From NCBI GenBank assembly GCA_022478985.1, contig JAKSZP010013308.1, forward strand, positions 62,001 through 126,000: DNA of 64,000 bases, given 5' to 3'. The DNA is from Massospora cicadina. Taxonomy: Eukaryota; Entomophthoromycota; Entomophthoromycetes; Entomophthorales; Entomophthoraceae. Positions 1 through 64,000 of the stretch are shown here, in pieces (the stretch's first letter is position 1; each line of letters begins with the position of its first letter). The position numbers and the translations under genes are program-made. The notes beneath the pieces were generated by a model. It was not told where the DNA came from, did not search any database, and saw only the letters and a list, made by a program, of their open reading frames with translations.

Positions 1-1440
1 TGATACCTCCTATTTGAGCTCGGCCTTATCAAAAAATCTAAAGTTGAGGAGGCTCAAGTTCTGTGGAATTAAAATAAAACTCCTTAAACTGGACTATTAA
101 CGCCTTCACAAAGTCCATGGGCTTCCCCTCTACTTCTTATCCGTAAAAAGGATTAAGGTCATAGAGTGGTTATGGATTATCATCATCTCAACGCTGTTAT
201 TCAAAAAGATTATTATCCAATACCTTGCATTGATGATTTGTCAAGACTACTGTCTGGGTCACAGTTTTTTCTGGCCATGGACCTTGCTAGTGGTTACTGG
301 AAAATTAAACTGCTCCAGAAGATCTTCAAAAATACGCTTTCATTTCTAGTGAGGGGTTATTTAAACCTACTCATATGCCACAGGGGCTTTGTAATGCCCC
401 TACTACTTTTAAAAGTGCCATGGATGGCTTATTTGGTGTTTTAAAGCTTTTCTATGTTCTTGTTTACTTCTATGATGTTATTGTTTTTCTTATACTTCCA
501 ACGAGCATTTAGCCTATTTGAAGGAAGTATCTGACAGAATGTGCCGAGCTTCTCTTAAGCTAAAACCATCCAAGTATGCTTTTTCAATACTGAGATGAAA
601 TTTTTAAGCCATAAGGTTAATCGTGAAATGATATTAACCTTACTGACAGGTTTTGAGCTATTATAGACATGCCTGTTCCTAGAGGGCTTACGTGATATTC
701 AAATGTTTTTAGGGATTGTTAGCTATTACCAACAATTTATTCCCTATTATTCTTAAATTGTGGAACCTTCAGTTTATTTATTAGATAAGGAGGATCTTTC
801 ATATTTGAAGAGTCACAACAGAAAGAATTTGATCTTTTACATCAAGCTATAATCAATGTCCCAATTTTAGCTCATCCTGATTTTTCAAAACCTTTTCTCT
901 TACCTACTAATGACAGTGATGTAGCTATTGGGGCTTTTCTGGATTAGCACAACTCAAACGGTTAGACCAACCTTTTGCATATTATAGCAAAACCCTTTTT
1001 CAAAGCAGAACGCAAATATAGCGTTACTGAGAGGTAGTGCCTCGCAGTCCTATCAGCCATCAAGCATTTTTGTTCCTAGCTTTACGGCAATTTTTTACCT
1101 TCATCACTTATCTCACATTCTTAAAATGATTGCAAAAAATAAAGGATCCTGATGGACGCTTAGCTAGATGGGTCTTAAAGCTTCGGAATTATGATTTTTC
1201 AAATAAACATCATGCTGGAGCTAAACACCAAAATGCTGATGGTCTTTCTCAGTTAGCTTTACTAACCCTATTCACTGCTGAAGAGTATCACATCTTTGAT
1301 CTAATTGGCAGAATTGATTTATGGTATCATGAATCTAAGGACGCTATAGCAAAGTTAAAATCTTTAACTGAGGATAATCAAATTAAAGAGGGAACTCTTT
1401 ATAAGAAGTTGGGATCCAAGTGGCTACCTTTTAAATAGCC
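1..1440 (+). pseudogene. Gypsy pol fragment: reverse transcriptase and RNase H (element L)
   Basis: Recognisable RT blocks, read across frames, include SPWASPLLLIRK (about 105-145), MDYHHLNAVIQKDYYPIPCI (from 172), FFLAMDLASGYWKI (about 265-305) and SLKLKPSKYAF (about 550-585). The catalytic YxDD box at 465-476 reads Y-F-Y-D, so its first Asp has become Tyr. RNase H follows, with remnants of the 'YSVTE...A(I)KHF' block near 1015-1070 and then GRLARWVLKLRNYDF and HHAGAKHQNADGLSQL (1130-1260), the usual RNase H to connection signature. The longest open piece is 102 codons (1130-1438). It ends in ...LYKKLGSKWLPF, the short linker seen before the integrase zinc finger in this clade. This is a decayed copy of an element that once replicated through RNA. 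Confidence 0.85.
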
Positions 1441-2480
1441 TTTGGCTAAAACCAATACCATAATGGTGGCTCATCAATCTATGGGGCATAGAGCTGTCGC
1501 TAAGACCTTACATTGGCTAAAGGATTGATATTATTGACTAATATGCTGGAAACTGTGAACGATGTGTTGGAAACTTGTCTTATTTGTTAAAAACAATGTA
1601 GTGGGGATCCAATCTATAAACATTAAATTGTGGACCCTTGGAATTTTTTTACTATTAGTATTGATATGATGGGCCCACTTACAACCGCTACTTATGGACA
1701 TCATTACATCTCATTAGCTATTGACCATTTCACAAAATGATTTTGTCTGTTTCTGTTTCCACTGTCACCGCTAAGTCTACAGCATCTTTCCTCTTTGGAC
1801 AAGTTTTCACCCATCTTGGTAGTCTGAAAGTACTTATATCTGATAATGGAACAAACTTTGTTTCTAAATTAGTATCTGAGCTCACTAAATTTATGGGTAC
1901 ATATTGATCATTTACAGCTCCTTACAATCCTTTCAATAATGGTGCTGTTGAATGAGCTAATGGTACCCACGAAGCCATTATTTAGATAATGGCCTCAAAT
2001 GATCCTAGTAGATGGAATCTATACTTATCTAGTGTGATGTTAGCCTACAAAGTCAGCTATAATTGTATAATCCAAATGTCTCCCTTCAAGGCTCTTTATA
2101 GTCAGTATTTTATTTTGCCCTCAATAGTATAACCTATAAAAGATAATGCTACTCCTAAAACTAATGAATTATCTATGAGAAGGTTAGCCAATGAAATTAT
2201 CAGGATGCAAGCCTTAGCTTTGTTCTCTCTTTCTACAACAACTTTCAAAGAAGGAACTAGGACAAATGCTAACAGGCCTACCTTACCTGAGTATCAACTA
2301 GGAGATCTTGTACTCTTTTATCATCTATACTTAGAGGACAAATCCACAAACTTGATACCTTATGGTCTGGTCCCTATTGTATTATCTATTGTCAGTGTAT
2401 TGAATACTCCATTTAGCTGTTGACTCTGGGACTGTTATTAATAGAGTCCACAGTAGATTACTTCATAACTACGTGCCCTT
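1441..2480 (+). pseudogene. Gypsy integrase fragment (element L)
   Basis: Integrase remnants continue from the RNase H linker. The H2C2 zinc finger is visible as H-SMGHRA-KTLHWLKD (1468-1530) and CLICKKQC-like codons (about 1575-1600). The catalytic core shows DMMGPL (near 1664), AIDHFTK (near 1715), LISDNGTNF (near 1835-1860, second Asp retained) and an NGAVE-like block (near 1940). A C-terminal open stretch at 2175-2423 (82 codons) carries YQLGDLVLFYH, typical of the region after the core. It then runs through HLAVDSGTVINRVHSRLLHNY-like sequence, split by a frameshift, to about 2480. Stops are frequent and the gene is dead. Confidence 0.8.
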
Positions 2481-2504
2481 TAGGCAAGTTCTTGAGGGGG
2501 ACAT

Positions 2505-3150
2505 TGTTGAAAATTAACCTGAGATAACCAATTATACTCAAGAACAGGAATTGACAACTCAGTCTTAGATTATTGGAAAACCGTCAGATATATCCAATTA
2601 TAATTTAGATTGACAATTGACTTTTTGGAATTATCGTCATCATATGACTGAAGGTACTAAGCATCCTGAAGGGGCTATGCATTCTAAAGGAGCTAAGCCC
2701 TCAACAAGAGGTTTCATCCCATCTAGATAAGAATCTTATCAGAGCTGATGATCTTAAATATATTAATAATAATCAGCGATATCAGTCCTCTAAAAGCAGA
2801 TCCTACCACGTTTGGAGCATGAAGCTCCTTATGAAGACCTCTTTAACCACTCCAATATATATCTCTAAATTTTACCTAATAAAGAACCACTTATTTTGTC
2901 ATGTAAGCTATAATTTAGGATCTTTAACAAAGATCATTTTTTCCTTTCTGAATTTATTATTGCAACGAAACTAATAATTTCTTTGCCTTATTTTAATCTT
3001 TTGTTAGAGCCACAAACCTAATAAATTCATAGCCTTTGTAGCGCCTGCATACTTTAATTTATTGCTAAAATTTATTGGGGAGGCTTGCTTCATTGCTGCT
3101 TAAAGCTTCTAACTGTATTCTTATAAGCTCTTAAGACAACTCTTGTTGGT
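2505..3150 (+). repeat. Probable 3' LTR of element L with preceding polypurine tract
   Basis: The integrase remnant ends just before CTTGAGGGGGACA (2491-2503), a purine tract in the expected polypurine-tract position. The next bases are TTGTTGAAAATTAACC, consistent with a TG-starting LTR. The sequence up to about 3150 has no coding signal I can read. No second LTR lies in the window, so the right end is a guess from LTR sizes in neighbouring elements (0.5-1.2 kb). Confidence 0.4.
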
Positions 3151-3179
3151 AAATCCCAGGTGGCAGGTCTTTTGAATCA

Positions 3180-4730
3180 CTAATTGATGGGTGCCAGGAG
3201 AGTAGTCAGCGCAGCCTCCCACCCATACATGTCACGGATTTGGCTAAGAAGAACTAGACTAGCTCCCAGTCATGGTGCATGAGCACCCAGTGGAGGGCCC
3301 AGAATGCCAAAGGAATTGAGATCTTAGCGACTAATAAAAGTTTGGTTCTATGGGAGATGTGAGGAAAGCAAAAGTTCAGTAACGTACCAAAGGCCCCCAA
3401 GGCAAACCAGATGGTTGCATTGGGGGCAACTGCGATCCTTTCAGGGGCAACCCCCAAGGGCGGGAGAGGCAGTGATGATTATGACTCCTTCAGGGTTCAC
3501 TTTTGCTGTCCTTTGGATTCAGATAGGGGGCTTTTGCACCAGCGAGGGACAACACAGAGGCCGCCACATGGTTAGAAGTGTGAGCTGAGGTGTAGTAAAA
3601 CCCATGAGATGGGTAGGGACTAAGCTTCCCCTGGAGGGAGTGCTCTAGGTCCCACTGGCGAGCTGAGCCAGTGGCAGCAGAGGTGGCTATGGAAGCCAAG
3701 TCCACAAGTGTCGGGGTGGGGGTGCTCAGGTGCTGCTCTATCCAGGGAGCAGTTTTGGAAGACTTGTCAACTGAATGGATGGAAGGGTCTCCATCAAACG
3801 GATGCACAAAAATGAATGAAGCAGCGGGTTTGTCATCAGGGGCATGTGAATTATCGCGTTCATGATCCACTGCCACATGGTGGATCGAGCAACCAGATAA
3901 CCCAATTGGCAAACATTAGCAGGATGACTTGGGCAATGTCACATTTCATTAGATTGATTGGCGGAATTTTTGTAAAATTAATAAGGTAGACAAAGGCCAC
4001 GGCAAGCTAGATGGGGATTCAAATTTTATTAAGCGAAAAGAAAGAGAGTGAATTGACAACTACCCCAGCCAGGGCAGTTGCCTTAAAAACTGGGTTGAAT
4101 GTATGGAGAAGGTATTGAGTTATTGGTCATTCAGGGGAAGGCAATGGGATTTGGGTGGCTGGCTCAAGGGGTAGGATGATGCTCCAGATTTCAGTAAAAG
4201 TCAAGAAAACTTTTGCAAATTTTCCCAAATTACTGGTGCCAGACCAAGTCAATACTACCAATCCAGGTCCTGGTCATCTGAGTCAGCCTGTTAGCATGGT
4301 TCAGGTCTCTGTATTTGTCCCAGGAGGCGGGGGTCTTTGGGTCGGATTATTTGCAACTCAAACAAATCCCTCAATTAGGCACTCATGCGAACTGAACTCC
4401 CTGGGTACATTTTGGAGCATTGGTCCAGCTGGTCTGAGTCATTTGGGGCCTGATTCAAGATCCAAACTGTATCCAAATCTGATTTCCAGTGCAGGCCAGC
4501 CTGGACTGGCTCACCCAGTCTGAAATCTGCAGGCCGGGCTCTGATGTTAGGGATTGCTTTTTTCTCAAAATTCTGATATAGTTTGTTTGGGGAGTGGGTG
4601 GTCCCAGGGCCTTCCCATGCCCCTTGGTGTGCGCAATCTCCCTTCAGACTCCTTATATCACACTTACCAGGGTTGAGGAGGGGGAGGGTGGGAGTGGGAT
4701 ATCTTTGGGAGGAAAAGCAGTCATCCAGCG
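3180..4730. repeat. Repeat J, copy 1: unknown class, GC-richer than surroundings
   Basis: This block aligns by eye to 59790-61560 in the same orientation. The best-matching parts are CCAGTGGAGGGCCCAGAATG (3289-3308) with its counterpart near 59835, ACCAAAGGCCCCCAAGGCAA (3386 onward) with ACCAAAGACCCACGGCGAAC (59935), and TTTTATTAAG...CAACTACCCC (about 4023-4065) with TTTTATTAAAG...CAACTGCCCC (60757). On the plus strand the two copies share decayed peptide similarity (YQRPxxQ...WGQL), which suggests that a coding region once ran through here. Two open frames on the minus strand (3490-3912, 140 codons; 3254-3457, 67 codons) and one on plus (4155-4523, 122 codons) are not clearly genuine. I see no LTR, transposase or RT signature. 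The right junction with element A is uncertain. Confidence 0.5.
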
Positions 4731-4739
4731 CTCATCTAT

Positions 4740-5690
4740 CTTGTGGGCTAGGTCACCCAGATGTGCAGAGGGTCCACTAGAGCCTTGGGGCCCCTTTTCA
4801 TCCAGAAGGGGTGTTGGTTCCTATCCAGTTGCAAGGGATGGTCCCCAGGACTTACAATACAGGGCTTATAGTGGGACATTCCAATCACTTGATGATGGCT
4901 TTTTAGTAAGTCAACAATGCTGATGGGAGCAACTGGCCCCACTTTGACTTATAATTGAGAGCCATCTTTAAACTTCATCCTAGGGTCTGGTTTACTCTCT
5001 TGACACTTCTGTTAGGGGACATATTGTAGGGGGTAGTAAACTGCTGCTTCATCTGTAACAAATCCATCAGTTTTTTCACCACATATGTGATAAAGTTCTT
5101 TCCATTGTTTGACAGTATAACATGATGGCTTCCATGTATTGTGATCACCTTATTGTACAAAAAACGGGTAGTAGAATTCACTTTATACATTTTGACCACA
5201 GATAGTTCAACACTTAGTGAAGTGGTCAACTGCCACCAGTATGAACTTGGCACCACTGTATGTGGTTGGCAACGGTCTCATCACATCAATAAAGACATTT
5301 CTGAAAAGTGCAGTGGGGGGAATGAGCAAAAACTTGAATCGCTTTTCCAGTGGGTGAAACTGGCATAAGGTACACACAACTCCAAGGCTTTGTATACTTC
5401 GTCAGACATGCACTCCCAGTGAAACCTTTCCTTGATGTATGCCAACATCTTTTGGAATCATCCATGGCCCACATGCTTGTCAAACTTCATCATTATCTCC
5501 ATGCAATCACTGGGCTGGATGTATGGATACCATTTGACTTGATCTTCTTTTGCAGATTTACATTACTATGTCAGGAGTCTTTGGAACATCTGCTCAGGAA
5601 GCTATTCACTTCTTCAGTTTCGTCCTGCCAGGCCTCTTCAGGTAGCTCAATTAGGTTGTGCTGGTTTTCGCTCTCTGGCGCCTGCAGGTG
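4740..5690 (-). pseudogene. Integrase of element A, decayed
   Basis: Minus-strand frames give the H2C2 zinc finger: MGHGWFQKMLAYIKERF-like codons, then a C-x2-C pair around 5340-5480 in two frames. The catalytic core follows: TTRFLYNKVITIHGS, VILSNNGKNFITYVV and FTTPYNMSPN (5256-4990), then SVKRVNQTLG. The second catalytic Asp (DNGKNF in the family) is Asn here. Downstream codons (4942-4748) continue the core through HHQVIGMS and PLQLDRNQHPF. The gene runs out at the junction with repeat J1. It would once have inserted the cDNA copy into the genome. Confidence 0.8.
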
Positions 5691-7100
5691 AATACCTGAA
5701 GTCTTGACAAATCATCCGCGTTGAGGTGTTTATCTCCTTCTCAATGTATGGTTTTGAAATTATACCATCAGAGGAGGACAACCCAATGGATAAGGCGTCC
5801 ACTAGTATCCTTCATGCTCTTTAACCAACAAATCGACACATGATATGTAATTATTTTGAGATGTAGATCATATAGATAGGGCCTAAAGTGCTTGACTGAT
5901 CAGATTACTGCAAAGCATTCACATTTGGTAACTGTATAATTATTTTTAGCTTTGATGAAGACTCTAGAGTAATACTCATTCAGGTGATCTACCCCGTCTT
6001 CATCCAATTGTACTGATATTTCACAAGTCCCACATCGCTGGGTTCAGTGCACAGATAGGAGGTCTTATTAAAGTTCAGGTATTCCAAGGTTGATGCTTCT
6101 ACCAATTGTTCCTTCAAATCTGAAAAACCTGCTCCTGCTCCATATCCATTTGTTGTTCATCTGTTTAGTCAGCAGGTAGGTAAAGGGCGCCGCCAATTTC
6201 ACGAAATGTGGGGGTAAAATACCTGCAGTACCCCACCATTTTTTCAGGAATACTTGAACATCCCTTATACTCTTGGGTGACTAAATTGCCACTATTGTGT
6301 TCAATTCTCTGTACTGAGACTTAATTCTAGATGGAAAAACTTGTGCCAAGGAATTCCAGATGTCTCTTAAGAAAATTGCACTTGCTTCTCTTTAATTTAA
6401 AGTATAATGCGCTCAGTTACGTAAAGACCTCCCAGAGGTGCTAAGAATGTTCTTGAAACATGTGCCTAAACACGTTGATTCCATCAAGGTATATCAACAC
6501 ACTCAACAACTTAAATCGCTTAAGATATAATCCTTCACTCGTTGAAAGGTTGAAGGGGCATTACTGAGCCCCTGCAGCATTCTCGTGGGTTCAAACAACA
6601 CTTGTCTGTTGATTAAGGCGCTTTTTTCTTGGTCCTCTGTAGAGAGCTCCATTTTCCAGTAGCCACAGGCTAGGTACATTGCTGAAAAGTTATTAAGTCA
6701 CTCAGGCGTTTCAAAAGATCATTGTTGCATGGCAGCTGGTATGAGTCCTTCCTGGTAATCTCATCTAAGTGGTGTCAATCCATGACAACCCTATGGGTCC
6801 CATTCTTCTTGCTCACCAGCAACAAAGGAAATGCCCATGGGCTCTTCGATGGATGGATTAGCCCAGCTTCAGATATATGATTGAACTCTTGCAGGATGAC
6901 TGCATCATCTGTCTTTCAACGGTGGTAAGGTTTGGACTTTAAGGGGATAGCTGAACTTGTGTCCACCTTATGGCCCTCCCTTTTGCACAGGCCATAGTCA
7001 TTTTGGCCAGTGCTGAAAATGTCAGTAAATTCTTCCAAAAGTTCGTCCAGCTCTTTTTGCTGCTTAAGGGTCACATCCTCAACCTGAGCTCATGAAGACC
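5690..7100 (-). pseudogene. Reverse transcriptase and RNase H of element A, decayed
   Basis: On the minus strand RNase H is readable as NNYTVTKCECFAVI.SVKHF, MKDTSGRLIHWV and DKHLNADDLSR (about 6000-5705). Upstream in the gene (higher coordinates) is the RT. Its catalytic box at 6480-6491 reads Y-L-D-G in place of YLDD, in the context LIYLDGINVF. Other RT pieces are LLQ-less fragments around 6560-6900 that match the palm and fingers of this clade. Stops and frameshifts are common. Together they formed the polymerase that copied the element RNA into DNA. Confidence 0.8.
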
Positions 7101-7399
7101 TCCTACTGCATGTATGAACTTGATATCTTGGCAACTGGTCATGCGGGCTAGCGCTACAACTTTTCACTTTTCAACTTTGATTGTTTGAGTAGTAATGTTC
7201 CCTAAAATAAAGATTTAGTTATCCAGAATATTAGTTTTGTAGAATCCTGAAATTACTCTTGGCTCTTGCTCTCAGGTTCTATCTTGACTGTACACTCCCA
7301 AAATTGTGTAAGTAGAAATCTTTACACTTATTGATAAGGTCATTCTTTTTTGGTACTCTGGTTAAACTTCTATGTTTTCACTTGCACTAAGAAAATCCC

Positions 7400-7880
7400 T
7401 TCCTCTGCACTCACTATAGGTGGTAGTTGGTTTACACCTTTCTTTGTAAGTATGTAATGAATTTGATATATCGATTGGTCTGTTTTGACCAAGCGTGCAC
7501 ACTGTTTTTGTGGTTTAACGTCCTCGTCCATGTAAATATGGGAGTTGGTAGCTTAAGATGCTAACTATGCTAGTGGTAAAGTCATTCTTCGCCCCAACAC
7601 CAACAGAAACTGTGCCCTGATCAGTAAATTGTAGTGGTCGTTGTCCAAATCTACTATGGGTGCCTTCAGGACCATGCTCCCAAATTGTAAAGGCAACGCT
7701 GGATAAGCTCCTAATCTGAGATTGATGTCAAGTCCTGCAGTGCAGCATTTCACAATTTAGTCAATATCAGGCATATTCTTAAGTTTCTTGATAAGTTTGG
7801 AGGAGATAATGTTAACTGGAGCCTCAGTGTTCAGCTTCGCCAGTACAAGCACCTTCTGGATAATTACTTATACCTTATTA
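7400..7880 (-). pseudogene. Aspartic protease of element A, decayed active site
   Basis: A 62-codon minus-strand frame (7565-7753) reads through LPLQFGSMVL and VDLDNDHYNLLI, the second half of a retropepsin. It matches the same region of element B at about 48585-48660. The active-site block lies just upstream in the gene (about 7800-7855) and reads NTEAPVNIISSKLIKKL where the family has D-T/S-G-A. Both the catalytic Asp (to Asn) and the Gly (to Glu) are changed. The enzyme would have processed Gag-Pol. Confidence 0.75.
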
Positions 7881-7899
7881 CGCTCTTATCAAAGGGGTT

Positions 7900-9520
7900 T
7901 CCAGTGGTAAGGACGTCAGTGGTAGATTCTCAAATTTTCTTTAAAGCAATATTGCTTTTATCAGCACTGACTTTGACTTTGACATCCGGTACACATTCTT
8001 ACATGTAGACGCGAACAACTGCTTTTCTTCACCTGAATTAATCACTTAAGTGGCTTATTTGATCAAGTCAAATAGGTATTGCTTGATACTGATTCTTCAG
8101 CACCACAAAATTTTAACCTAGATGGTACATCCACTGTGCTAGATGCCCCTAACACCTGTTAATACGCACTAGCAAGTATTCATCTTTATGGTTGTTCTCA
8201 CTCTCAGTTGGAGGTCCACCCATTCTATGGTGTTGGGTATGTTCCCTTTAGAGATTATCTCCTTTTTTTGTTTTGGTGGTAACTAATGAGCTGGATAGAA
8301 TGAAAAGCCCAGACTTTTTACACTTGTATCACTTGATTATTGACGGGCAAGCGTTCAGGCGGTTTTTTGCTTTTCTCCTTGGGCTTTTCACCCTTATTGT
8401 TGGTGACATAATCATCCTTGTTGACTCATCGAGGGAGTTTTGTAGGTGCCATTGCCTTATATTGAGGTTTGTACGTCCTTTGTACATAGAGCAACACCTC
8501 CTTAAAACTTTGAGGGACATAGCACTCTTGACCGCAAGAGTCATATGCATCTTCAGATTAGGTTGTCTTTAGCAAACATAGTATTATGGTTTTGGCAGTA
8601 GGCAGATCCATTGTTTCTGCGGTCCATTACTGCTGAGCTTTGAGGTAGTTGCAAGAAGCGTGATTCACAACTGACTCAATTTCCCGTCTTCATCAACAGG
8701 AACTCTTGTTTCATAGTCTGGACATCCTGCTCGCTATTAAACTTGGTAAGTATGATTTTTTTTGACTTTGTTATATGATAATCCAGGTCTTAAGCTTATA
8801 CTGATTTCTCCTGAGCCTCGCAGCACATTCATCCTTGTATGTGGAAAGCCTTCTGATGATTGCTAGTGCCATCCATGCCATTTCATACATCTGTATAAAA
8901 CCAGCAATCTTCTCCTCGCCAGGTGTATGCATGGTCTTAGATTAGAATAAAATTTAGGATCTTCTTCAACAGGATTGGCGTGCATCATAGTTAACTGAGT
9001 GCAAGTTCAGAATGGTTGTGGTATATTCCATTGAGCAATCCACATAGGTGTCTCCATTTGAGATGTAGGTTAAGTAGAGGTAGGCTCCAGAACAATTTAC
9101 ATCAGCGTTTGAAGTTCTTCTAGACTATTGTCCAACACAAAAGCATGTTGTTATGCTGTTCCTTGAACTTTCCATACACAATCAGAATAGTAATGATTTC
9201 CATATTCTTTTTTTAAGGAATACAAGTCTCACCCTGAATTTCTTAAGTATAAGTTCAAGTTTGAAATTTGGTGAGGGTCCTCTCACTATGGGTAGTTTAA
9301 CTATTCTAGCTCTTCTATCATTCCCTTTGACACGCTCAAGATCCTTTTTAAAATTGTGCACTTCAAATTTCAGGGTATAAGGTCTATTATGAATGATATA
9401 CTTCTCCCACCCATAAATTAATAGAATTTTCTTTACCCTCTTTGTGATACAACTCAATACCTGCGTCATCGTCAACTTTCTCAGAAGAACTATCATTATC
9501 ATCTCTAGGGCCTTATGGCG
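7900..9520 (-). pseudogene. Gag region of element A, decayed
   Basis: Several broken minus-strand frames lie between the protease and the PBS. The longest (9182-9502, 106 codons) contains LERVKGNDRRARIVKLPIVR, which aligns with LECVKETTRRAKISFIFIVR in Gag of element B (about 46900-46975). A lysine/arginine-rich frame at 8329-8550 with paired Cys could be nucleocapsid-like, but no canonical CCHC knuckle is seen. The plus-strand frame at 8273-8572 is its shadow. The start codon position that overlaps the PBS in related elements is TTG here, not ATG. Confidence 0.6.
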
Positions 9521-9523
9521 CCA

Positions 9524-9541
9524 CTCCTGTAGTGGGCACCA
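9524..9541 (-). other. Primer-binding site of element A
   Basis: Minus-strand TGGTGCCCACTACAGGAG lies three bases inside the 5' LTR. It matches the PBS of D, H and B except for one to three positions. It would pair with the 3' end of a tRNA ending in ...GCACCA to prime minus-strand DNA synthesis. Confidence 0.75.
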
Positions 9542-9544
9542 AAG

Positions 9545-10745
9545 TCAGCGCACTAACCTTGGCTCACTTAAATTTAGAGGTTAAATTGCTGCTCAGGGTG
9601 TCTATTCCACGCAGACTAAGCACCAACAACCTTTTTCTAACATCACAATTGCTCTCACTAAGAAATTACTTTTCTGATGCTACCCCTTTTAGCATTGATT
9701 GATTGGCTAAACTGTCCATACCCATGGCGAACATCTTGATGCTCTATAAATTTTTGACATACATTAGCCCTCAGGACTCATCGTGAACTTTATAAACCTC
9801 ATCCTTGGCGGTATCAGCATCAAGGTATTCTCAAAATAGAGTGTCTTATTTCTTTTTTTAGTACTAGATGGTATAGAGTGTCTTATTTCAAATTGGTCAG
9901 TCCCATACTTGTTGCTGGCGTTTACTACACTTTATACAACAAAAGTGCAAATAATATGATAAACTTATATTTTCTAGTAGAGTTTATTTAATATAAAACG
10001 TGAAGTATTTTATACTTTATGGGAAATTTAAGATATGAAATAAATGGGATATGAAATAATATAATGAAAGTTTGGGGTTTAGATAAGAGGTTTGTTCAAT
10101 ATCCTTTACTCAGACGTTTTTTGAATGTTTTTTAGCATCTGCATCCATTTAAGCTAATTCTTGTAATAAAAAGCTCCAGATCACAATTTTTACCCTTGAA
10201 CCTGTATATTCAAGGGCCTTTGTACTAGGCCCCGCTACTGGGTTCTGATCCATTGTTGCTTCAGTTTATATAAATTAATTACCAAATTTGGTAATTCCTT
10301 TATCAACATCATGTTTGAGTGATGAGACTCCTACAATGCGCCTCACATCATGGCTTTGAGTCACTATGGAAATTGGAGAATTGCTGGATTTAGTAGATAT
10401 TTGCTTTTGAACCTCAAAAACTCTTGTCAGCGTAATTTGGTTTACTTATCCTTTTTTTACCACAGCGAAATGCAAATTATTTTGGATCCCCAAAGGTATA
10501 AAAGGTTTTATTTTCTTTAGGATTTTTAGCGGTGATGTTGTCTTCATATATTAAATCTTCTATCTCAGCAGGACAAAAATTACTTCTCATGTTATTACTT
10601 CATTCTTGTTGGAAAGTATATTGCTCATAATGTCACCTTGGCATGACTAAAACTCTTAGCTCAACCTCGCCTATAAAAGGGCCTCAATTGCCCCCATCCA
10701 TGTTATTTTGGTCTTTAGTACCTCTCCCAGTTTGGATTTGTTTTT
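9545..10745 (-). repeat. 5' LTR of element A (about 1.2 kb)
   Basis: The boundary next to the PBS is clear, and the far end is inferred from alignment with the B LTR. Shared blocks include CAATTGCTC/CAATCATCC, ATAGAGTGTC, ACCAAATTTGGTAAT against ACCAGATTTGTTAAT, and CCCCAAAGGTATAAAAGG against CCCCAAAAGGTATAAAAAG near 10488. The LTR is interrupted by the micro-insertion at 9852-9872. The B LTR has a single uninterrupted copy of ATAGAGTGTC at the same place. Confidence 0.75.
9852..9872 (-). mobile_element. Micro-retroposon S, copy 1 (21 bp)
   Basis: A T-run followed by AGTACTAGATGGT is inserted between two perfect copies of ATAGAGTGTCTTATTT (9836-9851 and 9873-9888). In the sense orientation (minus strand) the insert is ACCATCTAGTACT followed by an A-run. 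The orthologous point in the B LTR has one copy of the target and no insert. This is a complete insertion footprint, with target duplication, for only 21 bp. Confidence 0.85.
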
Positions 10746-11690
10746 ACTCATTCTTCTGGTTGAGGAATGACTTGGTAAACCAGTTATGACCTCATCTATG
10801 ACAATCATAATATCCATTAGTCAGGTCAAGTATTGTTCTGCACTCATCCCCAGGCTGGTTCCACAGAAGAATACAAGATTGGCAGTTTTGAGGCTTTTAG
10901 TCCATATATGAGTTCAATTGTTGTTTTCCCTGTCACTATATGATAACTGAGTATCGTATGCAAAGGTAACTGAACCTAAAAAAGATCCACAAACGGAAGT
11001 TTTCCCTGCATATTTTTACAAAGTCGCGGCTAGAGTTCCATTGATACTAACATTCTGTTCATTTCTGGGTGGTAAGGAATGAATACCACTCCTAGGATTC
11101 CCATTTGTTCATTCTGTATTGGATCATGTAGGATGTAAAGTTGGCTCTGTTTTCACTTAACAATACTTGCGGGCATCCATGCCAGTACACTAATTAGTCC
11201 ATTATGGATCTCACCATGCTTGTAGCATTTACTCTGCTCAAGGCCCACATCTCAACCCATCTGGTCAGACAGTCTATTTTGACTATGATGTAATTTACTA
11301 TCCCAGTATTAACACTCAAGGGTCTCATAGAATCTATTGACACCGTGTGCCAAGCAAATAGGGCATACTAGCTATTATCCCATTACATTCTTGTGCGTCT
11401 TGTGGAATAAACATTCCATACAACAGGCCAGATAATCCACGAAATCATGATTGATCAATTTCCAAAAATATTACTGGTGTAAATGGTTCATGGTTTTTCT
11501 TAGGCCACCATTCGCTATTACTTTGTGTGCAGCTTGAATGATTTCCGCTCATTCCAACAGTTTAGGGAATAATTACCGTTTTCCATCAACCAGCTTGTAA
11601 AGATTTCCATTCTTTAACCATTATTCTTCACTAAAATCTTCAGCGCTGTTTGAATCTCTCAGGGCTCATCCCCGATGTTCCCTTTGATTA
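10746..11690 (-). pseudogene. Integrase of element C, decayed
   Basis: On the minus strand this gives EIIQAAHKVIANGGLRKTMN, the zinc-finger histidines (about 11555-11495), then D.LACC-like Cys codons and core remnants. These include AHGVNRFYET and SKLHHSQNRLSDQMG (about 11370-11250) and a region near 11170-11130 matching the second catalytic block in disrupted form. TGKTTIELIYGLKASKL (about 10945-10890) corresponds to the end of the core. Many stops are present. It is separated from its RNase H by the whole of element D. Confidence 0.65.
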
Positions 11691-11695
11691 CCTGC

Positions 11696-12386
11696 TGTGG
11701 GAAACCAGCTTTTTTGCTTGCTGGTGCATTCCGCCAGCTGGTTTCCTCATATATTTTCACTAAATATCGTTAAAATATAAAGCGCTAAAAAATTGGCTTT
11801 TTATGATTTTTATTATACACGCAATAAGGGGAAAAACAATGACCCTCAACATCTGACTATATAGTATTTAAAGTAATTTGAGGGTCAAAAGTAATTTAGT
11901 AATATGTTTGGAATAGTGTACATGAGTAAAAATTTAGGAAATATGCAGGAATAACATGTCATAACTTGGGAACTCACTTCAGGGCAGCGGAGCAAAGAAA
12001 GAGAAATTCTGATTGGCCCAAATGTACCTTTGAGGTAACGTTTTTATATATTAAAGCCAATCTCCACCTGAAAAATTTCTTGCACCTTAAGGGACCCCCA
12101 CCACGCCTATAAGAGGGGAGGTCCCTGCGCAGGTGCATTGGAGAGCTTTGTTGGGGTAGGGGGAGTGCCTTCCAAGGATTTCTTTAAAGTCCATGGCGAG
12201 GTCAGAGTAATCTAACCGTTGGATTTTATGTTTGATGCCTGTAGAGGTTTTGAACTAGTGTTACCACAATTAACAGAGTTCCACCAAGAATCATCCAAGG
12301 ACTTTTGGCCAATTTTCTTGACTTTGTCATTATTTATATTATTAAACAAGCTCATAACAACATTAGAAAATCACAAATGTCTGACA
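11696..12386 (-). repeat. 3' LTR of element D
   Basis: It starts TGTGGGAAACCAGC and ends ...CTGACA on the plus strand. It aligns along its length with 20179-20872 and shares, for example, AAATATAAAGCGCTAA/AAATGTAAAGCGCTAA, GGGACCCCCA and GTCAGAGTAATC. The adjacent plus-strand TTTCCTCCCTT (12387-12397) is the reverse complement of a polypurine tract, AAGGGAGGAAA, as expected next to a 3' LTR. Confidence 0.9.
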
Positions 12387-12396
12387 TTTCCTCCCT

Positions 12397-13131
12397 TCAG
12401 CATAATTTGACCCAGGACAATCTTATCCTTTAGTTGTGAGGGCAAATGTCTCACATCACCCCCCTCAGGGATGTTGGGAGGTGAGTAGGGCCGGATGAAA
12501 TGGCCATATATGTGATTAATGGTGATACCAGTAGCTAGGTTTTTGATAGAGTATTCATTTTCTCTCTTGTAGAGGATGGTGAAAGGACCCTCCCAAATTG
12601 TTACAAGTTTGCCACTTCTAGGAGTGATGCGGTTATGGTAGTACAATACCATGTCGGATACTTGGAAGGTAGGTAGGGGGGTTTGGAACTCATTTGCAGC
12701 CTGCCCTTCTTTGGTTACTGTTTTTGTTTAATTGGTCATAGCTTTGGATTGGAGTTGAACTATGCGTTGAGCCAATCTCCTCATAACTTTATCTGGTTCC
12801 TCTATCTAGAGGATAATACATCCTTAGCTAAGAGGACAGGTATGCCTGGTTCCCGCCCATACAAGACACAGAACGGAGACATTTTCAAAATCCAGTGATA
12901 GCTAGTCCATTATGCCATAAGAGCACTAGGTAAATACTGATCCCAGTGAAGAGGATCAGATGAGTCTAGTTTGCAAAGAATGGAAGCCAAGTTTCCGTTT
13001 GCCCTTTCCACAGTCCCATTTGTGGATGGGTTATATGGAGTCAAGAAGAGTTGTTGTGCTCTCATGGAAGTGGCTAAAATTTTGACTAAACTGGAGGTGA
13101 AGTTCTTTCCATTATTGCAGAGTAGTAGTTG
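12397..13131 (-). pseudogene. Integrase of element D, C-terminal half
   Basis: The minus strand carries NNGKNFTSSLVKILA, LTPYNPSTNGTVERANGNLA (catalytic Glu kept, second Asp changed to Asn) and SALMA (13120-12900). It then continues with the 93-codon open frame at 12371-12652: MVLYYHNRITPRSGKLVTIW and GHFIRPYSPP, the SH3-like C-terminal domain. The frame runs into the polypurine tract and LTR. The N-terminal half lies on the other side of element E, at 16169-16600. The plus-strand frames at 12683-13159 are shadows. Confidence 0.85.
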
Positions 13132-13136
13132 GGGGC

Positions 13137-13617
13137 TGTCAGGATTCTCCCTGGATTAGGAGAAAGCCTTGTCCAAGGGGAAAATCAATATAATCAAATG
13201 AAGGGCATAATTTTCAGATGGCCCAATAATTTTGAGAATGGAGTTTAATTCAACTAGAATGCTGAATTTGGGACTTTTCTCAATTTATGCTGAATTTGGG
13301 GAAAATGTACATTTCCTATTCATTATCTAATCTCTATCCACTCTTTATCTATTCCCACATATCCTAGTATTGAGACTTTCCTACAGGTCCCATGACACTA
13401 CCCTTAAATATCCCTATTCATATCCTTATAATCCCTATTCCTATTCTTATATTTTGAAGCACTATAAATAGTGCTAGATTATTCTAAATAAAATACTTCT
13501 CATCAGAACTTTTGTTTTATTTTACTTTAATGCAAACATCTCGTCCAAGGCTGCTAACTTCGAAGCCCTGCCTTCAGATGATTGTGCCGCCAATGGTTCC
13601 TCTCTGATGTCCCAACA
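13137..13617 (+). repeat. 5' LTR of element E
   Basis: TGTCAGG...CCCAACA. It contains TATAAATAG (13463-13471), a TATA-like promoter element, with an AATAAA-type signal close behind (TAAATAAAATAC, about 13485), so promoter and polyadenylation signals fit an LTR U3-R layout. It aligns to 15681-16163. Confidence 0.9.
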
Positions 13618-13620
13618 AAA

Positions 13621-13638
13621 TGGTGCTCCCTGACAGGT
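13621..13638 (+). other. Primer-binding site of element E
   Basis: TGGTGCTCCCTGACAGGT, three bases after the LTR. The first nine bases match the PBS of D except at the last position, and they also fit a tRNA ending GGAGCACCA, such as fungal elongator tRNA-Met. An ATG overlaps its first bases (13620-13622), as in D and B. In E this frame is open for only 12 codons. Confidence 0.75.
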
Positions 13639-13725
13639 CACTTCCGAGTTGCACATGAGGATAAAGCCTCAACCTTGGATAATGATAGTTTTTAATCCTC
13701 AGTAAGTACTCTGTACCCTAACCTT

Positions 13726-14130
13726 TTGGCATACCTACACTGGAATGGCCAATATGCAATAACTGTGGGAAATTATTTTACCAAGAAGAGCTTTAGATGT
13801 CCTAGAAGAGAAGATCCTGTACGCTTCAAAACACCAGGCCAACTCAAGCCCTTACTCGATTTAATGTATATGCCTGAAATATTTGAAACAGATGTCAAAG
13901 AGCAATATAGCCAACATCATAAAGTGAAGATATAGAAAAAGGCAGTACTTTATTATATACAGGAAGTAAAATATACTAAGGAAGAATGGGACATTGACTG
14001 AAAAGAAGCTTGGGAAAATATCACACAGAGAAATGACTACTGGCCTATAGGATGGGTTTCCCATTATGAGGAGAACTTCATTAAATTTCTCACTAAAGTG
14101 AAGCATTATAAAAAGAAACTGACCAAATGA
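13726..14130 (+). pseudogene. Element E interior: unknown protein, N-terminal part
   Basis: A 69-codon frame (13726-13935) continues in the same frame through two stop codons to about 14130. It gives a charged, aromatic-rich peptide that includes KEEWDID, KEAWENITQRNDYWPIGW and FIKFLTKVKHYKKKL. I do not recognise the family. Its position directly after the PBS fits a Gag-like protein, but no zinc knuckle is visible. A second open stretch (14127-14393, 88 codons) lies in another frame. Confidence 0.4.
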
Positions 14131-14549
14131 TGATTATATTCCAGTCAAAGAGCGAAGATCAAACAAAATGGAATACTCATAATTTAAAAACAACAAATGA
14201 TTTTAATACTAATAATAACATTTATTTAGGTGACCAAAACTCAATTCTCTGCAATGACGTCATTTTCCAGTCTGATTTAGTGAAGGAAACCAGAACAAAT
14301 TTTATTGAGTGTTTGGAGTTAAAAGTGCCAAACATCAATTTGGATGATCATTATCTGAGCAATTGGACCAATCAAGTTGGGCCAACAAGTTGAGAACTAG
14401 CTTCCAAATTTGATGAAGGCAGCAAGCTGCAGGAATTTTTGGGAAGCACTAAAAACAATCGGTGTGTCAATGCAATTCAAACGCCAGGCAAAATACCTGG
14501 GACTTACTTTCACATCATTTGGAATAAGCTTGATGACTCTTTTCCTGAA

Positions 14550-15085
14550 ATGCTACATCTTTCTGACTTCAATGTCACCCCTCCAAAAATTGGACCAGAT
14601 ATTACTAAGATGAACGCTGATCCCTATGAAAACACAGGTTTTGAAAAAGAGAAGCTTAATAACCCTTTACTGATAATCCTATTGCTTTCCAACTTTGAAA
14701 GCGCCCCTCCCAAAATTGGGCCACAAATTACTAAAGCAAAAATTCTGGATTACCAGGTTTGGCCCTCAAATTCAGATAGCGATGATCCCAGAAACAATTA
14801 AAGTCAAGAAAAAGCAAAGCTAAATGACTCCTTTCTGATAACGCTAACGCTTTCCAACTTTTATGGCTCCTCTCCAAAAATCAGACCAGATATTACTAAT
14901 TAAAGTATCAAAATTACCTGGTTCAGCTCTCAGATGGGGATATCACTGATTCCTATTAAAAAGCAAGTCAAGAAAAAGCAAAGCTCAATGGCTTCTTTCC
15001 AGCAATGCTACCACTTCCAAATTTTGATGGCGCCCCTCCCGAGATTGGGCCAAATATAGTAAATAATTTAGATTACCCAGTTTGA
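14550..15085 (+). repeat. Degenerate internal repeats in element E (PPKIGPxIT units)
   Basis: Four imperfect copies of a unit of about 130-165 bp start near 14552, 14680, 14840 and 15010. Each contains a core encoding F-x3-PPKIGPxIT-like peptides: TPPKIGPDIT, APPKIGPQIT, SPKIRPDIT and APPEIGPNIV. Each is followed by a Q-V/Y-rich stretch with Asp-Asp-Pro or similar. The repeat is at the protein level, so the interior once coded for a repeat-containing protein. Confidence 0.6.
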
Positions 15086-15136
15086 CACTATGATTGGGAT
15101 AGCGCCAATCCCAATGAAGACAAGAGTCCCAAAGAT

Positions 15137-15680
15137 GTGAAGCCTGAGAAACTGACCAACGTTGCCTCTGCTACTGATGCCAACCTTCCAGCCCTCTTTA
15201 CATTCCCTCTCAAACCTTGTCACACAGTTTGCTTTCAGTCACAAGTGGGATTTGCTCTCCCCAATCCCAAGATGGTGACTCGGCGTCACTCAAAGAGGCC
15301 TCCCTATCTGAACCTGCAGGGGGCCACACCCTACCATCACCTGGTCACCTTCCAAGCTCATGGGGTTGCACGTCCACACTACCCACTGTTGATGACCTTT
15401 TCTCTGGGCCTTACCTGGATCTGCTGGCAGATAAGGTGATCACAAGATGCCAGGTTCAAATGGCAAACAAAATGAACCGTAAGTTTGAAGAGGCTGAAGC
15501 CCACCTGGCCAAGATGGTGCAGGAGATGCATAAACTGATAGCCCAGATGGAGGCGGAGTTGAAGGCCTCCAAGTTGGAAATCAGGCATGAGGCTCCATAC
15601 ACCACCAATCTTGAGTCCTCTGTCTACCTTAACCCTCTGGTCACAATTTACTCCCCTAGGACAAGGCTTGGGGAGGGTGT
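15137..15680 (+). pseudogene. Element E interior: C-terminal coiled-coil protein segment
   Basis: An open frame from 15217 (171 codons, running into the right LTR at 15681) has a Ser/Pro-rich start. A strong heptad-like segment follows, including KMNRKFEEAEAHLAKMVQEM and LIAQMEAELKASKLE (about 15465-15580), which predicts a coiled coil. It is followed by a short tail before the purine tract. The family is unknown. A multimerising Gag-like role is possible but is inference. Confidence 0.5.
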
Positions 15681-16163
15681 TGTCAGGATTCTCCCTGGAT
15701 TAGGAGAAAGCCTTATCCAAGGGGAAAATTGATATAATCAAATGAAGGGCATAATTTTCAGATGGCCCAATAATTTTGAGAATGGAGTTCAATTCAACTA
15801 GAATACCAAATTTGGGACTTTTCCCAAATTATGCTGAATTTTGGGGAAATTGTATATTTCCTATTCATTATCTAATCTCTATCCACTCTTTATCTATTCC
15901 CACATATCCTAATATTGGGACTTTCCTACAGGTCCCATGACACTACCCTTAAATATCCCTATACCTATCCTTATAATCCCTATTCCTATCCTTATATTTT
16001 GAAGCACTATAAATAGTGCTAGATTATTCTAAATAAAATACTTCTCATCAGAACTTTTATTTTACTTTACTTTAGTGGGAAACATCTCGTTCAAGGCTGC
16101 TAACTTCGAAGCCCTGCCTTCAGATGATTGTGCCACCAATGGTTCCTCCCTGGTGGCCCCACA
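15681..16163 (+). repeat. 3' LTR of element E
   Basis: TGTCAGG...GCCCCACA, followed by the target duplication GGGGC. It aligns with 13137-13617 with mainly single-base differences. It shares TATAAATAG near 16009. Confidence 0.9.
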
Positions 16164-17003
16164 GGGGCAACCATGACGAGTGAAGATGTGTTGATGTAAA
16201 AAGGTGGCTGTGGCATTAGCTGTTTTAGCAGGAAGAGCCACGGCTTCAACCCACTTAATGAGGTGGTCAATAGCTACTAGTTTACTTCTGTTTCCACTAG
16301 TAGACTGAGGAAGGGGACCTATTACATCTAAGCTGATGGTGTGGAACGGTTGCTGTGGGTTAGTTGGTTGATATTGGTATCAAGACTTGAAGCCAGATTG
16401 CTTCTTACAAGTAAGGCAGGCTTCCAAAACATCAACGATAGATTCCATCATTCTATCCCAGTAAAACCGATCCTTAATCCATTCATAGGTTTTCCTTGCC
16501 CCTCCGTGACCTAGGGTAGAATGTGCTTCTAAGCTAGCAGGTACATGTTCTGAGGGTCGAAGGTAAGGTAGCCATTTTGTCCCCATCTGCTTATACAACT
16601 TCCCATCTTCAACTTTAGTATTACGGGAGTGCTGGGCTAACATCTTTTGAACAGGCTCATCCTCATCCTCCCATTCACTGGGGGTCATTAAAAGGTCATT
16701 TAACCTCCCTGCCTCACTATTATCCAAGTAAAGGACTGGTAGCCGAGTCAACCCTTCAGCATTTAAGTGATGGGTTCCAGCACAGTGTTCGATCTTCATG
16801 TCATAAGGCTGGAGCTTTAGAGCCCAGCGAGATAGCCAACCAGTAGGATCCTTCATGTACTGTAACCACTTTAGAGATGCATAAGCAGTAACTACAGTGA
16901 AGGTGGTTCCATAGAGAAAATGGCGGTAGTGCTTTACAGCCAACAGAAAAGCAAGGCACTCCATCTCAGTTACACTGTAGTTGCGTTCTTCTTTTGACAT
17001 CAT
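16164..17003 (-). pseudogene. Element D: RNase H, integrase zinc finger and N-terminal half of the core
   Basis: A 207-codon minus-strand frame (16380-17003) covers RNase H (KEERNYSVTEMECLAFLLAV, GWLSRWALKLQPYDMKIEHC, HHLNAEGLTRL). It then covers a linker ending LYKQMGTKWLPYL and the integrase H2C2 finger (HSTLGHGGARKTYEWI, then CLTCKK). Past a stop at 16380 the core continues as YQYQPTNPQQPFHTISLDVI with DVIGPL (first catalytic Asp kept), AIDHLIKWVEA and HIFTRHGCP, and is then cut by element E. In RNase H the usual T-D-H-x-S-L-K-W reads T-A-Y-A-S-L-K-W, so a catalytic Asp is lost. Otherwise this is the best-preserved pol segment in the window. Confidence 0.9.
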
Positions 17004-18217
17004 CTTACTAAAATAGGATACAGGATTATCTACACCGTGTTCATCTAATTGGGCTAAGATGGCCCCAACAGTATAGTCTGAGGCATCAGTGAATAAGATG
17101 AAAGGTTTATCATAATCTGGGTGTCATAAGATATGACGTTGTTGTGATATCTGTTTCACCATCTCAAAAGCATCCTTTTGCTCAGCACCCCAACAGAAAA
17201 GGGTATTCTTCATTAATAGACGGACAAGGGGCTCACTGAGTTGGGTGAACTTAGGGATGAACTGATGGTAAAACCCCATCATCCCTAGAAATACCTGGAT
17301 ATCCCGTAGATTTTTAGGGGCCAGCAGCTTTGAGATGGCTTTGACCTTGTCCTGAATGGGCTGAATACCTTCTTGTGAAATGAAGTGTCCTAGGAAATCC
17401 AATTTTCTTTGGAAGAAAGTACACTTTGAGGGTTTCAACTTTATATTAGACTGACGTAACCGTTGGAACACTACTTCAAGTGATCAAGATTTTTGTTGAA
17501 GGTTTTAGAGAACACTGTGGTGCCAGCAAGATAAATGATGACACAAGTTAACTTGAGATCCTGCAAGATTTGATCCATCGCACTTTGGAAAGAGGCAGGT
17601 GCGTTGCACAAACCTTGGGGTAATTGTGTGGGTTAGAACAGCCCTTCACTACAAATAAAGAGCGCATTTCTCCTGATATTGAGGAGAAAGGTCCATTTGC
17701 CAATAGCTAAGTCCATGGCAGAAAAGAAATTAGAGCCTGAGAGTTGGGCCAAAGCATCATCAATATGAGAAAGAGGATAGCTATCCTTTTTTGTGAGGTT
17801 TTTTAACCTGCGGTAATCCATGAATATCCGATGTCCTCCATTCTTCCTTTTCATTAGCAATAGAGGGGAAGACCAGAGGCTTTGTGAAGGAACTAACAAC
17901 ACCACATCAAGTAACTGCTGAAGTTCTGTCCTCATTTTCTGTTCTTCCACTTTTGATTTGTGATAAGGTTTTGACCGAATGGGATGAGCATCACCCACAT
18001 GAATGGAGTGGCACCAACCCTTCATGTGGCCATAGTCGTAGTTAGATTTGGAGAATATATTACTATAGTTATTGAGAAGAATGTGAACTTTTTCCAGCTC
18101 ATCTGGGGTTAGCTCATCCGAGATATAGATTTTGGGTAAGGTACATACCAGGTTATCCGTTGGCAGGCCCATATCCATCATAGTACTAATGGAGTGAATT
18201 TGTTCAGTGTCCTCCAC
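17004..18217 (-). pseudogene. Reverse transcriptase of element D
   Basis: Minus-strand frames 18217-17633 (194 codons) and 17471-17124 (115 codons) cover the fingers, palm and thumb. Visible blocks are KPYHKSKVEEQKM, SLWSSPLLLMKRKNGGHRIF, DYRRLKNLTKKDSYPLSHID, FFSAMDLAIGKW, LPQGLCNAPASFQSAMDQIL, then KLKPSKCTFFQRKLDFLGHF and FLGMMGFYHQFIPKFT. Between them, at 17522-17533, the catalytic box reads Y-L-A-G in an open frame (IIYLAGTTVFSKTF), so both catalytic aspartates are replaced. Only a few frame breaks separate the pieces. The surrounding conserved residues are intact, which makes the double active-site change stand out. Confidence 0.9.
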
Positions 18218-18239
18218 AGGGACTAAAAAGCCTCTGCCA

Positions 18240-18930
18240 AGCTCCTAGTGTTTTTTTACAACTATTTTTTAGAGGTGAGGTTCCCCAATAGCAAAGTAAT
18301 GGGACTATGATAAGCAGGGTCAAGAATGCCAGCTAATACCCGTGTTCCAAGGGACTGACGCCCTCAATACTAATGAGGTGTAACAAACAGTGGCGTGGGA
18401 TTTGTAGCGTGACTTTGGTGTCAACCACTCGTTGTTCACCAGGCTTGATCACAACCTCATCTGCAGCATAAAAAGGGGTACCTTCTCTAGAATCCATTGA
18501 ATCAGGCAATTTCTTTTTGTAACACCCAGAAGTGGTATAAGATAAAGGTATTGCTGCGAAGTGGTATTCAACCAGGAAAGAGTATTCATGCTTACCAGAC
18601 TCTTTATTAGATAAAACTAACGGTACATCATAGTTGAGAAATGAGAGGTAACCTTGCTTCAGGTTGATTATTCCCTCTTACTCAATCATAAACTGAGTGC
18701 CGATGAGAATATCATATGCGTTCTTATCTAAAAGCCACAGCAGGGGCTGATAAAATAAGCATCCCAACTCGAATGGGAAGGGAAGTAGGCCCCAATAGCC
18801 CAGGTATTGTAGAGGCCAGCAGTTCCAAACCCTTGCGTGTACTCCAAGTCAGGCGCTAACTTGATCTTCTTGATAATCTTAATGGAGATCACGTTGACTA
18901 GGGAACCAGTTTCCAAGATGGCCAAGATAT
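18240..18930 (-). pseudogene. Protease of element D
   Basis: A 65-codon minus-strand frame (18728-18925) starts MAILETGSLVNVISIKIIKK. The family motif is ...LDTGSxVNVIS, so the catalytic Asp reads Glu here. The second half continues at lower coordinates as broken frames (about 18720-18500) with sequence that fits the flap and C-terminal strand. It links Gag (right) to RT (left) in the usual Gypsy order. Confidence 0.7.
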
Positions 18931-18945
18931 GGACATTTTGAATGA

Positions 18946-20176
18946 CTACTTCAATTTTAGTGAGAGTCCCTCAAAAGTTAGGCGACAAAGATAAACCCCC
19001 CTTGAGCCGTAAGGTGGAGGTGAGTTTTTTAGCAGTCTCAGGTAGTTATTCATGATAGTTTGTAAGGGATGAACGCGCTGAAGAGGTTGAAATAAGCCAG
19101 CTAAGAATTGATCACTACCGCTTGCAGTGTTAATCACTTATGGATACCCTAGGATGTGACTGAGTTACGTTTCCTCAGGGATAGTGGTCTCATCTACTCC
19201 TCCAGCGTTCAAGTGATCAGGAACCTTTACCTCTACGGGGGCTCCAAGTATATAGTAGCCAAAATCATCATAACCCCCCTCAGATTCGTCCCCAAGGGTA
19301 TTCTCTACAACTGGCAAGGCCACGATGGAGGTAGGAGAGATGGTCACAGTAGATTGAATAGCCTTGGGCACGCCTTTACCAGATTAGCTGGAGGGGTAGA
19401 CACTGCAGCTTTAGCGAGCTGGTGCGGCTGTATAGTTGTTACTACCTTACAGGTTTTTGATTCATAAGAAAGAGTGGTAGCCTTTTTAGGTTGCACAGAG
19501 GAAACAGGTCTCAACTGATCAACTAGTGGTAACTCCTCAATAGTGAGAGCTGGAGGGATCTCCTCATCTTCCTTGTTTGTTGCACATGAATGGAAATTGG
19601 CAACGTCTATTAAAGCCTCCTTTAGATCACAGATATTTTGGAAATGGCGTTTCACTGAGATAATATGCCTAGCTAGAGAGGGCTGAGAAGCTAATTCAGT
19701 TAGCAGGGGGCGATAGCATCATCCAGGGTGAGCATGTTAGAGGTTGTTAACCTTTGTGCAGCGATATAAAATTGTTCAGCAAAGGTAAGGAGTGGTTCAT
19801 CCTCATACATGCTAAGGCGCATAAAGGCCTGTTTTTCCCTGAGTAGGCTCTTCTTATATCTGAATTCAGCCACGAGAGCCTCCTTTACCTCTGCCCAAGT
19901 GAGAGAAGGGTTCAGGTAAGGAACTTCATCTCTTGTGCTAGGCGGTTTAAACAGGGAAGGATGTACTGAACTTTTTGAGTATTATTGAGCCATACATGAC
20001 AGCTTCATAAATATACAAAAAAGTATTGATGTTTCCTTTGTCAGGAGTGAATTTTTCATGAGGGGGAAACTGTGAGGGCGTTGCTCAAGCTCCTTAAGGC
20101 GGGATAAGGCACTGACAAGTTGCTCCTCAATAGTAATGATTCTGGTTATACAGGGGTCCCCTGTAGTGAGCACCAT
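18946..20176 (-). pseudogene. Gag of element D, start codon inside the primer-binding site
   Basis: The minus-strand frame entering from the LTR reads MVLTTGDPCITRIITIEEQL, followed by a Leu/Glu-rich helix (LVSALSRLKELEQR). The first ATG in the interior (20176-20174) overlaps the PBS. The central part, split by frameshifts (about 19990-19660), shows a retrotransposon Gag core with W..VK.AL, LREKQAFMRL-type and PLLTFAEQFYIAAQRL-type blocks. A further 103-codon frame (19344-19655) carries CDLKEALIDVANFHSC. No CCHC knuckle is clear. This protein would have formed the particle. Confidence 0.7.
20158..20175 (-). other. Primer-binding site of element D
   Basis: Minus-strand TGGTGCTCACTACAGGGG, three bases from the LTR. 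All 18 bases fit a tRNA 3' end of the form CCCCTGTAGTGAGCACCA, whose bases resemble a T-stem 3' strand (CCTGT) followed by a seven-base acceptor strand. The same site recurs with small changes in A, B, C, G, H and M. Confidence 0.85.
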
Positions 20177-20178
20177 TT

Positions 20179-20872
20179 TGTGGGAAACCAGCTTATTTTT
20201 GCTCGCTGGTGCATTCCACACTATCTGGTTTCCACAAATATTTTTAATAAAATAAAGTTAAAATGTAAAGCGCTAATATAAGTGGATACTATAATAGTTT
20301 TTATATGTGCAATAAGGGGGAAAATGACGACCCTTGACATCTGACAATTTAGTATTCAAAGTAATTTGAAGGTCAAAAGGGAATTTGGGAATATGTTTGG
20401 ATTAGCGTACATGAGTTTGAATTAGGATTTATGAAATAATAACGTATCATAACTTAGGAAATCACTTCAGGGCAGTGGAGCGAAGGAAGAGGAATTCTGA
20501 TGGGCCAAACATACCCATGAGGTAATGTTTTTATGAATTTAATCCAATATCCACCCTAGAAATTTCTTGCACCTTGGGGGACCCCCAACAAGCCTATAAG
20601 AGGGGGAGGTCCCCGCGCAGTTGCATTGGAGGGCTTCGTTGAGTCAGGGGAGTGCATTCTGAGGATTTCTTCAAAGTCCGTGGTAAGGTCAGAGTAATCC
20701 AACCATTGGATTTTATGTTTCATGCCCATAGAGGTTTCAAACTAGGGTTACCCCAACTAATGGGGTTATACCAAGAATTGGCCGGGGACTTTTGGCAATT
20801 TTCTTGACTTTGTCATCTTTAATATTATTAAATGAGCTCATAACAACATCAGAAAATTGCAAATAACCAACA
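20179..20872 (-). repeat. 5' LTR of element D
   Basis: TGTGGGAAACCAGC...ACCAACA on the plus strand, 694 bp. It aligns with 11696-12386. It is followed on its outer side not by host sequence but by a second copy of the polypurine-tract region (20873-20938). Confidence 0.9.
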
Positions 20873-20938
20873 TTTCCTCCCTTTGGCGAAATTCAACCCA
20901 AGACATTCTTATCCTTTAGTTGTGAGGGTAAATGTTAG
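20873..20938 (-). repeat. 66 bp stub of a second D-family interior
   Basis: TTTCCTCCCTTTGGCGAAAT and the bases up to GGTAAATGTTAGA align with the start of the D interior at 12387-12450 (polypurine tract and the codons before it). It sits outside the 5' LTR, so the LTR is shared by two elements in tandem and the outer one has been deleted down to this stub. Confidence 0.75.
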
Positions 20939-22400
20939 ATACCCACTGGAAAATTCATCAGCTTGCTGATACACAACTTGAATGGCAGGTAATCAGGATA
21001 GTCCATTGGCATTATGATGTGCTGCTCCTGCTTAGTTTATAGTTTAAAGAATAGGCTTGCAGTTTTAAAGTCCATCAGGACAGTTGCCCCTCTGGTTCCT
21101 TAAGATTATGTAATTAGCGTATAGATGAGTGGTTGGTCAAGACTCTGAAATGTGTCACATTAATAACCACTAGAAATTTTTACAGGTATAAATCACCATG
21201 AGGCACTTGTGTTCTGTCACAGTGTTTTCTTTACTGTTGGTGTGAATGTCCCACTCACATATGCACCAGGTGCTCTTCTCTGCTGTTGTCTACTTGACTT
21301 GAGATGTCACCAATTGGTATTTTTTGAGCATCAATCTGAATAATAAATTCTTGATTCAAATTAGGGTTTTTAGGACAGGACTAGTCATCAGGTATTTTTG
21401 TAGATCATTGAATGATGCATGGGCCTCCTCATTCCACATGCTCAATCTTTCAGATCCTTCAACTGATGAAATGATATTTGATGATTCAAGTGAAATCCTT
21501 AAAAATTGATGATATTAACAGATCATCTTAAGAAAGACTTGTATGTCCTGAACACTCTTTGGGATTGACATACATTTGGTGGCCATTATATTCTGAAGTT
21601 GCGGTTGTAATAAGATGTAGTTTATCACAGCCCCAAATATTAAAACTCTTTATTAAAGAAATGGCATTTTTTTGGATTAATTTATCTTCGCCGTTGCTAG
21701 GCACAAGAAAACTTCCTTCAAGTGCTCCAGGTGACTGTTATATTTCCTGGTGAAAACGTTGATATTGTCTAAGTATACTAAAGTGTAATACAACTTCAGA
21801 TCAATCAAAATAGAATCCATTGCCCTCTGGAAATGATGGCATGTTACACAATCCCTGAGGCTTTTTCGTCAGCTATTATAATTCTTTTGTGGTGATTATC
21901 ACACATTTCTCTTGTTCTTCTTTTGGCAAGTATATCTGCCAATATTCTAAGATCAAATCCATCACCAGAAATACTTGGCTTCTTAGAGGCGATTAAGTGC
22001 ATCATCAATCCTCAGCAGCAGATATGAATCCTTTTTGGTGATTTTATTAAATCAGCGGTACTCAACTACCATGCAATTAGATCCATCCTTTATATTCACA
22101 ATATGGATTGGACTTTCTCAAGGAATCAATGCCAGTACAAGGAGCCCATGCTCAATCAAATGCTAATTTCTTCAAAGACTACTGCCTCAGCAGCCCTGGA
22201 CTAGCAGACAGGTCTCATCCATATTGACGGATATTCCTCAGTGTCAACCTTATGGATCACATTTTTAGCTCACCCAAGGTCATGGTAATTCTTGGTAAAT
22301 ATCATCCATTATTTCTAAAATAATAATAGCGCTTGTTCTTGTTGTTATATCAATATATCAGTCAGTTGCTCTCAATTAACCAGTACAATAACTCTTTCAG
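20939..22400 (-). pseudogene. Reverse transcriptase and RNase H of element C, decayed
   Basis: On the minus strand the RNase H end is readable next to the D stub as P-x-GQLS-W-TLKLQAYSLNYK (about 21120-21010). The RT lies to the right. Its catalytic box at 21764-21775 reads Y-L-D-N in the context LVYLDNINVF, with the second Asp changed to Asn. Around 22120-22000 the block NIWIGLSQ...DYR-like and DSYLLLRIDDALN(R) fits the fingers. The integrase that should follow RNase H is found left of element D. Confidence 0.7.
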
Positions 22401-22699
22401 CAGCATCCACAAGTAATCCCATCTCTATTAGCATTCCAAAGTCGAAAAATTACTTGATTTCCGCCGTCAGGGTTAAATGTCAAATGCAATGACTTAATTT
22501 ATGCTATTATCATCAGATTTTCACTCATATTAGCCATTAGCACACTTATTTCGCTATGGCCCATCATTATAATCCCTGGCACTACCCATAGCTCCAGAAT
22601 TAATTTGCTCCATGGGGCGATGAATTCTCCATATAGGTTGTTTTATAATTTCTAATGTTAACCTGTGTTAACTATTTATTTCATTCCTAGAAGAATGGT

Positions 22700-23250
22700 A
22701 TTCCTTTTTCATTTTCAACTGTATCCCATGGTTTTTTAATATTATCCTTCAGCACTCCCTTCTTTTTTGTCTAACCAATTTGTGCTGGATGGGAATTATA
22801 CCATCATCATAGATAAATTTAAAAAATTCTTCTTTGTAAGCGGAGGTTCTCCTCTATGCTGATATACCAATGGCAGGGCTTGTCAAAAAGTGTCATGGTA
22901 TTCCCCTCAACTCACACTTGACACCATACTCTCTCAGGTATTTCACCCTAATGAGTATGTCATAATTTTGATTTGCCAACTCTTTGTGGAAGCTAATATC
23001 TTTAGCAATATAAATTAAAGTGGTAGTGCTCTGTGTGATCCATAAAATGTTGTGACATCTAGTCCAGTTGTTTCATATTTTCTCCATTGCTATAAATCTG
23101 GAGAAATTTTCATTAGTTTCACCTTTTTGATTAAAATGATACTAATGGGCGCTCAACTGTCAATTATTACCTGTACTCTTATTTGATTGACTATAATGCC
23201 CACATATGTACACTTAGAATATCATAATAATGTTCACTGAGAGAATTGTG
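22700..23250 (-). pseudogene. Protease region of element C, decayed
   Basis: A minus-strand frame near 23165-23100 reads VIIDS-stop-APISIILIKKVKL. The retropepsin active site D-S-G-A-P keeps its Asp, but its Gly codon has become TGA. The second half of the enzyme lies at 22700-23000 in broken frames that I cannot place precisely. Confidence 0.55.
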
Positions 23251-23399
23251 GCATTATTCTCTGAATTAATAGTATGAATTTATTGTGAAGACATATAAGA
23301 ATAATATCTTGATCGCGCTAATAGCATGAGAAACGTTTTCTTTGTCAAGTATTATCAAGTAGTTTTTCCATGTTTTTGGTGTTCTGATTTTTTCTGCCA

Positions 23400-23853
23400 A
23401 CTGACAAGCGTATAGCCAAGCAACTTTTAATGATTTCAGGGTCTATCCCTTTTGCTTATGCTCAGGTAATCATATTTACATCCAAATTAACCATCTAGTA
23501 GAGTGGATCAGGTGTGGCCTCATCTTCATATTAATCGGATACATCCAGGTCATCATTCAATATGTCAGGGGGAACAGGTTTGATTGCAGTGCTAGATTAA
23601 TATTATCAAGACTGCTGGTCCTTATCCTGAATATTGCAATGTTTTCTTTTCCTTAGCCTTAACCAGAAAAACTTGCTTTTTAGGCTTCTTACACCAACAT
23701 TGAGTGACTACATGGCCAGGTTTCCTACATTGGTGGATTGAATTTGAGTTTTATACATTTGTTTTGGCACTTTGGGCATATTTCTTTTACATCTTAATTC
23801 CGTTGTTCTTTAAAAGGCTTGGAAAATTTCACTTTATTCTGAAATTTTTGTCA
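23400..23853 (-). pseudogene. C-terminal Gag of element C with zinc-knuckle remnant
   Basis: Minus-strand codons at about 23745-23690 read IHQCRKPGHVVTQCW. The spacing fits a CCHC nucleocapsid knuckle (C-x2-C-x4-H-x4-C) in which the first Cys has been lost. A basic KKPKKQ stretch follows. The fragment is cut at 23853 by the left LTR of element G. The plus-strand 100-codon frame at 23704-24006 runs across this junction and is not a gene. Confidence 0.6.
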
Positions 23854-24622
23854 TGCTGCATTTTGGTTAACCACATTATCCATCTCACTTACAGATTAAG
23901 CATTTTGAAGATTGTCAATAAACAATCTATTGTTTGGCGATGGTTGCCAACTAGACTATTGATTGTAATCAACCAAAGAATATATTCCAATATTTGTTTT
24001 TATTGATGTTTTGTCAGGGTTTTCTGACAATGCTAAATGAGTATTTCTTTGAGAGCTTAATAGCAATAGTTGGATTGCCATAGAGTATCAATCAGGAAGA
24101 GGAGCTAATTTATTAGGGTTGTTTTTGTGAAGCTACTGAAGCGTTTTATCGCTTTTTTCAGCAGTAGTTAGTAGTATAAACAGGCAACATGGCCCATATA
24201 GCATCTATGTACGGTTCCTAACATAAAAAATGGCTGCAATATGTAAAGGTTACACCACTGAGGATTACCTAAGGCGACGTAATCTGAAATTATTTGGAGG
24301 TAACTCTTAGGGTTATAATTTCAGGAGAACAATCAGTTGATTTTGAGTAAGTCATCTGAAAAGTTGTCCGCATTTTGCCTTTAACCCCCCCCCCCCCAAA
24401 TTTTCTAACAAAAAGCAGAAAACAACTAATATATAGTTTTTATATTTACTTATAAATTGAAGATTGAAAGAATAAAGTCCATTATTACATATCTCAAGTT
24501 ACAGATTACCAGAGTTTATTTTTGGTCGCTTACATTGAAGACTCAACCTACTAGCTTTCACCATACAACTAGTGTCCTTATTAATTACAACCAATCTTTG
24601 CAGTAAACTAATAAAGTTTTAT
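23854..24622 (+). repeat. 5' LTR of element G
   Basis: It aligns with 30419-31189: AACCACATTATCCATCT, GGCGATGGTTGCCAACTA, TCTGTGTACGGTTCCTAACAT-like and CATACAACTAGTGT blocks occur in both, in the same order. It contains a run of 13 C at 24385-24397, where the other LTR has AACCCCTA, a local homopolymer expansion. Confidence 0.8.
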
Positions 24623-24625
24623 ACT

Positions 24626-24643
24626 TGGTTCTCACTAAGGGGA
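24626..24643 (+). other. Primer-binding site of element G
   Basis: TGGTTCTCACTAAGGGGA lies directly after the 5' LTR. It is a variant of the TGGTGCTCACTACAGGGG site of the other elements and close to the site at 45035 (TGGTCCTCACTAAGGCGC). Confidence 0.65.
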
Positions 24644-24689
24644 TAGTTAAGTCTTGTTAAATAATAACAACATGCTTTTTGTTCAGGGT

Positions 24690-26360
24690 GAGATTTAGAA
24701 GCTATGGAAGGAGCTGGAGAGCGCGAACCAGACCAGCCTGAAGTTAGTGACTCAGACTAATTTATCAAAAGTGTAGGATCATTTTACCAAAGTGGAAGAA
24801 GAAGCCAACTTTATCACAGAAATTAAAAATGAGTTATTAAGGAAAATATCTGAATTAGAATAAAATTATATCAAAGTGGAGAATTTTCTACTCCTGTTAA
24901 AAGTAGCATTTCAAACAGAGGCTGGAAAAATTTCTATTATGAGAGAAGCATGGCCAGCTTTTAAAACAAGTACAAGAAATGGAAAACATCAATATACTAG
25001 TATTCATGTGGAAACTGAAATCAGGGATCAGGACCTATTTGGAGATGAAAGTAATATAGGGAGCACTCAGCCTACTCAAAATATGCCAAGTGCCTATGCC
25101 ACCATTTTGGAGATGACCCCCAACACACTAACTGGCTCCAGAGTGGCTATCCACGCAGCTCATCCCGCAAATGAACCAGTGAAAATTGAGGAATTTTTAC
25201 CCCCCTAAAATGACCACCATCTCATTAAAATGATGTCCTAGCTTTCACCAGACTTTTAAAAATAACCAGTATTTTGTAGCAATCACAAAAAGTCGTCCCT
25301 GTTATCAATTGTTTGGATACCTCTTGTTTGAATTTGTATTACCCCACTTAAAGGGTAAGAATTGGTCAAATTAAGAGGTTTAAAACGTGCTTATGAAGGA
25401 ATTTGGTAGCCCTGAACAAATGGCTAACCAAAAGCAAGAGTTATGGGAATACAATTCCAAAAAGATAAAACCTTGGGAGAATTTGCCAATTGTTTTTATA
25501 AAAAGGTGCAAATTTTGATGAGAGCTAATAACATGAGCAATTTTGACGCTTGCATTGCCATGTAAGCAGCGCTCTGACCTTATTGGAACTTACAACAATC
25601 TAAGACATCAACATTCATCAACAATAATACACTTATCAAATGGTGAAGCATCTGAAAAAGTTAGCCTCCACTTTAATGCACCAAATAGAAGTGTAAAACA
25701 AAACTGCCTTTCAAATTAATTTTAGCAAAAGATCTTGAGCCCAAAAAGCATTTTTCCAATTGAATGGGAAAACCCCCCAATGGACCAAAATGGCCTAGTA
25801 ATATGCCACAAATCACTTGTAACAGATGAGGAAATATCTGATATTATGCTTATTGCTGTAGTAAGTAACCAAAGGATCAAGTGGACTTCATCCAGGAAAA
25901 AGAGCATATGAGGAGTTGTGAAAAGGCCATGCAGGCTATATGAGGAACAATCTAGATTGGCACGTTGCCCAGTTCCACCAGATAAGCTCCAAGAAATAAA
26001 TACCTCAACCTGTTAGCCAAAGAACCTGCTTACAATTCTTCCCAGCAAATAATGGGTCAAAATACTAATGAAATAACTTTAGTGAAAGCAAAGGCAATTT
26101 TTTTTGAATTTATATCAGAGGTTGCTCAACTTCTCGCTCGCCAATTATTGGAAAAGGCCCAAAATGCTGATGATGATGACAAATTTCTGAAAACAAAAGT
26201 GGAAGATGTTAACATTTTGATTTCTAGTGCTACTATTAAAATTTTATCTCCTGATATATCTGCCCAAATTATTCACACTCTGTATTTGGCAACTGATGCT
26301 GCTATACATTCAGTAAACAATATTCCCAATACTCTGGTTGTACTTACTCTGACATTTTAG
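24690..26360 (+). pseudogene. Gag of element G, decayed
   Basis: The N-terminal part reads through stops as a coiled coil: LKLVTQTNLSKV, FTKVEEEANFITEIKNELLR (about 24735-24845). It continues into a 110-codon frame at 24876-25208 ending ANEPVKIEEFLPP. A later 102-codon frame (26052-26360) reads LVKAKAIFFEFISEVAQLLA and ends just before the protease. No zinc knuckle is clear between them. The middle (25210-26050) is broken. Confidence 0.55.
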
Positions 26361-26640
26361 TTAGCTAAGTAGAAGTAGGGGCTATTATTGAAAGTGGCGC
26401 ACCAACCAATAATGTTTCTATCAAACTGGTAAAAAAAGAAAATATTTTCTCGGATTTAGCACAACAAAAGCAGTTGAGACAGCTGGGACTAATCGTACTA
26501 CTTCCTGTGGGGCTTATAGTTCCTTAACCCTTCATTTTGGATCTCTATTCATGTCTGAGCTGGCGATCATCCTACCTAATCAAAATTATTATCCTCATTG
26601 GCACTTACTTCATGCAAAAGTATGAAGTAAAGTGAAACTT
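26361..26640 (+). pseudogene. Protease of element G, active-site Asp changed
   Basis: Plus-strand codons from about 26368 read EVGAIIESGAPTNNVSIKLV. The retropepsin signature is A-x-I-D-S-G-A-P-x-N-V-I-S, so Asp is Glu here. The rest of the domain follows with frame breaks. Confidence 0.6.
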
Positions 26641-27099
26641 TGAGGAGAATACTTTGATGATTTTGGTCTGGAAGCTTCTATTGATCTATCAAAAAAAGGC
26701 GATGCTCCCCTCACCAGGTAAATAACATTATAAACATAATGTTTAAAGATGACATCATTCCAGTTGGTTATCAACTAGGTGGAAAAAAGATCAGCTGCTA
26801 TAAAAATTCATGGGCAAAAACTAAAGATTATTAATCCAAGTGTAAAGGAATTGATCATAATGCCTGAGATGCAGACAGTGGTTGATACTGGACTGACATT
26901 GAAAATCCTTGAGCAATTTATAAGTTGAAATTGAGGCTCCCTGGCGAAGATGAAGAATTGAACCTTGGGTAGCGCCAGGGATCCTAATTCCTGGTCATGA
27001 GGAAATTTGTATCCTATTAGCCAATCTGGAAAAAATGCAGATTAAAATCAAGCAGAATTAAGTAGTTGCATTCTCCCAGTTAATACTTGTAACAAAGCT

Positions 27100-28600
27100 C
27101 CTTTCTTTTTATAAATTTAGGGATTTAAATAAAATGGGATTTTTAAAATCCAGTTCAAAGTATTCATACAATAATCGCTCAGGAACAAATTATTGGGATT
27201 AACAGATGAACAGCAAAATGAAGTATTGGCTTTACTTGAATAAAACCAAATTATTTTTGTTCAAAATGGCCATTATTTTGGGTGCATGGAAAACATACTT
27301 TATCGAATTGATACCAGAGAAGCTGCCATAATTAGAATGAGGCCTATTAGAGATCCAGAGCGGCCAAGGCAGTAGTTGCCAAAGATTTTTAGAAGTTAGA
27401 GCAAAGATTGCTTGTGCCTTCATCCAGTCCATGGGCTATCCCAATATTAATCATAAAAAAAAAGACTTGTCAAACAGGGTTTTAATTGACCATTGTTGTC
27501 TTAATAAAATCATGAATAAAGATCCTTATACCTTGCAACAAATTTATGATGTGTTGGATCAACTAGAGGGGACATAATTCTTTTTGGTAATAGACCTCAT
27601 CTCAGGATGTTGGCAGATTGATATGTCGCCTCAGGACCATAATAAGTGTACCATAATAATGGCATAAGGGCTCTACCATCCTATGAGGATGCCTCAAGGC
27701 TTGTGTAACGCCACCGCAACTTTTTAATGGGCTATGGATACTATCTTATGTGATCTCAAATTTTCCTATGTTCTAGTCATCTATATACTATCCTTATATT
27801 TAGTTTAACATTTATGGAGCACTTGCAACACTTAGAGGAAGTATACATGAACTAGTCTCCATTAATCTCAAAATCAAGCCCAAAAGATGTCATTTCCAAG
27901 GAGGAGTTAGAATATCTAGGATTTATTATAAACGGGATGTATTATAACCTCAAAAGCAAAAGTTTGAGGCTAATGAGTGATGTCATCACCAAAGAGTGTT
28001 CACATAATCCAAATCTTTTAAAAAAGCTAGTTATTATCGCCATTTGTATTAAAGACTTTGCAAAAATAACGGATCCAATATACCATCTGCTTAAGGATCT
28101 AAAAAAGGGTTTGAATGGAATGTGATGGCTCAAGGGACATTCAACAAATTATAGCAATACTTGATGAAAATCCCAGAACTTAAATATCCAGATTTTGATT
28201 GACTGTTTATTGAACAATCGATGCATCATTTATGGTGATAGGTACTATACTTAGTCAAGTAGTTGAACAAGGTGAAGACACGCAGTGGTCTATGCCAACT
28301 GTACCTTAACAAGGCCAAAAGGATCAATATAGTAACCAATCGTGAATGTCTTAAAGTTATCTATGCTTGTAAGAAAATTTTGTGTTTTTAACTATGGGAT
28401 GCATTTCAAGGTTGCAACATATCATGCATCTAGACAATGATTGCATAAATTATGAGAACCTGAGGGGAGACTAGCATGAAGGGCCCTAAAATTGCAGATT
28501 TTTGACTATGAAATTGAACATTGCGCCATGGATAAAAACCAAAATTCTGCGAGATTATAAAGACTGCTGGAAATTCTTGCAGTACAAGGTCGTGCTGTTG
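27100..28600 (+). pseudogene. Reverse transcriptase and RNase H of element G
   Basis: RT remnants are IDTREAAIIRMRPIRDPERP (27310-27365), DLISGCWQIDMSPQDHNKCT (27595-27650), MRMPQGLCNATATF (27685-27725) and LQHLEEVY. The catalytic box region at 27782-27793 reads Y-I-L-S in the context VLVIYILSLY, so both aspartates are missing, perhaps through a local frameshift. RNase H remnants are at 28180-28560, including VTNRECLKVIYACKKI (28335-28385). Confidence 0.75.
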
Positions 28601-28729
28601 ACCTATTTGAGAGAATGGTGAAAGAAGAATTGGAAGAAAAGCACCAGAAATTCAAATGGCTCTATGAAAAGCCATGGAGGGAACAGAAAAAAAGAACGGG
28701 CAGTTATTCAAGCTAGTCTATGAAAGTTT

Positions 28730-29840
28730 TATGTTCCTATATTAATAAATGAATGAAATATTTTGCGCAGCTCACAAAGCTGACAGCCATGGTGGCCTAT
28801 AGAAAACTTTAAAGCACATTTGCCAATATTATTGGTTCTCATTAAATTATGATATGACGGATTTCCTTTCTTGTTGTGTTTAGTGTCAGAGCCACTAGCC
28901 ACACAAAAATGTGTCTAGTATCAGTTAGTGCGACCAGGGTTCTCCTGGCATACAGTATCAATGTTATGAGGCCTCTGTTTACAAGCAATTGAGGAATGCG
29001 ATATATCATTGTTGCAATTGATCTCCTGACAAGATGGATTGAAACTAAAGCTATGGTTAGGCTTAATGCAATGAATACCGCAATATTTATTCTGTATCAA
29101 GTGGTATATTGGCATGGCTGCCTCCAAGTGATCCTGAATGATATTGGAAAGATCTTTAACTCCTTAGTCATACCCCAATTGATACAAGCTGATGGGAACC
29201 AGAGGAGTTGTATTGGTCCCATATTGGCTTAAATCAAATGGACTGGTTTAGAGAGTGAACGCTACCTTATCCACTATTCTAAGGAAGCTGGTTGCTTGGA
29301 AAACGTCTGCTTGTGCTTTTTACTTATGTTTAGTGACATTTTGTTATAAAAACTAGCTATCCTTTCTCAACCAGAAATTTTTTTTTCAAATTGCTCTATG
29401 GAAGAAAAGCCGCCTTACCACCAATTTTATACTCATCCTTAGATTTGTTATAAGGGGTGAGTCCTGACTAATATTTAAAATTGATTAACCAAAATTATAG
29501 TCAATTTACAATCTTAATCGTTAGAAAAACCTTAGTAACCCTTGGGTTGGGACCATCTAGTACTAAAAAAACCCCTTATTAAAAGGATCCAGGCTAAAAA
29601 GTAAGATGATAAGAAATGAAACCAATAAAAGGATTTGAATTGAGGATTTAGTCTCCTACTGTGATACACATGGATTTGGCCACCAAAATAAGCTGGATGC
29701 CTTATGGACAGGACCCTTCAAAGTAATTCTAATAATCAGCAACAGATGCCTATATGATCAAAAATATCCTCAATGGTCACATAGTTAACCAAGTTCATAG
29801 CAAATTCTTAAAAAAATTAATGCTAAAAGCTAAAGAACAA
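28730..29840 (+). pseudogene. Integrase of element G
   Basis: Zinc-finger codons AHKADSHGGL.KTLKHICQYY and CCV.CQ lie at 28770-28890. The core follows, partly in a 78-codon frame (28996-29232): MRYIIVAIDLLTRWIETKAM, VVYWHGCLQVILNDIGKIFN. In that block D-N-G reads D-I-G, so the Asp is retained. After further decay a C-terminal piece (about 29640-29830) reads LDALWTGPFKVILI, typical of the SH3-like tail. The micro-insertion at 29541-29570 lies between core and tail. Confidence 0.75.
29541..29570 (+). mobile_element. Micro-retroposon S, copy 2 (about 30 bp)
   Basis: CTTGGGTTGGGACCATCTAG followed by TACTAAAAAA. It is the same core as the other four copies. The flanks carry only an imperfect repeat (AAAAACCTTA before, AAAAACCCCTTA after, or AACCC on both sides), so the target duplication is uncertain for this copy. 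Confidence 0.65.
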
Positions 29841-30024
29841 AAAATATATAAGATTAAAACGTAAACAAAGATTATAAAAAAGATAAAAAAGGAACATATT
29901 GTAAGAAAATCAAATTTTATTTTGCTATGCTCAAAATCATCTGGTGGTGCTTCCTATTGTCAGTCAACAGGGTCAGCTCAGGTTGCAATTGGGTCCACTG
30001 GAGGTAGTCCTGAGGCTCTAGATT

Positions 30025-30147
30025 ATGTCGGTAGGATCAGGATGGGCTAAAATCATATTTGCTATGAGTAGTCCCTAAGAAATGAGTCAGGAGGATCAGG
30101 ACGGTTTAAAACTGGATCCACCGTGATTAGTCCCTAGGAACTAATAT
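30025..30147 (+). repeat. Two-copy tandem repeat (about 57 bp unit) in the 3' leader of element G
   Basis: AGGATCAGGATGGGCTAAAA...TAGTCCCTAAGAAATGAG is followed at once by AGGATCAGGACGGTTTAAAA...TAGTCCCTAGGAACTAAT. A weaker third unit (GGTAGTCCTGAGGCTC) precedes them near 30002. The region lies between integrase and the 3' LTR and has no readable coding. Confidence 0.55.
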
Positions 30148-30418
30148 CTTCTCTTATTGCAAGCGGAGATCCTAATCTGGGGGAGTACAGGTTTTCCAGT
30201 TTTATTATCGGTGACAATGCCCAAAGTAGTCCTGGTATGTAAAGATGCCAAAGTATTGCACTTTACAGAGGTGGCAGTAAGCAGGAGACCGCTGAACTAA
30301 TGAGTTGGTTAAGTCTGAAGGAAGGACCTCTGAACCATACTTGTTAGTCAGGTCTTGAGAAAAAGCAAGTGCCTCTGAAAAACTATCTCATTGGGTAATC
30401 TGGTCAAGTGGTGGGATG

Positions 30419-31189
30419 TGTTGGTATTTTTTTGACCACATTATCCATCTTGAATGCAGATTAAGCATTTTAAAGATTGTTAATAACAATCTATTGGTTG
30501 GCGATGGTTGCCAACTAAATTATTAGTTGTAATTAACTAAAGGATATAATCCAATAATTGGTTTTAATTAATGTCATGTCAGGGATCATCCCGCCAATGT
30601 TAAATGAGTATTTCAATGGGCTTAATAGTAATAGTTGGATTGCCATGTCAGATCGCTCAGGAAGAGGAGCTTGTTGATTAGGGTCGTTTTTTGAAGCTAC
30701 TGAAAAGTTTTAACTTTTCTTTCAGAAGTAGTTAGCAGTTGTAACCAGGCAACACAGCCCCTATAATATCTGTGTACGGTTCCTAACATGAAGGGATGGC
30801 TTCTGATTTGTAAAGGTTATACTACTGAGGATTAACTAAGGTGACGAAATCTGCAATTATTTGGATGGTTTTCATTTGGGTTAAAAGTTTCATGAGACCT
30901 ATCAGTTAATTTTTAGTAAGTCATTTACTAAAGTTGTCCGCCTTTTGCTTTATAAACCCCTAGCTTTTTCTAATAGAAAGCAGAAATTAACTGATATATA
31001 TATAATATATAGACTTCTAAAAAAAGATTAAAGAGAATAAAGGTCATTAGTTGTTTATCTCAAGTTACATTTTACCCAAGTGAATTTGAAGCCATTTATA
31101 GTAGAGACTCAATCTACTAGTTGTCATCATACAACTAGTGTGCTAATATTTTACAATTAACCTGTGCAGAAACCTATCAAAAACTTTAT
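30419..31189 (+). repeat. 3' LTR of element G
   Basis: It starts TGTTGGTATTTT after a purine-rich stretch (AAGTGGTGGGATG) and aligns with 23854-24622 to its end near ACTTTAT. Confidence 0.75.
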
Positions 31190-31563
31190 GGGAGGAAAAA
31201 CTCTGAAGGATCAATTGTATGCTTCAAATGTTTCTCCTAACATTTTGAGCTACTATACCATCTGCAATGTGGAAGTCTGGGTTACCAATGCTAATTCCAT
31301 AGCGTGATGCAATTTTTTGTAGGGCTAAAACGCCCTTTGCATTACTATGCATGCATCAAAATATGATAAAACTTTTGCACTGGTCATTGTTTGCAATCCT
31401 CTAAAAGTGTTCAGCATAAACTGCCAGTAATTTAATCTTCTCAAAACTGAATTCTCATAAACTCCTGTTTATGGTTGGCCATCTGTATAGGACTACAAAA
31501 CTCAGTTACAAAGATTTTTTGCACCTCTGTTCATCAAATTGTACCCCATTATAATGGGGTAAC
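31190..31563 (-). pseudogene. Middle part of element C Gag (between G and H)
   Basis: Minus-strand translation across frames gives Gag-like text, including LLAVYAEHF.RIANNDQCKS and KGVLALQKIASRYGIS. These lie where the C Gag is expected, between the G and H insertions. Similarity is weak, and the assignment rests mainly on position. Confidence 0.4.
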
Positions 31564-32550
31564 ACCAGTTTGAGAATTTTCATTCTTAATAATTTGGGAC
31601 TCCATTTGTGCCAGGCCAAACAGTATAAGACTGCTGCCCTTGTTCTTTCACCATCATCAGTGATCTTTCCCTACACTTTTCGTAGGGCAACCCATCAACC
31701 CAGAAGACCAACAACTTCTCCTTCTGAGGCTTGACCACTTGATATGGCTCAGAGGTCCTCTCCTGGGACTTGTTCAACAATTGTGGTTCAGCGGCCTTTA
31801 TTGGCTCCCTCACAGGTTCCTCCCCTTCAATCCTTCCAGTTTATCATTATTTCTTCTAAATGCCCAAATTATTGCAGGGTTTTTATCCAAATAAAGGTTG
31901 TGAGTTGGTTGCGCTGAACAATCCAGGTGTTTTATTCCAGCACCTAAGTTCTGGGATCTCCAGTCTTACCTCTATCAGCTAATCTAACCTCTTTCTACTA
32001 AAAATTAATAAAGGTAAGCAAAAGAAAAAATATTTTAATTGTGTGGGAAGATAAACTATTTATAAAAATTTCTTGCTTATCTCATCATCAAAAGTCATTT
32101 CCAGCATTTTTCAGCACTCTCTTAATGACGATTCTCCCTGCTTAGCATTTGTCAGCACTCCCACTGGCAATTCTTCCTACACAACTCGTCATCCTTGATT
32201 GTCCATGATTACATTAATTTTCAATTCGCCATAATCCAAATTTAATGTTTATTATAGCATTCACCATCCTCAACATAAGTCGCTTGTGCTAAGATTGGTC
32301 CAATTAGTAATTGGGGATGATCTCCTAATGGTTTCATGAAGTTAAAATTGCTATTTAACTCTATTAATTAATATCAAATGTCTTGACATCCTTGGCATTA
32401 GTAACCAGTTTCAAAAATAAACTAAATTTATCTCAGGAGTCATTTCTGACACAACCTTGACATCAAATAATCAATCCACCACCCTAATTAATGATTATAA
32501 GTAATCAACTTTCTCAGCCTAATATGCCAGTGTCAAAATGCACAAATTCT

Positions 32551-32584
32551 TTTTTTAGTACTAGATGGTCCCAACCTGAGGGGG
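32551..32584 (-). mobile_element. Micro-retroposon S, copy 3 (34 bp), with empty site in the sister LTR
   Basis: A run of T, then AGTACTAGATGGTCCCAACC and TGAGGGGG, is flanked by perfect 16 bp copies of AAAATGCACAAATTCT (32535-32550; 32585-32600). The other LTR of H has a single AAAATGCACCAATTTC at the equivalent place (about 34047) and no insert. In the sense direction it starts with a C-run and ends in six A. This is the clearest case of a complete insertion. Confidence 0.92.
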
Positions 32585-33038
32585 AAAATGCACAAATTCT
32601 TGCTGGGGATGGTTCCCAATACTTTCTTGATCCTGCGAATCAAAACAGCTTAACCCAACCAATTGAGGAGCATCAATTGGGTTTTATATCATTAATTATA
32701 TATCAAAATTAGCAAACTAATTGGCAATCGTCCATAAATAATTAAAACACTAATTAGTAATATGCGAGGAATATCGCCTGGTTATAATTCTGTCACACCC
32801 CTTGACTTATCCAGATGATAATCCTCAATCAAGACTCCACCATTTTTGGTGGGCCAAAACAACATCAACGCAATGGTTTAGAGGTCCCTGATCCTATCTC
32901 CCACTTCCAGGAGGCGTCAGAAACCAAACGTCAAGGCTAAGGTTCCGTTGGTGGTATCCTCCCCAAAAAACAGATCCAGTGGCTTTCACCACCTCCTAAC
33001 TAAACCTCAAATTAATCAAGCAACAAACTAAAAGAGCC

Positions 33039-33056
33039 CCCCTGTAGTGAGCGCCA
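33039..33056 (-). other. Primer-binding site of element H
   Basis: Minus-strand TGGCGCTCACTACAGGGG, one base different from the D site. It sits beside the right LTR and an ATG overlaps its first bases. Confidence 0.75.
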
Positions 33057-34257
33057 TTGATAAAAATTTTCATTCTCAAAGTTACAAAATTTATTAGTGT
33101 GCAGGCCAAATAGTATGAAGACTGCTGGCCTTGCTCTTTCACCATCATTGGTGACCTTTCCCTAAAAATTCACAGGGTAACTAACCCAGCAGACCAAAAA
33201 CTTCTCCTTCTGAGCTTAACCACTCATTATGGCTCAGAGGTCCTCTCCTGGGACTTGTCCAACACTTATGTTCGCCGCCTCTATTGACTCCTTCAGGGTT
33301 CCTCTCATTCATTCCTTCCAATTCATCATTGTTGCTGCTAATTGCCCAAGTTCCAGTGGGGTTCCATCCAAGCAAGGTTGGAAGTTAGTTGTGGTGACCA
33401 CTAAAAATGTTTTATACCAGAAACTAGCTTCTAGGGATCTCCAGTCACTCCTTTATTAGCTAAACTAATCTCTGTCCACAGAAAACTTGATAAAGGTATG
33501 AAAACAAAATATATCTTATTGAGTGTGAGAATATACTATTTATAGGCATTTCTTTCCTATCTACATCATCAGTATTCATTATCAACATTTGTCAGCACTC
33601 TCATTGGTAATTCTCCCTGCTTAACATTCATCAAACTCTCATTGGCGATTATCTCTTTTTAACATTCATCAGCACTCTCGCTGTTGATTATCCCTGCTTA
33701 ACTCTTCATCCTCAATTGTCCACAATTATGATGATTCTCAATTTGCTGTAATTTGGATTTAACAATAATTATAAGCGTTTTACATCCTCATAATAAGCCG
33801 CCAGTGTTGAAATTGGCTCATTCAGGCATTGGGGATGACCCCCTGATGGTTTCATAAATTCAAAACAGCAATTTGCCTCTATTAATAAAAAATGTCTCAA
33901 CGTCCTAAGCATTATTTGCAAAGTGTCAAAATTAAACCAAATAACTCTTTGAGTCATCCTATGCAACCTCAACGTCAAATATCTAATCCGCCATCTTAAT
34001 TGATGATTATAGGCATTTTGACATTCTCAGCCAAATCTGGTAGTGAAAAATGCACCAATTTCCTGTTAAAGATGATTTCCAACACTTTCTTGATCCAATG
34101 AATCATGAAAGTTCAACCCAACCAAATGAGAAGCACAAATTAGGTTATTATACCATTAATTATATATCAAAATTAGCAAGCTAAATGGCAATTGTTCTTG
34201 ATTAATCAATACACTAATTCGTAATATGCAAGTAATATCACCTGGGGTAAAATTTCA

Positions 34258-34959
34258 ACCAGACTTTGACAATTAGTGTTTAAGCAGTTCATTATGGTTA
34301 ACGCTTTTTGTTGGTCTCAGACAAACACTGTCATTTCAAAAAAGCTGGAAAAATTATGTTGCATTATACCAGTGAAATGTGGGTCATATCAGTTATTCCA
34401 AAAATTCTTCAGTTACTACGCTTGGCAGAGAAACCTGCTCAGCATCCTGACTAACAATAGTTGTACTTTTGGAGGTCATCTCTAAAATTTGAAGCAAAAG
34501 ATTCAGTAATGTTTCTCATTGTTTGTACTTACCCAACTGGTTTTCCGTGCATCTCATTATCAACTTTGTTTACCTTCATCTAGGGACAATCACACTTGTA
34601 ATTTTTTAGTTCTTCTATGCACTTTAGCATTCATGTCATGTCTTCATGAATCCATGGAAGCGTTATTTATCCACTTCTCATTCAGTTTTCTGTAATAATA
34701 TCTCCCTCAATTAATTCAGTCTCCTTTCTCTTCAATGAGGTGACCTTCCCATAAAGATTGTACTGAATTTTCCAACTTTTTCAGTTTTCTCCTAACTTTA
34801 TTTTTTGACGCTCCTCAAAAGTAGTGAGATCAGCTTGTAATGATGAGCTTAGCATATTCTTATTAACTGTTTTTAATTTCGTCCATAAACTCATAAGTTC
34901 ACTTTTTGTATGACATTACTGATAACTTATTCTGTTATCTTTGGGTTAAAACTCAACTT
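34258..34959 (-). pseudogene. N-terminal Gag of element C
   Basis: Minus-strand text directly downstream of the PBS is helical and charged: ELMSLWTKLKTVNKNMLSSS, LQADLTTFEERQK and VTSLKRKETELIEGD, with stops between. A coiled-coil N-terminus after the PBS is also seen in D and G Gag. The plus-strand frame at 34276-34485 is a shadow. Confidence 0.55.
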
Positions 34960-34977
34960 CCCCTGTGGTGAGCTCTA
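34960..34977 (-). other. Primer-binding site of element C
   Basis: Minus-strand TAGAGCTCACCACAGGGG, three mismatches to the D site. It lies just left of a TG-starting block (34980), where the C LTR should begin. Confidence 0.6.
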
Positions 34978-34979
34978 AA

Positions 34980-35600
34980 TGTAAACTTTGGAGATCTTGT
35001 ACGCAGTCATCTTTGTAATTAATACCAATTGTAAACTTACAGCTCAATTGCTCGCCTTAACTCTCAAGTTAATGCACAGGTTTTGATGTGTGCGTTGTAA
35101 TGAATTATTGATATAGTTGATTTTAATGAAAGGCTGTCAATAGTATGAAGAATATTACCCAATTAATTATTCACAACCAAAATGGAGTATTGTCTCAAAC
35201 GCTAGACTGGTGCTTGTCCTTATAATCCTTGAATGTAATTTCAAAAAGCAAGGTAACTTCTCCCTCTGACTCTTCATTTTTGGTGGAAACCCAACGATTA
35301 GATACATATGTTCTCTCTTTTTCTCTTGCTTTAGGAGCCCGTGGATATATTGATAATGATATATAGCTAAAGGATATCTGATCCTTCAACTCTAATCCCA
35401 AGTGTAAAAATACTACAATTTTATAATATAATTTTAATAAAGTATCTAAACTAATCTTATCTGCTTCATTAAGAGAAAAACAAGGGAATTTATAAGGAAA
35501 TTTGGCGCTAAATCTTCCATTAGCTCCCCATTGGGGAAATAGCAGCCTTTGCTGATGAATCAGCCCCTTAAGTCGCAACCATGAGTATCTTCCTCATCCA
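34980..35600 (-). repeat. Probable 5' LTR of element C
   Basis: It starts TGTAAACTTTGGAG next to the PBS, AT-rich, with several TATA-like stretches near 35340-35450. There is no second copy in the window to fix the outer end. A 127-codon minus-strand frame (35195-35578) lies inside. I see no motif in it and suspect a chance frame. Confidence 0.4.
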
Positions 35601-36189
35601 GCTAGTCATGTTATGCCACCAACTAGAAATTAAATCTCTTCTGGTTAACTTGATAAATTTGTCCCTACTTCTCAATCAGCCTCAGCGTAGTACCCTAATT
35701 AGGATACCAACCTGTTTAGGTAAAAGGATCTTTGCCGATTAATAGCAGGTCACATAATATAAAAGTTTAACCCATGAGTTGCTACCAGAAGTGTTGTTGA
35801 CGCTTCAGCAACTAGACATAAATACCTTAGTTGATTGGCAACAAATACAATCATTTTTAACAAGTAATCAAATTATCAATAATAAAAGTGATAATCATTT
35901 TATGTATTGCTGTTGGGAATCATCCATATAAACACTAGCAATTGATTTGAATTGAACCCCATCAGACTACATAATTTGTTAGGGATATTTCACCTAACAA
36001 TAGTTACTATATGAAGTGGTAACTCCCACATCCATTAATATGCCTCATCCCTAGTTGACAAGCAGATATAATATAATCGATTAAGTTGGGTAATGTGGCA
36101 TACTAGAATCCCACCAAGTGGGTTGTCCAATCCATGACAAGTCAGCCACAAAAATATATGCTAACTGCACTTCTTGCTTTACTTCATTT
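35601..36189. other. Unassigned AT-rich stretch
   Basis: I see no readable coding domain, repeat or RNA gene here. It may be the outer part of the C LTR or older decayed element sequence. Confidence 0.3.
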
Positions 36190-37029
36190 CTCAGGAACTT
36201 CAGCTTAATATTGGAGTCACTATAATTTACCTTGCAATCCAGGACCTCAAGTAGGGTCATCCCAAACTGCTTTTAAACCACCACCCTAAAATGTCATTTC
36301 ACCTTTTTGTGCATCCTAGTCTATCAATCTTCCTAAGTTTGAATGAAATTGAGTATAGTCATACTAAAAATGTTATAAATGACCATTCATGGAGCTGAAG
36401 ATCTCTTCAAGGTGACCTCAATAATGAATTGCCTGGATGATCAAAGCTGCAACCTGATCATGCCTTACCTCTCTGAAGACAACTGGAGCTTGCATATGTC
36501 AAGAGTTCAGTGTTAATAGAATTTGATAGTCTTGAGAAGATGGCCACATGTAAAGTTAATTTTATGACTATCAACTCAGTAAATACATTATTACTGAACT
36601 GCTTAGTGGTTTTATCATTAGGCTCAGATCATGTTGGGAGCAAAGGCGATGTCTTCCTCTGATGTAAAGATTGCTCTAAAAATGCTACTTAGTAATATCC
36701 TAAGATTAACCGCTCTTTGTTGCCCATTTTGGTAAATTATATGGACACCTTAACTATGATGATTATTTTAAATGATGCAATATTGCCTTTTAACGTTTAA
36801 CGTAATGCTTGTAAACCCCTTTTAATTAACATCCAGGTAACCCTAATAAGCATGGTATAGGCTAATTTACAAACGACATGAGATACTGGACCTCAACTAA
36901 AAGTCATTGAGGTGAATTGCTGGTCTTTCAAATCCAAGGGCTATTATACCGCAAATTGCCCAAAAAATGGCCTAAAATTAAGAATTTCTTCGCCTGTAGA
37001 CAATGAGGACCAGGGAAAAGCTAATTAAC
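36190..37029 (+). pseudogene. Retrotransposon Gag fragment with decayed CCHC zinc knuckle
   Basis: Plus-strand text includes MNCLDDQSCNLIMPYLSEDN (from about 36427), which fits an LTR-element Gag. At 36918-36959 the codons read C-W-S-F-K-S-K-G-Y-Y-T-A-N-C-P. The spacing matches C-x2-C-x4-H-x4-C exactly, with the second Cys now Phe and the His now Tyr. The fragment ends at the SINE. Copia or Gypsy origin cannot be told. Confidence 0.5.
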
Positions 37030-37043
37030 AATAGAGGATGGAT

Positions 37044-37337
37044 GAGGGGGTGGAAGGCGAGTCGGCAAGGGCGTACGGCTACCAACCTGAAGGTTGCGGG
37101 TTCGATTCCCGCCCTTCGCACATCGATCGGGGTGCCAGCCAAAGGAAGCTATTGGCGGTTAGTAGGTCTAATAACACGAAAACCTTACCCATGACGTAAC
37201 CAGAAAAATTTGAGTCCCGATCCGGAGGTGGAAAAACTTTCTTCGACGGAGTTGACCCTGTTCAGGTTTCATGTCATTTCTTTCTTTCTTTCGGTAATGC
37301 CTGTCCCCTGGTCGGCTTGCCTCGGTTAAATAAGAAA
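37044..37337 (+). mobile_element. tRNA-headed SINE with 14 bp target duplication
   Basis: A 294 bp insert lies between perfect copies of AATAGAGGATGGAT (37030-37043; 37338-37351). Its head is tRNA-like: an A-box-like GAGTCGGCAAGGGCG near 37059 and a textbook B box within GGGTTCGATTCCC (37098-37110), so RNA polymerase III could start here. The body has no coding sense. The last 45 bp or so (CGGTAATGCCTGTCCCCTGG, then CGGCTTGCCTCGGTTAAATAA) also ends both F elements. The anticodon is unclear and the acceptor stem pairs poorly, so it is not a functional tRNA gene. Confidence 0.9.
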
Positions 37338-37616
37338 AATAGAGGATGGATAATCTATAGTTAGAAACTCATATATCTTAAACATAAATGAGATAAAGGT
37401 GCTAACCAAGTGAAATTAGTTTATTTTTAATACATTTCCTCCAGAAAGATACTTTCTGTAACTTGTAGCAAAATGCTGAGCTTATGAAGAAAAGGTCATG
37501 TAATTACTTTAAGCTTTAAGCCACACAAATTGTTTAGCAATCCCACTTTAGGGAAGCAGATAAATCTGATGATCTACTTTATTAAAAAAAAAATTAGCTT
37601 TGTCTTTAAAGTCTTT

Positions 37617-37634
37617 TTTAGTACTAGATGGTCA
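37617..37634 (-). mobile_element. Micro-retroposon S, copy 4 (18-21 bp)
   Basis: T-run plus AGTACTAGATGGTCA lies between TCTTTAAAGTCTTT (37603-37616) and the same 14 bases at 37635-37648. Part of the T-run can be counted to either the insert or the duplication. It is the shortest copy, so only the 3' end of the parent RNA is represented. Confidence 0.8.
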
Positions 37635-38400
37635 TCTTTAAAGTCTTTAAATTCCATTTTTTGGACTTAAAAGAAAGGATTAGGACATTTTAATCATGTT
37701 GATAATCCCGCTGACCAGGCAACTATGAAAATTCAACATATTTCTTTAGTTGCACTAATATCAATATATCTGTATATAATAGTCAACTTCATGCAATATT
37801 CGATAGTGCTCAGGTCAACGTATTCTCAAGTCATTTGTAATGAATCTAAATATAGATCTTTTTGTGGCCCGCTGTCAGTAATATGAATTGCCTGACCCAA
37901 AAATACCACTAAAAAGGAGCATATAGCTCTTTGCCAATGAGGTTTTTTCATTACAAATCAGCTCTCCTGCTATAGCGTTTCCAAGTAGCAACCAGTACCT
38001 CATAAACAGTACTAATTTTTCAAATTCTTTTGAGCTTCATCAACTATGTGATGAACTTCTTTAAGATCTTTGGTCAGTTTTTGACTTACTCTATCCTTGG
38101 AAAAATTTGTTACTGTGCACTAAAACTCACACAAACGGTGAAAACAAGATCACCCATTATTTCAAAAATTGGCTTACTTCATGCCTTCTTGAAAAATAAA
38201 AAGACCTTTGCTTACTTTCTGCCACATGCTGATGCCCCACACTTGTTTTGTCTGCTCTCACAAGTGCTTTTCAATCCATGCTAGATGGATATCCCCTGAC
38301 CCCCTTCTCTGTCCAATATGGCATCTTAATCTAAACGCTGAGGCGCTATATTGGGGATTTATATTTTATTAGACATCCCCACAAATAAAAGCTCTTGGAC

Positions 38401-38438
38401 GCCCCCCACTTGGGGTTGTGCTCTATTTGTACTAAAAA
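38401..38438 (+). repeat. Possible diverged S-like sequence
   Basis: GCCCCCCACTTGGGGTTGTG, then CTCTATTTGTACTAAAAAA, resembles the long S copies (C-run, TTGGG-TTG, TACTAAAAAA) but differs in the middle. No target duplication was found. If related, the bases upstream (from about 38340) may show a longer parent element. Confidence 0.3.
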
Positions 38439-38565
38439 AGGAGTATTACTTATCAACTGTAATAATGTTTATATGACCTACTCTGGTGAAACAATCCACA
38501 TTTTTATCAGAAAGTTGTACATTGTAGTTGGTCTCTCCTCCAATTAATTCTGAAAGTCAAGTTAT

Positions 38566-40481
38566 ACCCTTAAATTTTTCTTTCCACTTGACATCATTTT
38601 TGAGCAATTTTGAAAAAAAACAGTTAATTTTACATGAGAACCTCACTGCACCAGTCTCCAATTTATGTCCTTGGATCCACCACCTGCTACCTCAGTATGG
38701 GGCAGCGGTGCTCCACCTGCTAGCATTTACTTCCCAGCAGGCAAACGCATGTGTACTGGATCAACCAGTCCACCAAATACATCTGGTCAATTTGTCCTTC
38801 CAAGGGACTTAGCACTACACCTTGCATGAGTCCACCCAACCCACCCCCACCCCATAACCCTACCTAGATCCACTATCTGCTTTTGCCTCTGCATTGAGTA
38901 TGGATGTCTCTTCCCATATGCCAATAAAGCGATTATTGAGCTGCAATGGTCACCTTTGCACTAGCAGGATTTAACAACTTCCACCCTTATAAGGGCTATT
39001 TTAATATTGGATTCCCCACTGAAGAGGATACAGCCGCTGCAGCAGCTACACCTTTAATATACAAAAACACATCCATTACCACCACCTGAACACATCTCCA
39101 GGATGATACCACACTAATGTTGACCTTTGCAAACCTCCCCTCACACCTTCCCCCTCAAACACTCTATGGAGGAGTTGATGTCTGGACTGTCCACTTATGG
39201 CACAGACCCTATTCTCCAATTTATTGTCCCAAGTGGTGCTGAGCGCCTAGTGGCACCTTGGGCAATGGCCACCATTACTTCCACCGGATTACCATGGCAC
39301 AGCACATCCCACCACAAGCCTATATCCCATCCGCATCTGACCATTTCTTTTGGGTTTGATCAACAATAATCACACAATTTGCCCCCTCTGCCATGAATTG
39401 ACCATTTGAAAAAATCATGTCAATACAATTCACACCCCGCTAACTTGTCTAACTCCACCCATGAGGCCACACTAACAGCATTCAAGTGGGGATTTTATAC
39501 CCTCCCACCCCTCAGGTCATGTGCTTGAATCAAAAGCAAAACCTAGCAACTCAAACCCAAGCTGGCCAATTTACACTCATGCTAACCAATAGGGTGCAGT
39601 CTTGGACTAAAATTTAATCCCAAAAATCGTCCACCTCAAAACTTGCCCGACCACAGACACATATCAGCAAATCAATCTAAGTCAACCAAAATTCCTTGGA
39701 CTTATTGAAGAAGTATCCAAATCTGGTGAAATTGTTCCACCTCTGGCTAAACCATTCGATTTAGATCCTTATCTGAATTCAGACTTTGATGCCTCACTCC
39801 CACCCAACCAATATGTCCCCAAACTCAATACTATCTCATACCAAAATGATCACCAGCTTGCTGAGGCCATGGCGGCCTCACCCAAAAAAATGCCATTGTT
39901 GCATAGTCATGGCAAAATCTGCCACTAAATTAAACAAGGGCTGCACATCACCCAGTTCCCCCTAATTTCCTGGTAGTTGCAAAAGAGGAAATTGAATGCC
40001 TTGCTGAAATTTCCACCAATGCTGTCAAGCATGTCAATGAACTGGCAGATTTTTCCCCATCCACATGTGTAACCATAGCCAACATTGAAAAATTCGCCCA
40101 CCTTCCTAATGCCCGCATCCAAGCTGAACACCATGTGGCTGATCTCATTAGGCTATGATTCAGGCCCATTTTTTTAGTTTCAATGAATATCTGCTCCGCC
40201 TCAACCCTCTTCTCACAAATGTCCCAGCCCCTTTTTTATAAGCCTTGGTCCATCTCTTCATTGTTGAAATTGTTTCAATAATCCACCTGATCCCCCCTCC
40301 CTCTCCACCATGGTGGGATAAGAAGCTCAGTGCTGTGCCACCTGGTAGATTGTTTCTCACTTTTGTGTGTCTTGCTGCTTTTTTAGGGCAGTTGGCTCAT
40401 ATTTTTGGTTTATTTTGTTCTTGAAGTTTTCCTTTTGGTAATGCCCATCCCCTGGTCAGCGTAACTCAAATAAATTTAAAT
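38566..40481 (+). mobile_element. Retroposon F, copy 1 (about 1.9 kb, no RT)
   Basis: It aligns with F2 (52181-54709) over its length and ends in the SINE-like tail GGTAATGCCCATCCCCTGGT...CTCAAATAAA. A nine-base repeat, TCAAGTTAT, lies at 38557-38565 and 40482-40490 and is a possible target duplication. Decayed coding is shared with F2: LSTYGTDPxLQFIV-SGAERL (near 39180-39250), QNLATQTQAGQ (near 39535), NARIQAEHHVADLI (near 40110-40150) and a Pro-rich C-terminus PPPSPPWWDKKLSAVPPGRL (about 40290-40350). The protein is unknown to me. I see no RT, endonuclease or LTR. Confidence 0.75.
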
Positions 40482-40490
40482 TCAAGTTAT

Positions 40491-41869
40491 TCTCTTATAA
40501 GAATCTTTAAGTTTTGAGCTTCTTCCTGGTGGACAACAAGTTGTATATACTGGTCTGTCTCTAGATTTACCTAACAGATTTCTAGTAGAAATCTATGTGA
40601 GGTGCAATGGAGCTAAGTTCTCCTTGAAGAGCACTTTACAGTTTTTTAACGAACTACCTGAGGCTCTAGGCAATAAGAAGTATTATGGCTAAAATGCTCT
40701 TTATTCAATGAAAGATCAGCTTTTTATTGAGAGCATTTTTGCCATGATGCCCACCAAGAAGCTCAAAATTCCTTTTCAAAAAAAAACATAAAAAAATTGA
40801 AGGTGACTTGGTTTTTAGAAACATAGTAAGGAAAAAGAACAAAGTAGGCCAATTCCCATGCAAGTGAGGTATTGGCCATATAAGGTGAATGGACATTTGC
40901 AGGCAGTTTTAAAGTTCTTGTAGTACCTCAGCGAGTAATATCTTCTTTGGTTTTTTTTTATTATTTAGTTTGCACATATGAAAAGGGACTAAGCTGAGTT
41001 ATCTCAAAAAATTTGGGTTATTATTTTATGGTACATGCCATTTCTCAGCCACTTCTCAATTGGTTCTAGGAGACTTTTAGAAGCTATAAAATTGAAAAGT
41101 GCTCCACCTGCAGCAGCCCAGCTGTTGATTGTTGTTGTAAAATCAAAAAAAAATATAAGAAAAATGCTGAAAGGTAAAACTGATTTTGGCAGATGGAAAA
41201 TTAAAATCTATATAAATAATGAAGTTGTACTATAAAAATTAAAAGATGAAGTAGAAGCAGGAAATTGAGGAATAGGGGTACTAGATTGTAGAAAGGTGGG
41301 AAAATTGGTCGGCGGTATGGGGGAACTTTACTTGGAGTAAAATCTGCCATGTTGGATTTGCCGTTGAAAACCTCTTTACAAGAGCCTTATGTTCAATGTA
41401 CAAGCATCTAGGAAGGGTGAGAATGGGAGATAACTTTTGTCAAGAAATAGGGTAGCAGGCACTACCTGGCTCATTGCCTTTGAAGCAAGCCCAAAAGTCT
41501 ACTGTATGGGAGAAGGATTATAATAATCCTCACGCAGCACATGAGTTAACCACCCTCTTTCACAAAGAGCATTTGCGTTCTTATTGCTAGCTTTACTACC
41601 CAAAAGATTACCATAAACAGGAGATGGAAAATTGCCTATGAACATTTGGTGCCCATAGAAAAGGCTCAGTCAATCTATGGGCCTATCCTTTGTTAATATT
41701 AGGATTTTGGACTTCCATGTGCAACTTAGAATGCATGTACAATTATATTGTAAGAGCATCTGAAAGATTACTAAAAGGTAACAAATAATCAAGGATTGGC
41801 TTTAGAAAAGTATGTACAAATAACTGCCACCAGCAATTCAATCTGGGGCTCTATAAAGGAGTCCAACAC
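40491..41869 (+). pseudogene. Upstream part of element I: Gag/protease region, poorly readable
   Basis: Plus-strand codons at 40545-40690 give DLPNRFLVEIYVRCNGAKFS and LQFFNELPEALGNKKYYG, which look protein-like but match no family I can name. A 66-codon frame at 41035-41235 is basic and Ser/Ala-rich. Position upstream of an RT suggests Gag or protease of element I. No 5' LTR or PBS was found for I. Confidence 0.35.
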
Positions 41870-43140
41870 TTCATTGACACCAGTGATACCAGACCTATAC
41901 ATTTTCAGCCCATAAAGCATAGAAGGACCAACAAAGATTTTGTGAAAAAGAACACAATCGACTATTGTGTTAAAAAGTAATTTTTCCATCTCTAGTTATT
42001 GAGCCAATCCCATATTTTTGTAAAAAATGGCTCTAAATGTGCGGCGTTTGACTAATGTCAACTAGATAAAGATACTAAAAATATCATACCATAGCTTCGT
42101 ATCAGTGACTCTCTTATCAATGAGGATATGCCAAATATTTTACTGATTTAGACCTCATAATTGGGTACTTTCATATTAATATGCTTAGGAGGAACAGGTA
42201 AAATGAGCAAAAACTACGTTTTTAAAATTTATACTAACCAATGTATATGCCCAAGGCCTTTGCAATGCGGTTGCCACCTTTCAGAGGTCTATTTACACCA
42301 TACTAAATGATCTGGGATAACTTTTGTCATATTGTATCTTTACAATATTTGTATGTTTTTGAAAACCTTAACTCATCATTTGTCCCACTTGGAAATATAA
42401 AACAATTAGCACAAACTCATAAAAAAAGAAATCAAGTAAATTTAATATATTAAAACCCAGATGGAGTACCTAGGATGCATTGTTGGTACTTGGAGAATAC
42501 ACTACAACCACGTAAGCTTGAAGCAAGTAACCTTATGAGGAGCCTTAAAATTAAAAGTGATGTGCGGGTGTTTTATGATGGTAGGATAATACCATCATTT
42601 TATCTAAGGGTTTGCACAAAAGTATGAACCGTTGTTTCATATATTTGTAGTGGCGTTGCTTTACAATGGTATGTAGAGTGCAAAGATGCCTTTGAGAGGT
42701 TAAGAGAATAATTAACACAAGAACTTTACTGTGTTACTCAAAATTTTGATCATCTTTCTTATTGTACAATATTAATAATTCCTGAATGTCTTGGGGACAT
42801 TCTATCTTAATTCTATGAAAGTGGGGGAGTAATATCTAGTAGCATTTTCAATTTTGTGCACTTACTAAGCACAAAAGAAACTATACTGTAATCAAGAACA
42901 AAAGTTTGGTTTTTTTTCACATGTAAGCAACTCCGCGTACATCTCCATGGGACCAAATTCCAAGTTGTCACCAATTATGCTTTTTACGAATGCTCTATAA
43001 TCTTAAGAGTCTAAAGAATGTTTATATCAATAAGAACTGGAGTTTCAGACTAATGACTATGATGTGATGCATTAAATGGGGCTAACTCTTCATAATATAT
43101 ATGGACTCTCCAGGTTGATTATTTCCGCCTTGTCTCCTTT
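41870..43140 (+). pseudogene. Reverse transcriptase and RNase H of element I
   Basis: RT remnants are LRISDSLINEDMPNI-like codons, then FTDLDLIIGYFHINMLRRNR (about 42135-42200) and YMPKAFAMRLPPF (about 42245-42280, family RMPQGLCNAPATF). The catalytic box region at 42330-42341 reads Y-C-I-F, without aspartates. The 'MEYLGCIV' block follows near 42460. RNase H remnants are scattered between 42560 and 43100 (AFERLRE near 42690, LHGTKFQVVTNYA near 42950). It is an old copy with frequent stops. Confidence 0.65.
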
Positions 43141-43229
43141 TGAAGAGAAACTGATAGAGAAGATGAAGTCACGCAGATAAAATGATGAGCAACCTACCAT
43201 CAGACACAATTGGAACCAACTATTATAGA

Positions 43230-44345
43230 GCAAGGGAATTAAGCATGGTGTACTCTACAATGCCTGAAGTGATGCTTAAATATGCTTGTTCTCAGCTCCA
43301 TAAGATGATTAATTGTTATTGAGGTCCATCATATTGTTGGCCATAATGGTTGAACAAAACGCTGAAGCAAGTCCATTATAGCTACTACTGGTTTGAGATT
43401 TGATATCCATGACACTTCAAAAGTTTGTCAAGAATTCTAGTCGCAACAACCCTTTAAGGTCTTTACCGCCTATCAATTAGTTAAGCCTAATTGGGCTTAG
43501 CACACAACTCAATGATGTTATCAGTACTTTACCTGTCAGTAACTTTAACACGTGTACATTAATATGGCCATCAACTACTTGACCAAGTGTGTCAAGGCTA
43601 AGCCCATTTGTAATGTCATATAAGTCACAATTGCTAAGTTCATTATTGAATACATTATTCACTAACATGGGTGTCAACAGGTTATCTTGGCGGAAAGGGC
43701 TACCAACTTTACCTCTAAGATAGCTCTTAAACTGAACGAGCTTATGGAAATTATGGGGTCCCAGATGCGCCTTTTTCTCCAGAGACTAACAGGACTGTTG
43801 GAGGTTATTGGAATTCTAGGTCAGATTCTCCACAAGTTTGCCACCGCTTTTCTTTCTCAAATGACCCTCTGAGTTGAGCCAACTATAGCCTACTACAATA
43901 TTAGTTACAATAGCTCTATGAGATTTTCATCATTATAGATATTTTATGATCAAAGCCCTCTTTGCTTTTTTGCTGCACTCTAACTTGGAGGATGAGAATG
44001 AGAACTGACAGCAGATTATTTTTATTTATTAATTAGAGCTTTAATTGAAAATAAACTGTAGCATATGGATTGGTCTCAACTCTAAAATAGATCAAAAACC
44101 CCATAATGTTCAGCACAGAGGAATGCTACATAATTTAAGGAAGGTGATCAAGTTTATACTGCAATACTTATAGATTTTAAACTCATAAAGTGTTAACATT
44201 ATGGAAGGGACCATAAATATATTTGAGCGGTTGTCATATGATTTCTATACCATGAAGCATTTGTTTAATGTGAAGATTACTAATAAATTTCAAAAAGATT
44301 TTAAGACCCTACTACATAAGTCTGCATCTCGCTCAAGGGAGTTAT
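43230..44345 (+). pseudogene. Integrase of element I
   Basis: Core text is clear: VYINMAINYLTKCVKAKPIC (43554 onward), TIAKFIIEYIIH and VILAERATNFTSKIALKLNE (about 43630-43740). In the last the family S-D-R/N-G-T-N-F has Glu for the catalytic Asp. The C-terminal part near 44190-44340 reads HKVLTLWKGP and SICLM/TMKHLFNVKITNKFQKD, fitting the tail domain. The minus-strand 66-codon frame at 43477-43677 is a shadow. Confidence 0.7.
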
Positions 44346-44367
44346 ACAAAAAGTGAGTAATTTGAGG

Positions 44368-45031
44368 TTTGTTGTGTTCTCAGATTTTTGACTCAACATA
44401 ATTAACAAAATTATTATTCTATTTTGCACTTTTCATGGTATAAAACTGTGATGAACAATCTCAATTGGTTGTAAAAGCGTAATAATGTCTGTCTCAAATT
44501 TAAATCCCCTATCATCCAACAATTGTCACACTTTATCTCATCCCTTTATAAGTTCCTCACCAAAATATGTATCACTGCACCTATTGTACCCATTGTACTT
44601 GCTGTTAAATGCACTGTCAGCATCAAAGCAATAATTTTATGAGGCTGGTTGGTCTAATGTTTTTAGTATCTAAAATTATCCTAGAAAGTATCACCTTTTA
44701 CCTAATCTTGTTTTAGCATTTATAGTTAATCCTGTCGTAGAATTTGTTATACCAGGAGTCATAGGTGATTATATTGCGTAGCTCTTCTATGAAAATTTAG
44801 AAGTAAGGACCTGATCTGGTGCATATACCTGGTGATTTAAAAAACTCTGAGAATTATAATTATGAACTCAACCTGTGCAGTAGTGTGCGTTTTTTGTGCA
44901 AAACACGCCCTTTAGTCAGTTATGTTCCATTGTAATAAGTATATAGTAAATACTTCCTTACTAAATGCGTGCATATTAAGGAGTCCTGTAAACAAGTCAT
45001 TTCATAAACCTTAAAAATGATAACCTAGCAC
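44368..45031 (+). repeat. Probable LTR ending at a PBS (3' LTR of I and/or 5' LTR of element M)
   Basis: The integrase of I ends near 44345, followed by a weak purine stretch and TGTTGTGTTCTCAG (44368). The segment runs to a clear primer-binding site at 45035. If both are right, this LTR would be shared by two elements in tandem, as at the D/D' junction. The start is uncertain. Confidence 0.4.
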
Positions 45032-45034
45032 TTT

Positions 45035-45052
45035 TGGTCCTCACTAAGGCGC
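45035..45052 (+). other. Primer-binding site of element M
   Basis: TGGTCCTCACTAAGGCGC, a variant of the shared PBS and closest to that of G. It implies that an LTR ends at about 45031 and that the sequence to the right is the interior of an LTR element, cut at 45505 by B. Confidence 0.6.
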
Positions 45053-45504
45053 CCTTCTGACATGCACCAGACGCCACAATGGGCCCAGGAATTATTGTCT
45101 GGCTTTGGATCATCTAGTGATCCCTAAAATGTGGGGTTCTTTATCTTCTCCATTATTTCAAAAGAATAGCTGGTTGCATTAGAGAAATTACCCTTTAGCT
45201 TATTTACATCACCTTACCTTGGCCCTCTGAAAATCTGGATTTATAAACTAAAAAATTTAATCAAATACCTCTACAACTATCTTCTGTTCCCATGCCTCAG
45301 TTCCACAAATCTGACAAGATGGACTGAATGCTCTAGGCAATTTAACAGTTTTTCCAAAATACCAAATAATTTTTTCTTTTACTGGGTTTCTTATTAATTT
45401 TACTTTACTTATTATTGCTAATTCAAATAAGCGACATTGAGTTGATCCTGATAAAGCCATATGCTATTAAAGAAGCTTACATGGATAACTTGGCGCAAAA
45501 CTCC
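45053..45504 (+). pseudogene. Leader and Gag start of element M, cut by element B
   Basis: It lies between the M PBS and the B LTR. A minus-strand frame (45257-45460, 67 codons) carries a CxxC pair (SCQICGTEAW) but is antisense to the expected direction. I cannot read a convincing Gag on the plus strand. Element K right of B (55536 onward) may be the continuation. Confidence 0.35.
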
Positions 45505-46710
45505 TGTCATGGATAAGGCTGCAAGTGGATCAGTGGATTATTTTTCATCTGGCGTAATAGCAGAGTTCAACCCCAAAACTGCTGAAGTGCAGGCGACTTA
45601 CCCACTTCTGATGAAGATGAACGATCCCTTTTATATATTTGAGTGAGTCAAGCCATTTATCCTACAATCAGAGTGAAGTCATACAAAAAATTTTCTCTGA
45701 CGCTTCAACAGATTTTCTTATTAATGATGACAACGTAGCCCAAAACCACTATGAAAATCGACCTCTTTTTATACCTTTTGGGGCAAAAATAAATTACAAC
45801 TCACTTTTTGACAAAATGATGGTTTGATTGAATTACCCTGACATGAAAAAGGCTCTCAAGTGAATATTACCAAGTATGGACAAAAACTAATTTTGAGAGT
45901 CATTCAATAACCAAATGTGAGGGTGCATTAAATAAGCACCATAGCACAAACCAGATGTTAACAGGAATATTAACAAATCTGGTAATTTAGAAATAACCAA
46001 AGAAGAGGCTACAACCCAGAATAGAAGACAGGAAGAAAGGGCCCCTGGACATCCAGGTTCAGGGTAATTTTCATGAGAAGAAGCTCGTGTATACAGGAAC
46101 TAAGCCAAATGGACAAAACATTGAAATAAGCTTTTAGACGCTGTCTCACTAGGGGATCCTGAAAATCCTCAATATCGCTACATAAACTCATTGTTTACTT
46201 TATTATATTCATTTTATACCATTCCTTGATTTTTCACCAGAAAGTATAAAAATTTTCACTTTTTACTTCAATAAAAGCCCTGCCACAGAATCTCAGTTTT
46301 AACCTTTTTTAGCTTATAATGTTTAGATGAACTAATCGCCAGTATCCAGTCTGAGATTAGCATATATCAGAATACAATAACCAGTCTGAGATCTGCTCTG
46401 CTTGAAAAGGACACTCTATATCACGGATACCTTAAAGCTAAGCTGCCAAGAGAGAGGTTATATTGGCTTCATTTGAGTCATGAGGGCCAATTTATAATGT
46501 ACATGTCATAAAGTTTCAACAAGTAATTTGTAAAGGGTGCAAACAGTATAACAAAGAGGCCAATGTTACAACAGGTAGCATCAATGAGAATCTGCTCTAC
46601 GAGGATGATTGTGATCTAAAGCAAATGTTGTCTGGTGCCTATCCTAGTGTAGTAGACCCAAAGCAGCTATTCAGCCTCACATGTTAAGCGAGCAGTGGTC
46701 AGCGAGCTTA
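45505..46710 (+). repeat. 5' LTR of element B
   Basis: TGTCATGGATAAGGC...GCGAGCTTA. It aligns with 51798-52180/54725-55535 (GAAGTGCAGGCRACTTACCC, AAATCTGxTAATTTAGAAAxTAACC, GGACATCCAGGTTCAGGGTA) and with the reverse complement of the A LTR. CTTTTTATACCTTTTGGGGC near 45770 on plus and its A counterpart contain a TATA-like box on the opposite strand. Confidence 0.85.
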
Positions 46711-46713
46711 CTA

Positions 46714-46731
46714 TGGTACTCATTACAGGGG
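46714..46731 (+). other. Primer-binding site of element B
   Basis: TGGTACTCATTACAGGGG, two transitions from the D site. It overlaps an ATG (46713-46715) that opens the Gag frame MVLITGAASSGLCEDHESSI. Confidence 0.8.
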
Positions 46732-47138
46732 CGGCATCATCAGGCCTGTGTGAGGATCATGAAAGTTCTATTGAGAAATTATTTAATAAAGCAAATGTAT
46801 AATAACATGAACAGGATCCCTCTGTGCTTCTGGTGAGGGATGAGGAAACAATCTGTTCAAGCCTTTATCTCCTTAAATTAGAAATGCTTGATCTATGTAA
46901 CCAGCTTGAGTGCGTTAAGGAGACCACAAGAAGAGCAAAAATTTCCTTTATATTTATTGTGAGAGGACCTTCATTTATAGCAAATCTGATGGCTCCTCTC
47001 AAGAATCCGTAGGATCAATAATATTTTTTGAAAAGAAGAGCAGAGAAAACATCTACTAAAGATTATGGATAGCACATGGAACAGTATGACAATATGCTGT
47101 TTGCAATGGACAAAAGTATAGACAATTTAAAGGCACAT

Positions 47139-47171
47139 CCCCCCTTGGGTTGGGACCATCTAGTACTAAAA
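47139..47171 (+). mobile_element. Micro-retroposon S, copy 5 (33 bp)
   Basis: A C-run, TTGGGTTGGGACCATCTAGT and ACTAAAA lie between AAAGGCACAT (47129-47138) and AAAGGCACAT (47172-47181). The target before insertion reads TTT/AAAGG, which resembles the TT/AAAA preference of LINE endonucleases. It is in Gag of B. Confidence 0.88.
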
Positions 47172-48359
47172 AAAGGCACATCTGCATACCATACCATAAT
47201 CTACCTATACTCGACCAGTAACCTGATTGGATGCATATGTTTGGGTAGCTCAACAGAAGGTCCAATGTTGGTCAGAACTGCCACACAACTGACCATGATG
47301 CATATCGACCCTTTTGAAGAAGATCAAATTCCAAAATTTACTTTAAGACCGTGCCTACACCTAAAGAAAGAGCAATTGCTGGTTTTCTCCATATTTATGA
47401 GAACAGCATGGATGGGGCTAGCTATCGCCAAAAAGGCTTTCTATGTGCTGGTTTATGAGCCGTGAGGCTCAGGAGATCCTTGGCATCAGGCTAAGACCTG
47501 GACTATCTCGAACTGAGGTGAATATTATTCTACTTTCCGAGTTCAGTAGTGAACAAGACGTCCAGGATATGAAGCAAGAGTTCCTCCTTATGAAAGATGG
47601 TCAAGCATTAGCTAGTTGCTAAATATACCTAGCGCTACTATCTCAAGGCTCAACAATTATGGACTACATAAACCATGGACTTACCTACCATGAAGGCCAT
47701 TCTGCTGAGTTCATTGGAGATGCTTCCCAACTTAAAGATGCATATGACTCTAGCAGTAAAGAGCGTAACGTCTGAAAGGCACATAAGGAAGCTTTCTTGG
47801 TAAGCAATGGACATATAAAAAAAATACTAGGCCATGGGCACGCCCCCTTGATGAGTTAGCAAGGCCATCTACGTCTCTACTAATAAGGGCAACAAAGCAA
47901 AGTAAAAGATTTCTAAACCACATGAGCGCTTGCCTCGTCAATAGTTAACCTGCAATAAATTCTGTCAACCTGGGTAAGTTTTGATCTTGTCCATTAATCG
48001 CCATGAAAAAAGTAAGCACCCCCTTAAGAGGATACTCTAACGCTGTAAGCTGGTAGGATCTCCATGCTGAGGGTAAAGACAATTTGAGGATGAGTATTAA
48101 ACTTTTACATGCTACCACGTGCTAGGGCACCTAGCGCAGTGTCTGAGCATAATATATCAAGAGTCCACAGCATTGAAGTTCTAAATCAAGAATTACATAA
48201 CTGGTGCAAGCGAATCTTACCAGATCATATATTTAGTTAAAGAAGGAGATCATCTTATTATGGATACCTTCAAGAGCTTAGTTCTTGATGGCGAGGATAC
48301 TTAAAAGCTACAACGAGTGCTGCCGCTATTAGACAGTTTTGAATAATATACTACTGACG

Positions 48360-48735
48360 TATTTACCACTGGGAACCCTTTCAGAAAGAATGTGATTATA
48401 GTTGAAGTGATTATCCAGAAAGTGCACATTTTTGCAGTAATAAACACTGGGGCACTATTCAACATTATATCACCTAAGCTCATGATGAAGCTGAAGTTCA
48501 CGACCAATAAAAATTATGTTTTAAAGTATTAAATCCAGGACCAGACATTACCCGCACCCAAGGAACCTATTCCGTGCTACCCTTACAATTTGGACACATG
48601 GTCTTAATGGCACTGACAGTGGTTTTAGACAATGACCACTATGTATTTTTTATCAGGAAGCAGTTTCTCTTAAAGTTTAGAGCGAAGATTGATTTCACAT
48701 CAAGCGCTATTAGCATCTTTAAATACTAACTTCCG
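48360..48735 (+). pseudogene. Protease of element B, active-site Asp changed
   Basis: Plus-strand codons near 48435-48500 read AVINTGALFNIISPKLMMKL, where the family has A-x-I-D-T-G-A, so Asp is Asn. The second half is LPLQFGHMVL and VLDNDHYVFF (about 48583-48650), as in A. Confidence 0.75.
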
Positions 48736-49099
48736 CTTGTATTTAAGGATGAAGACGTAAAACTGAAGAAACAACGGACGTGCTTGGTGGAAATGGATAA
48801 ATTTATATACTCCATTCACTACATCCTGACTGAGAAGAGTGTGAAGCAGTAACCGCCTATTGTTAGCGCGGAAGAAGGATTTCCATTCAATGCAAGCAAG
48901 ACTATAGAGATTTGACCAGGGATTAATTCTGGATGAGCCTGTCAATTAGTGTAAATATTATGCTGAATACCAACTTGGACTTATACAGATGTGACGGGAT
49001 TTATGAGCAAGAACCTAGAGTTCTACCAGGATTTTATTCCACAAACTACTCTGGAGAGTTGAGCATCTTCTTGGAAAAAATCACAACTCAACCTATCAG

Positions 49100-50620
49100 A
49101 GTCAAAAATGGACAAGTCGTTGCAGTGCACAATTGATCAGTTACCATGGCATTTATTCTGTACATGATATAGGAAATTTTGATGAGCATAGGTTTGGTGA
49201 TGTGACCCCTAAACAGCATAAGGAGCTTGAAGAGCTGCTGCATGGGTTCAGCGACAGCTTTAGTACCAGATTAACAATTATGGCCTCTGTAAGGGCGAGG
49301 TCCTTAAAACAGATATCTGTTCTGATATTACAGACAAATCCAAACCCTAATACCACTTGAAATCCATAGATACAGTTATTGCTCAAGAACTGAATCAACT
49401 AGCTGAGGAAGTGCTAATCAGACCATAGAAGAGTCCTTGAACCTCTTCTTTGTAGATCTTACAAAAAAAGGATGGAACCCATCAAGTAGTCGTAGACTAC
49501 CATCAAATGAATGAGATAACTAAGAAGGACTCTTACCCGCTCTTGCACATCAATGACGCTTTAGAATGCCTGGGAAGCTCAAGGTACTTCTTGATGATTG
49601 ATCTGGCGAGCAATTACTGGCATATGGAGCTCTTGCCAGAAGATTAAGAGAAATGCGCCTTTATTAGTAGTCAGAGGTTGTTCAAGCCCACAAGATGCCG
49701 CAGGGTCTCTGAAACGCCCCTGCTACCTTCTAGTGCATAATGGAACACATAGGTAAAAAACTCAAGTTATTTACCATGTTGATTTAGTAAATGACATCAC
49801 CATATTCATGCAAACAATCTAAAGCATTTACAGAACCTCCAAGAGGTCTTTACACATATGCGTGAGTCCAATGTGAAGTTAAAATGGAGCAATTGTACCT
49901 TTCCAAGAAACAGTTATAGTTCCCTGGGCATATAATCAGCCCTGGTAAAAATAAAGCCTCAAGATGGAAAGGTTAAAGCCATCATGGCTAAGAGCTACCC
50001 AGGATTATGAGGTGTATCTAAGTGATCCTCAGATTAATGGAATACTACTGTCAGTTTACCCCCCATTTCGTGGACATGAAGGCACCCCTCATATGCCTGC
50101 TCACCAAGGAAACAAATATTGAGCAGGCCTGGAACAGGAACAGGCCTTCGCGGAGTTAAAGTCAAGATTGATAGAGGCGCCAATCTTGGCCTATACTGAC
50201 TTCAATTAAACGTTCTATCTCTAGATTGACGCCAGTGATGTAGGAATTGGCGCTATTCTAGCACAATCTAGATGAAGTCAGGGTGGATCGCTCAACCAAA
50301 TACTATTCCAAGGTGTTCAGCAAAACAGAGAAGAATTACACGGTCTGATCCAGTGTGCTTGGCAATGATCTGAGTAATTAAACATTTCAGACCTTACTTG
50401 TAAAGGTTACAATTAAGGTAACAATGGATCACACGTCACTCCTCTGGTTGCAGGACATTGTGAATCCTAACAGACGCCTTGCACTCTGGTCCGTACTTCT
50501 CTAAGGCTATGATTTTAGGATCATACACTGAGCGGGGATAGATGCCTAAACGCTGACATCCTATTGTAATTTCCAGTGTTCCATTTTGTAAAGCACAAGA
50601 AAGCGATCATCTTTATAATT
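49100..50620 (+). pseudogene. Reverse transcriptase and RNase H of element B
   Basis: RT text is QKKDGTHQVVVDYHQMNEIT (49464 onward), KKDSYPLLHINDALECLGSS, RYFLMIDLASNYWHMELLPE and KCAFIS.QRLFKPT (to about 49690). The catalytic box at 49784-49795 reads L-V-N-D before ITIFM, so the Tyr and first Asp are lost. The thumb and connection follow, and then RNase H (about 50200-50560) with FYLxIDASDVGIGAILAQ (50215-50270) and TMDHTSLLWLQDIVNPNRRL (50423-50480). It has many stops but is more readable than G or I. Confidence 0.8.
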
Positions 50621-50689
50621 TTTAGGTTATAAAAATAATCTGACAAGAAAAAAAGTAAGACCTTCCTGAGAAGGTGCTCCAGTGACACT

Positions 50690-51790
50690 TGTTGTGTCAA
50701 GGGAAACCTACAGAAGAAGGTTCAAAACAATTGGTACCCCTATATTTAGCCCAGTAAATGAATTGAGTTGGTGATGAAGGCCCATAAGCATGTGGTCCAT
50801 GGAAGATTTCAGAAAACGCTGGCATACCTAAAAGAGAGATTATACTAGGAGTGTATGTTTGATAAAGTGCACCAAGATTTATAGTTGTTCATACCCTGTG
50901 AGATCTTTTGCCTGCTGGAGAAGCGTTTGAGTTTAAACCAATCATCTGCAGCGCCCTCCTGCATTTTATCAATTGACATGGTTAGACCTCTACAACTGCC
51001 TACAATGTATCAAAGTTCTTCTTAGTAGTAGTCAATCACTTCATCAAGTGGGTTGAGGACTACGCAGTTGATTAAATAGCAAACTCCACCGCTTGCTTCC
51101 TTTACAATAAGTCATCAAATGACACATTTGCCCTCGAGTTTTACCTTTTAAAAAATGGAAGAATTTCATCTCAAACATGGTGATGAAGTTAATGAACCTA
51201 GTGGGGTTAAAACATTAGTTCACTATCCCTACACTCCATCCTCAAATGGAAGCATTGAGCGGGTCAATGGAACCTTTGGAGGGTTTTTAAAGAAAATGGC
51301 CCTCAATAATCATCTATAATAGTATCAGTTGCTGCCCTCAGCGTTTTTGGCTTACCAGTTGAGCCACCTCCAAGTGATTGGGTTGTCCCTTTTAAAAGAC
51401 CTGTACAGGAGATAGAAAGCCCTGCAAACCCTACTGGCGCTGGTCATCAAAGCAGACTGGAAAAACATGCCGCCTAGAAATTATCAGTAGGACTTAGCTG
51501 GAAAACTTACCAGGCTTCATTTGGAAGCTTCAAAAATATTGAGGCGACAATTCCTCAAAGTCAAAAGGAGAGTCAGAGATGCACTAGGCTACCAGAGTTT
51601 GACTTAGGGTATAAGGCTCTAATAACATCTGTTGGGATCACAGCCAGAGAGACTACAGGCCGTATGGACTGGGCCTGCTACTGTCTTGACAAATAGAGGA
51701 GCCCAATACTCTATATGGTACTTTACTACCCTTGCAAATAATGAGTACATTCACGGCACCTGAGGTCATTCTTTCAGTCTCATCTTGGGA
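50690..51790 (+). pseudogene. Integrase of element B and polypurine tract
   Basis: The zinc finger is KAHKHVVHGRFQKTLAYLKE (50778 onward), with the Cys pair largely lost. In the core are LSIDMVRPL (about 50970, first Asp kept), LKNGRISSQ where the family has DNGKNF (Asp to Lys), and NGSIERVNGTFGGFLKKMAL (51250-51305, Glu kept). The tail runs to the purine tract CTTGGGAGGGGAAG (51784-51797) immediately before the 3' LTR. Confidence 0.8.
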
Positions 51791-51797
51791 GGGGAAG

Positions 51798-52180
51798 TGT
51801 CTCAGATGAGGCTGTGATTGGATCAGTGGCCATTCCTCATCTGGAAGAATAAGCAGAGTTCATCTCCAGACTGGCGGAAGTGCAGGCAACTTACCCAACG
51901 TGGATGTAGATGGTTGATATCCTTTTATAATTTTGGGTGAGGCAAGTCATTTATCCTGCAATCAAAGTGACGACATGCAAAATAATTTTCACCATGACGC
52001 TTTAGTAGAATTGTTTAATGAAGATGACAGCATCTCCCAGAATCATTATGAAAATTAATCCCCCTATTATACCTTTAAAGAATCAAACAATTTACAACTC
52101 ATCAACGATAAATTTTATTTTGTGTTGATTTTCTGATGGGAGCAATTGAGTTTCTTAAATGAATATCACCAAATATGGAC
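51798..52180 (+). repeat. 3' LTR of element B, first part
   Basis: TGTCTCAGATGAGGC to the F2 target site TCACCAAATATGGAC. It aligns with 45505-45893. The LTR resumes at 54725. Confidence 0.85.
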
Positions 52181-54709
52181 CCCACTCAACATCATTTTCA
52201 AGCATTTTGAAAAACAAGTCAGTTTTCCACCACTGCCTCGCTGTATCAATTTCCCAATTTATGTCCTTGGATCCACCACCTGCTGCCCCAGTGTGAGGAA
52301 GCGGTGCTCCACCTGCTAGTGTTTACCACCCAGCAGGCAAACGTGTGCATACTGGCTCGTCCAGTCTGCCAAACACATCCAGCTGCTATGTACCTCCAAG
52401 GGACCTAGCACTGTGTCGTAAATCTACATGACTGGATGACAAGCCACCATTACGACCAAGCGAATCATTGGAGAAATTCCGCCAAAGGTTCAATGGACAG
52501 AATCCACCGAGGATGTTTCAGAGCTATAAGTAATGTATTGCCTTAGGATGAGGCAATAATGGGTTATAATGGTTCATATCAGATTGCCTTCAAAATAGGG
52601 CGATAAGGCGATGTTGACATTTAATAAGAGATAATCTAAATCGCCTCAAATCAGGGTGATAAAGAATTGAAGAACAACAAGCCAAAACCGATGAGAATAT
52701 GGAGAAACGAATAAAGTAAGCAAAAAGTGTTGGTACTGACTAAGGTCGCTGGGATATCAGGTAAACAAGGGGACTGGAAGAGGAGATTTTTTTGGTGAGT
52801 AGAAAAGAAAGAAAAGAAGAAGAAAAGAGGGAGCAGACTAGAAGAAGATCCGCCAATTTATTATATTAAAATAAAGAAGTGTTTAAGGGAAATTGCTCCC
52901 ATTTTATTATATATAATAATTGTTTACAAGTGTATCAAGGAACAGCTGATTGTCATATAGTCCGTTCCAATTAATCAATGGCTGAAAACCTGTGCAAAAA
53001 ACCCTTCAATGGGTACACACAGAATTGCTGAGATTCAACACACTGTACCTCGCACAAGTCCACCCAACCCGCCCCCACCCACTAGCCCTACACTGATTCA
53101 ATATTTTCTTTTGCCTCCACATCAAGTACGGATGTCTCTTCCTGTATTCCAACAAATCAATATTTGATTTGGCAACGGCCACCTTTGCACCAGCAGGGTT
53201 TATTAACTTCCGCCCTTAAAAGGACTATTTTGATATTGGATTCCTCACTGAAGAGGATGCAGCCGCTGCAGCAGCTACATCTTTAATATACAAAAACACC
53301 CCCATTACCACCACTGAAGACATCTCTCCAATGATACCCCGCATTCATGGTGACCTTTGCAAACCTCCCCTCACACCTTCCCCTCAAATACTCTATGAGG
53401 AGTTGATGTCTGAGCTGTCCACTTATGGCACAGACCCCACCCTCCAATTTATTGTCTCAAGTGGTGCTGAGCGCCTCGCAGCACCTCAGGCAATGGCCAC
53501 CATTACCCCCACTAGCTGAACATGGCCTCAGCACATCCCACCACGTGCCTATATCCCATATTCACCTGACCATTTCTTTTGGGCTTACATTGACAATGGC
53601 CGAACAGTTTGCCCCCCTTCCATGAATTAAACCATACCAAAAAGGCATGTCAATACAATTAAATCACTGCAAATATGGTTAACCCCACCCAGGAGGCCAT
53701 ACCAACAGTGTTTGGGTGAGGATTTTAGCTTCCTCACCCCCCAGGTTGTGTTCTCAATGAACCAGCAGCAAAATCTTGCAACCCAAATCCAAGCTGGCCA
53801 ATCTCTAGCGTGCCAACCAATTAGGGACAGGTTTGAACCCATATTAAATCCAAAAAATTTCCCGCCCCTAAAACTTACCCAACCACAACCACCTATTACT
53901 GAATCAATCCAAGTCAATCAAAATCCCTGGGACAAATTGGATGAAGTGACCAAATCTGGTGAAATGTCCCACCTCTCACAACCCAATCAATTTAATACCT
54001 TTTTATGAATTCAGACTTTGATGCCCACTACCGCCCAAACAATATGCCCCCAAAATCCAATGCTATCCCATAACAAAGCGACCACCAGCTTGCCAAGGCC
54101 GTGGTGGCCTCGCCCAAAAATCGTCACCTTTGCAAAGCCATGACAAAATCTGCCGTTAAATTAAAAAAAGGGCTGCACATCCCCTTGTTCCCCTCAATTT
54201 TCCTTCTACAAGAGGAAATCCAACGCCTCTATGAAACTTTCACTACTGAAGTCAAACGTGTCTTACTCTGAAAATAATTTTCCACATCTACACATGTCAC
54301 CAGATCAAACATTGCAAAATTAGTCCAACTTCCCAATGCCTGCATCCAAGATGAACAATGTTGCCAAACTCATAGAATCCTTTATTCAGGCCCAAATTGA
54401 CAGTCTCAACTGCTATCTATCTCACCTCAACCATTAACTTCAGATGCACCAACCCCCTTATTATCAGCATGATCTGCTTTTTCAATGATAATACTGAGGA
54501 TGATTATTATGATCTGTCTTATCCCCCTCCCCCTCCGCCATGGTGGGATAAGCAGCTCGCCACTGTGCCACCTGGTAGGTTGCTTTCTCATTTCTTTTGC
54601 GCTTCCCACTTCTATATAGGGCGTTCAGTTTGTGTTTCGGTTGATTAAGGTTTGGAGTTTCTGTTTTGGTATTGTCCATCCCCTGTTGGCTTGCCTTGAT
54701 TAAATAAAC
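52181..54709 (+). mobile_element. Retroposon F, copy 2, with 15 bp target duplication; contains a solo LTR
   Basis: It is flanked by TCACCAAATATGGAC at 52166-52180 and 54710-54724, a long duplication of non-LTR type, and inserted in the B 3' LTR. It ends GGTATTGTCCATCCCCTGTT...TTGATTAAATAAA, the same tail as F1 and the SINE. After subtracting the solo LTR it is about 1.9 kb. Coding remnants include LSTYGTDPTLQFIVSSGAER (about 53415-53470), SMNQQQNLATQIQAGQ (53755 onward), a 98-codon frame at 53712-54008 and the C-terminus DDYYDLSYPPPPPPWWDKQL (54500-54560). No RT or endonuclease is visible. The product is unknown. Confidence 0.88.
52414..53040 (+). mobile_element. Solo LTR (627 bp) inserted in F2
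   Basis: TGTCGTAAATC...GAGATTCAACA has the TG...CA ends of an LTR. It is flanked by CACTG on both sides (52409-52413; 53041-53045), and F1 lacks it at the same place. It contains an A/G-rich stretch (about 52790-52840) and TATATAATAA near 52910. No internal domain is present, so this is the scar of recombination between two LTRs. The strand is not determined by the sequence. Confidence 0.9.
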
Positions 54710-54724
54710 TCACCAAATATGGAC

Positions 54725-55535
54725 AACAACCAATTTTGAGAGTCATTTAAAACCCTTTGTGAGGTGCATTAAATAGGATCTATTTCACAAACCAGATGTT
54801 GACAGGCATATTATTAAATCTGTAATTTAGAAAATAACCAAAGAAGAGGCTAACATCCACAACCCAGAAAATGAGAAGGAAGAAAGGGCCCATGGACATC
54901 CAGGTTCAGGGTAATTGCCATGAGAAGAAGCTCGCAGGTGCAGGAACTAAGCCAAATGGACAAAACATTGAAATAAGCTTTTGGACGCTGTCTATAGTGG
55001 ATCCTGAAAATCCTCAATATCAAGACCTGAACTCCTTGTTTACTTTACAATAGTCATTATACCATTTCTTGATTTTACACCAGAAGTATAAAATAGTTCA
55101 CTTTTTTCTTGATTAAAGACCTTTCCACAAAGTTTATTTCTATTATTTTTGTTTCACTTATAGTGGTTTAAGTGAACTAATCGACTGTATCAAGTCTGGG
55201 ATTAGCTTTTGAGCAGATAATTATGTAATCTGAGATCTTCACTGTTTTAAATGGACACTATATATCACCCTACCTTAGAGCTAAGCTGTCAAGAGAGAGG
55301 TTAGATTGGCTTCTGTTGAGTCCTAAGGCCAATGTATAATTTACATGTCAGAGAGTGTCAATAAGAGTTCGTCAAGGGTGCAAACATTATACCAGAGAGA
55401 TAATGCTACAGCGGGTAGTATCATAGAATAATTTTCTCTATGAGGATAATCTTGATATAAGTGAAGGTTGTCTTGTGCCTAATCTGTGCAGAGTAGACCC
55501 CAGATCAGAGAGTCATCCTCACATGTTAAGTGAGA
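54725..55535 (+). repeat. 3' LTR of element B, second part
   Basis: It aligns with 45895-46700, for example AGAAGAGGCTAACATCCACA against AGAAGAGGCTACAACCCAGA, and GGACATCCAGGTTCAGGGTA in both. Similarity stops at TTAAGTGAG (about 55534), some 18 bases before the end expected from the 5' LTR. Confidence 0.8.
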
Positions 55536-57867
55536 TGACTAAATTTTGCCTATAATTTTTATCTCCTAACAATCTATTCCCCTGAAAACGTTATATTCTT
55601 ATTGAATTAATTAAAAAGAAAAAAGTAATCAAGGTGGGTTGACTTTGGGACAAATATACCACACCAAGATCTTTTTATATCCAGTAAAGGTTTTGAACAT
55701 GTGCTGAACAAAAACTGCATTAGAGAGGAATCAGGAATTACCCTGCTAGGCTAATCACCCTTTAATTAATTTACTTTGCTTCGTTTTTTACTAGTATCAA
55801 GGTTGTATGACTTGGCTTAGTTTGGCCTGCGATCCCTCTTCAAATGGTTTTGTAATTTTCATGGATCCAACTTAATATCATAAACTTTAACAACCAAGAT
55901 ACTTCACCCCACCATTATTTTTATCTATCTATCTCGCATCTGTAGAAAGGCTGAGGGAAAAGTGCATAGATTTACTGCCTTCATCTTTTCTTACCATGCC
56001 TCTCTCATACCACATTGCCTCCAGTTGCCTAGCCTAAATCCAGTGGTGTCTTATATATATTCCTAATTCTGTGATCAACCCTTTCACTGCTCACCATCGC
56101 CATTGCCTCCAATTTACCTTTCTTCTAAGGAAAGGCTAGGGGCGGTGAGCTAAGATTTTCCCATTAGTGGCCACATATTAAACCTTAAAACACTCTTTCT
56201 GTAAGTTGATTCTGGACTGCTGAGTTCATTCAGCCCTGTGCCAACAATTACCCCAGCACTAAGTTGCTACTTGGTTCCCTACCATTGCTTCTGGTTCTCA
56301 TGCTGCCTCTGGTATCCGCGCCCCTTTCAGCTTACCTTCCCCATGCAAAATTCCATCTAAAGGTACATTAAAGGCAATTAAGCCTTCTCAAGCTCTTTCT
56401 CTGTCTTTGTATCGTTTCTTTCATCCTGACAAGTTCATTTGGTCTTCTAAAAACTTATAACTAAATAACCCCTAATTATATTTTCCCTTGACACCGTCTA
56501 ATCCTGCTATATAACTCAGTAGTCCTCACCAGCCACACCAATTATGGTGTTTCTACATAACTTGCACTGCAGACAAGGATAACTTGAATTGCGTCAAACT
56601 CATCTCCTTCGCCTGCCAATGATTCAAAACTGACTTTGCCTTAGCAGAGGCATCAGCTCCTGAACTATTTTACAGAAGAAAAGGAGTCCAGATGCCATTT
56701 TACCCATGGTGACAAAGAGGCCACCCTATCAATTCTGGAAGAAAACCATGACACAAAGTAAGATGTCTCATCTCGCGCCTCTTCCTGAAGTCCAAGGAGA
56801 TCCCAATAATCCATCCAACAAATAACATTTCATTTGTGACATCCCATATCACCCTATATTATACCCAACCTTCAAATAAATTATTTTATCGCTTTTTGCT
56901 TATCATTATTTTTAAGTAAATCTCTTATTTTTAGTGTTTTAAAGAAGTTATTCAGCACAAGCCTTGGTCATCGCAGTGATTCTGGACCCTTGCTGTACCT
57001 ATTAATAATAATTACATCCAATTTTGATAAGCTTTGAAGCCTGAACCTTCACCTGACCCTGTGTCTAAAGTGCTGACATAAGGTTGATGCTCCCTGCCAG
57101 GTCTTCTGAGTTGTTATAAAAGATCATGGATATAAAAAGAAGATGTAACATAATCCTAAACAAGGACCTCTTAAACTAAAAATATTATGTGTGATTACTT
57201 ATAAAATCATTAATGCTCGCTTTGAAGTAGGCGTCCTTGTCCCAGATACCCTTTATTTATGGCTGAGTACAGAGGTGAAGTGCCTCTTATAGACCAAAGC
57301 GAATATTGATTAAGAGTTGCCACATCAGCCTAATTGTACAACAACTACTTAATGACATTTAAGTGCCTGAAGATCATTCCAGTCAGTTCAGAGCATCAGC
57401 CGTTCCCTCCACTATAAGATAACTATACTTAGCTCCTTTTTTATCTGCTACTGAAGTGAAAACCAGAACATATCATTACCTTCACAACTTCGTTTGCCTA
57501 GCCATTTATCACATTATGTAAATTTTAGGACTCCACAAACAAGAACTACTGTGACAATTAGACCTAGTTCAATCCCTTCAATCATCCATTTTTAAAAATC
57601 TATCACATCTGCTCCACCTTCATCCAAGAGAATTATAATGCTATTCTCAGAAATTGATGCTTAATCAACAAATTATGATATCATATGACCTTATTAGATC
57701 AAGTAGTCTTTTCATGATTTAGAATCATTTTACAACCCAAGTGGATGCGGCCATATCTGAAGCTTACCTTAAGGTCAGACAAACTATTGCATCATCCTTG
57801 ATCATATTTCCAGTCTTGAAGAACAATGAGGATGATGTTTTTCACGATTCAAGGAAGCCTTACAGCA
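55536..57867 (+). other. Element K: leader or Gag region, poorly readable
   Basis: I can make out no domain here. CCATTGCCTCCA-like text and AGAAAGGCTGAGGG/GGAAAGGCTAGGGG recur near 55945-56020 and 56100-56145, perhaps a decayed 160-170 bp direct repeat. The stretch lies between the B LTR and the collagen-like segment and probably belongs to the plus-strand element whose pol appears at 63250-64000. Confidence 0.3.
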
Positions 57868-58143
57868 GGACCATCCTGGATCACAAGGCCTATTGGCCCT
57901 GAAGGGCCCACTGCTATCAAGATCTTGCTTGACCAAGGGGACCCACTGGGGTTCATGGGCCTTAAGGGGATAGTGGACCTATAAGGTCCTTGGATTAATT
58001 GGTCCCCCTGGGTCTCTAGGGAATATTAGCCATACCAGACTTCTGGGGCCACCTGGGACATTGGCCCTCCTAGGTCATCTGGGATAGAAGGACCAACCAG
58101 CTATGAAGGGGAAGCTGGGCCCCCTGGTTCTCCTGGACCTACC
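57868..58143 (+). pseudogene. Collagen-like Gly-x-y segment (element K)
   Basis: About 90 codons, split over frames by small indels, read as Gly-Pro/Leu-x triplets. Runs include GPIGPEGP-type, LIGPPGSLGN, LLGPPGTLALLGHLG and KLGPLVLLDLP (a shifted frame of GPPGSPGP). The base pattern GG(N)CC(N) recurs every nine bases or so. The segment is followed by EPEDDTSQ and a coiled coil, so the original protein had a collagen-like stalk next to a helical bundle. I do not know the family. Gag or another structural protein of K is a guess from position. Confidence 0.6.
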
Positions 58144-58760
58144 AAGACAGAGCCTGAAGATGACACTTCTCAATAGTAATTGAGTGATATCCAGAATCAA
58201 GTCACCTAACTTGAATCCCAAGTTGTGGCTATTGCTAATGGCTGTGGTTTAAATCTCAAAGGCTGGCCTCTTGATATCAATTATACCTTTGAAGCCTTTG
58301 AGGACGGGCTTATGAATGTCAGTAGTTTCTACTGATTGCATAGTGTTTAATTATCCCGCATCAATGACCAGCTTTTTCAACTTTTCATTCAAGTCAAGGA
58401 TATCAAGAAGGAACAAATTTCCATTAAAACCATCATGTAAGCCCAGAAGCTATAATAACAAGGTTTAAGTAAAACTTACCCAAAAGGCCACCGCTACCAC
58501 ATTAATGACTCAGTATACAGATCTATATAACAAATTCACTAATTTTAGATCTCAGCTTGATTATATGCAACCCTCTTTATATAATGATACTGAATCCTTA
58601 TTTTTACTCCTCTTGCACCCACTGAGATTAACGTTTAATCTACTCTTGTTTCTACTAACTTTAAACCTTAATTATGAAAAAAGTACATCCCTGGTGAAGG
58701 AACTATCATTTTGGTCCTATACATCTATAAAGTGCCATGGAAGAGGCTACTGATCTGCAG
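58144..58760 (+). pseudogene. Coiled-coil segment after the collagen-like repeats (element K)
   Basis: Plus-strand text is LSDIQNQVT-LESQVVAIANG, then WPLDINYTFEAFEDGLMNV and LSRINDQLFQLFIQVKDIKK (about 58180-58430), with a heptad-like spacing of Leu/Ile/Val. An 82-codon frame (58505-58753) continues with NKFTNFRSQLDYMQP. Stops interrupt it. No enzyme motif is present. Confidence 0.5.
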
Positions 58761-59099
58761 TAAGTTAAGCATTTACCCACCTGCTCTAGACAAATCGCCC
58801 AATAAATCATGGTCCCTTACCCAAAATATTAAACCTGAAATCTATTCTAGACTATCTTTCTAAAGGAATTCAGAAAACAATAAGAATGTCCTTGCAGGAG
58901 TGGTCTCTATAAGTATTCACATTAATATTTGGGAATTAACAACTGAGTTTAACTATTGATTATACTTGAAGCATAGATTTTAGTTGCCTGTACCGTAATT
59001 TTCTAGATACTTCCATTACTTCTTCCATCTATAAATTAGCGTCTTTCCATGTTTTGTAGTTACATATTTGAAATTATAAAGAGACACTTTTTGAGAATC

Positions 59100-59460
59100 C
59101 TAGTAATCAAAGAGGCTCTCATCAATTTCCCACCAGCCTACTCCAGAAGGCCTCCTAGCCCAGCTTCTTTCCTGAATGACGCCTGTCTCAGTTTGTGAAA
59201 TTTTACCTGAGGTAGACCGCTTATCCAAGGATAAGCATCTGAAGCCCCTGGAATCAATGCCAAAACCCTTGAGGGACACTAATGACCTTCTAAGGTCATT
59301 AACTGCAAATGAGTTTTTTCTTTGCCATTCAGGTCTGAATAAAATGGTACTAAAATTGGTTGAAAATCTGGCGGAAATCAGTTTGAAAATCTGGAAAATA
59401 GGCAGATACAAAATAACAGAATTTAGCCAAATTCAGAAACTTTGATTTTGATGAAAGTAA
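59100..59460 (+). pseudogene. Unrecognised open stretch, possibly coding
   Basis: An 89-codon plus-strand frame (59176-59445) and an overlapping 103-codon minus frame (59100-59411) cannot both be real. The plus frame (EVDRLSKDKHLKPLESMPKP) is in the direction of element K and looks the more protein-like. I recognise no family. Confidence 0.3.
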
Positions 59461-59789
59461 AAAACTTTTTTCATCTTGGATCAGTTTTTGTTAATCACTT
59501 TGAGACTATTGCAAAACTCTCCCTTATGTCAATATCCAAGTGAGAAATGCCCTTGCTCTTCTCAGATATTCATATATTTTTTCATAAAGTTATAATTATT
59601 TTGCCTAAGTCTTTTCTTAATTTTAAGGATTTTTCTTATCAAACTATGGCTAAAACCTATTACCATGTCCAGACTTAGTTTTGGGTTCTAGTACAAACCT
59701 CCTAAAGTACGCAAAACTAGCGCCTATGCTGTGACCTAATCTGATGAGTCTGCCATGTCTTTTTTGTCACTTTCCCGTCATGGAACCTG

Positions 59790-61560
59790 CTGGTTAAAGT
59801 AAGATTGGGCTTCCAATCTGGTTGTGTAGCAACCCAGTGGAAAGGAACAGAATGCCAGTGGCATAGCATTTCTGTTTACTTGAAGGAGGGACGCCCTATG
59901 ATTTTTTGTGAAGATAATAGAAATTCAAGAAAATACCAAAGACCCACGGCGAACCAAATGGCTTCAATGGGGCAATTGCAGGTCTTGTAGGGGCATCTCT
60001 TAAGGGTGGACGAGGCAAGGAGGATGAATAATTATCCAGGGTTGGCGGTTGTTGATCTTTTGTTCTGTTTCCAATTTTTTCTAAATTCCTTTTCATCATA
60101 ATAAATATCGTGAAAATCATTTAAATTCTATATTTTTGGTATTATGATTGGGTTCACAAAAACAAATTGAAATTTTAATTTGAATTTCAGGAGGTCTTGG
60201 GCTTTACCTCACAAATGTTGAGGGGTTTTGTGATGGTTTGGAGAGTTGGGAACGTCTTCAGAACAGCAGATCAATTTTCATAAAGCAATTTGGGCTGGAT
60301 TGGCCCACGGCAAGATGGCCTGGACAATCCAGTGCCTTGCTACTACCTTGAAGTCGCAAGGATGTCCATTCCTCACCCCAACAGAGAATCTCAAATAATG
60401 AAGAAGGCTCATTTCGTCTGGATTGCACTAAACTACCAGTAGATTGTTAAGCAAATTAATCTGAATTCTCTGACTATCTTGAGAAGAGGGATGCGGACCT
60501 GTAGCTTTTCCATCATGCTTAAAAGAGGGCAGGACCTGCAAAGATTTTGGCGTATCTGAAAGCTCATTTTGTGAACAGTGGAATGGTGTAGCATTCCCAT
60601 GGCGGATCCTTTTATCATCACAATCACTGTTTGGTGGGCTGCTGGATCAATGACTCAGAGGGCCCACTCGATAACATCAGTCCTAAAATGCAAATCACAG
60701 CATACTTTGTTGGGTTATGTGAAAGTTTTTGAAAACAAGGCGGAGTCCGCAGAATAGATTTTATTAAAGTGATCAGTTTATTTAAAACTTAAAGAGAAAA
60801 ATGAACCAACAACTGCCCCTTAAGAGGCAGTTCTATGAAATTCTATGTAGTAGGGAAAGGGGGTCAAGGGTTATACTAGGCAGGAGAGGCTGACGTACTT
60901 GAAGGTAAACAGCCTGGGATTGGGGAGTTTCAAGCTAGATTATGCACTAAGTCGTAGAAGCTCTGGCAACATAATTTCCTAATACGTGATGGAGGGGCCC
61001 TCACTGATCCAAACTTGAGCGGATTTGCTCAGATTAGAGGGGCGGTAGAATTGGATTCACTAGAGTCAACTTTTGCAAAAGAAGTAGACAATTTTAAAAT
61101 TTTTGAGAATAAATTCTCAACTTAGGTTGGCACTTCAGAACCTAGAATTTCAGGTTTGTGTTCTAGACCAGTTTTTCTGACTCATAAACCATTTCCTGAG
61201 TTTCAAAGTCAAATTTCTTAAACTTCAAGGAAGTAAGGGATGGAGGAGTGTAAGCCAGGAGAGGGTGTGAGTTCTGCTGGTGGCCTCTGGCCAAGACTAT
61301 CTCTCTACAGCCCCCTTTATCCTGCTAGAAAGGGAAGAAAAAGACAAAGAGGGTGCTGTGGAGGATTTCTTGGGGCTATGATGTTGCCCAACGGTCATCA
61401 ACAATATGGGACAAGTCCCTTAATTGGACCAAGGGCTACACAGGGGCATTAGGTCCCTTTATCTCTTCTACAAGGGAACTTGTCCTGGTCCAACCCAAGA
61501 AGTTGAGTCCCCAGACTTACATTTTTGACGCGGTCCTTATCTAAACTCACTCAACTCTCA
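59790..61560. repeat. Repeat J, copy 2
   Basis: It aligns with 3180-4730 in the same orientation (see the shared blocks there) but is longer by about 200 bp between the first and second block. On the plus strand it reads CVATQWKGTECQWHS and EDNRNSRKYQRPTANQMASM (59820-59975), matched in J1 by STQWRAQNAKG and YQRPPRQTRWLHWGQL. An interrupted inverted arrangement, GGGACAAGTCCCTTAATTGG...AAGGGAACTTGTCCTGGTCC, lies at 61410-61495. The class is unknown. Confidence 0.5.
60190..60780 (+). pseudogene. Decayed unknown coding stretch inside or beside J2
   Basis: Plus-strand text across frames is protein-like: GFCDGLESWERLQNSRSIFI, KQFGLDWPTARWPGQSS, then KILAYLKAHFVNSGMV and HHNHCLVGCWINDSEGPLDN. It has several stops. 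I do not recognise it. The minus-strand frame at 60433-60627 is a shadow. Confidence 0.35.
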
Positions 61561-63249
61561 GGGACTCTTTTACCTGATGGTTTGCATCAGTTTGGTCTGG
61601 GTTTTGCTTCAAAAATTTATATGGAAACACCATGGAAATAACCGGGGACGTTGCTTTTTACTTCTTGGACATTTTGCCCTTATTTGGAATCTTTTGCTGG
61701 CGCTATACCCCTAAACGACTTGCGCCCCATTTTCCATGATATTATCTGAGAAAAACCTAAATTTTTTTGTAAGTTTCTCCTGTTGTTGGATGGCTAGAGT
61801 CATCCCAACCCTCTCAGAGTTATCCCTTTTTGAAACTGTTCACTGGGCCAGTACTGTTGTATCCCTCCTGGCCTTGGTTTTTACCTACTTCAATAAACTT
61901 GTTTGTGTTTTTTCAAGGCTCCTTACATTCAAATAGCTCATATCTTGTGCATTACCTGTCACTACCTGCCTAATACTTTCCTCCTCACATGACTCAAATT
62001 TAAAAAGGAGATCTTATACATTTTGTCCAACCTTAGGGCTCGCCATAAATCCCACGGCAAGTACTTAGCTGACGTTCTCCTTTTCCAGCTGCTTATTTAT
62101 GAGATCTCAGAGGGAGCTTACTAATGATTACTCGCCGCATGTGATACTAATAAATCCCTCCAGTATCCCTTCAGCATTAGAAACCTTTATCAAGTCCTTG
62201 TGAGTTCCCGCTTGCTACTTTTAAAGATTATAACTACTTTGTTCACTTGGCTCAAGGAGACCTCACTACTGCCTAATACTTGCATCTATTTCAAGAGAAA
62301 AGCAAAACTGTAATCTCTTAAACAGTTGAAAATGGCCCTCCTCCACAAGTCTTCAGAAAACACTGGATGTTCCATTATCTTATGGAATAAAACTCCTCCT
62401 CCTTATCTGGGGCTTGCTCCATCCTTACGTTCATGCTGTCCCACAGCACCTTTGCTGCCAAACCCAACTTTACATTGGAACTTCGGATCTTGGACATAAA
62501 ATTCTGTCTCATTTGTGTACTCTCAAGGAGCCTATATTGTTAAACCTGACGCCAGTTAAGTTTCAGACCCCATTGTAACCTATCCCACTGAGCTTAGCTG
62601 TAATGGACACCTATAATCTTGTTACATAAATTTCCTTCACATTGTTACCACAATAACATTTAGAACCAGAAGTGAGCTTTCTGGAAGGTGAGACTTTACC
62701 TCCGTCGTAGGTTAAGGTTTTTTCACTAATGTCCCTGCACCGCTGCACTCCACAGAGTACTCCTCAATCTTGGCCATAAAAGTAGAGGGGTTGTATGCTA
62801 ACTCGTCTGGTCTAAAGCATTCACTTTAACTAGCTATTGACTCTCTGCTGCCATTTTAATACCTATGCTCCCTGTCCAACCTGTCGTCTCTGTTAACCAG
62901 GTTGAACAGCTCTTTCCAATTACTCCATAGTCACCTTTCTTGGCAGACCTTATCCAGAAAAAATAGATATCCATGAAAGAAATATTAAAGACAGAATAAA
63001 CTTGGCTGACCCCTCCAGAAGCTTGGCATTCCTTATTGGTTTAGTTTCCAGCGATAAGGATATCTCTCCTGCTGAGCATAGAATGTTAAGCTATCCTACT
63101 CAGTTATAATTCTGTGTGCAACTCACTGGCAATGTGAAGTCATACTCCGGTAAAACTCTCTGAAAAATTTCTACCTACTCCCCCTTCTGGTCTTAAAGCT
63201 ATATTATCATCCCTTGGATCTCAAAAATTAAATCTTCTTCTGCATAGAT
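61561..63249 (+). pseudogene. Element K: Gag to protease linker, poorly readable
   Basis: Short plus-strand pieces (such as VIPTLSELSLFETVHWAS near 61800) suggest decayed coding, but no domain can be named. It precedes the protease at 63250. Confidence 0.3.
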
Positions 63250-63640
63250 CTTGTTCATAGCTCCTTTTGCTTCCGCTGGAAAGTTTTTTAAGCGCTCACT
63301 TTGGTGTACGCTGGCGTTAGTGAAAACTATCTATGTTTAGGGTTCTTGAATCCCTAAACTTTCCTTTTAGGAGTTGGTCAGTTTGTAAAAGGTTGGGTGT
63401 CCCAAGCCATCCACAGTAATCATGTTTTATCACCTGTTCTCTTTGTTGAAGGCAATGGACATTTTGTGGAGAGCTGCTTCTTGATTAAAAACCTACTGCA
63501 CACTGTTATTCTGAGTGATAGCTGGTGGAGACGATTTGATGTCCTCACCAATCTTATGGATCCACCATGCATGAGAAATTCCCTGGAGGAGTCACACTTA
63601 CCATCCCTTGATTTGGTTAAAGCGATATAGAGCTCCCAAG
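63250..63640 (+). pseudogene. Aspartic protease of element K, active-site Asp changed
   Basis: Plus-strand codons at 63292-63340 read ALTLVYAGVSENYLCLGF. The retropepsin motif A-x-V-D-S/A-G-A-S-x-N-F has Tyr in place of Asp (codon 63307-63309). A 77-codon frame (63397-63630) carries LLHTVILSDSWWRRFDVLTN, matching the LGDSWLRRHNP.I.W block at the end of this protease type. It lies just upstream of the RT. Confidence 0.65.
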
Positions 63641-63779
63641 GAGATGAGGCCCCTCCCCAAGGTAGGCCTAGCCTCTATCTAACTACTGCCACCCCTGCTA
63701 TTGCACTTATCTTGCCTGAGCGCGTTAGGGCTATGCAGACATGTTCAATCTCTCTAATGCTTGCCCACTCTCAGAGCAC

Positions 63780-64000
63780 TCCAAGTTTGACTTTGAGCTC
63801 AAATTAACCGTTGACCTCTTCAAGATATCCTCTCCCATCTATCCCTTGTCCTTGAGGTAGAAGGCTGCCTTGGACTTTTGGGTTGACGATATGCTCTCCA
63901 AGGGCCAAATCTACAAAAAAATATTCTCCTGTGTGCCCCTTTTCTATTTGTGGAGAAATCAGATGGCTTTCATAATCCCTGCGTTGATTCTTTTATATAT
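63780..64000 (+). pseudogene. Start of reverse transcriptase of element K, cut by window edge
   Basis: Text is FDFELKLTVDLFKISSPIYP, LS(L)R.KAALDFWVDDMLSKGQ, IYKKIFS, then a shifted frame with PLFYLWRNQM. It fits the entry to Gypsy RT: D-x-x-I-D-L...P-x-YPLS...L-x-x-Y-I-x-x-x-L-x-x-G-x-I-x-x-S-x-S-P. The type with IYPLS is common in fungal Gypsy elements. The palm and catalytic box lie beyond the window. Confidence 0.75.

What the first reader, a model, noticed from the sequence alone, without database searches (positions are those of the whole stretch)
9836..47181. Family of ultra-short retroposons (18-34 bp) with target-site duplications
Five sites (9852-9872, 29541-29570, 32551-32584, 37617-37634, 47139-47171) carry the same 3' end, GTTGGGACCATCTAGTACTA plus an A-run, in both orientations. 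Four are flanked by clear duplications: ATAGAGTGTCTTATTT, AAAATGCACAAATTCT, TCTTTAAAGTCTTT and AAAGGCACAT. Variable duplication length (10-16), an A-tail and a variable 5' end are the marks of LINE-type target-primed reverse transcription. The inserts are far below SINE size. They are either extreme 5' truncations of one unseen RNA or a minimal retroposon in their own right. Known SINEs are usually above 80 bp, so an abundant class this small would be easily missed by repeat finders.
Basis: partly seen in the sequence, partly recalled or inferred. Interest (0 to 1): 0.88.

Follow-up and report, generated by a model that had tools for sequence, protein, structure and literature searches.

The report
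Micro-scars of stalled LINE insertion
The tiny inserts in this probably fungal genome are copies of the last 9 to about 50 bases of a long LINE retrotransposon, and they likely mark insertions in which the copying enzyme stalled in or at the end of the LINE's short 3' tail before reaching the body of the element.

Summary
Five sites carry the core; four of them have the four longest duplications among 392 A-runs in the window. Genome-wide the 17-base core has 33,302 hits against 260 for a reversed control. The parent was found: an APE-type, L1-like LINE whose ORF2 stop codon is followed directly by a 41-44-base 3' UTR ending in this core. The inserts are extreme 5' truncations of that LINE, not a separate minimal retroposon.

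Their sizes are unusual. Of 110 sampled sites, 92 reach 53 nt or less. The other 18 pass 150 nt, and 17 of them run to the limit of the DNA held. Endings per base fall over 1,000-fold beyond 54 nt (one ending seen there). A spike at 42-44 nt begins at the first base after the stop codon (16 of 25). Inserts of 9-20 nt end in or just past the 3' arm of a predicted hairpin. This resembles abortive initiation followed by escape. That mechanism is inferred; copying of a pre-cut 3'-UTR RNA is the main rival. The genome is very probably Massospora cicadina.

The parts
9836..9889 (-). Micro-insert A: 14 nt of LINE 3' end (ACCATCTAGTACTA) plus A tail (9853-9872 on + strand), between 17-nt duplications 9836-9852 and 9873-9889
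29525..29582 (+). Micro-insert B: 27 nt (CCCTTGGGTTGGGACCATCTAGTACTA, 29539-29565) plus A tail; duplication imperfect (7 nt exact; gapped 14/16 nt at 29525-29538 and 29567-29582 placed by eye)
32535..32601 (-). Micro-insert C: 29 nt (CCCCCTCAGGTTGGGACCATCTAGTACTA) plus A tail (32552-32584), between 17-nt duplications 32535-32551 and 32585-32601
37603..37648 (-). Micro-insert D: 16 nt (TGACCATCTAGTACTA) plus A tail (37617-37634), between 14-nt duplications 37603-37616 and 37635-37648
   Evidence: missed by the script
47129..47182 (+). Micro-insert E: 29-30 nt (CCCCCCTTGGGTTGGGACCATCTAGTACTA) plus A tail (about 47140-47171), between 11-nt duplications 47129-47139 and 47172-47182; lies inside an ORF 47076-47465 that has no Pfam match

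Best explanation
The inserts are A-tailed copies of the last 9 to about 50 bases of an L1-like LINE, mostly flanked by target-site duplications, and they most likely form when the LINE's reverse transcriptase starts target-primed copying but stalls inside or at the 5' edge of the LINE's own 41-44-base 3' UTR. Shown by sequence: the parent LINE carries an APE-type endonuclease, a reverse transcriptase and a weak zinc finger. Its ORF2 stop codon TAA is followed at once by ACATCGATGAATC5-8(TT/TC)(G/A)GGTTGGGACCATCTAGTACTA-An. Insert ends are frequent in the last 20 nt and at the first base of this UTR, were not seen between 54 and 150 nt, and otherwise lie hundreds to thousands of bases away. Inferred: the UTR folds as GAUGAAUCCC...GGGACCAUC and is the element that the LINE protein grips through its endonuclease-RT linker, as shown for zebrafish stringent LINEs (PMC4176376). 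Copying must pull this element out of the grip. Many attempts fail while the 3' arm is being copied (9-20 nt) or at the far edge of the element (42-44 nt). The short cDNA is then joined to the target as in a normal insertion. An enzyme that clears the element becomes highly processive. This works like abortive initiation and promoter escape by RNA polymerase.
For: Parent and 3' UTR. Genome-wide counts at up to 2 mismatches (lower bounds by the tool's own note) fall from 33,302 (17 nt from the tail) to 9,663 (about 43 nt) to 4,157 (about 75 nt); reversed controls are 260, 129 and 10. Sample of 110 sites: 92 end at 53 nt or less. The other 18 pass 150 nt; 17 run to the limit of the held locus or of the reference copy (153 nt to more than 4.8 kb), and one ends near 506. 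Ends per base: 0.115 at 17-20, 0.023 at 21-41, 0.226 at 42-44, 0.033 at 45-53, 0 in 1,728 base-exposures at 54-149, 1 in 22,943 beyond 54. Spike at 42-44: 19 of 49 copies ending at 21-53, uniform-null p 2e-8. Of 25 copies under 60 nt that contain the UTR's first bases, 16 start exactly at its first base. Duplications: 76 of 92 real, 0 of 90 swapped. DNA not chosen by the core, 251 kb including the window: 15 sites, 7 with less than 17 nt of tail sequence, shortest 9 nt. One member of a diverged sister family is a 45-nt micro-insert starting 5 nt before its own predicted stem.
Against: The hairpin is no more stable than shuffles (z 0.11 and -0.49 for the UTR alone, -0.31 for 80 nt; sister family -0.82 and -0.61). 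A 126-nt stretch prefers another fold, in which the same 3' arm pairs with coding sequence (z -2.40). MAFFT does not line up the 5' arms of the two families, so covariation is suggestive only. The boundary at the stop codon is sharp, which a cut RNA template would also give, and the count of 16 of 25 cannot show starts inside the motif. The sampled loci were picked by an exact 17-nt core, so the apparent 17-20 peak is partly ascertainment. The ending rate beyond 54 nt rests on one event. 16 of 92 short sites lack a duplication of score 11. No protein, RNA or biochemical data were available.
Confidence: 0.6

Rival explanations
1. The template is not the whole LINE mRNA but a pre-cut or nuclease-protected RNA consisting of the 3' UTR plus poly(A). 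The LINE enzyme copies it to its 5' end (42-44 nt class) or stops earlier in the hairpin.
For: The 5' boundary is sharp and coincides with the end of the ORF2 stop codon (16 of 25). The sample is cleanly split into at most 53 nt and longer than 150 nt, as two template populations would give.
Against: About half of the short inserts end at 20 nt or less (43 of 92; 7 of 15 below 17 nt), so stalling has to be invoked anyway. Extra untemplated bases, which might mark run-off, are not more common in the 42-46 class (2 of 19) than in the 17-20 class (7 of 34). No known self-cleaving RNA or other Rfam family reaches its gathering score in L048, L040 or L019.
Confidence: 0.25
2. Ordinary random 5' truncation by a poorly processive enzyme, with nothing special about the 3' UTR.
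For: Extreme truncation is known: Anolis CR1 was said to have many insertions under 50 bp (PMC5389967, passages read).
Against: A constant ending rate taken from 17-53 nt would leave 0.0009 of 18 survivors at 240 nt, yet 17 of 18 run on to the limit of held DNA or reference. The 42-44 spike is not expected.
Confidence: 0.08
3. An independent ultra-short retroposon (SINE-like) with its own transcription and a full length of about 43 nt, borrowing the LINE's 3' end.
For: A discrete class of 42-44 nt with sharp 5' ends exists.
Against: The sequence is continuous with the LINE coding region in the long copies read, and a piece of that coding end has 4,157 hits. No RNA family matches the window at the gathering score and no tRNA was found. 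At 43 nt it has no room for a Pol III internal promoter (general knowledge).
Confidence: 0.04

Closest known systems
L1-type (APE endonuclease) LINE / non-LTR retrotransposon
   Same: Exo_endo_phos endonuclease, RVT_1 reverse transcriptase and a sub-threshold zf-RVT match; best solved relatives include human LINE-1 ORF2p; A tail, 13-21 nt duplications, A-rich target starts, 5' truncation
   Different: 92 of 110 sampled core-bearing copies are 53 nt or less, with a spike at the 3' UTR boundary and no intermediate sizes at 54-150 nt
Stringent-type LINEs with a 3' stem-loop (UnaL2, ZfL2-1, ZfL2-2; PMC4176376, passages read)
   Same: Compact 3' tail with a predicted stem-loop next to the tail repeat, here an A-run
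   Different: Binding of the hairpin by the protein is not tested here, the hairpin is not unusually stable, and the tail is plain A as in relaxed L1
LINE truncation classes in Anolis (PMC5389967, passages read): severely truncated (<50 bp) CR1, and L1 that either truncates early or is complete
   Same: Very short LINE insertions, numerous and easily missed by similarity searches; an early-or-complete pattern for L1
   Different: There 'early' for L1 means below 1 kb, and CR1 truncation is said to vary with distance from the 3' end; the passages read mention no sharp boundary at the 3' UTR
SINEs
   Same: Short, A-tailed, non-coding, flanked by duplications
   Different: No separate head, promoter or RNA was found; these are the LINE's own end

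Membership tests
LINE (non-LTR retrotransposon) insertions | Copies share the 3' end of an element encoding reverse transcriptase and endonuclease | tested here: met
   18 of 110 sampled sites carry at least 150 nt of a LINE whose ORF2 matches RVT_1 (7.8e-31) with an upstream Exo_endo_phos frame (3.5e-8)
LINE (non-LTR retrotransposon) insertions | Variable target-site duplication and 3' A tail | tested here: met
   76 of 92 short sites with duplication score 11 or more, swapped-flank control 0 of 90; A-runs of 5-8 in 80 of 92 short sites
LINE (non-LTR retrotransposon) insertions | 5' truncation with intact 3' end | tested here: met
   Homology to the LINE starts at the tail and stops at varying 5' points; the shared 3' end is partly by construction, since sites were sought by the core
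Stringent-type LINE | 3' UTR stem-loop required for and bound by ORF2 protein | not testable with these tools
   Only a predicted hairpin, z near 0; no binding or mobility data
Stringent-type LINE | Stem-loop conserved by compensatory change among related elements | tested here: inconclusive
   GAUG/CAUC here and GUGG/CCAC in two sister sequences folded (one with a base altered in typing) lie at the same place, but L036 would have a mismatch there (by eye) and MAFFT does not align the 5' arms
SINE / minimal autonomous retroposon | Own body not continuous with a LINE, with its own promoter and RNA | tested here: not met
   Sequence continuous with LINE ORF2; no tRNA and no Rfam match at gathering score in the window; RNA itself not tested

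The most novel reading that the evidence does not exclude
LINE retrotransposition has a true abortive-initiation phase. The enzyme stays gripped to its 3' UTR element while copying it and aborts in about 85% or more of insertions, at two checkpoints set by the element (3' arm of the hairpin, and the 5' edge right after the stop codon). It then escapes into a highly processive mode. The genome holds tens of thousands of these abortive products as a single-base record of the escape step.
Probability: 0.5. Interest if true: 0.75.

Novelty: new variant of a known kind. Interest (0 to 1): 0.55.

Why it matters
What sets the length of LINE insertions is an open question. Here the 5' ends fall into classes that match the anatomy of the 3' UTR, and the ending rate in the sample changes over 1,000-fold just beyond it. 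That would make the step from target priming to processive copying measurable from genome sequence alone. It also shows that a LINE can leave most of its insertions at sizes that a similarity search with the whole element would easily miss.

Tried and rejected
Independent minimal retroposon: rejected once the LINE parent was found. Known structured RNA as parent: no Rfam match at gathering score in the window or in L048, L040 and L019, and no tRNA. A partial resemblance of TAGTACTAG-ATGG to 5S rRNA was recalled only and not pursued. Hairpin as a simple obstacle in front of the enzyme: not favoured, since ends lie within and beyond the 3' arm rather than before it. My first reading of a sharp 17-20 nt peak was withdrawn in part: loci selected by an exact 17-nt core cannot show shorter inserts, and in DNA not so chosen 7 of 15 have less than 17 nt of tail sequence, one of them 17 nt by its duplication. 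Outside the window this is 5 of 10. Ribosome at the stop codon as roadblock: rejected by reasoning, since its leading edge would give stops about 10 nt nearer the tail. A strict nick motif was not claimed: duplications were extended into the A-run, so the non-A base before them is by construction; T two bases before is seen in 38 of 67. Hits of 94 and 155 nt were artefacts of an internal deletion and of a locus end. The script missed window site 37619, and its 92 short rows include one tail-less chance match (L025:2145). A scan of viral contigs and a text search for the core found nothing. A protein search with a window gypsy frame gave two unnamed relatives. Literature: searches gave listings with the start of abstracts, one unrelated paper, and none. 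PMC9584336 was read in its first part of three; PMC10515909, PMC4176376 and PMC5389967 in passages. I found no description of LINE inserts ending at the 3' UTR boundary in these; this is not proof of absence.
Full report
Observation. The five sites are real and far beyond chance: 5 matches against 0.09 expected. Four have clear target-site duplications. In an unprompted scan of 392 A-runs of five or more in the window, those four have the four longest flanking repeats. The fifth (29549) has at best a gapped duplication.

Abundance. The window lies in a 1.47-Gb assembly of 16,968 contigs. There the 17-base core has 33,302 hits at up to two mismatches, against 260 for the reversed pattern. The longest contig seen, C1, is 1,107,499 bases. 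The published Massospora cicadina MCPNR19 assembly is 1,488.88 Mb with a longest scaffold of 1,107 kb (PMC9584336, first part of the text). Not matching exactly: the paper lists 19,694 scaffolds and 41.1% GC, while the window is 38.8% GC. M. cicadina is reported to be unusual among its relatives in having 6.3% L1 LINEs (PMC10515909, passages).

Parent. Among the first 30 loci, five carried hundreds of bases of a common element upstream of the core. In L048 the element has a 925-codon frame with RVT_1 (7.8e-31) and a sub-threshold zf-RVT match; upstream is a frame with Exo_endo_phos (3.5e-8). Matches among solved structures include LINE-1 ORF2 proteins at ranks 2-5; rank 1 is named only RNA-directed DNA polymerase. 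In six long copies printed, the ORF2 stop codon TAA is followed directly by the ACAT..ATGAAT sequence and the core, which makes a 3' UTR of 41-44 nt. Named protein relatives among the 120 listed of 1,301 include Rhizopus, Mucor and Lichtheimia (Mucoromycota, recalled) at 27-31% identity, while the top named hit is annotated as a plant.

Size classes. I measured 110 distinct sites (4 in the window, the rest in L001-L090) by how far LINE homology extends from the tail, in coordinates of the long copies. Of these, 92 end at 53 nt or less: 43 at 14-20, 24 at 21-41, 19 at 42-44 and 6 at 45-53. The remaining 18 were checked by BLAST against L048. One ends near 506 nt, and 17 run to the limit of the held locus or of the reference, between 153 nt and more than 4.8 kb. 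No site ends between 54 and 150 nt. Endings per base are 0.115 (17-20 nt), 0.023 (21-41), 0.226 (42-44), 0.033 (45-53) and 1 in 22,943 beyond 54. Among copies ending at 21-53 nt, 19 of 49 end at 42-44 (p 2e-8 against uniform). Of 25 copies under 60 nt that contain the first bases of the UTR, 16 start exactly at its first base and nine start 1-11 bases further 5'; copies starting inside the motif cannot enter this count, but none of the 110 ends at 40 or 41. Whole-genome counts agree: 33,302, 9,663 and 4,157 at about 17, 43 and 75 nt.

A caution. The loci were chosen by an exact 17-nt core, so inserts below 17 nt are under-counted among them. In 251 kb not chosen that way (the window, which was picked for its five sites, and flanks in L031-L050) there are 15 sites; ten have an exact duplication of 10 or more. 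Seven have less than 17 nt of tail sequence, down to 9 nt with a 16-nt duplication; one of the 15 belongs to the sister family. So the lower class is best described as 9-20 nt. In a scan that required only an A-run and an exact duplication of 13 or more, 39 of 48 hits ended in the core; most of the other nine are the same inserts read on the other strand or in another register, and none looks like a piece of this tail shorter than 9 nt.

Insertion mechanism. Among the 92 short sites, 76 have a duplication score of at least 11; with flanks swapped between sites, 0 of 90 do. In the 67 best, duplications are 13-21 nt, 52 of them 15-18, and 61 begin with A, with T two bases before in 38. The exact nick cannot be read, because the repeat merges with the A tail. 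At the 5' junction, 31 of 76 show neither overlap nor extra base, 32 show 1-6 shared bases, and 13 show 1-4 extra bases.

Structure. The UTR can fold as GAUGAAUCCC...GGGACCAUC, immediately before UAGUACUA-An. In this fold, positions 9-17 from the tail are the 3' arm, 18-20 begin the apical region, and position 42 lies five bases beyond the 5' arm. A sister family has a different tail. Two of its sequences (L034, and L019 with one base altered in typing) fold with the stem GUGG/CCAC in the same place. L036 and L071 were not folded. One sister micro-insert (45 nt, L034) starts five bases before that stem. Against this, none of the short folds is more stable than shuffles, and a 126-nt stretch prefers another fold (z -2.40). 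The alignment also does not support column-by-column covariation. The hairpin is therefore a prediction.

Interpretation. Shown: these are LINE 3' ends with the marks of target-primed reverse transcription, a two-phase size distribution in the sample and a spike at the 3' UTR boundary. Inferred: the stops reflect failure of the LINE enzyme to release its 3' recognition element. The published precedent is that zebrafish LINE proteins bind a 3' stem-loop through the region between endonuclease and RT (PMC4176376). The main rival is copying of a pre-cut 3'-UTR RNA. Random loss of processivity does not fit the gap.

Known or new. Very short LINE insertions are known: CR1 in Anolis was said to have many under 50 bp, and Anolis L1 either truncates early (below 1 kb) or is complete (PMC5389967). 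What I did not find described is a set of sub-50-base LINE inserts whose ends match the 3' UTR boundary.

Noticed in passing
L019 (- strand, tail near 1978), L036 (- strand, tail near 2390), L071:1-130: A second repeat family of at least about 380 bp (75% identity between L019 and L036) ends in a similar tail, ATGCGTGGCGGCT..GGGTTGGGCACCACTAGTGC(T)A-An. It could be another LINE or a non-autonomous element sharing the LINE tail.
   Followed up: partly
L034 - strand near 4717: A 45-nt micro-insert of that second family with a 16-nt duplication, AAGGTAAGTTTAGTAA: the same kind of truncation in a diverged tail.
   Followed up: partly
L039:about 190-235: A 9-base insert (CTAGTACTA plus A tail) flanked by an exact 16-nt duplication, AACAATGTGGTGGAAA; the smallest insert of the family seen here.
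   Followed up: yes
L029 around 1500: A 42-nt micro-insert sits inside the tail region of what looks like a copy of the second family, with duplication AAGAGCCTGGTCCTC.
   Followed up: no
window 16380-18244, - strand: Degraded Ty3/gypsy-like pieces: RT_RNaseH and Integrase_H2C2 in 16380-17003. Frames upstream to 18244 look RT-like by eye, but 17633-18217 had no Pfam match.
   Followed up: partly
window 13131-13617 and 15675-16163: Direct repeats 93-96% identical, about 2.5 kb apart, with other repeats between them; possibly LTRs or a nested duplication.
   Followed up: no
window 38658-39298 and 52254-53526: Dispersed repeat pair, 77-90% identical in blocks, about 14 kb apart.
   Followed up: no
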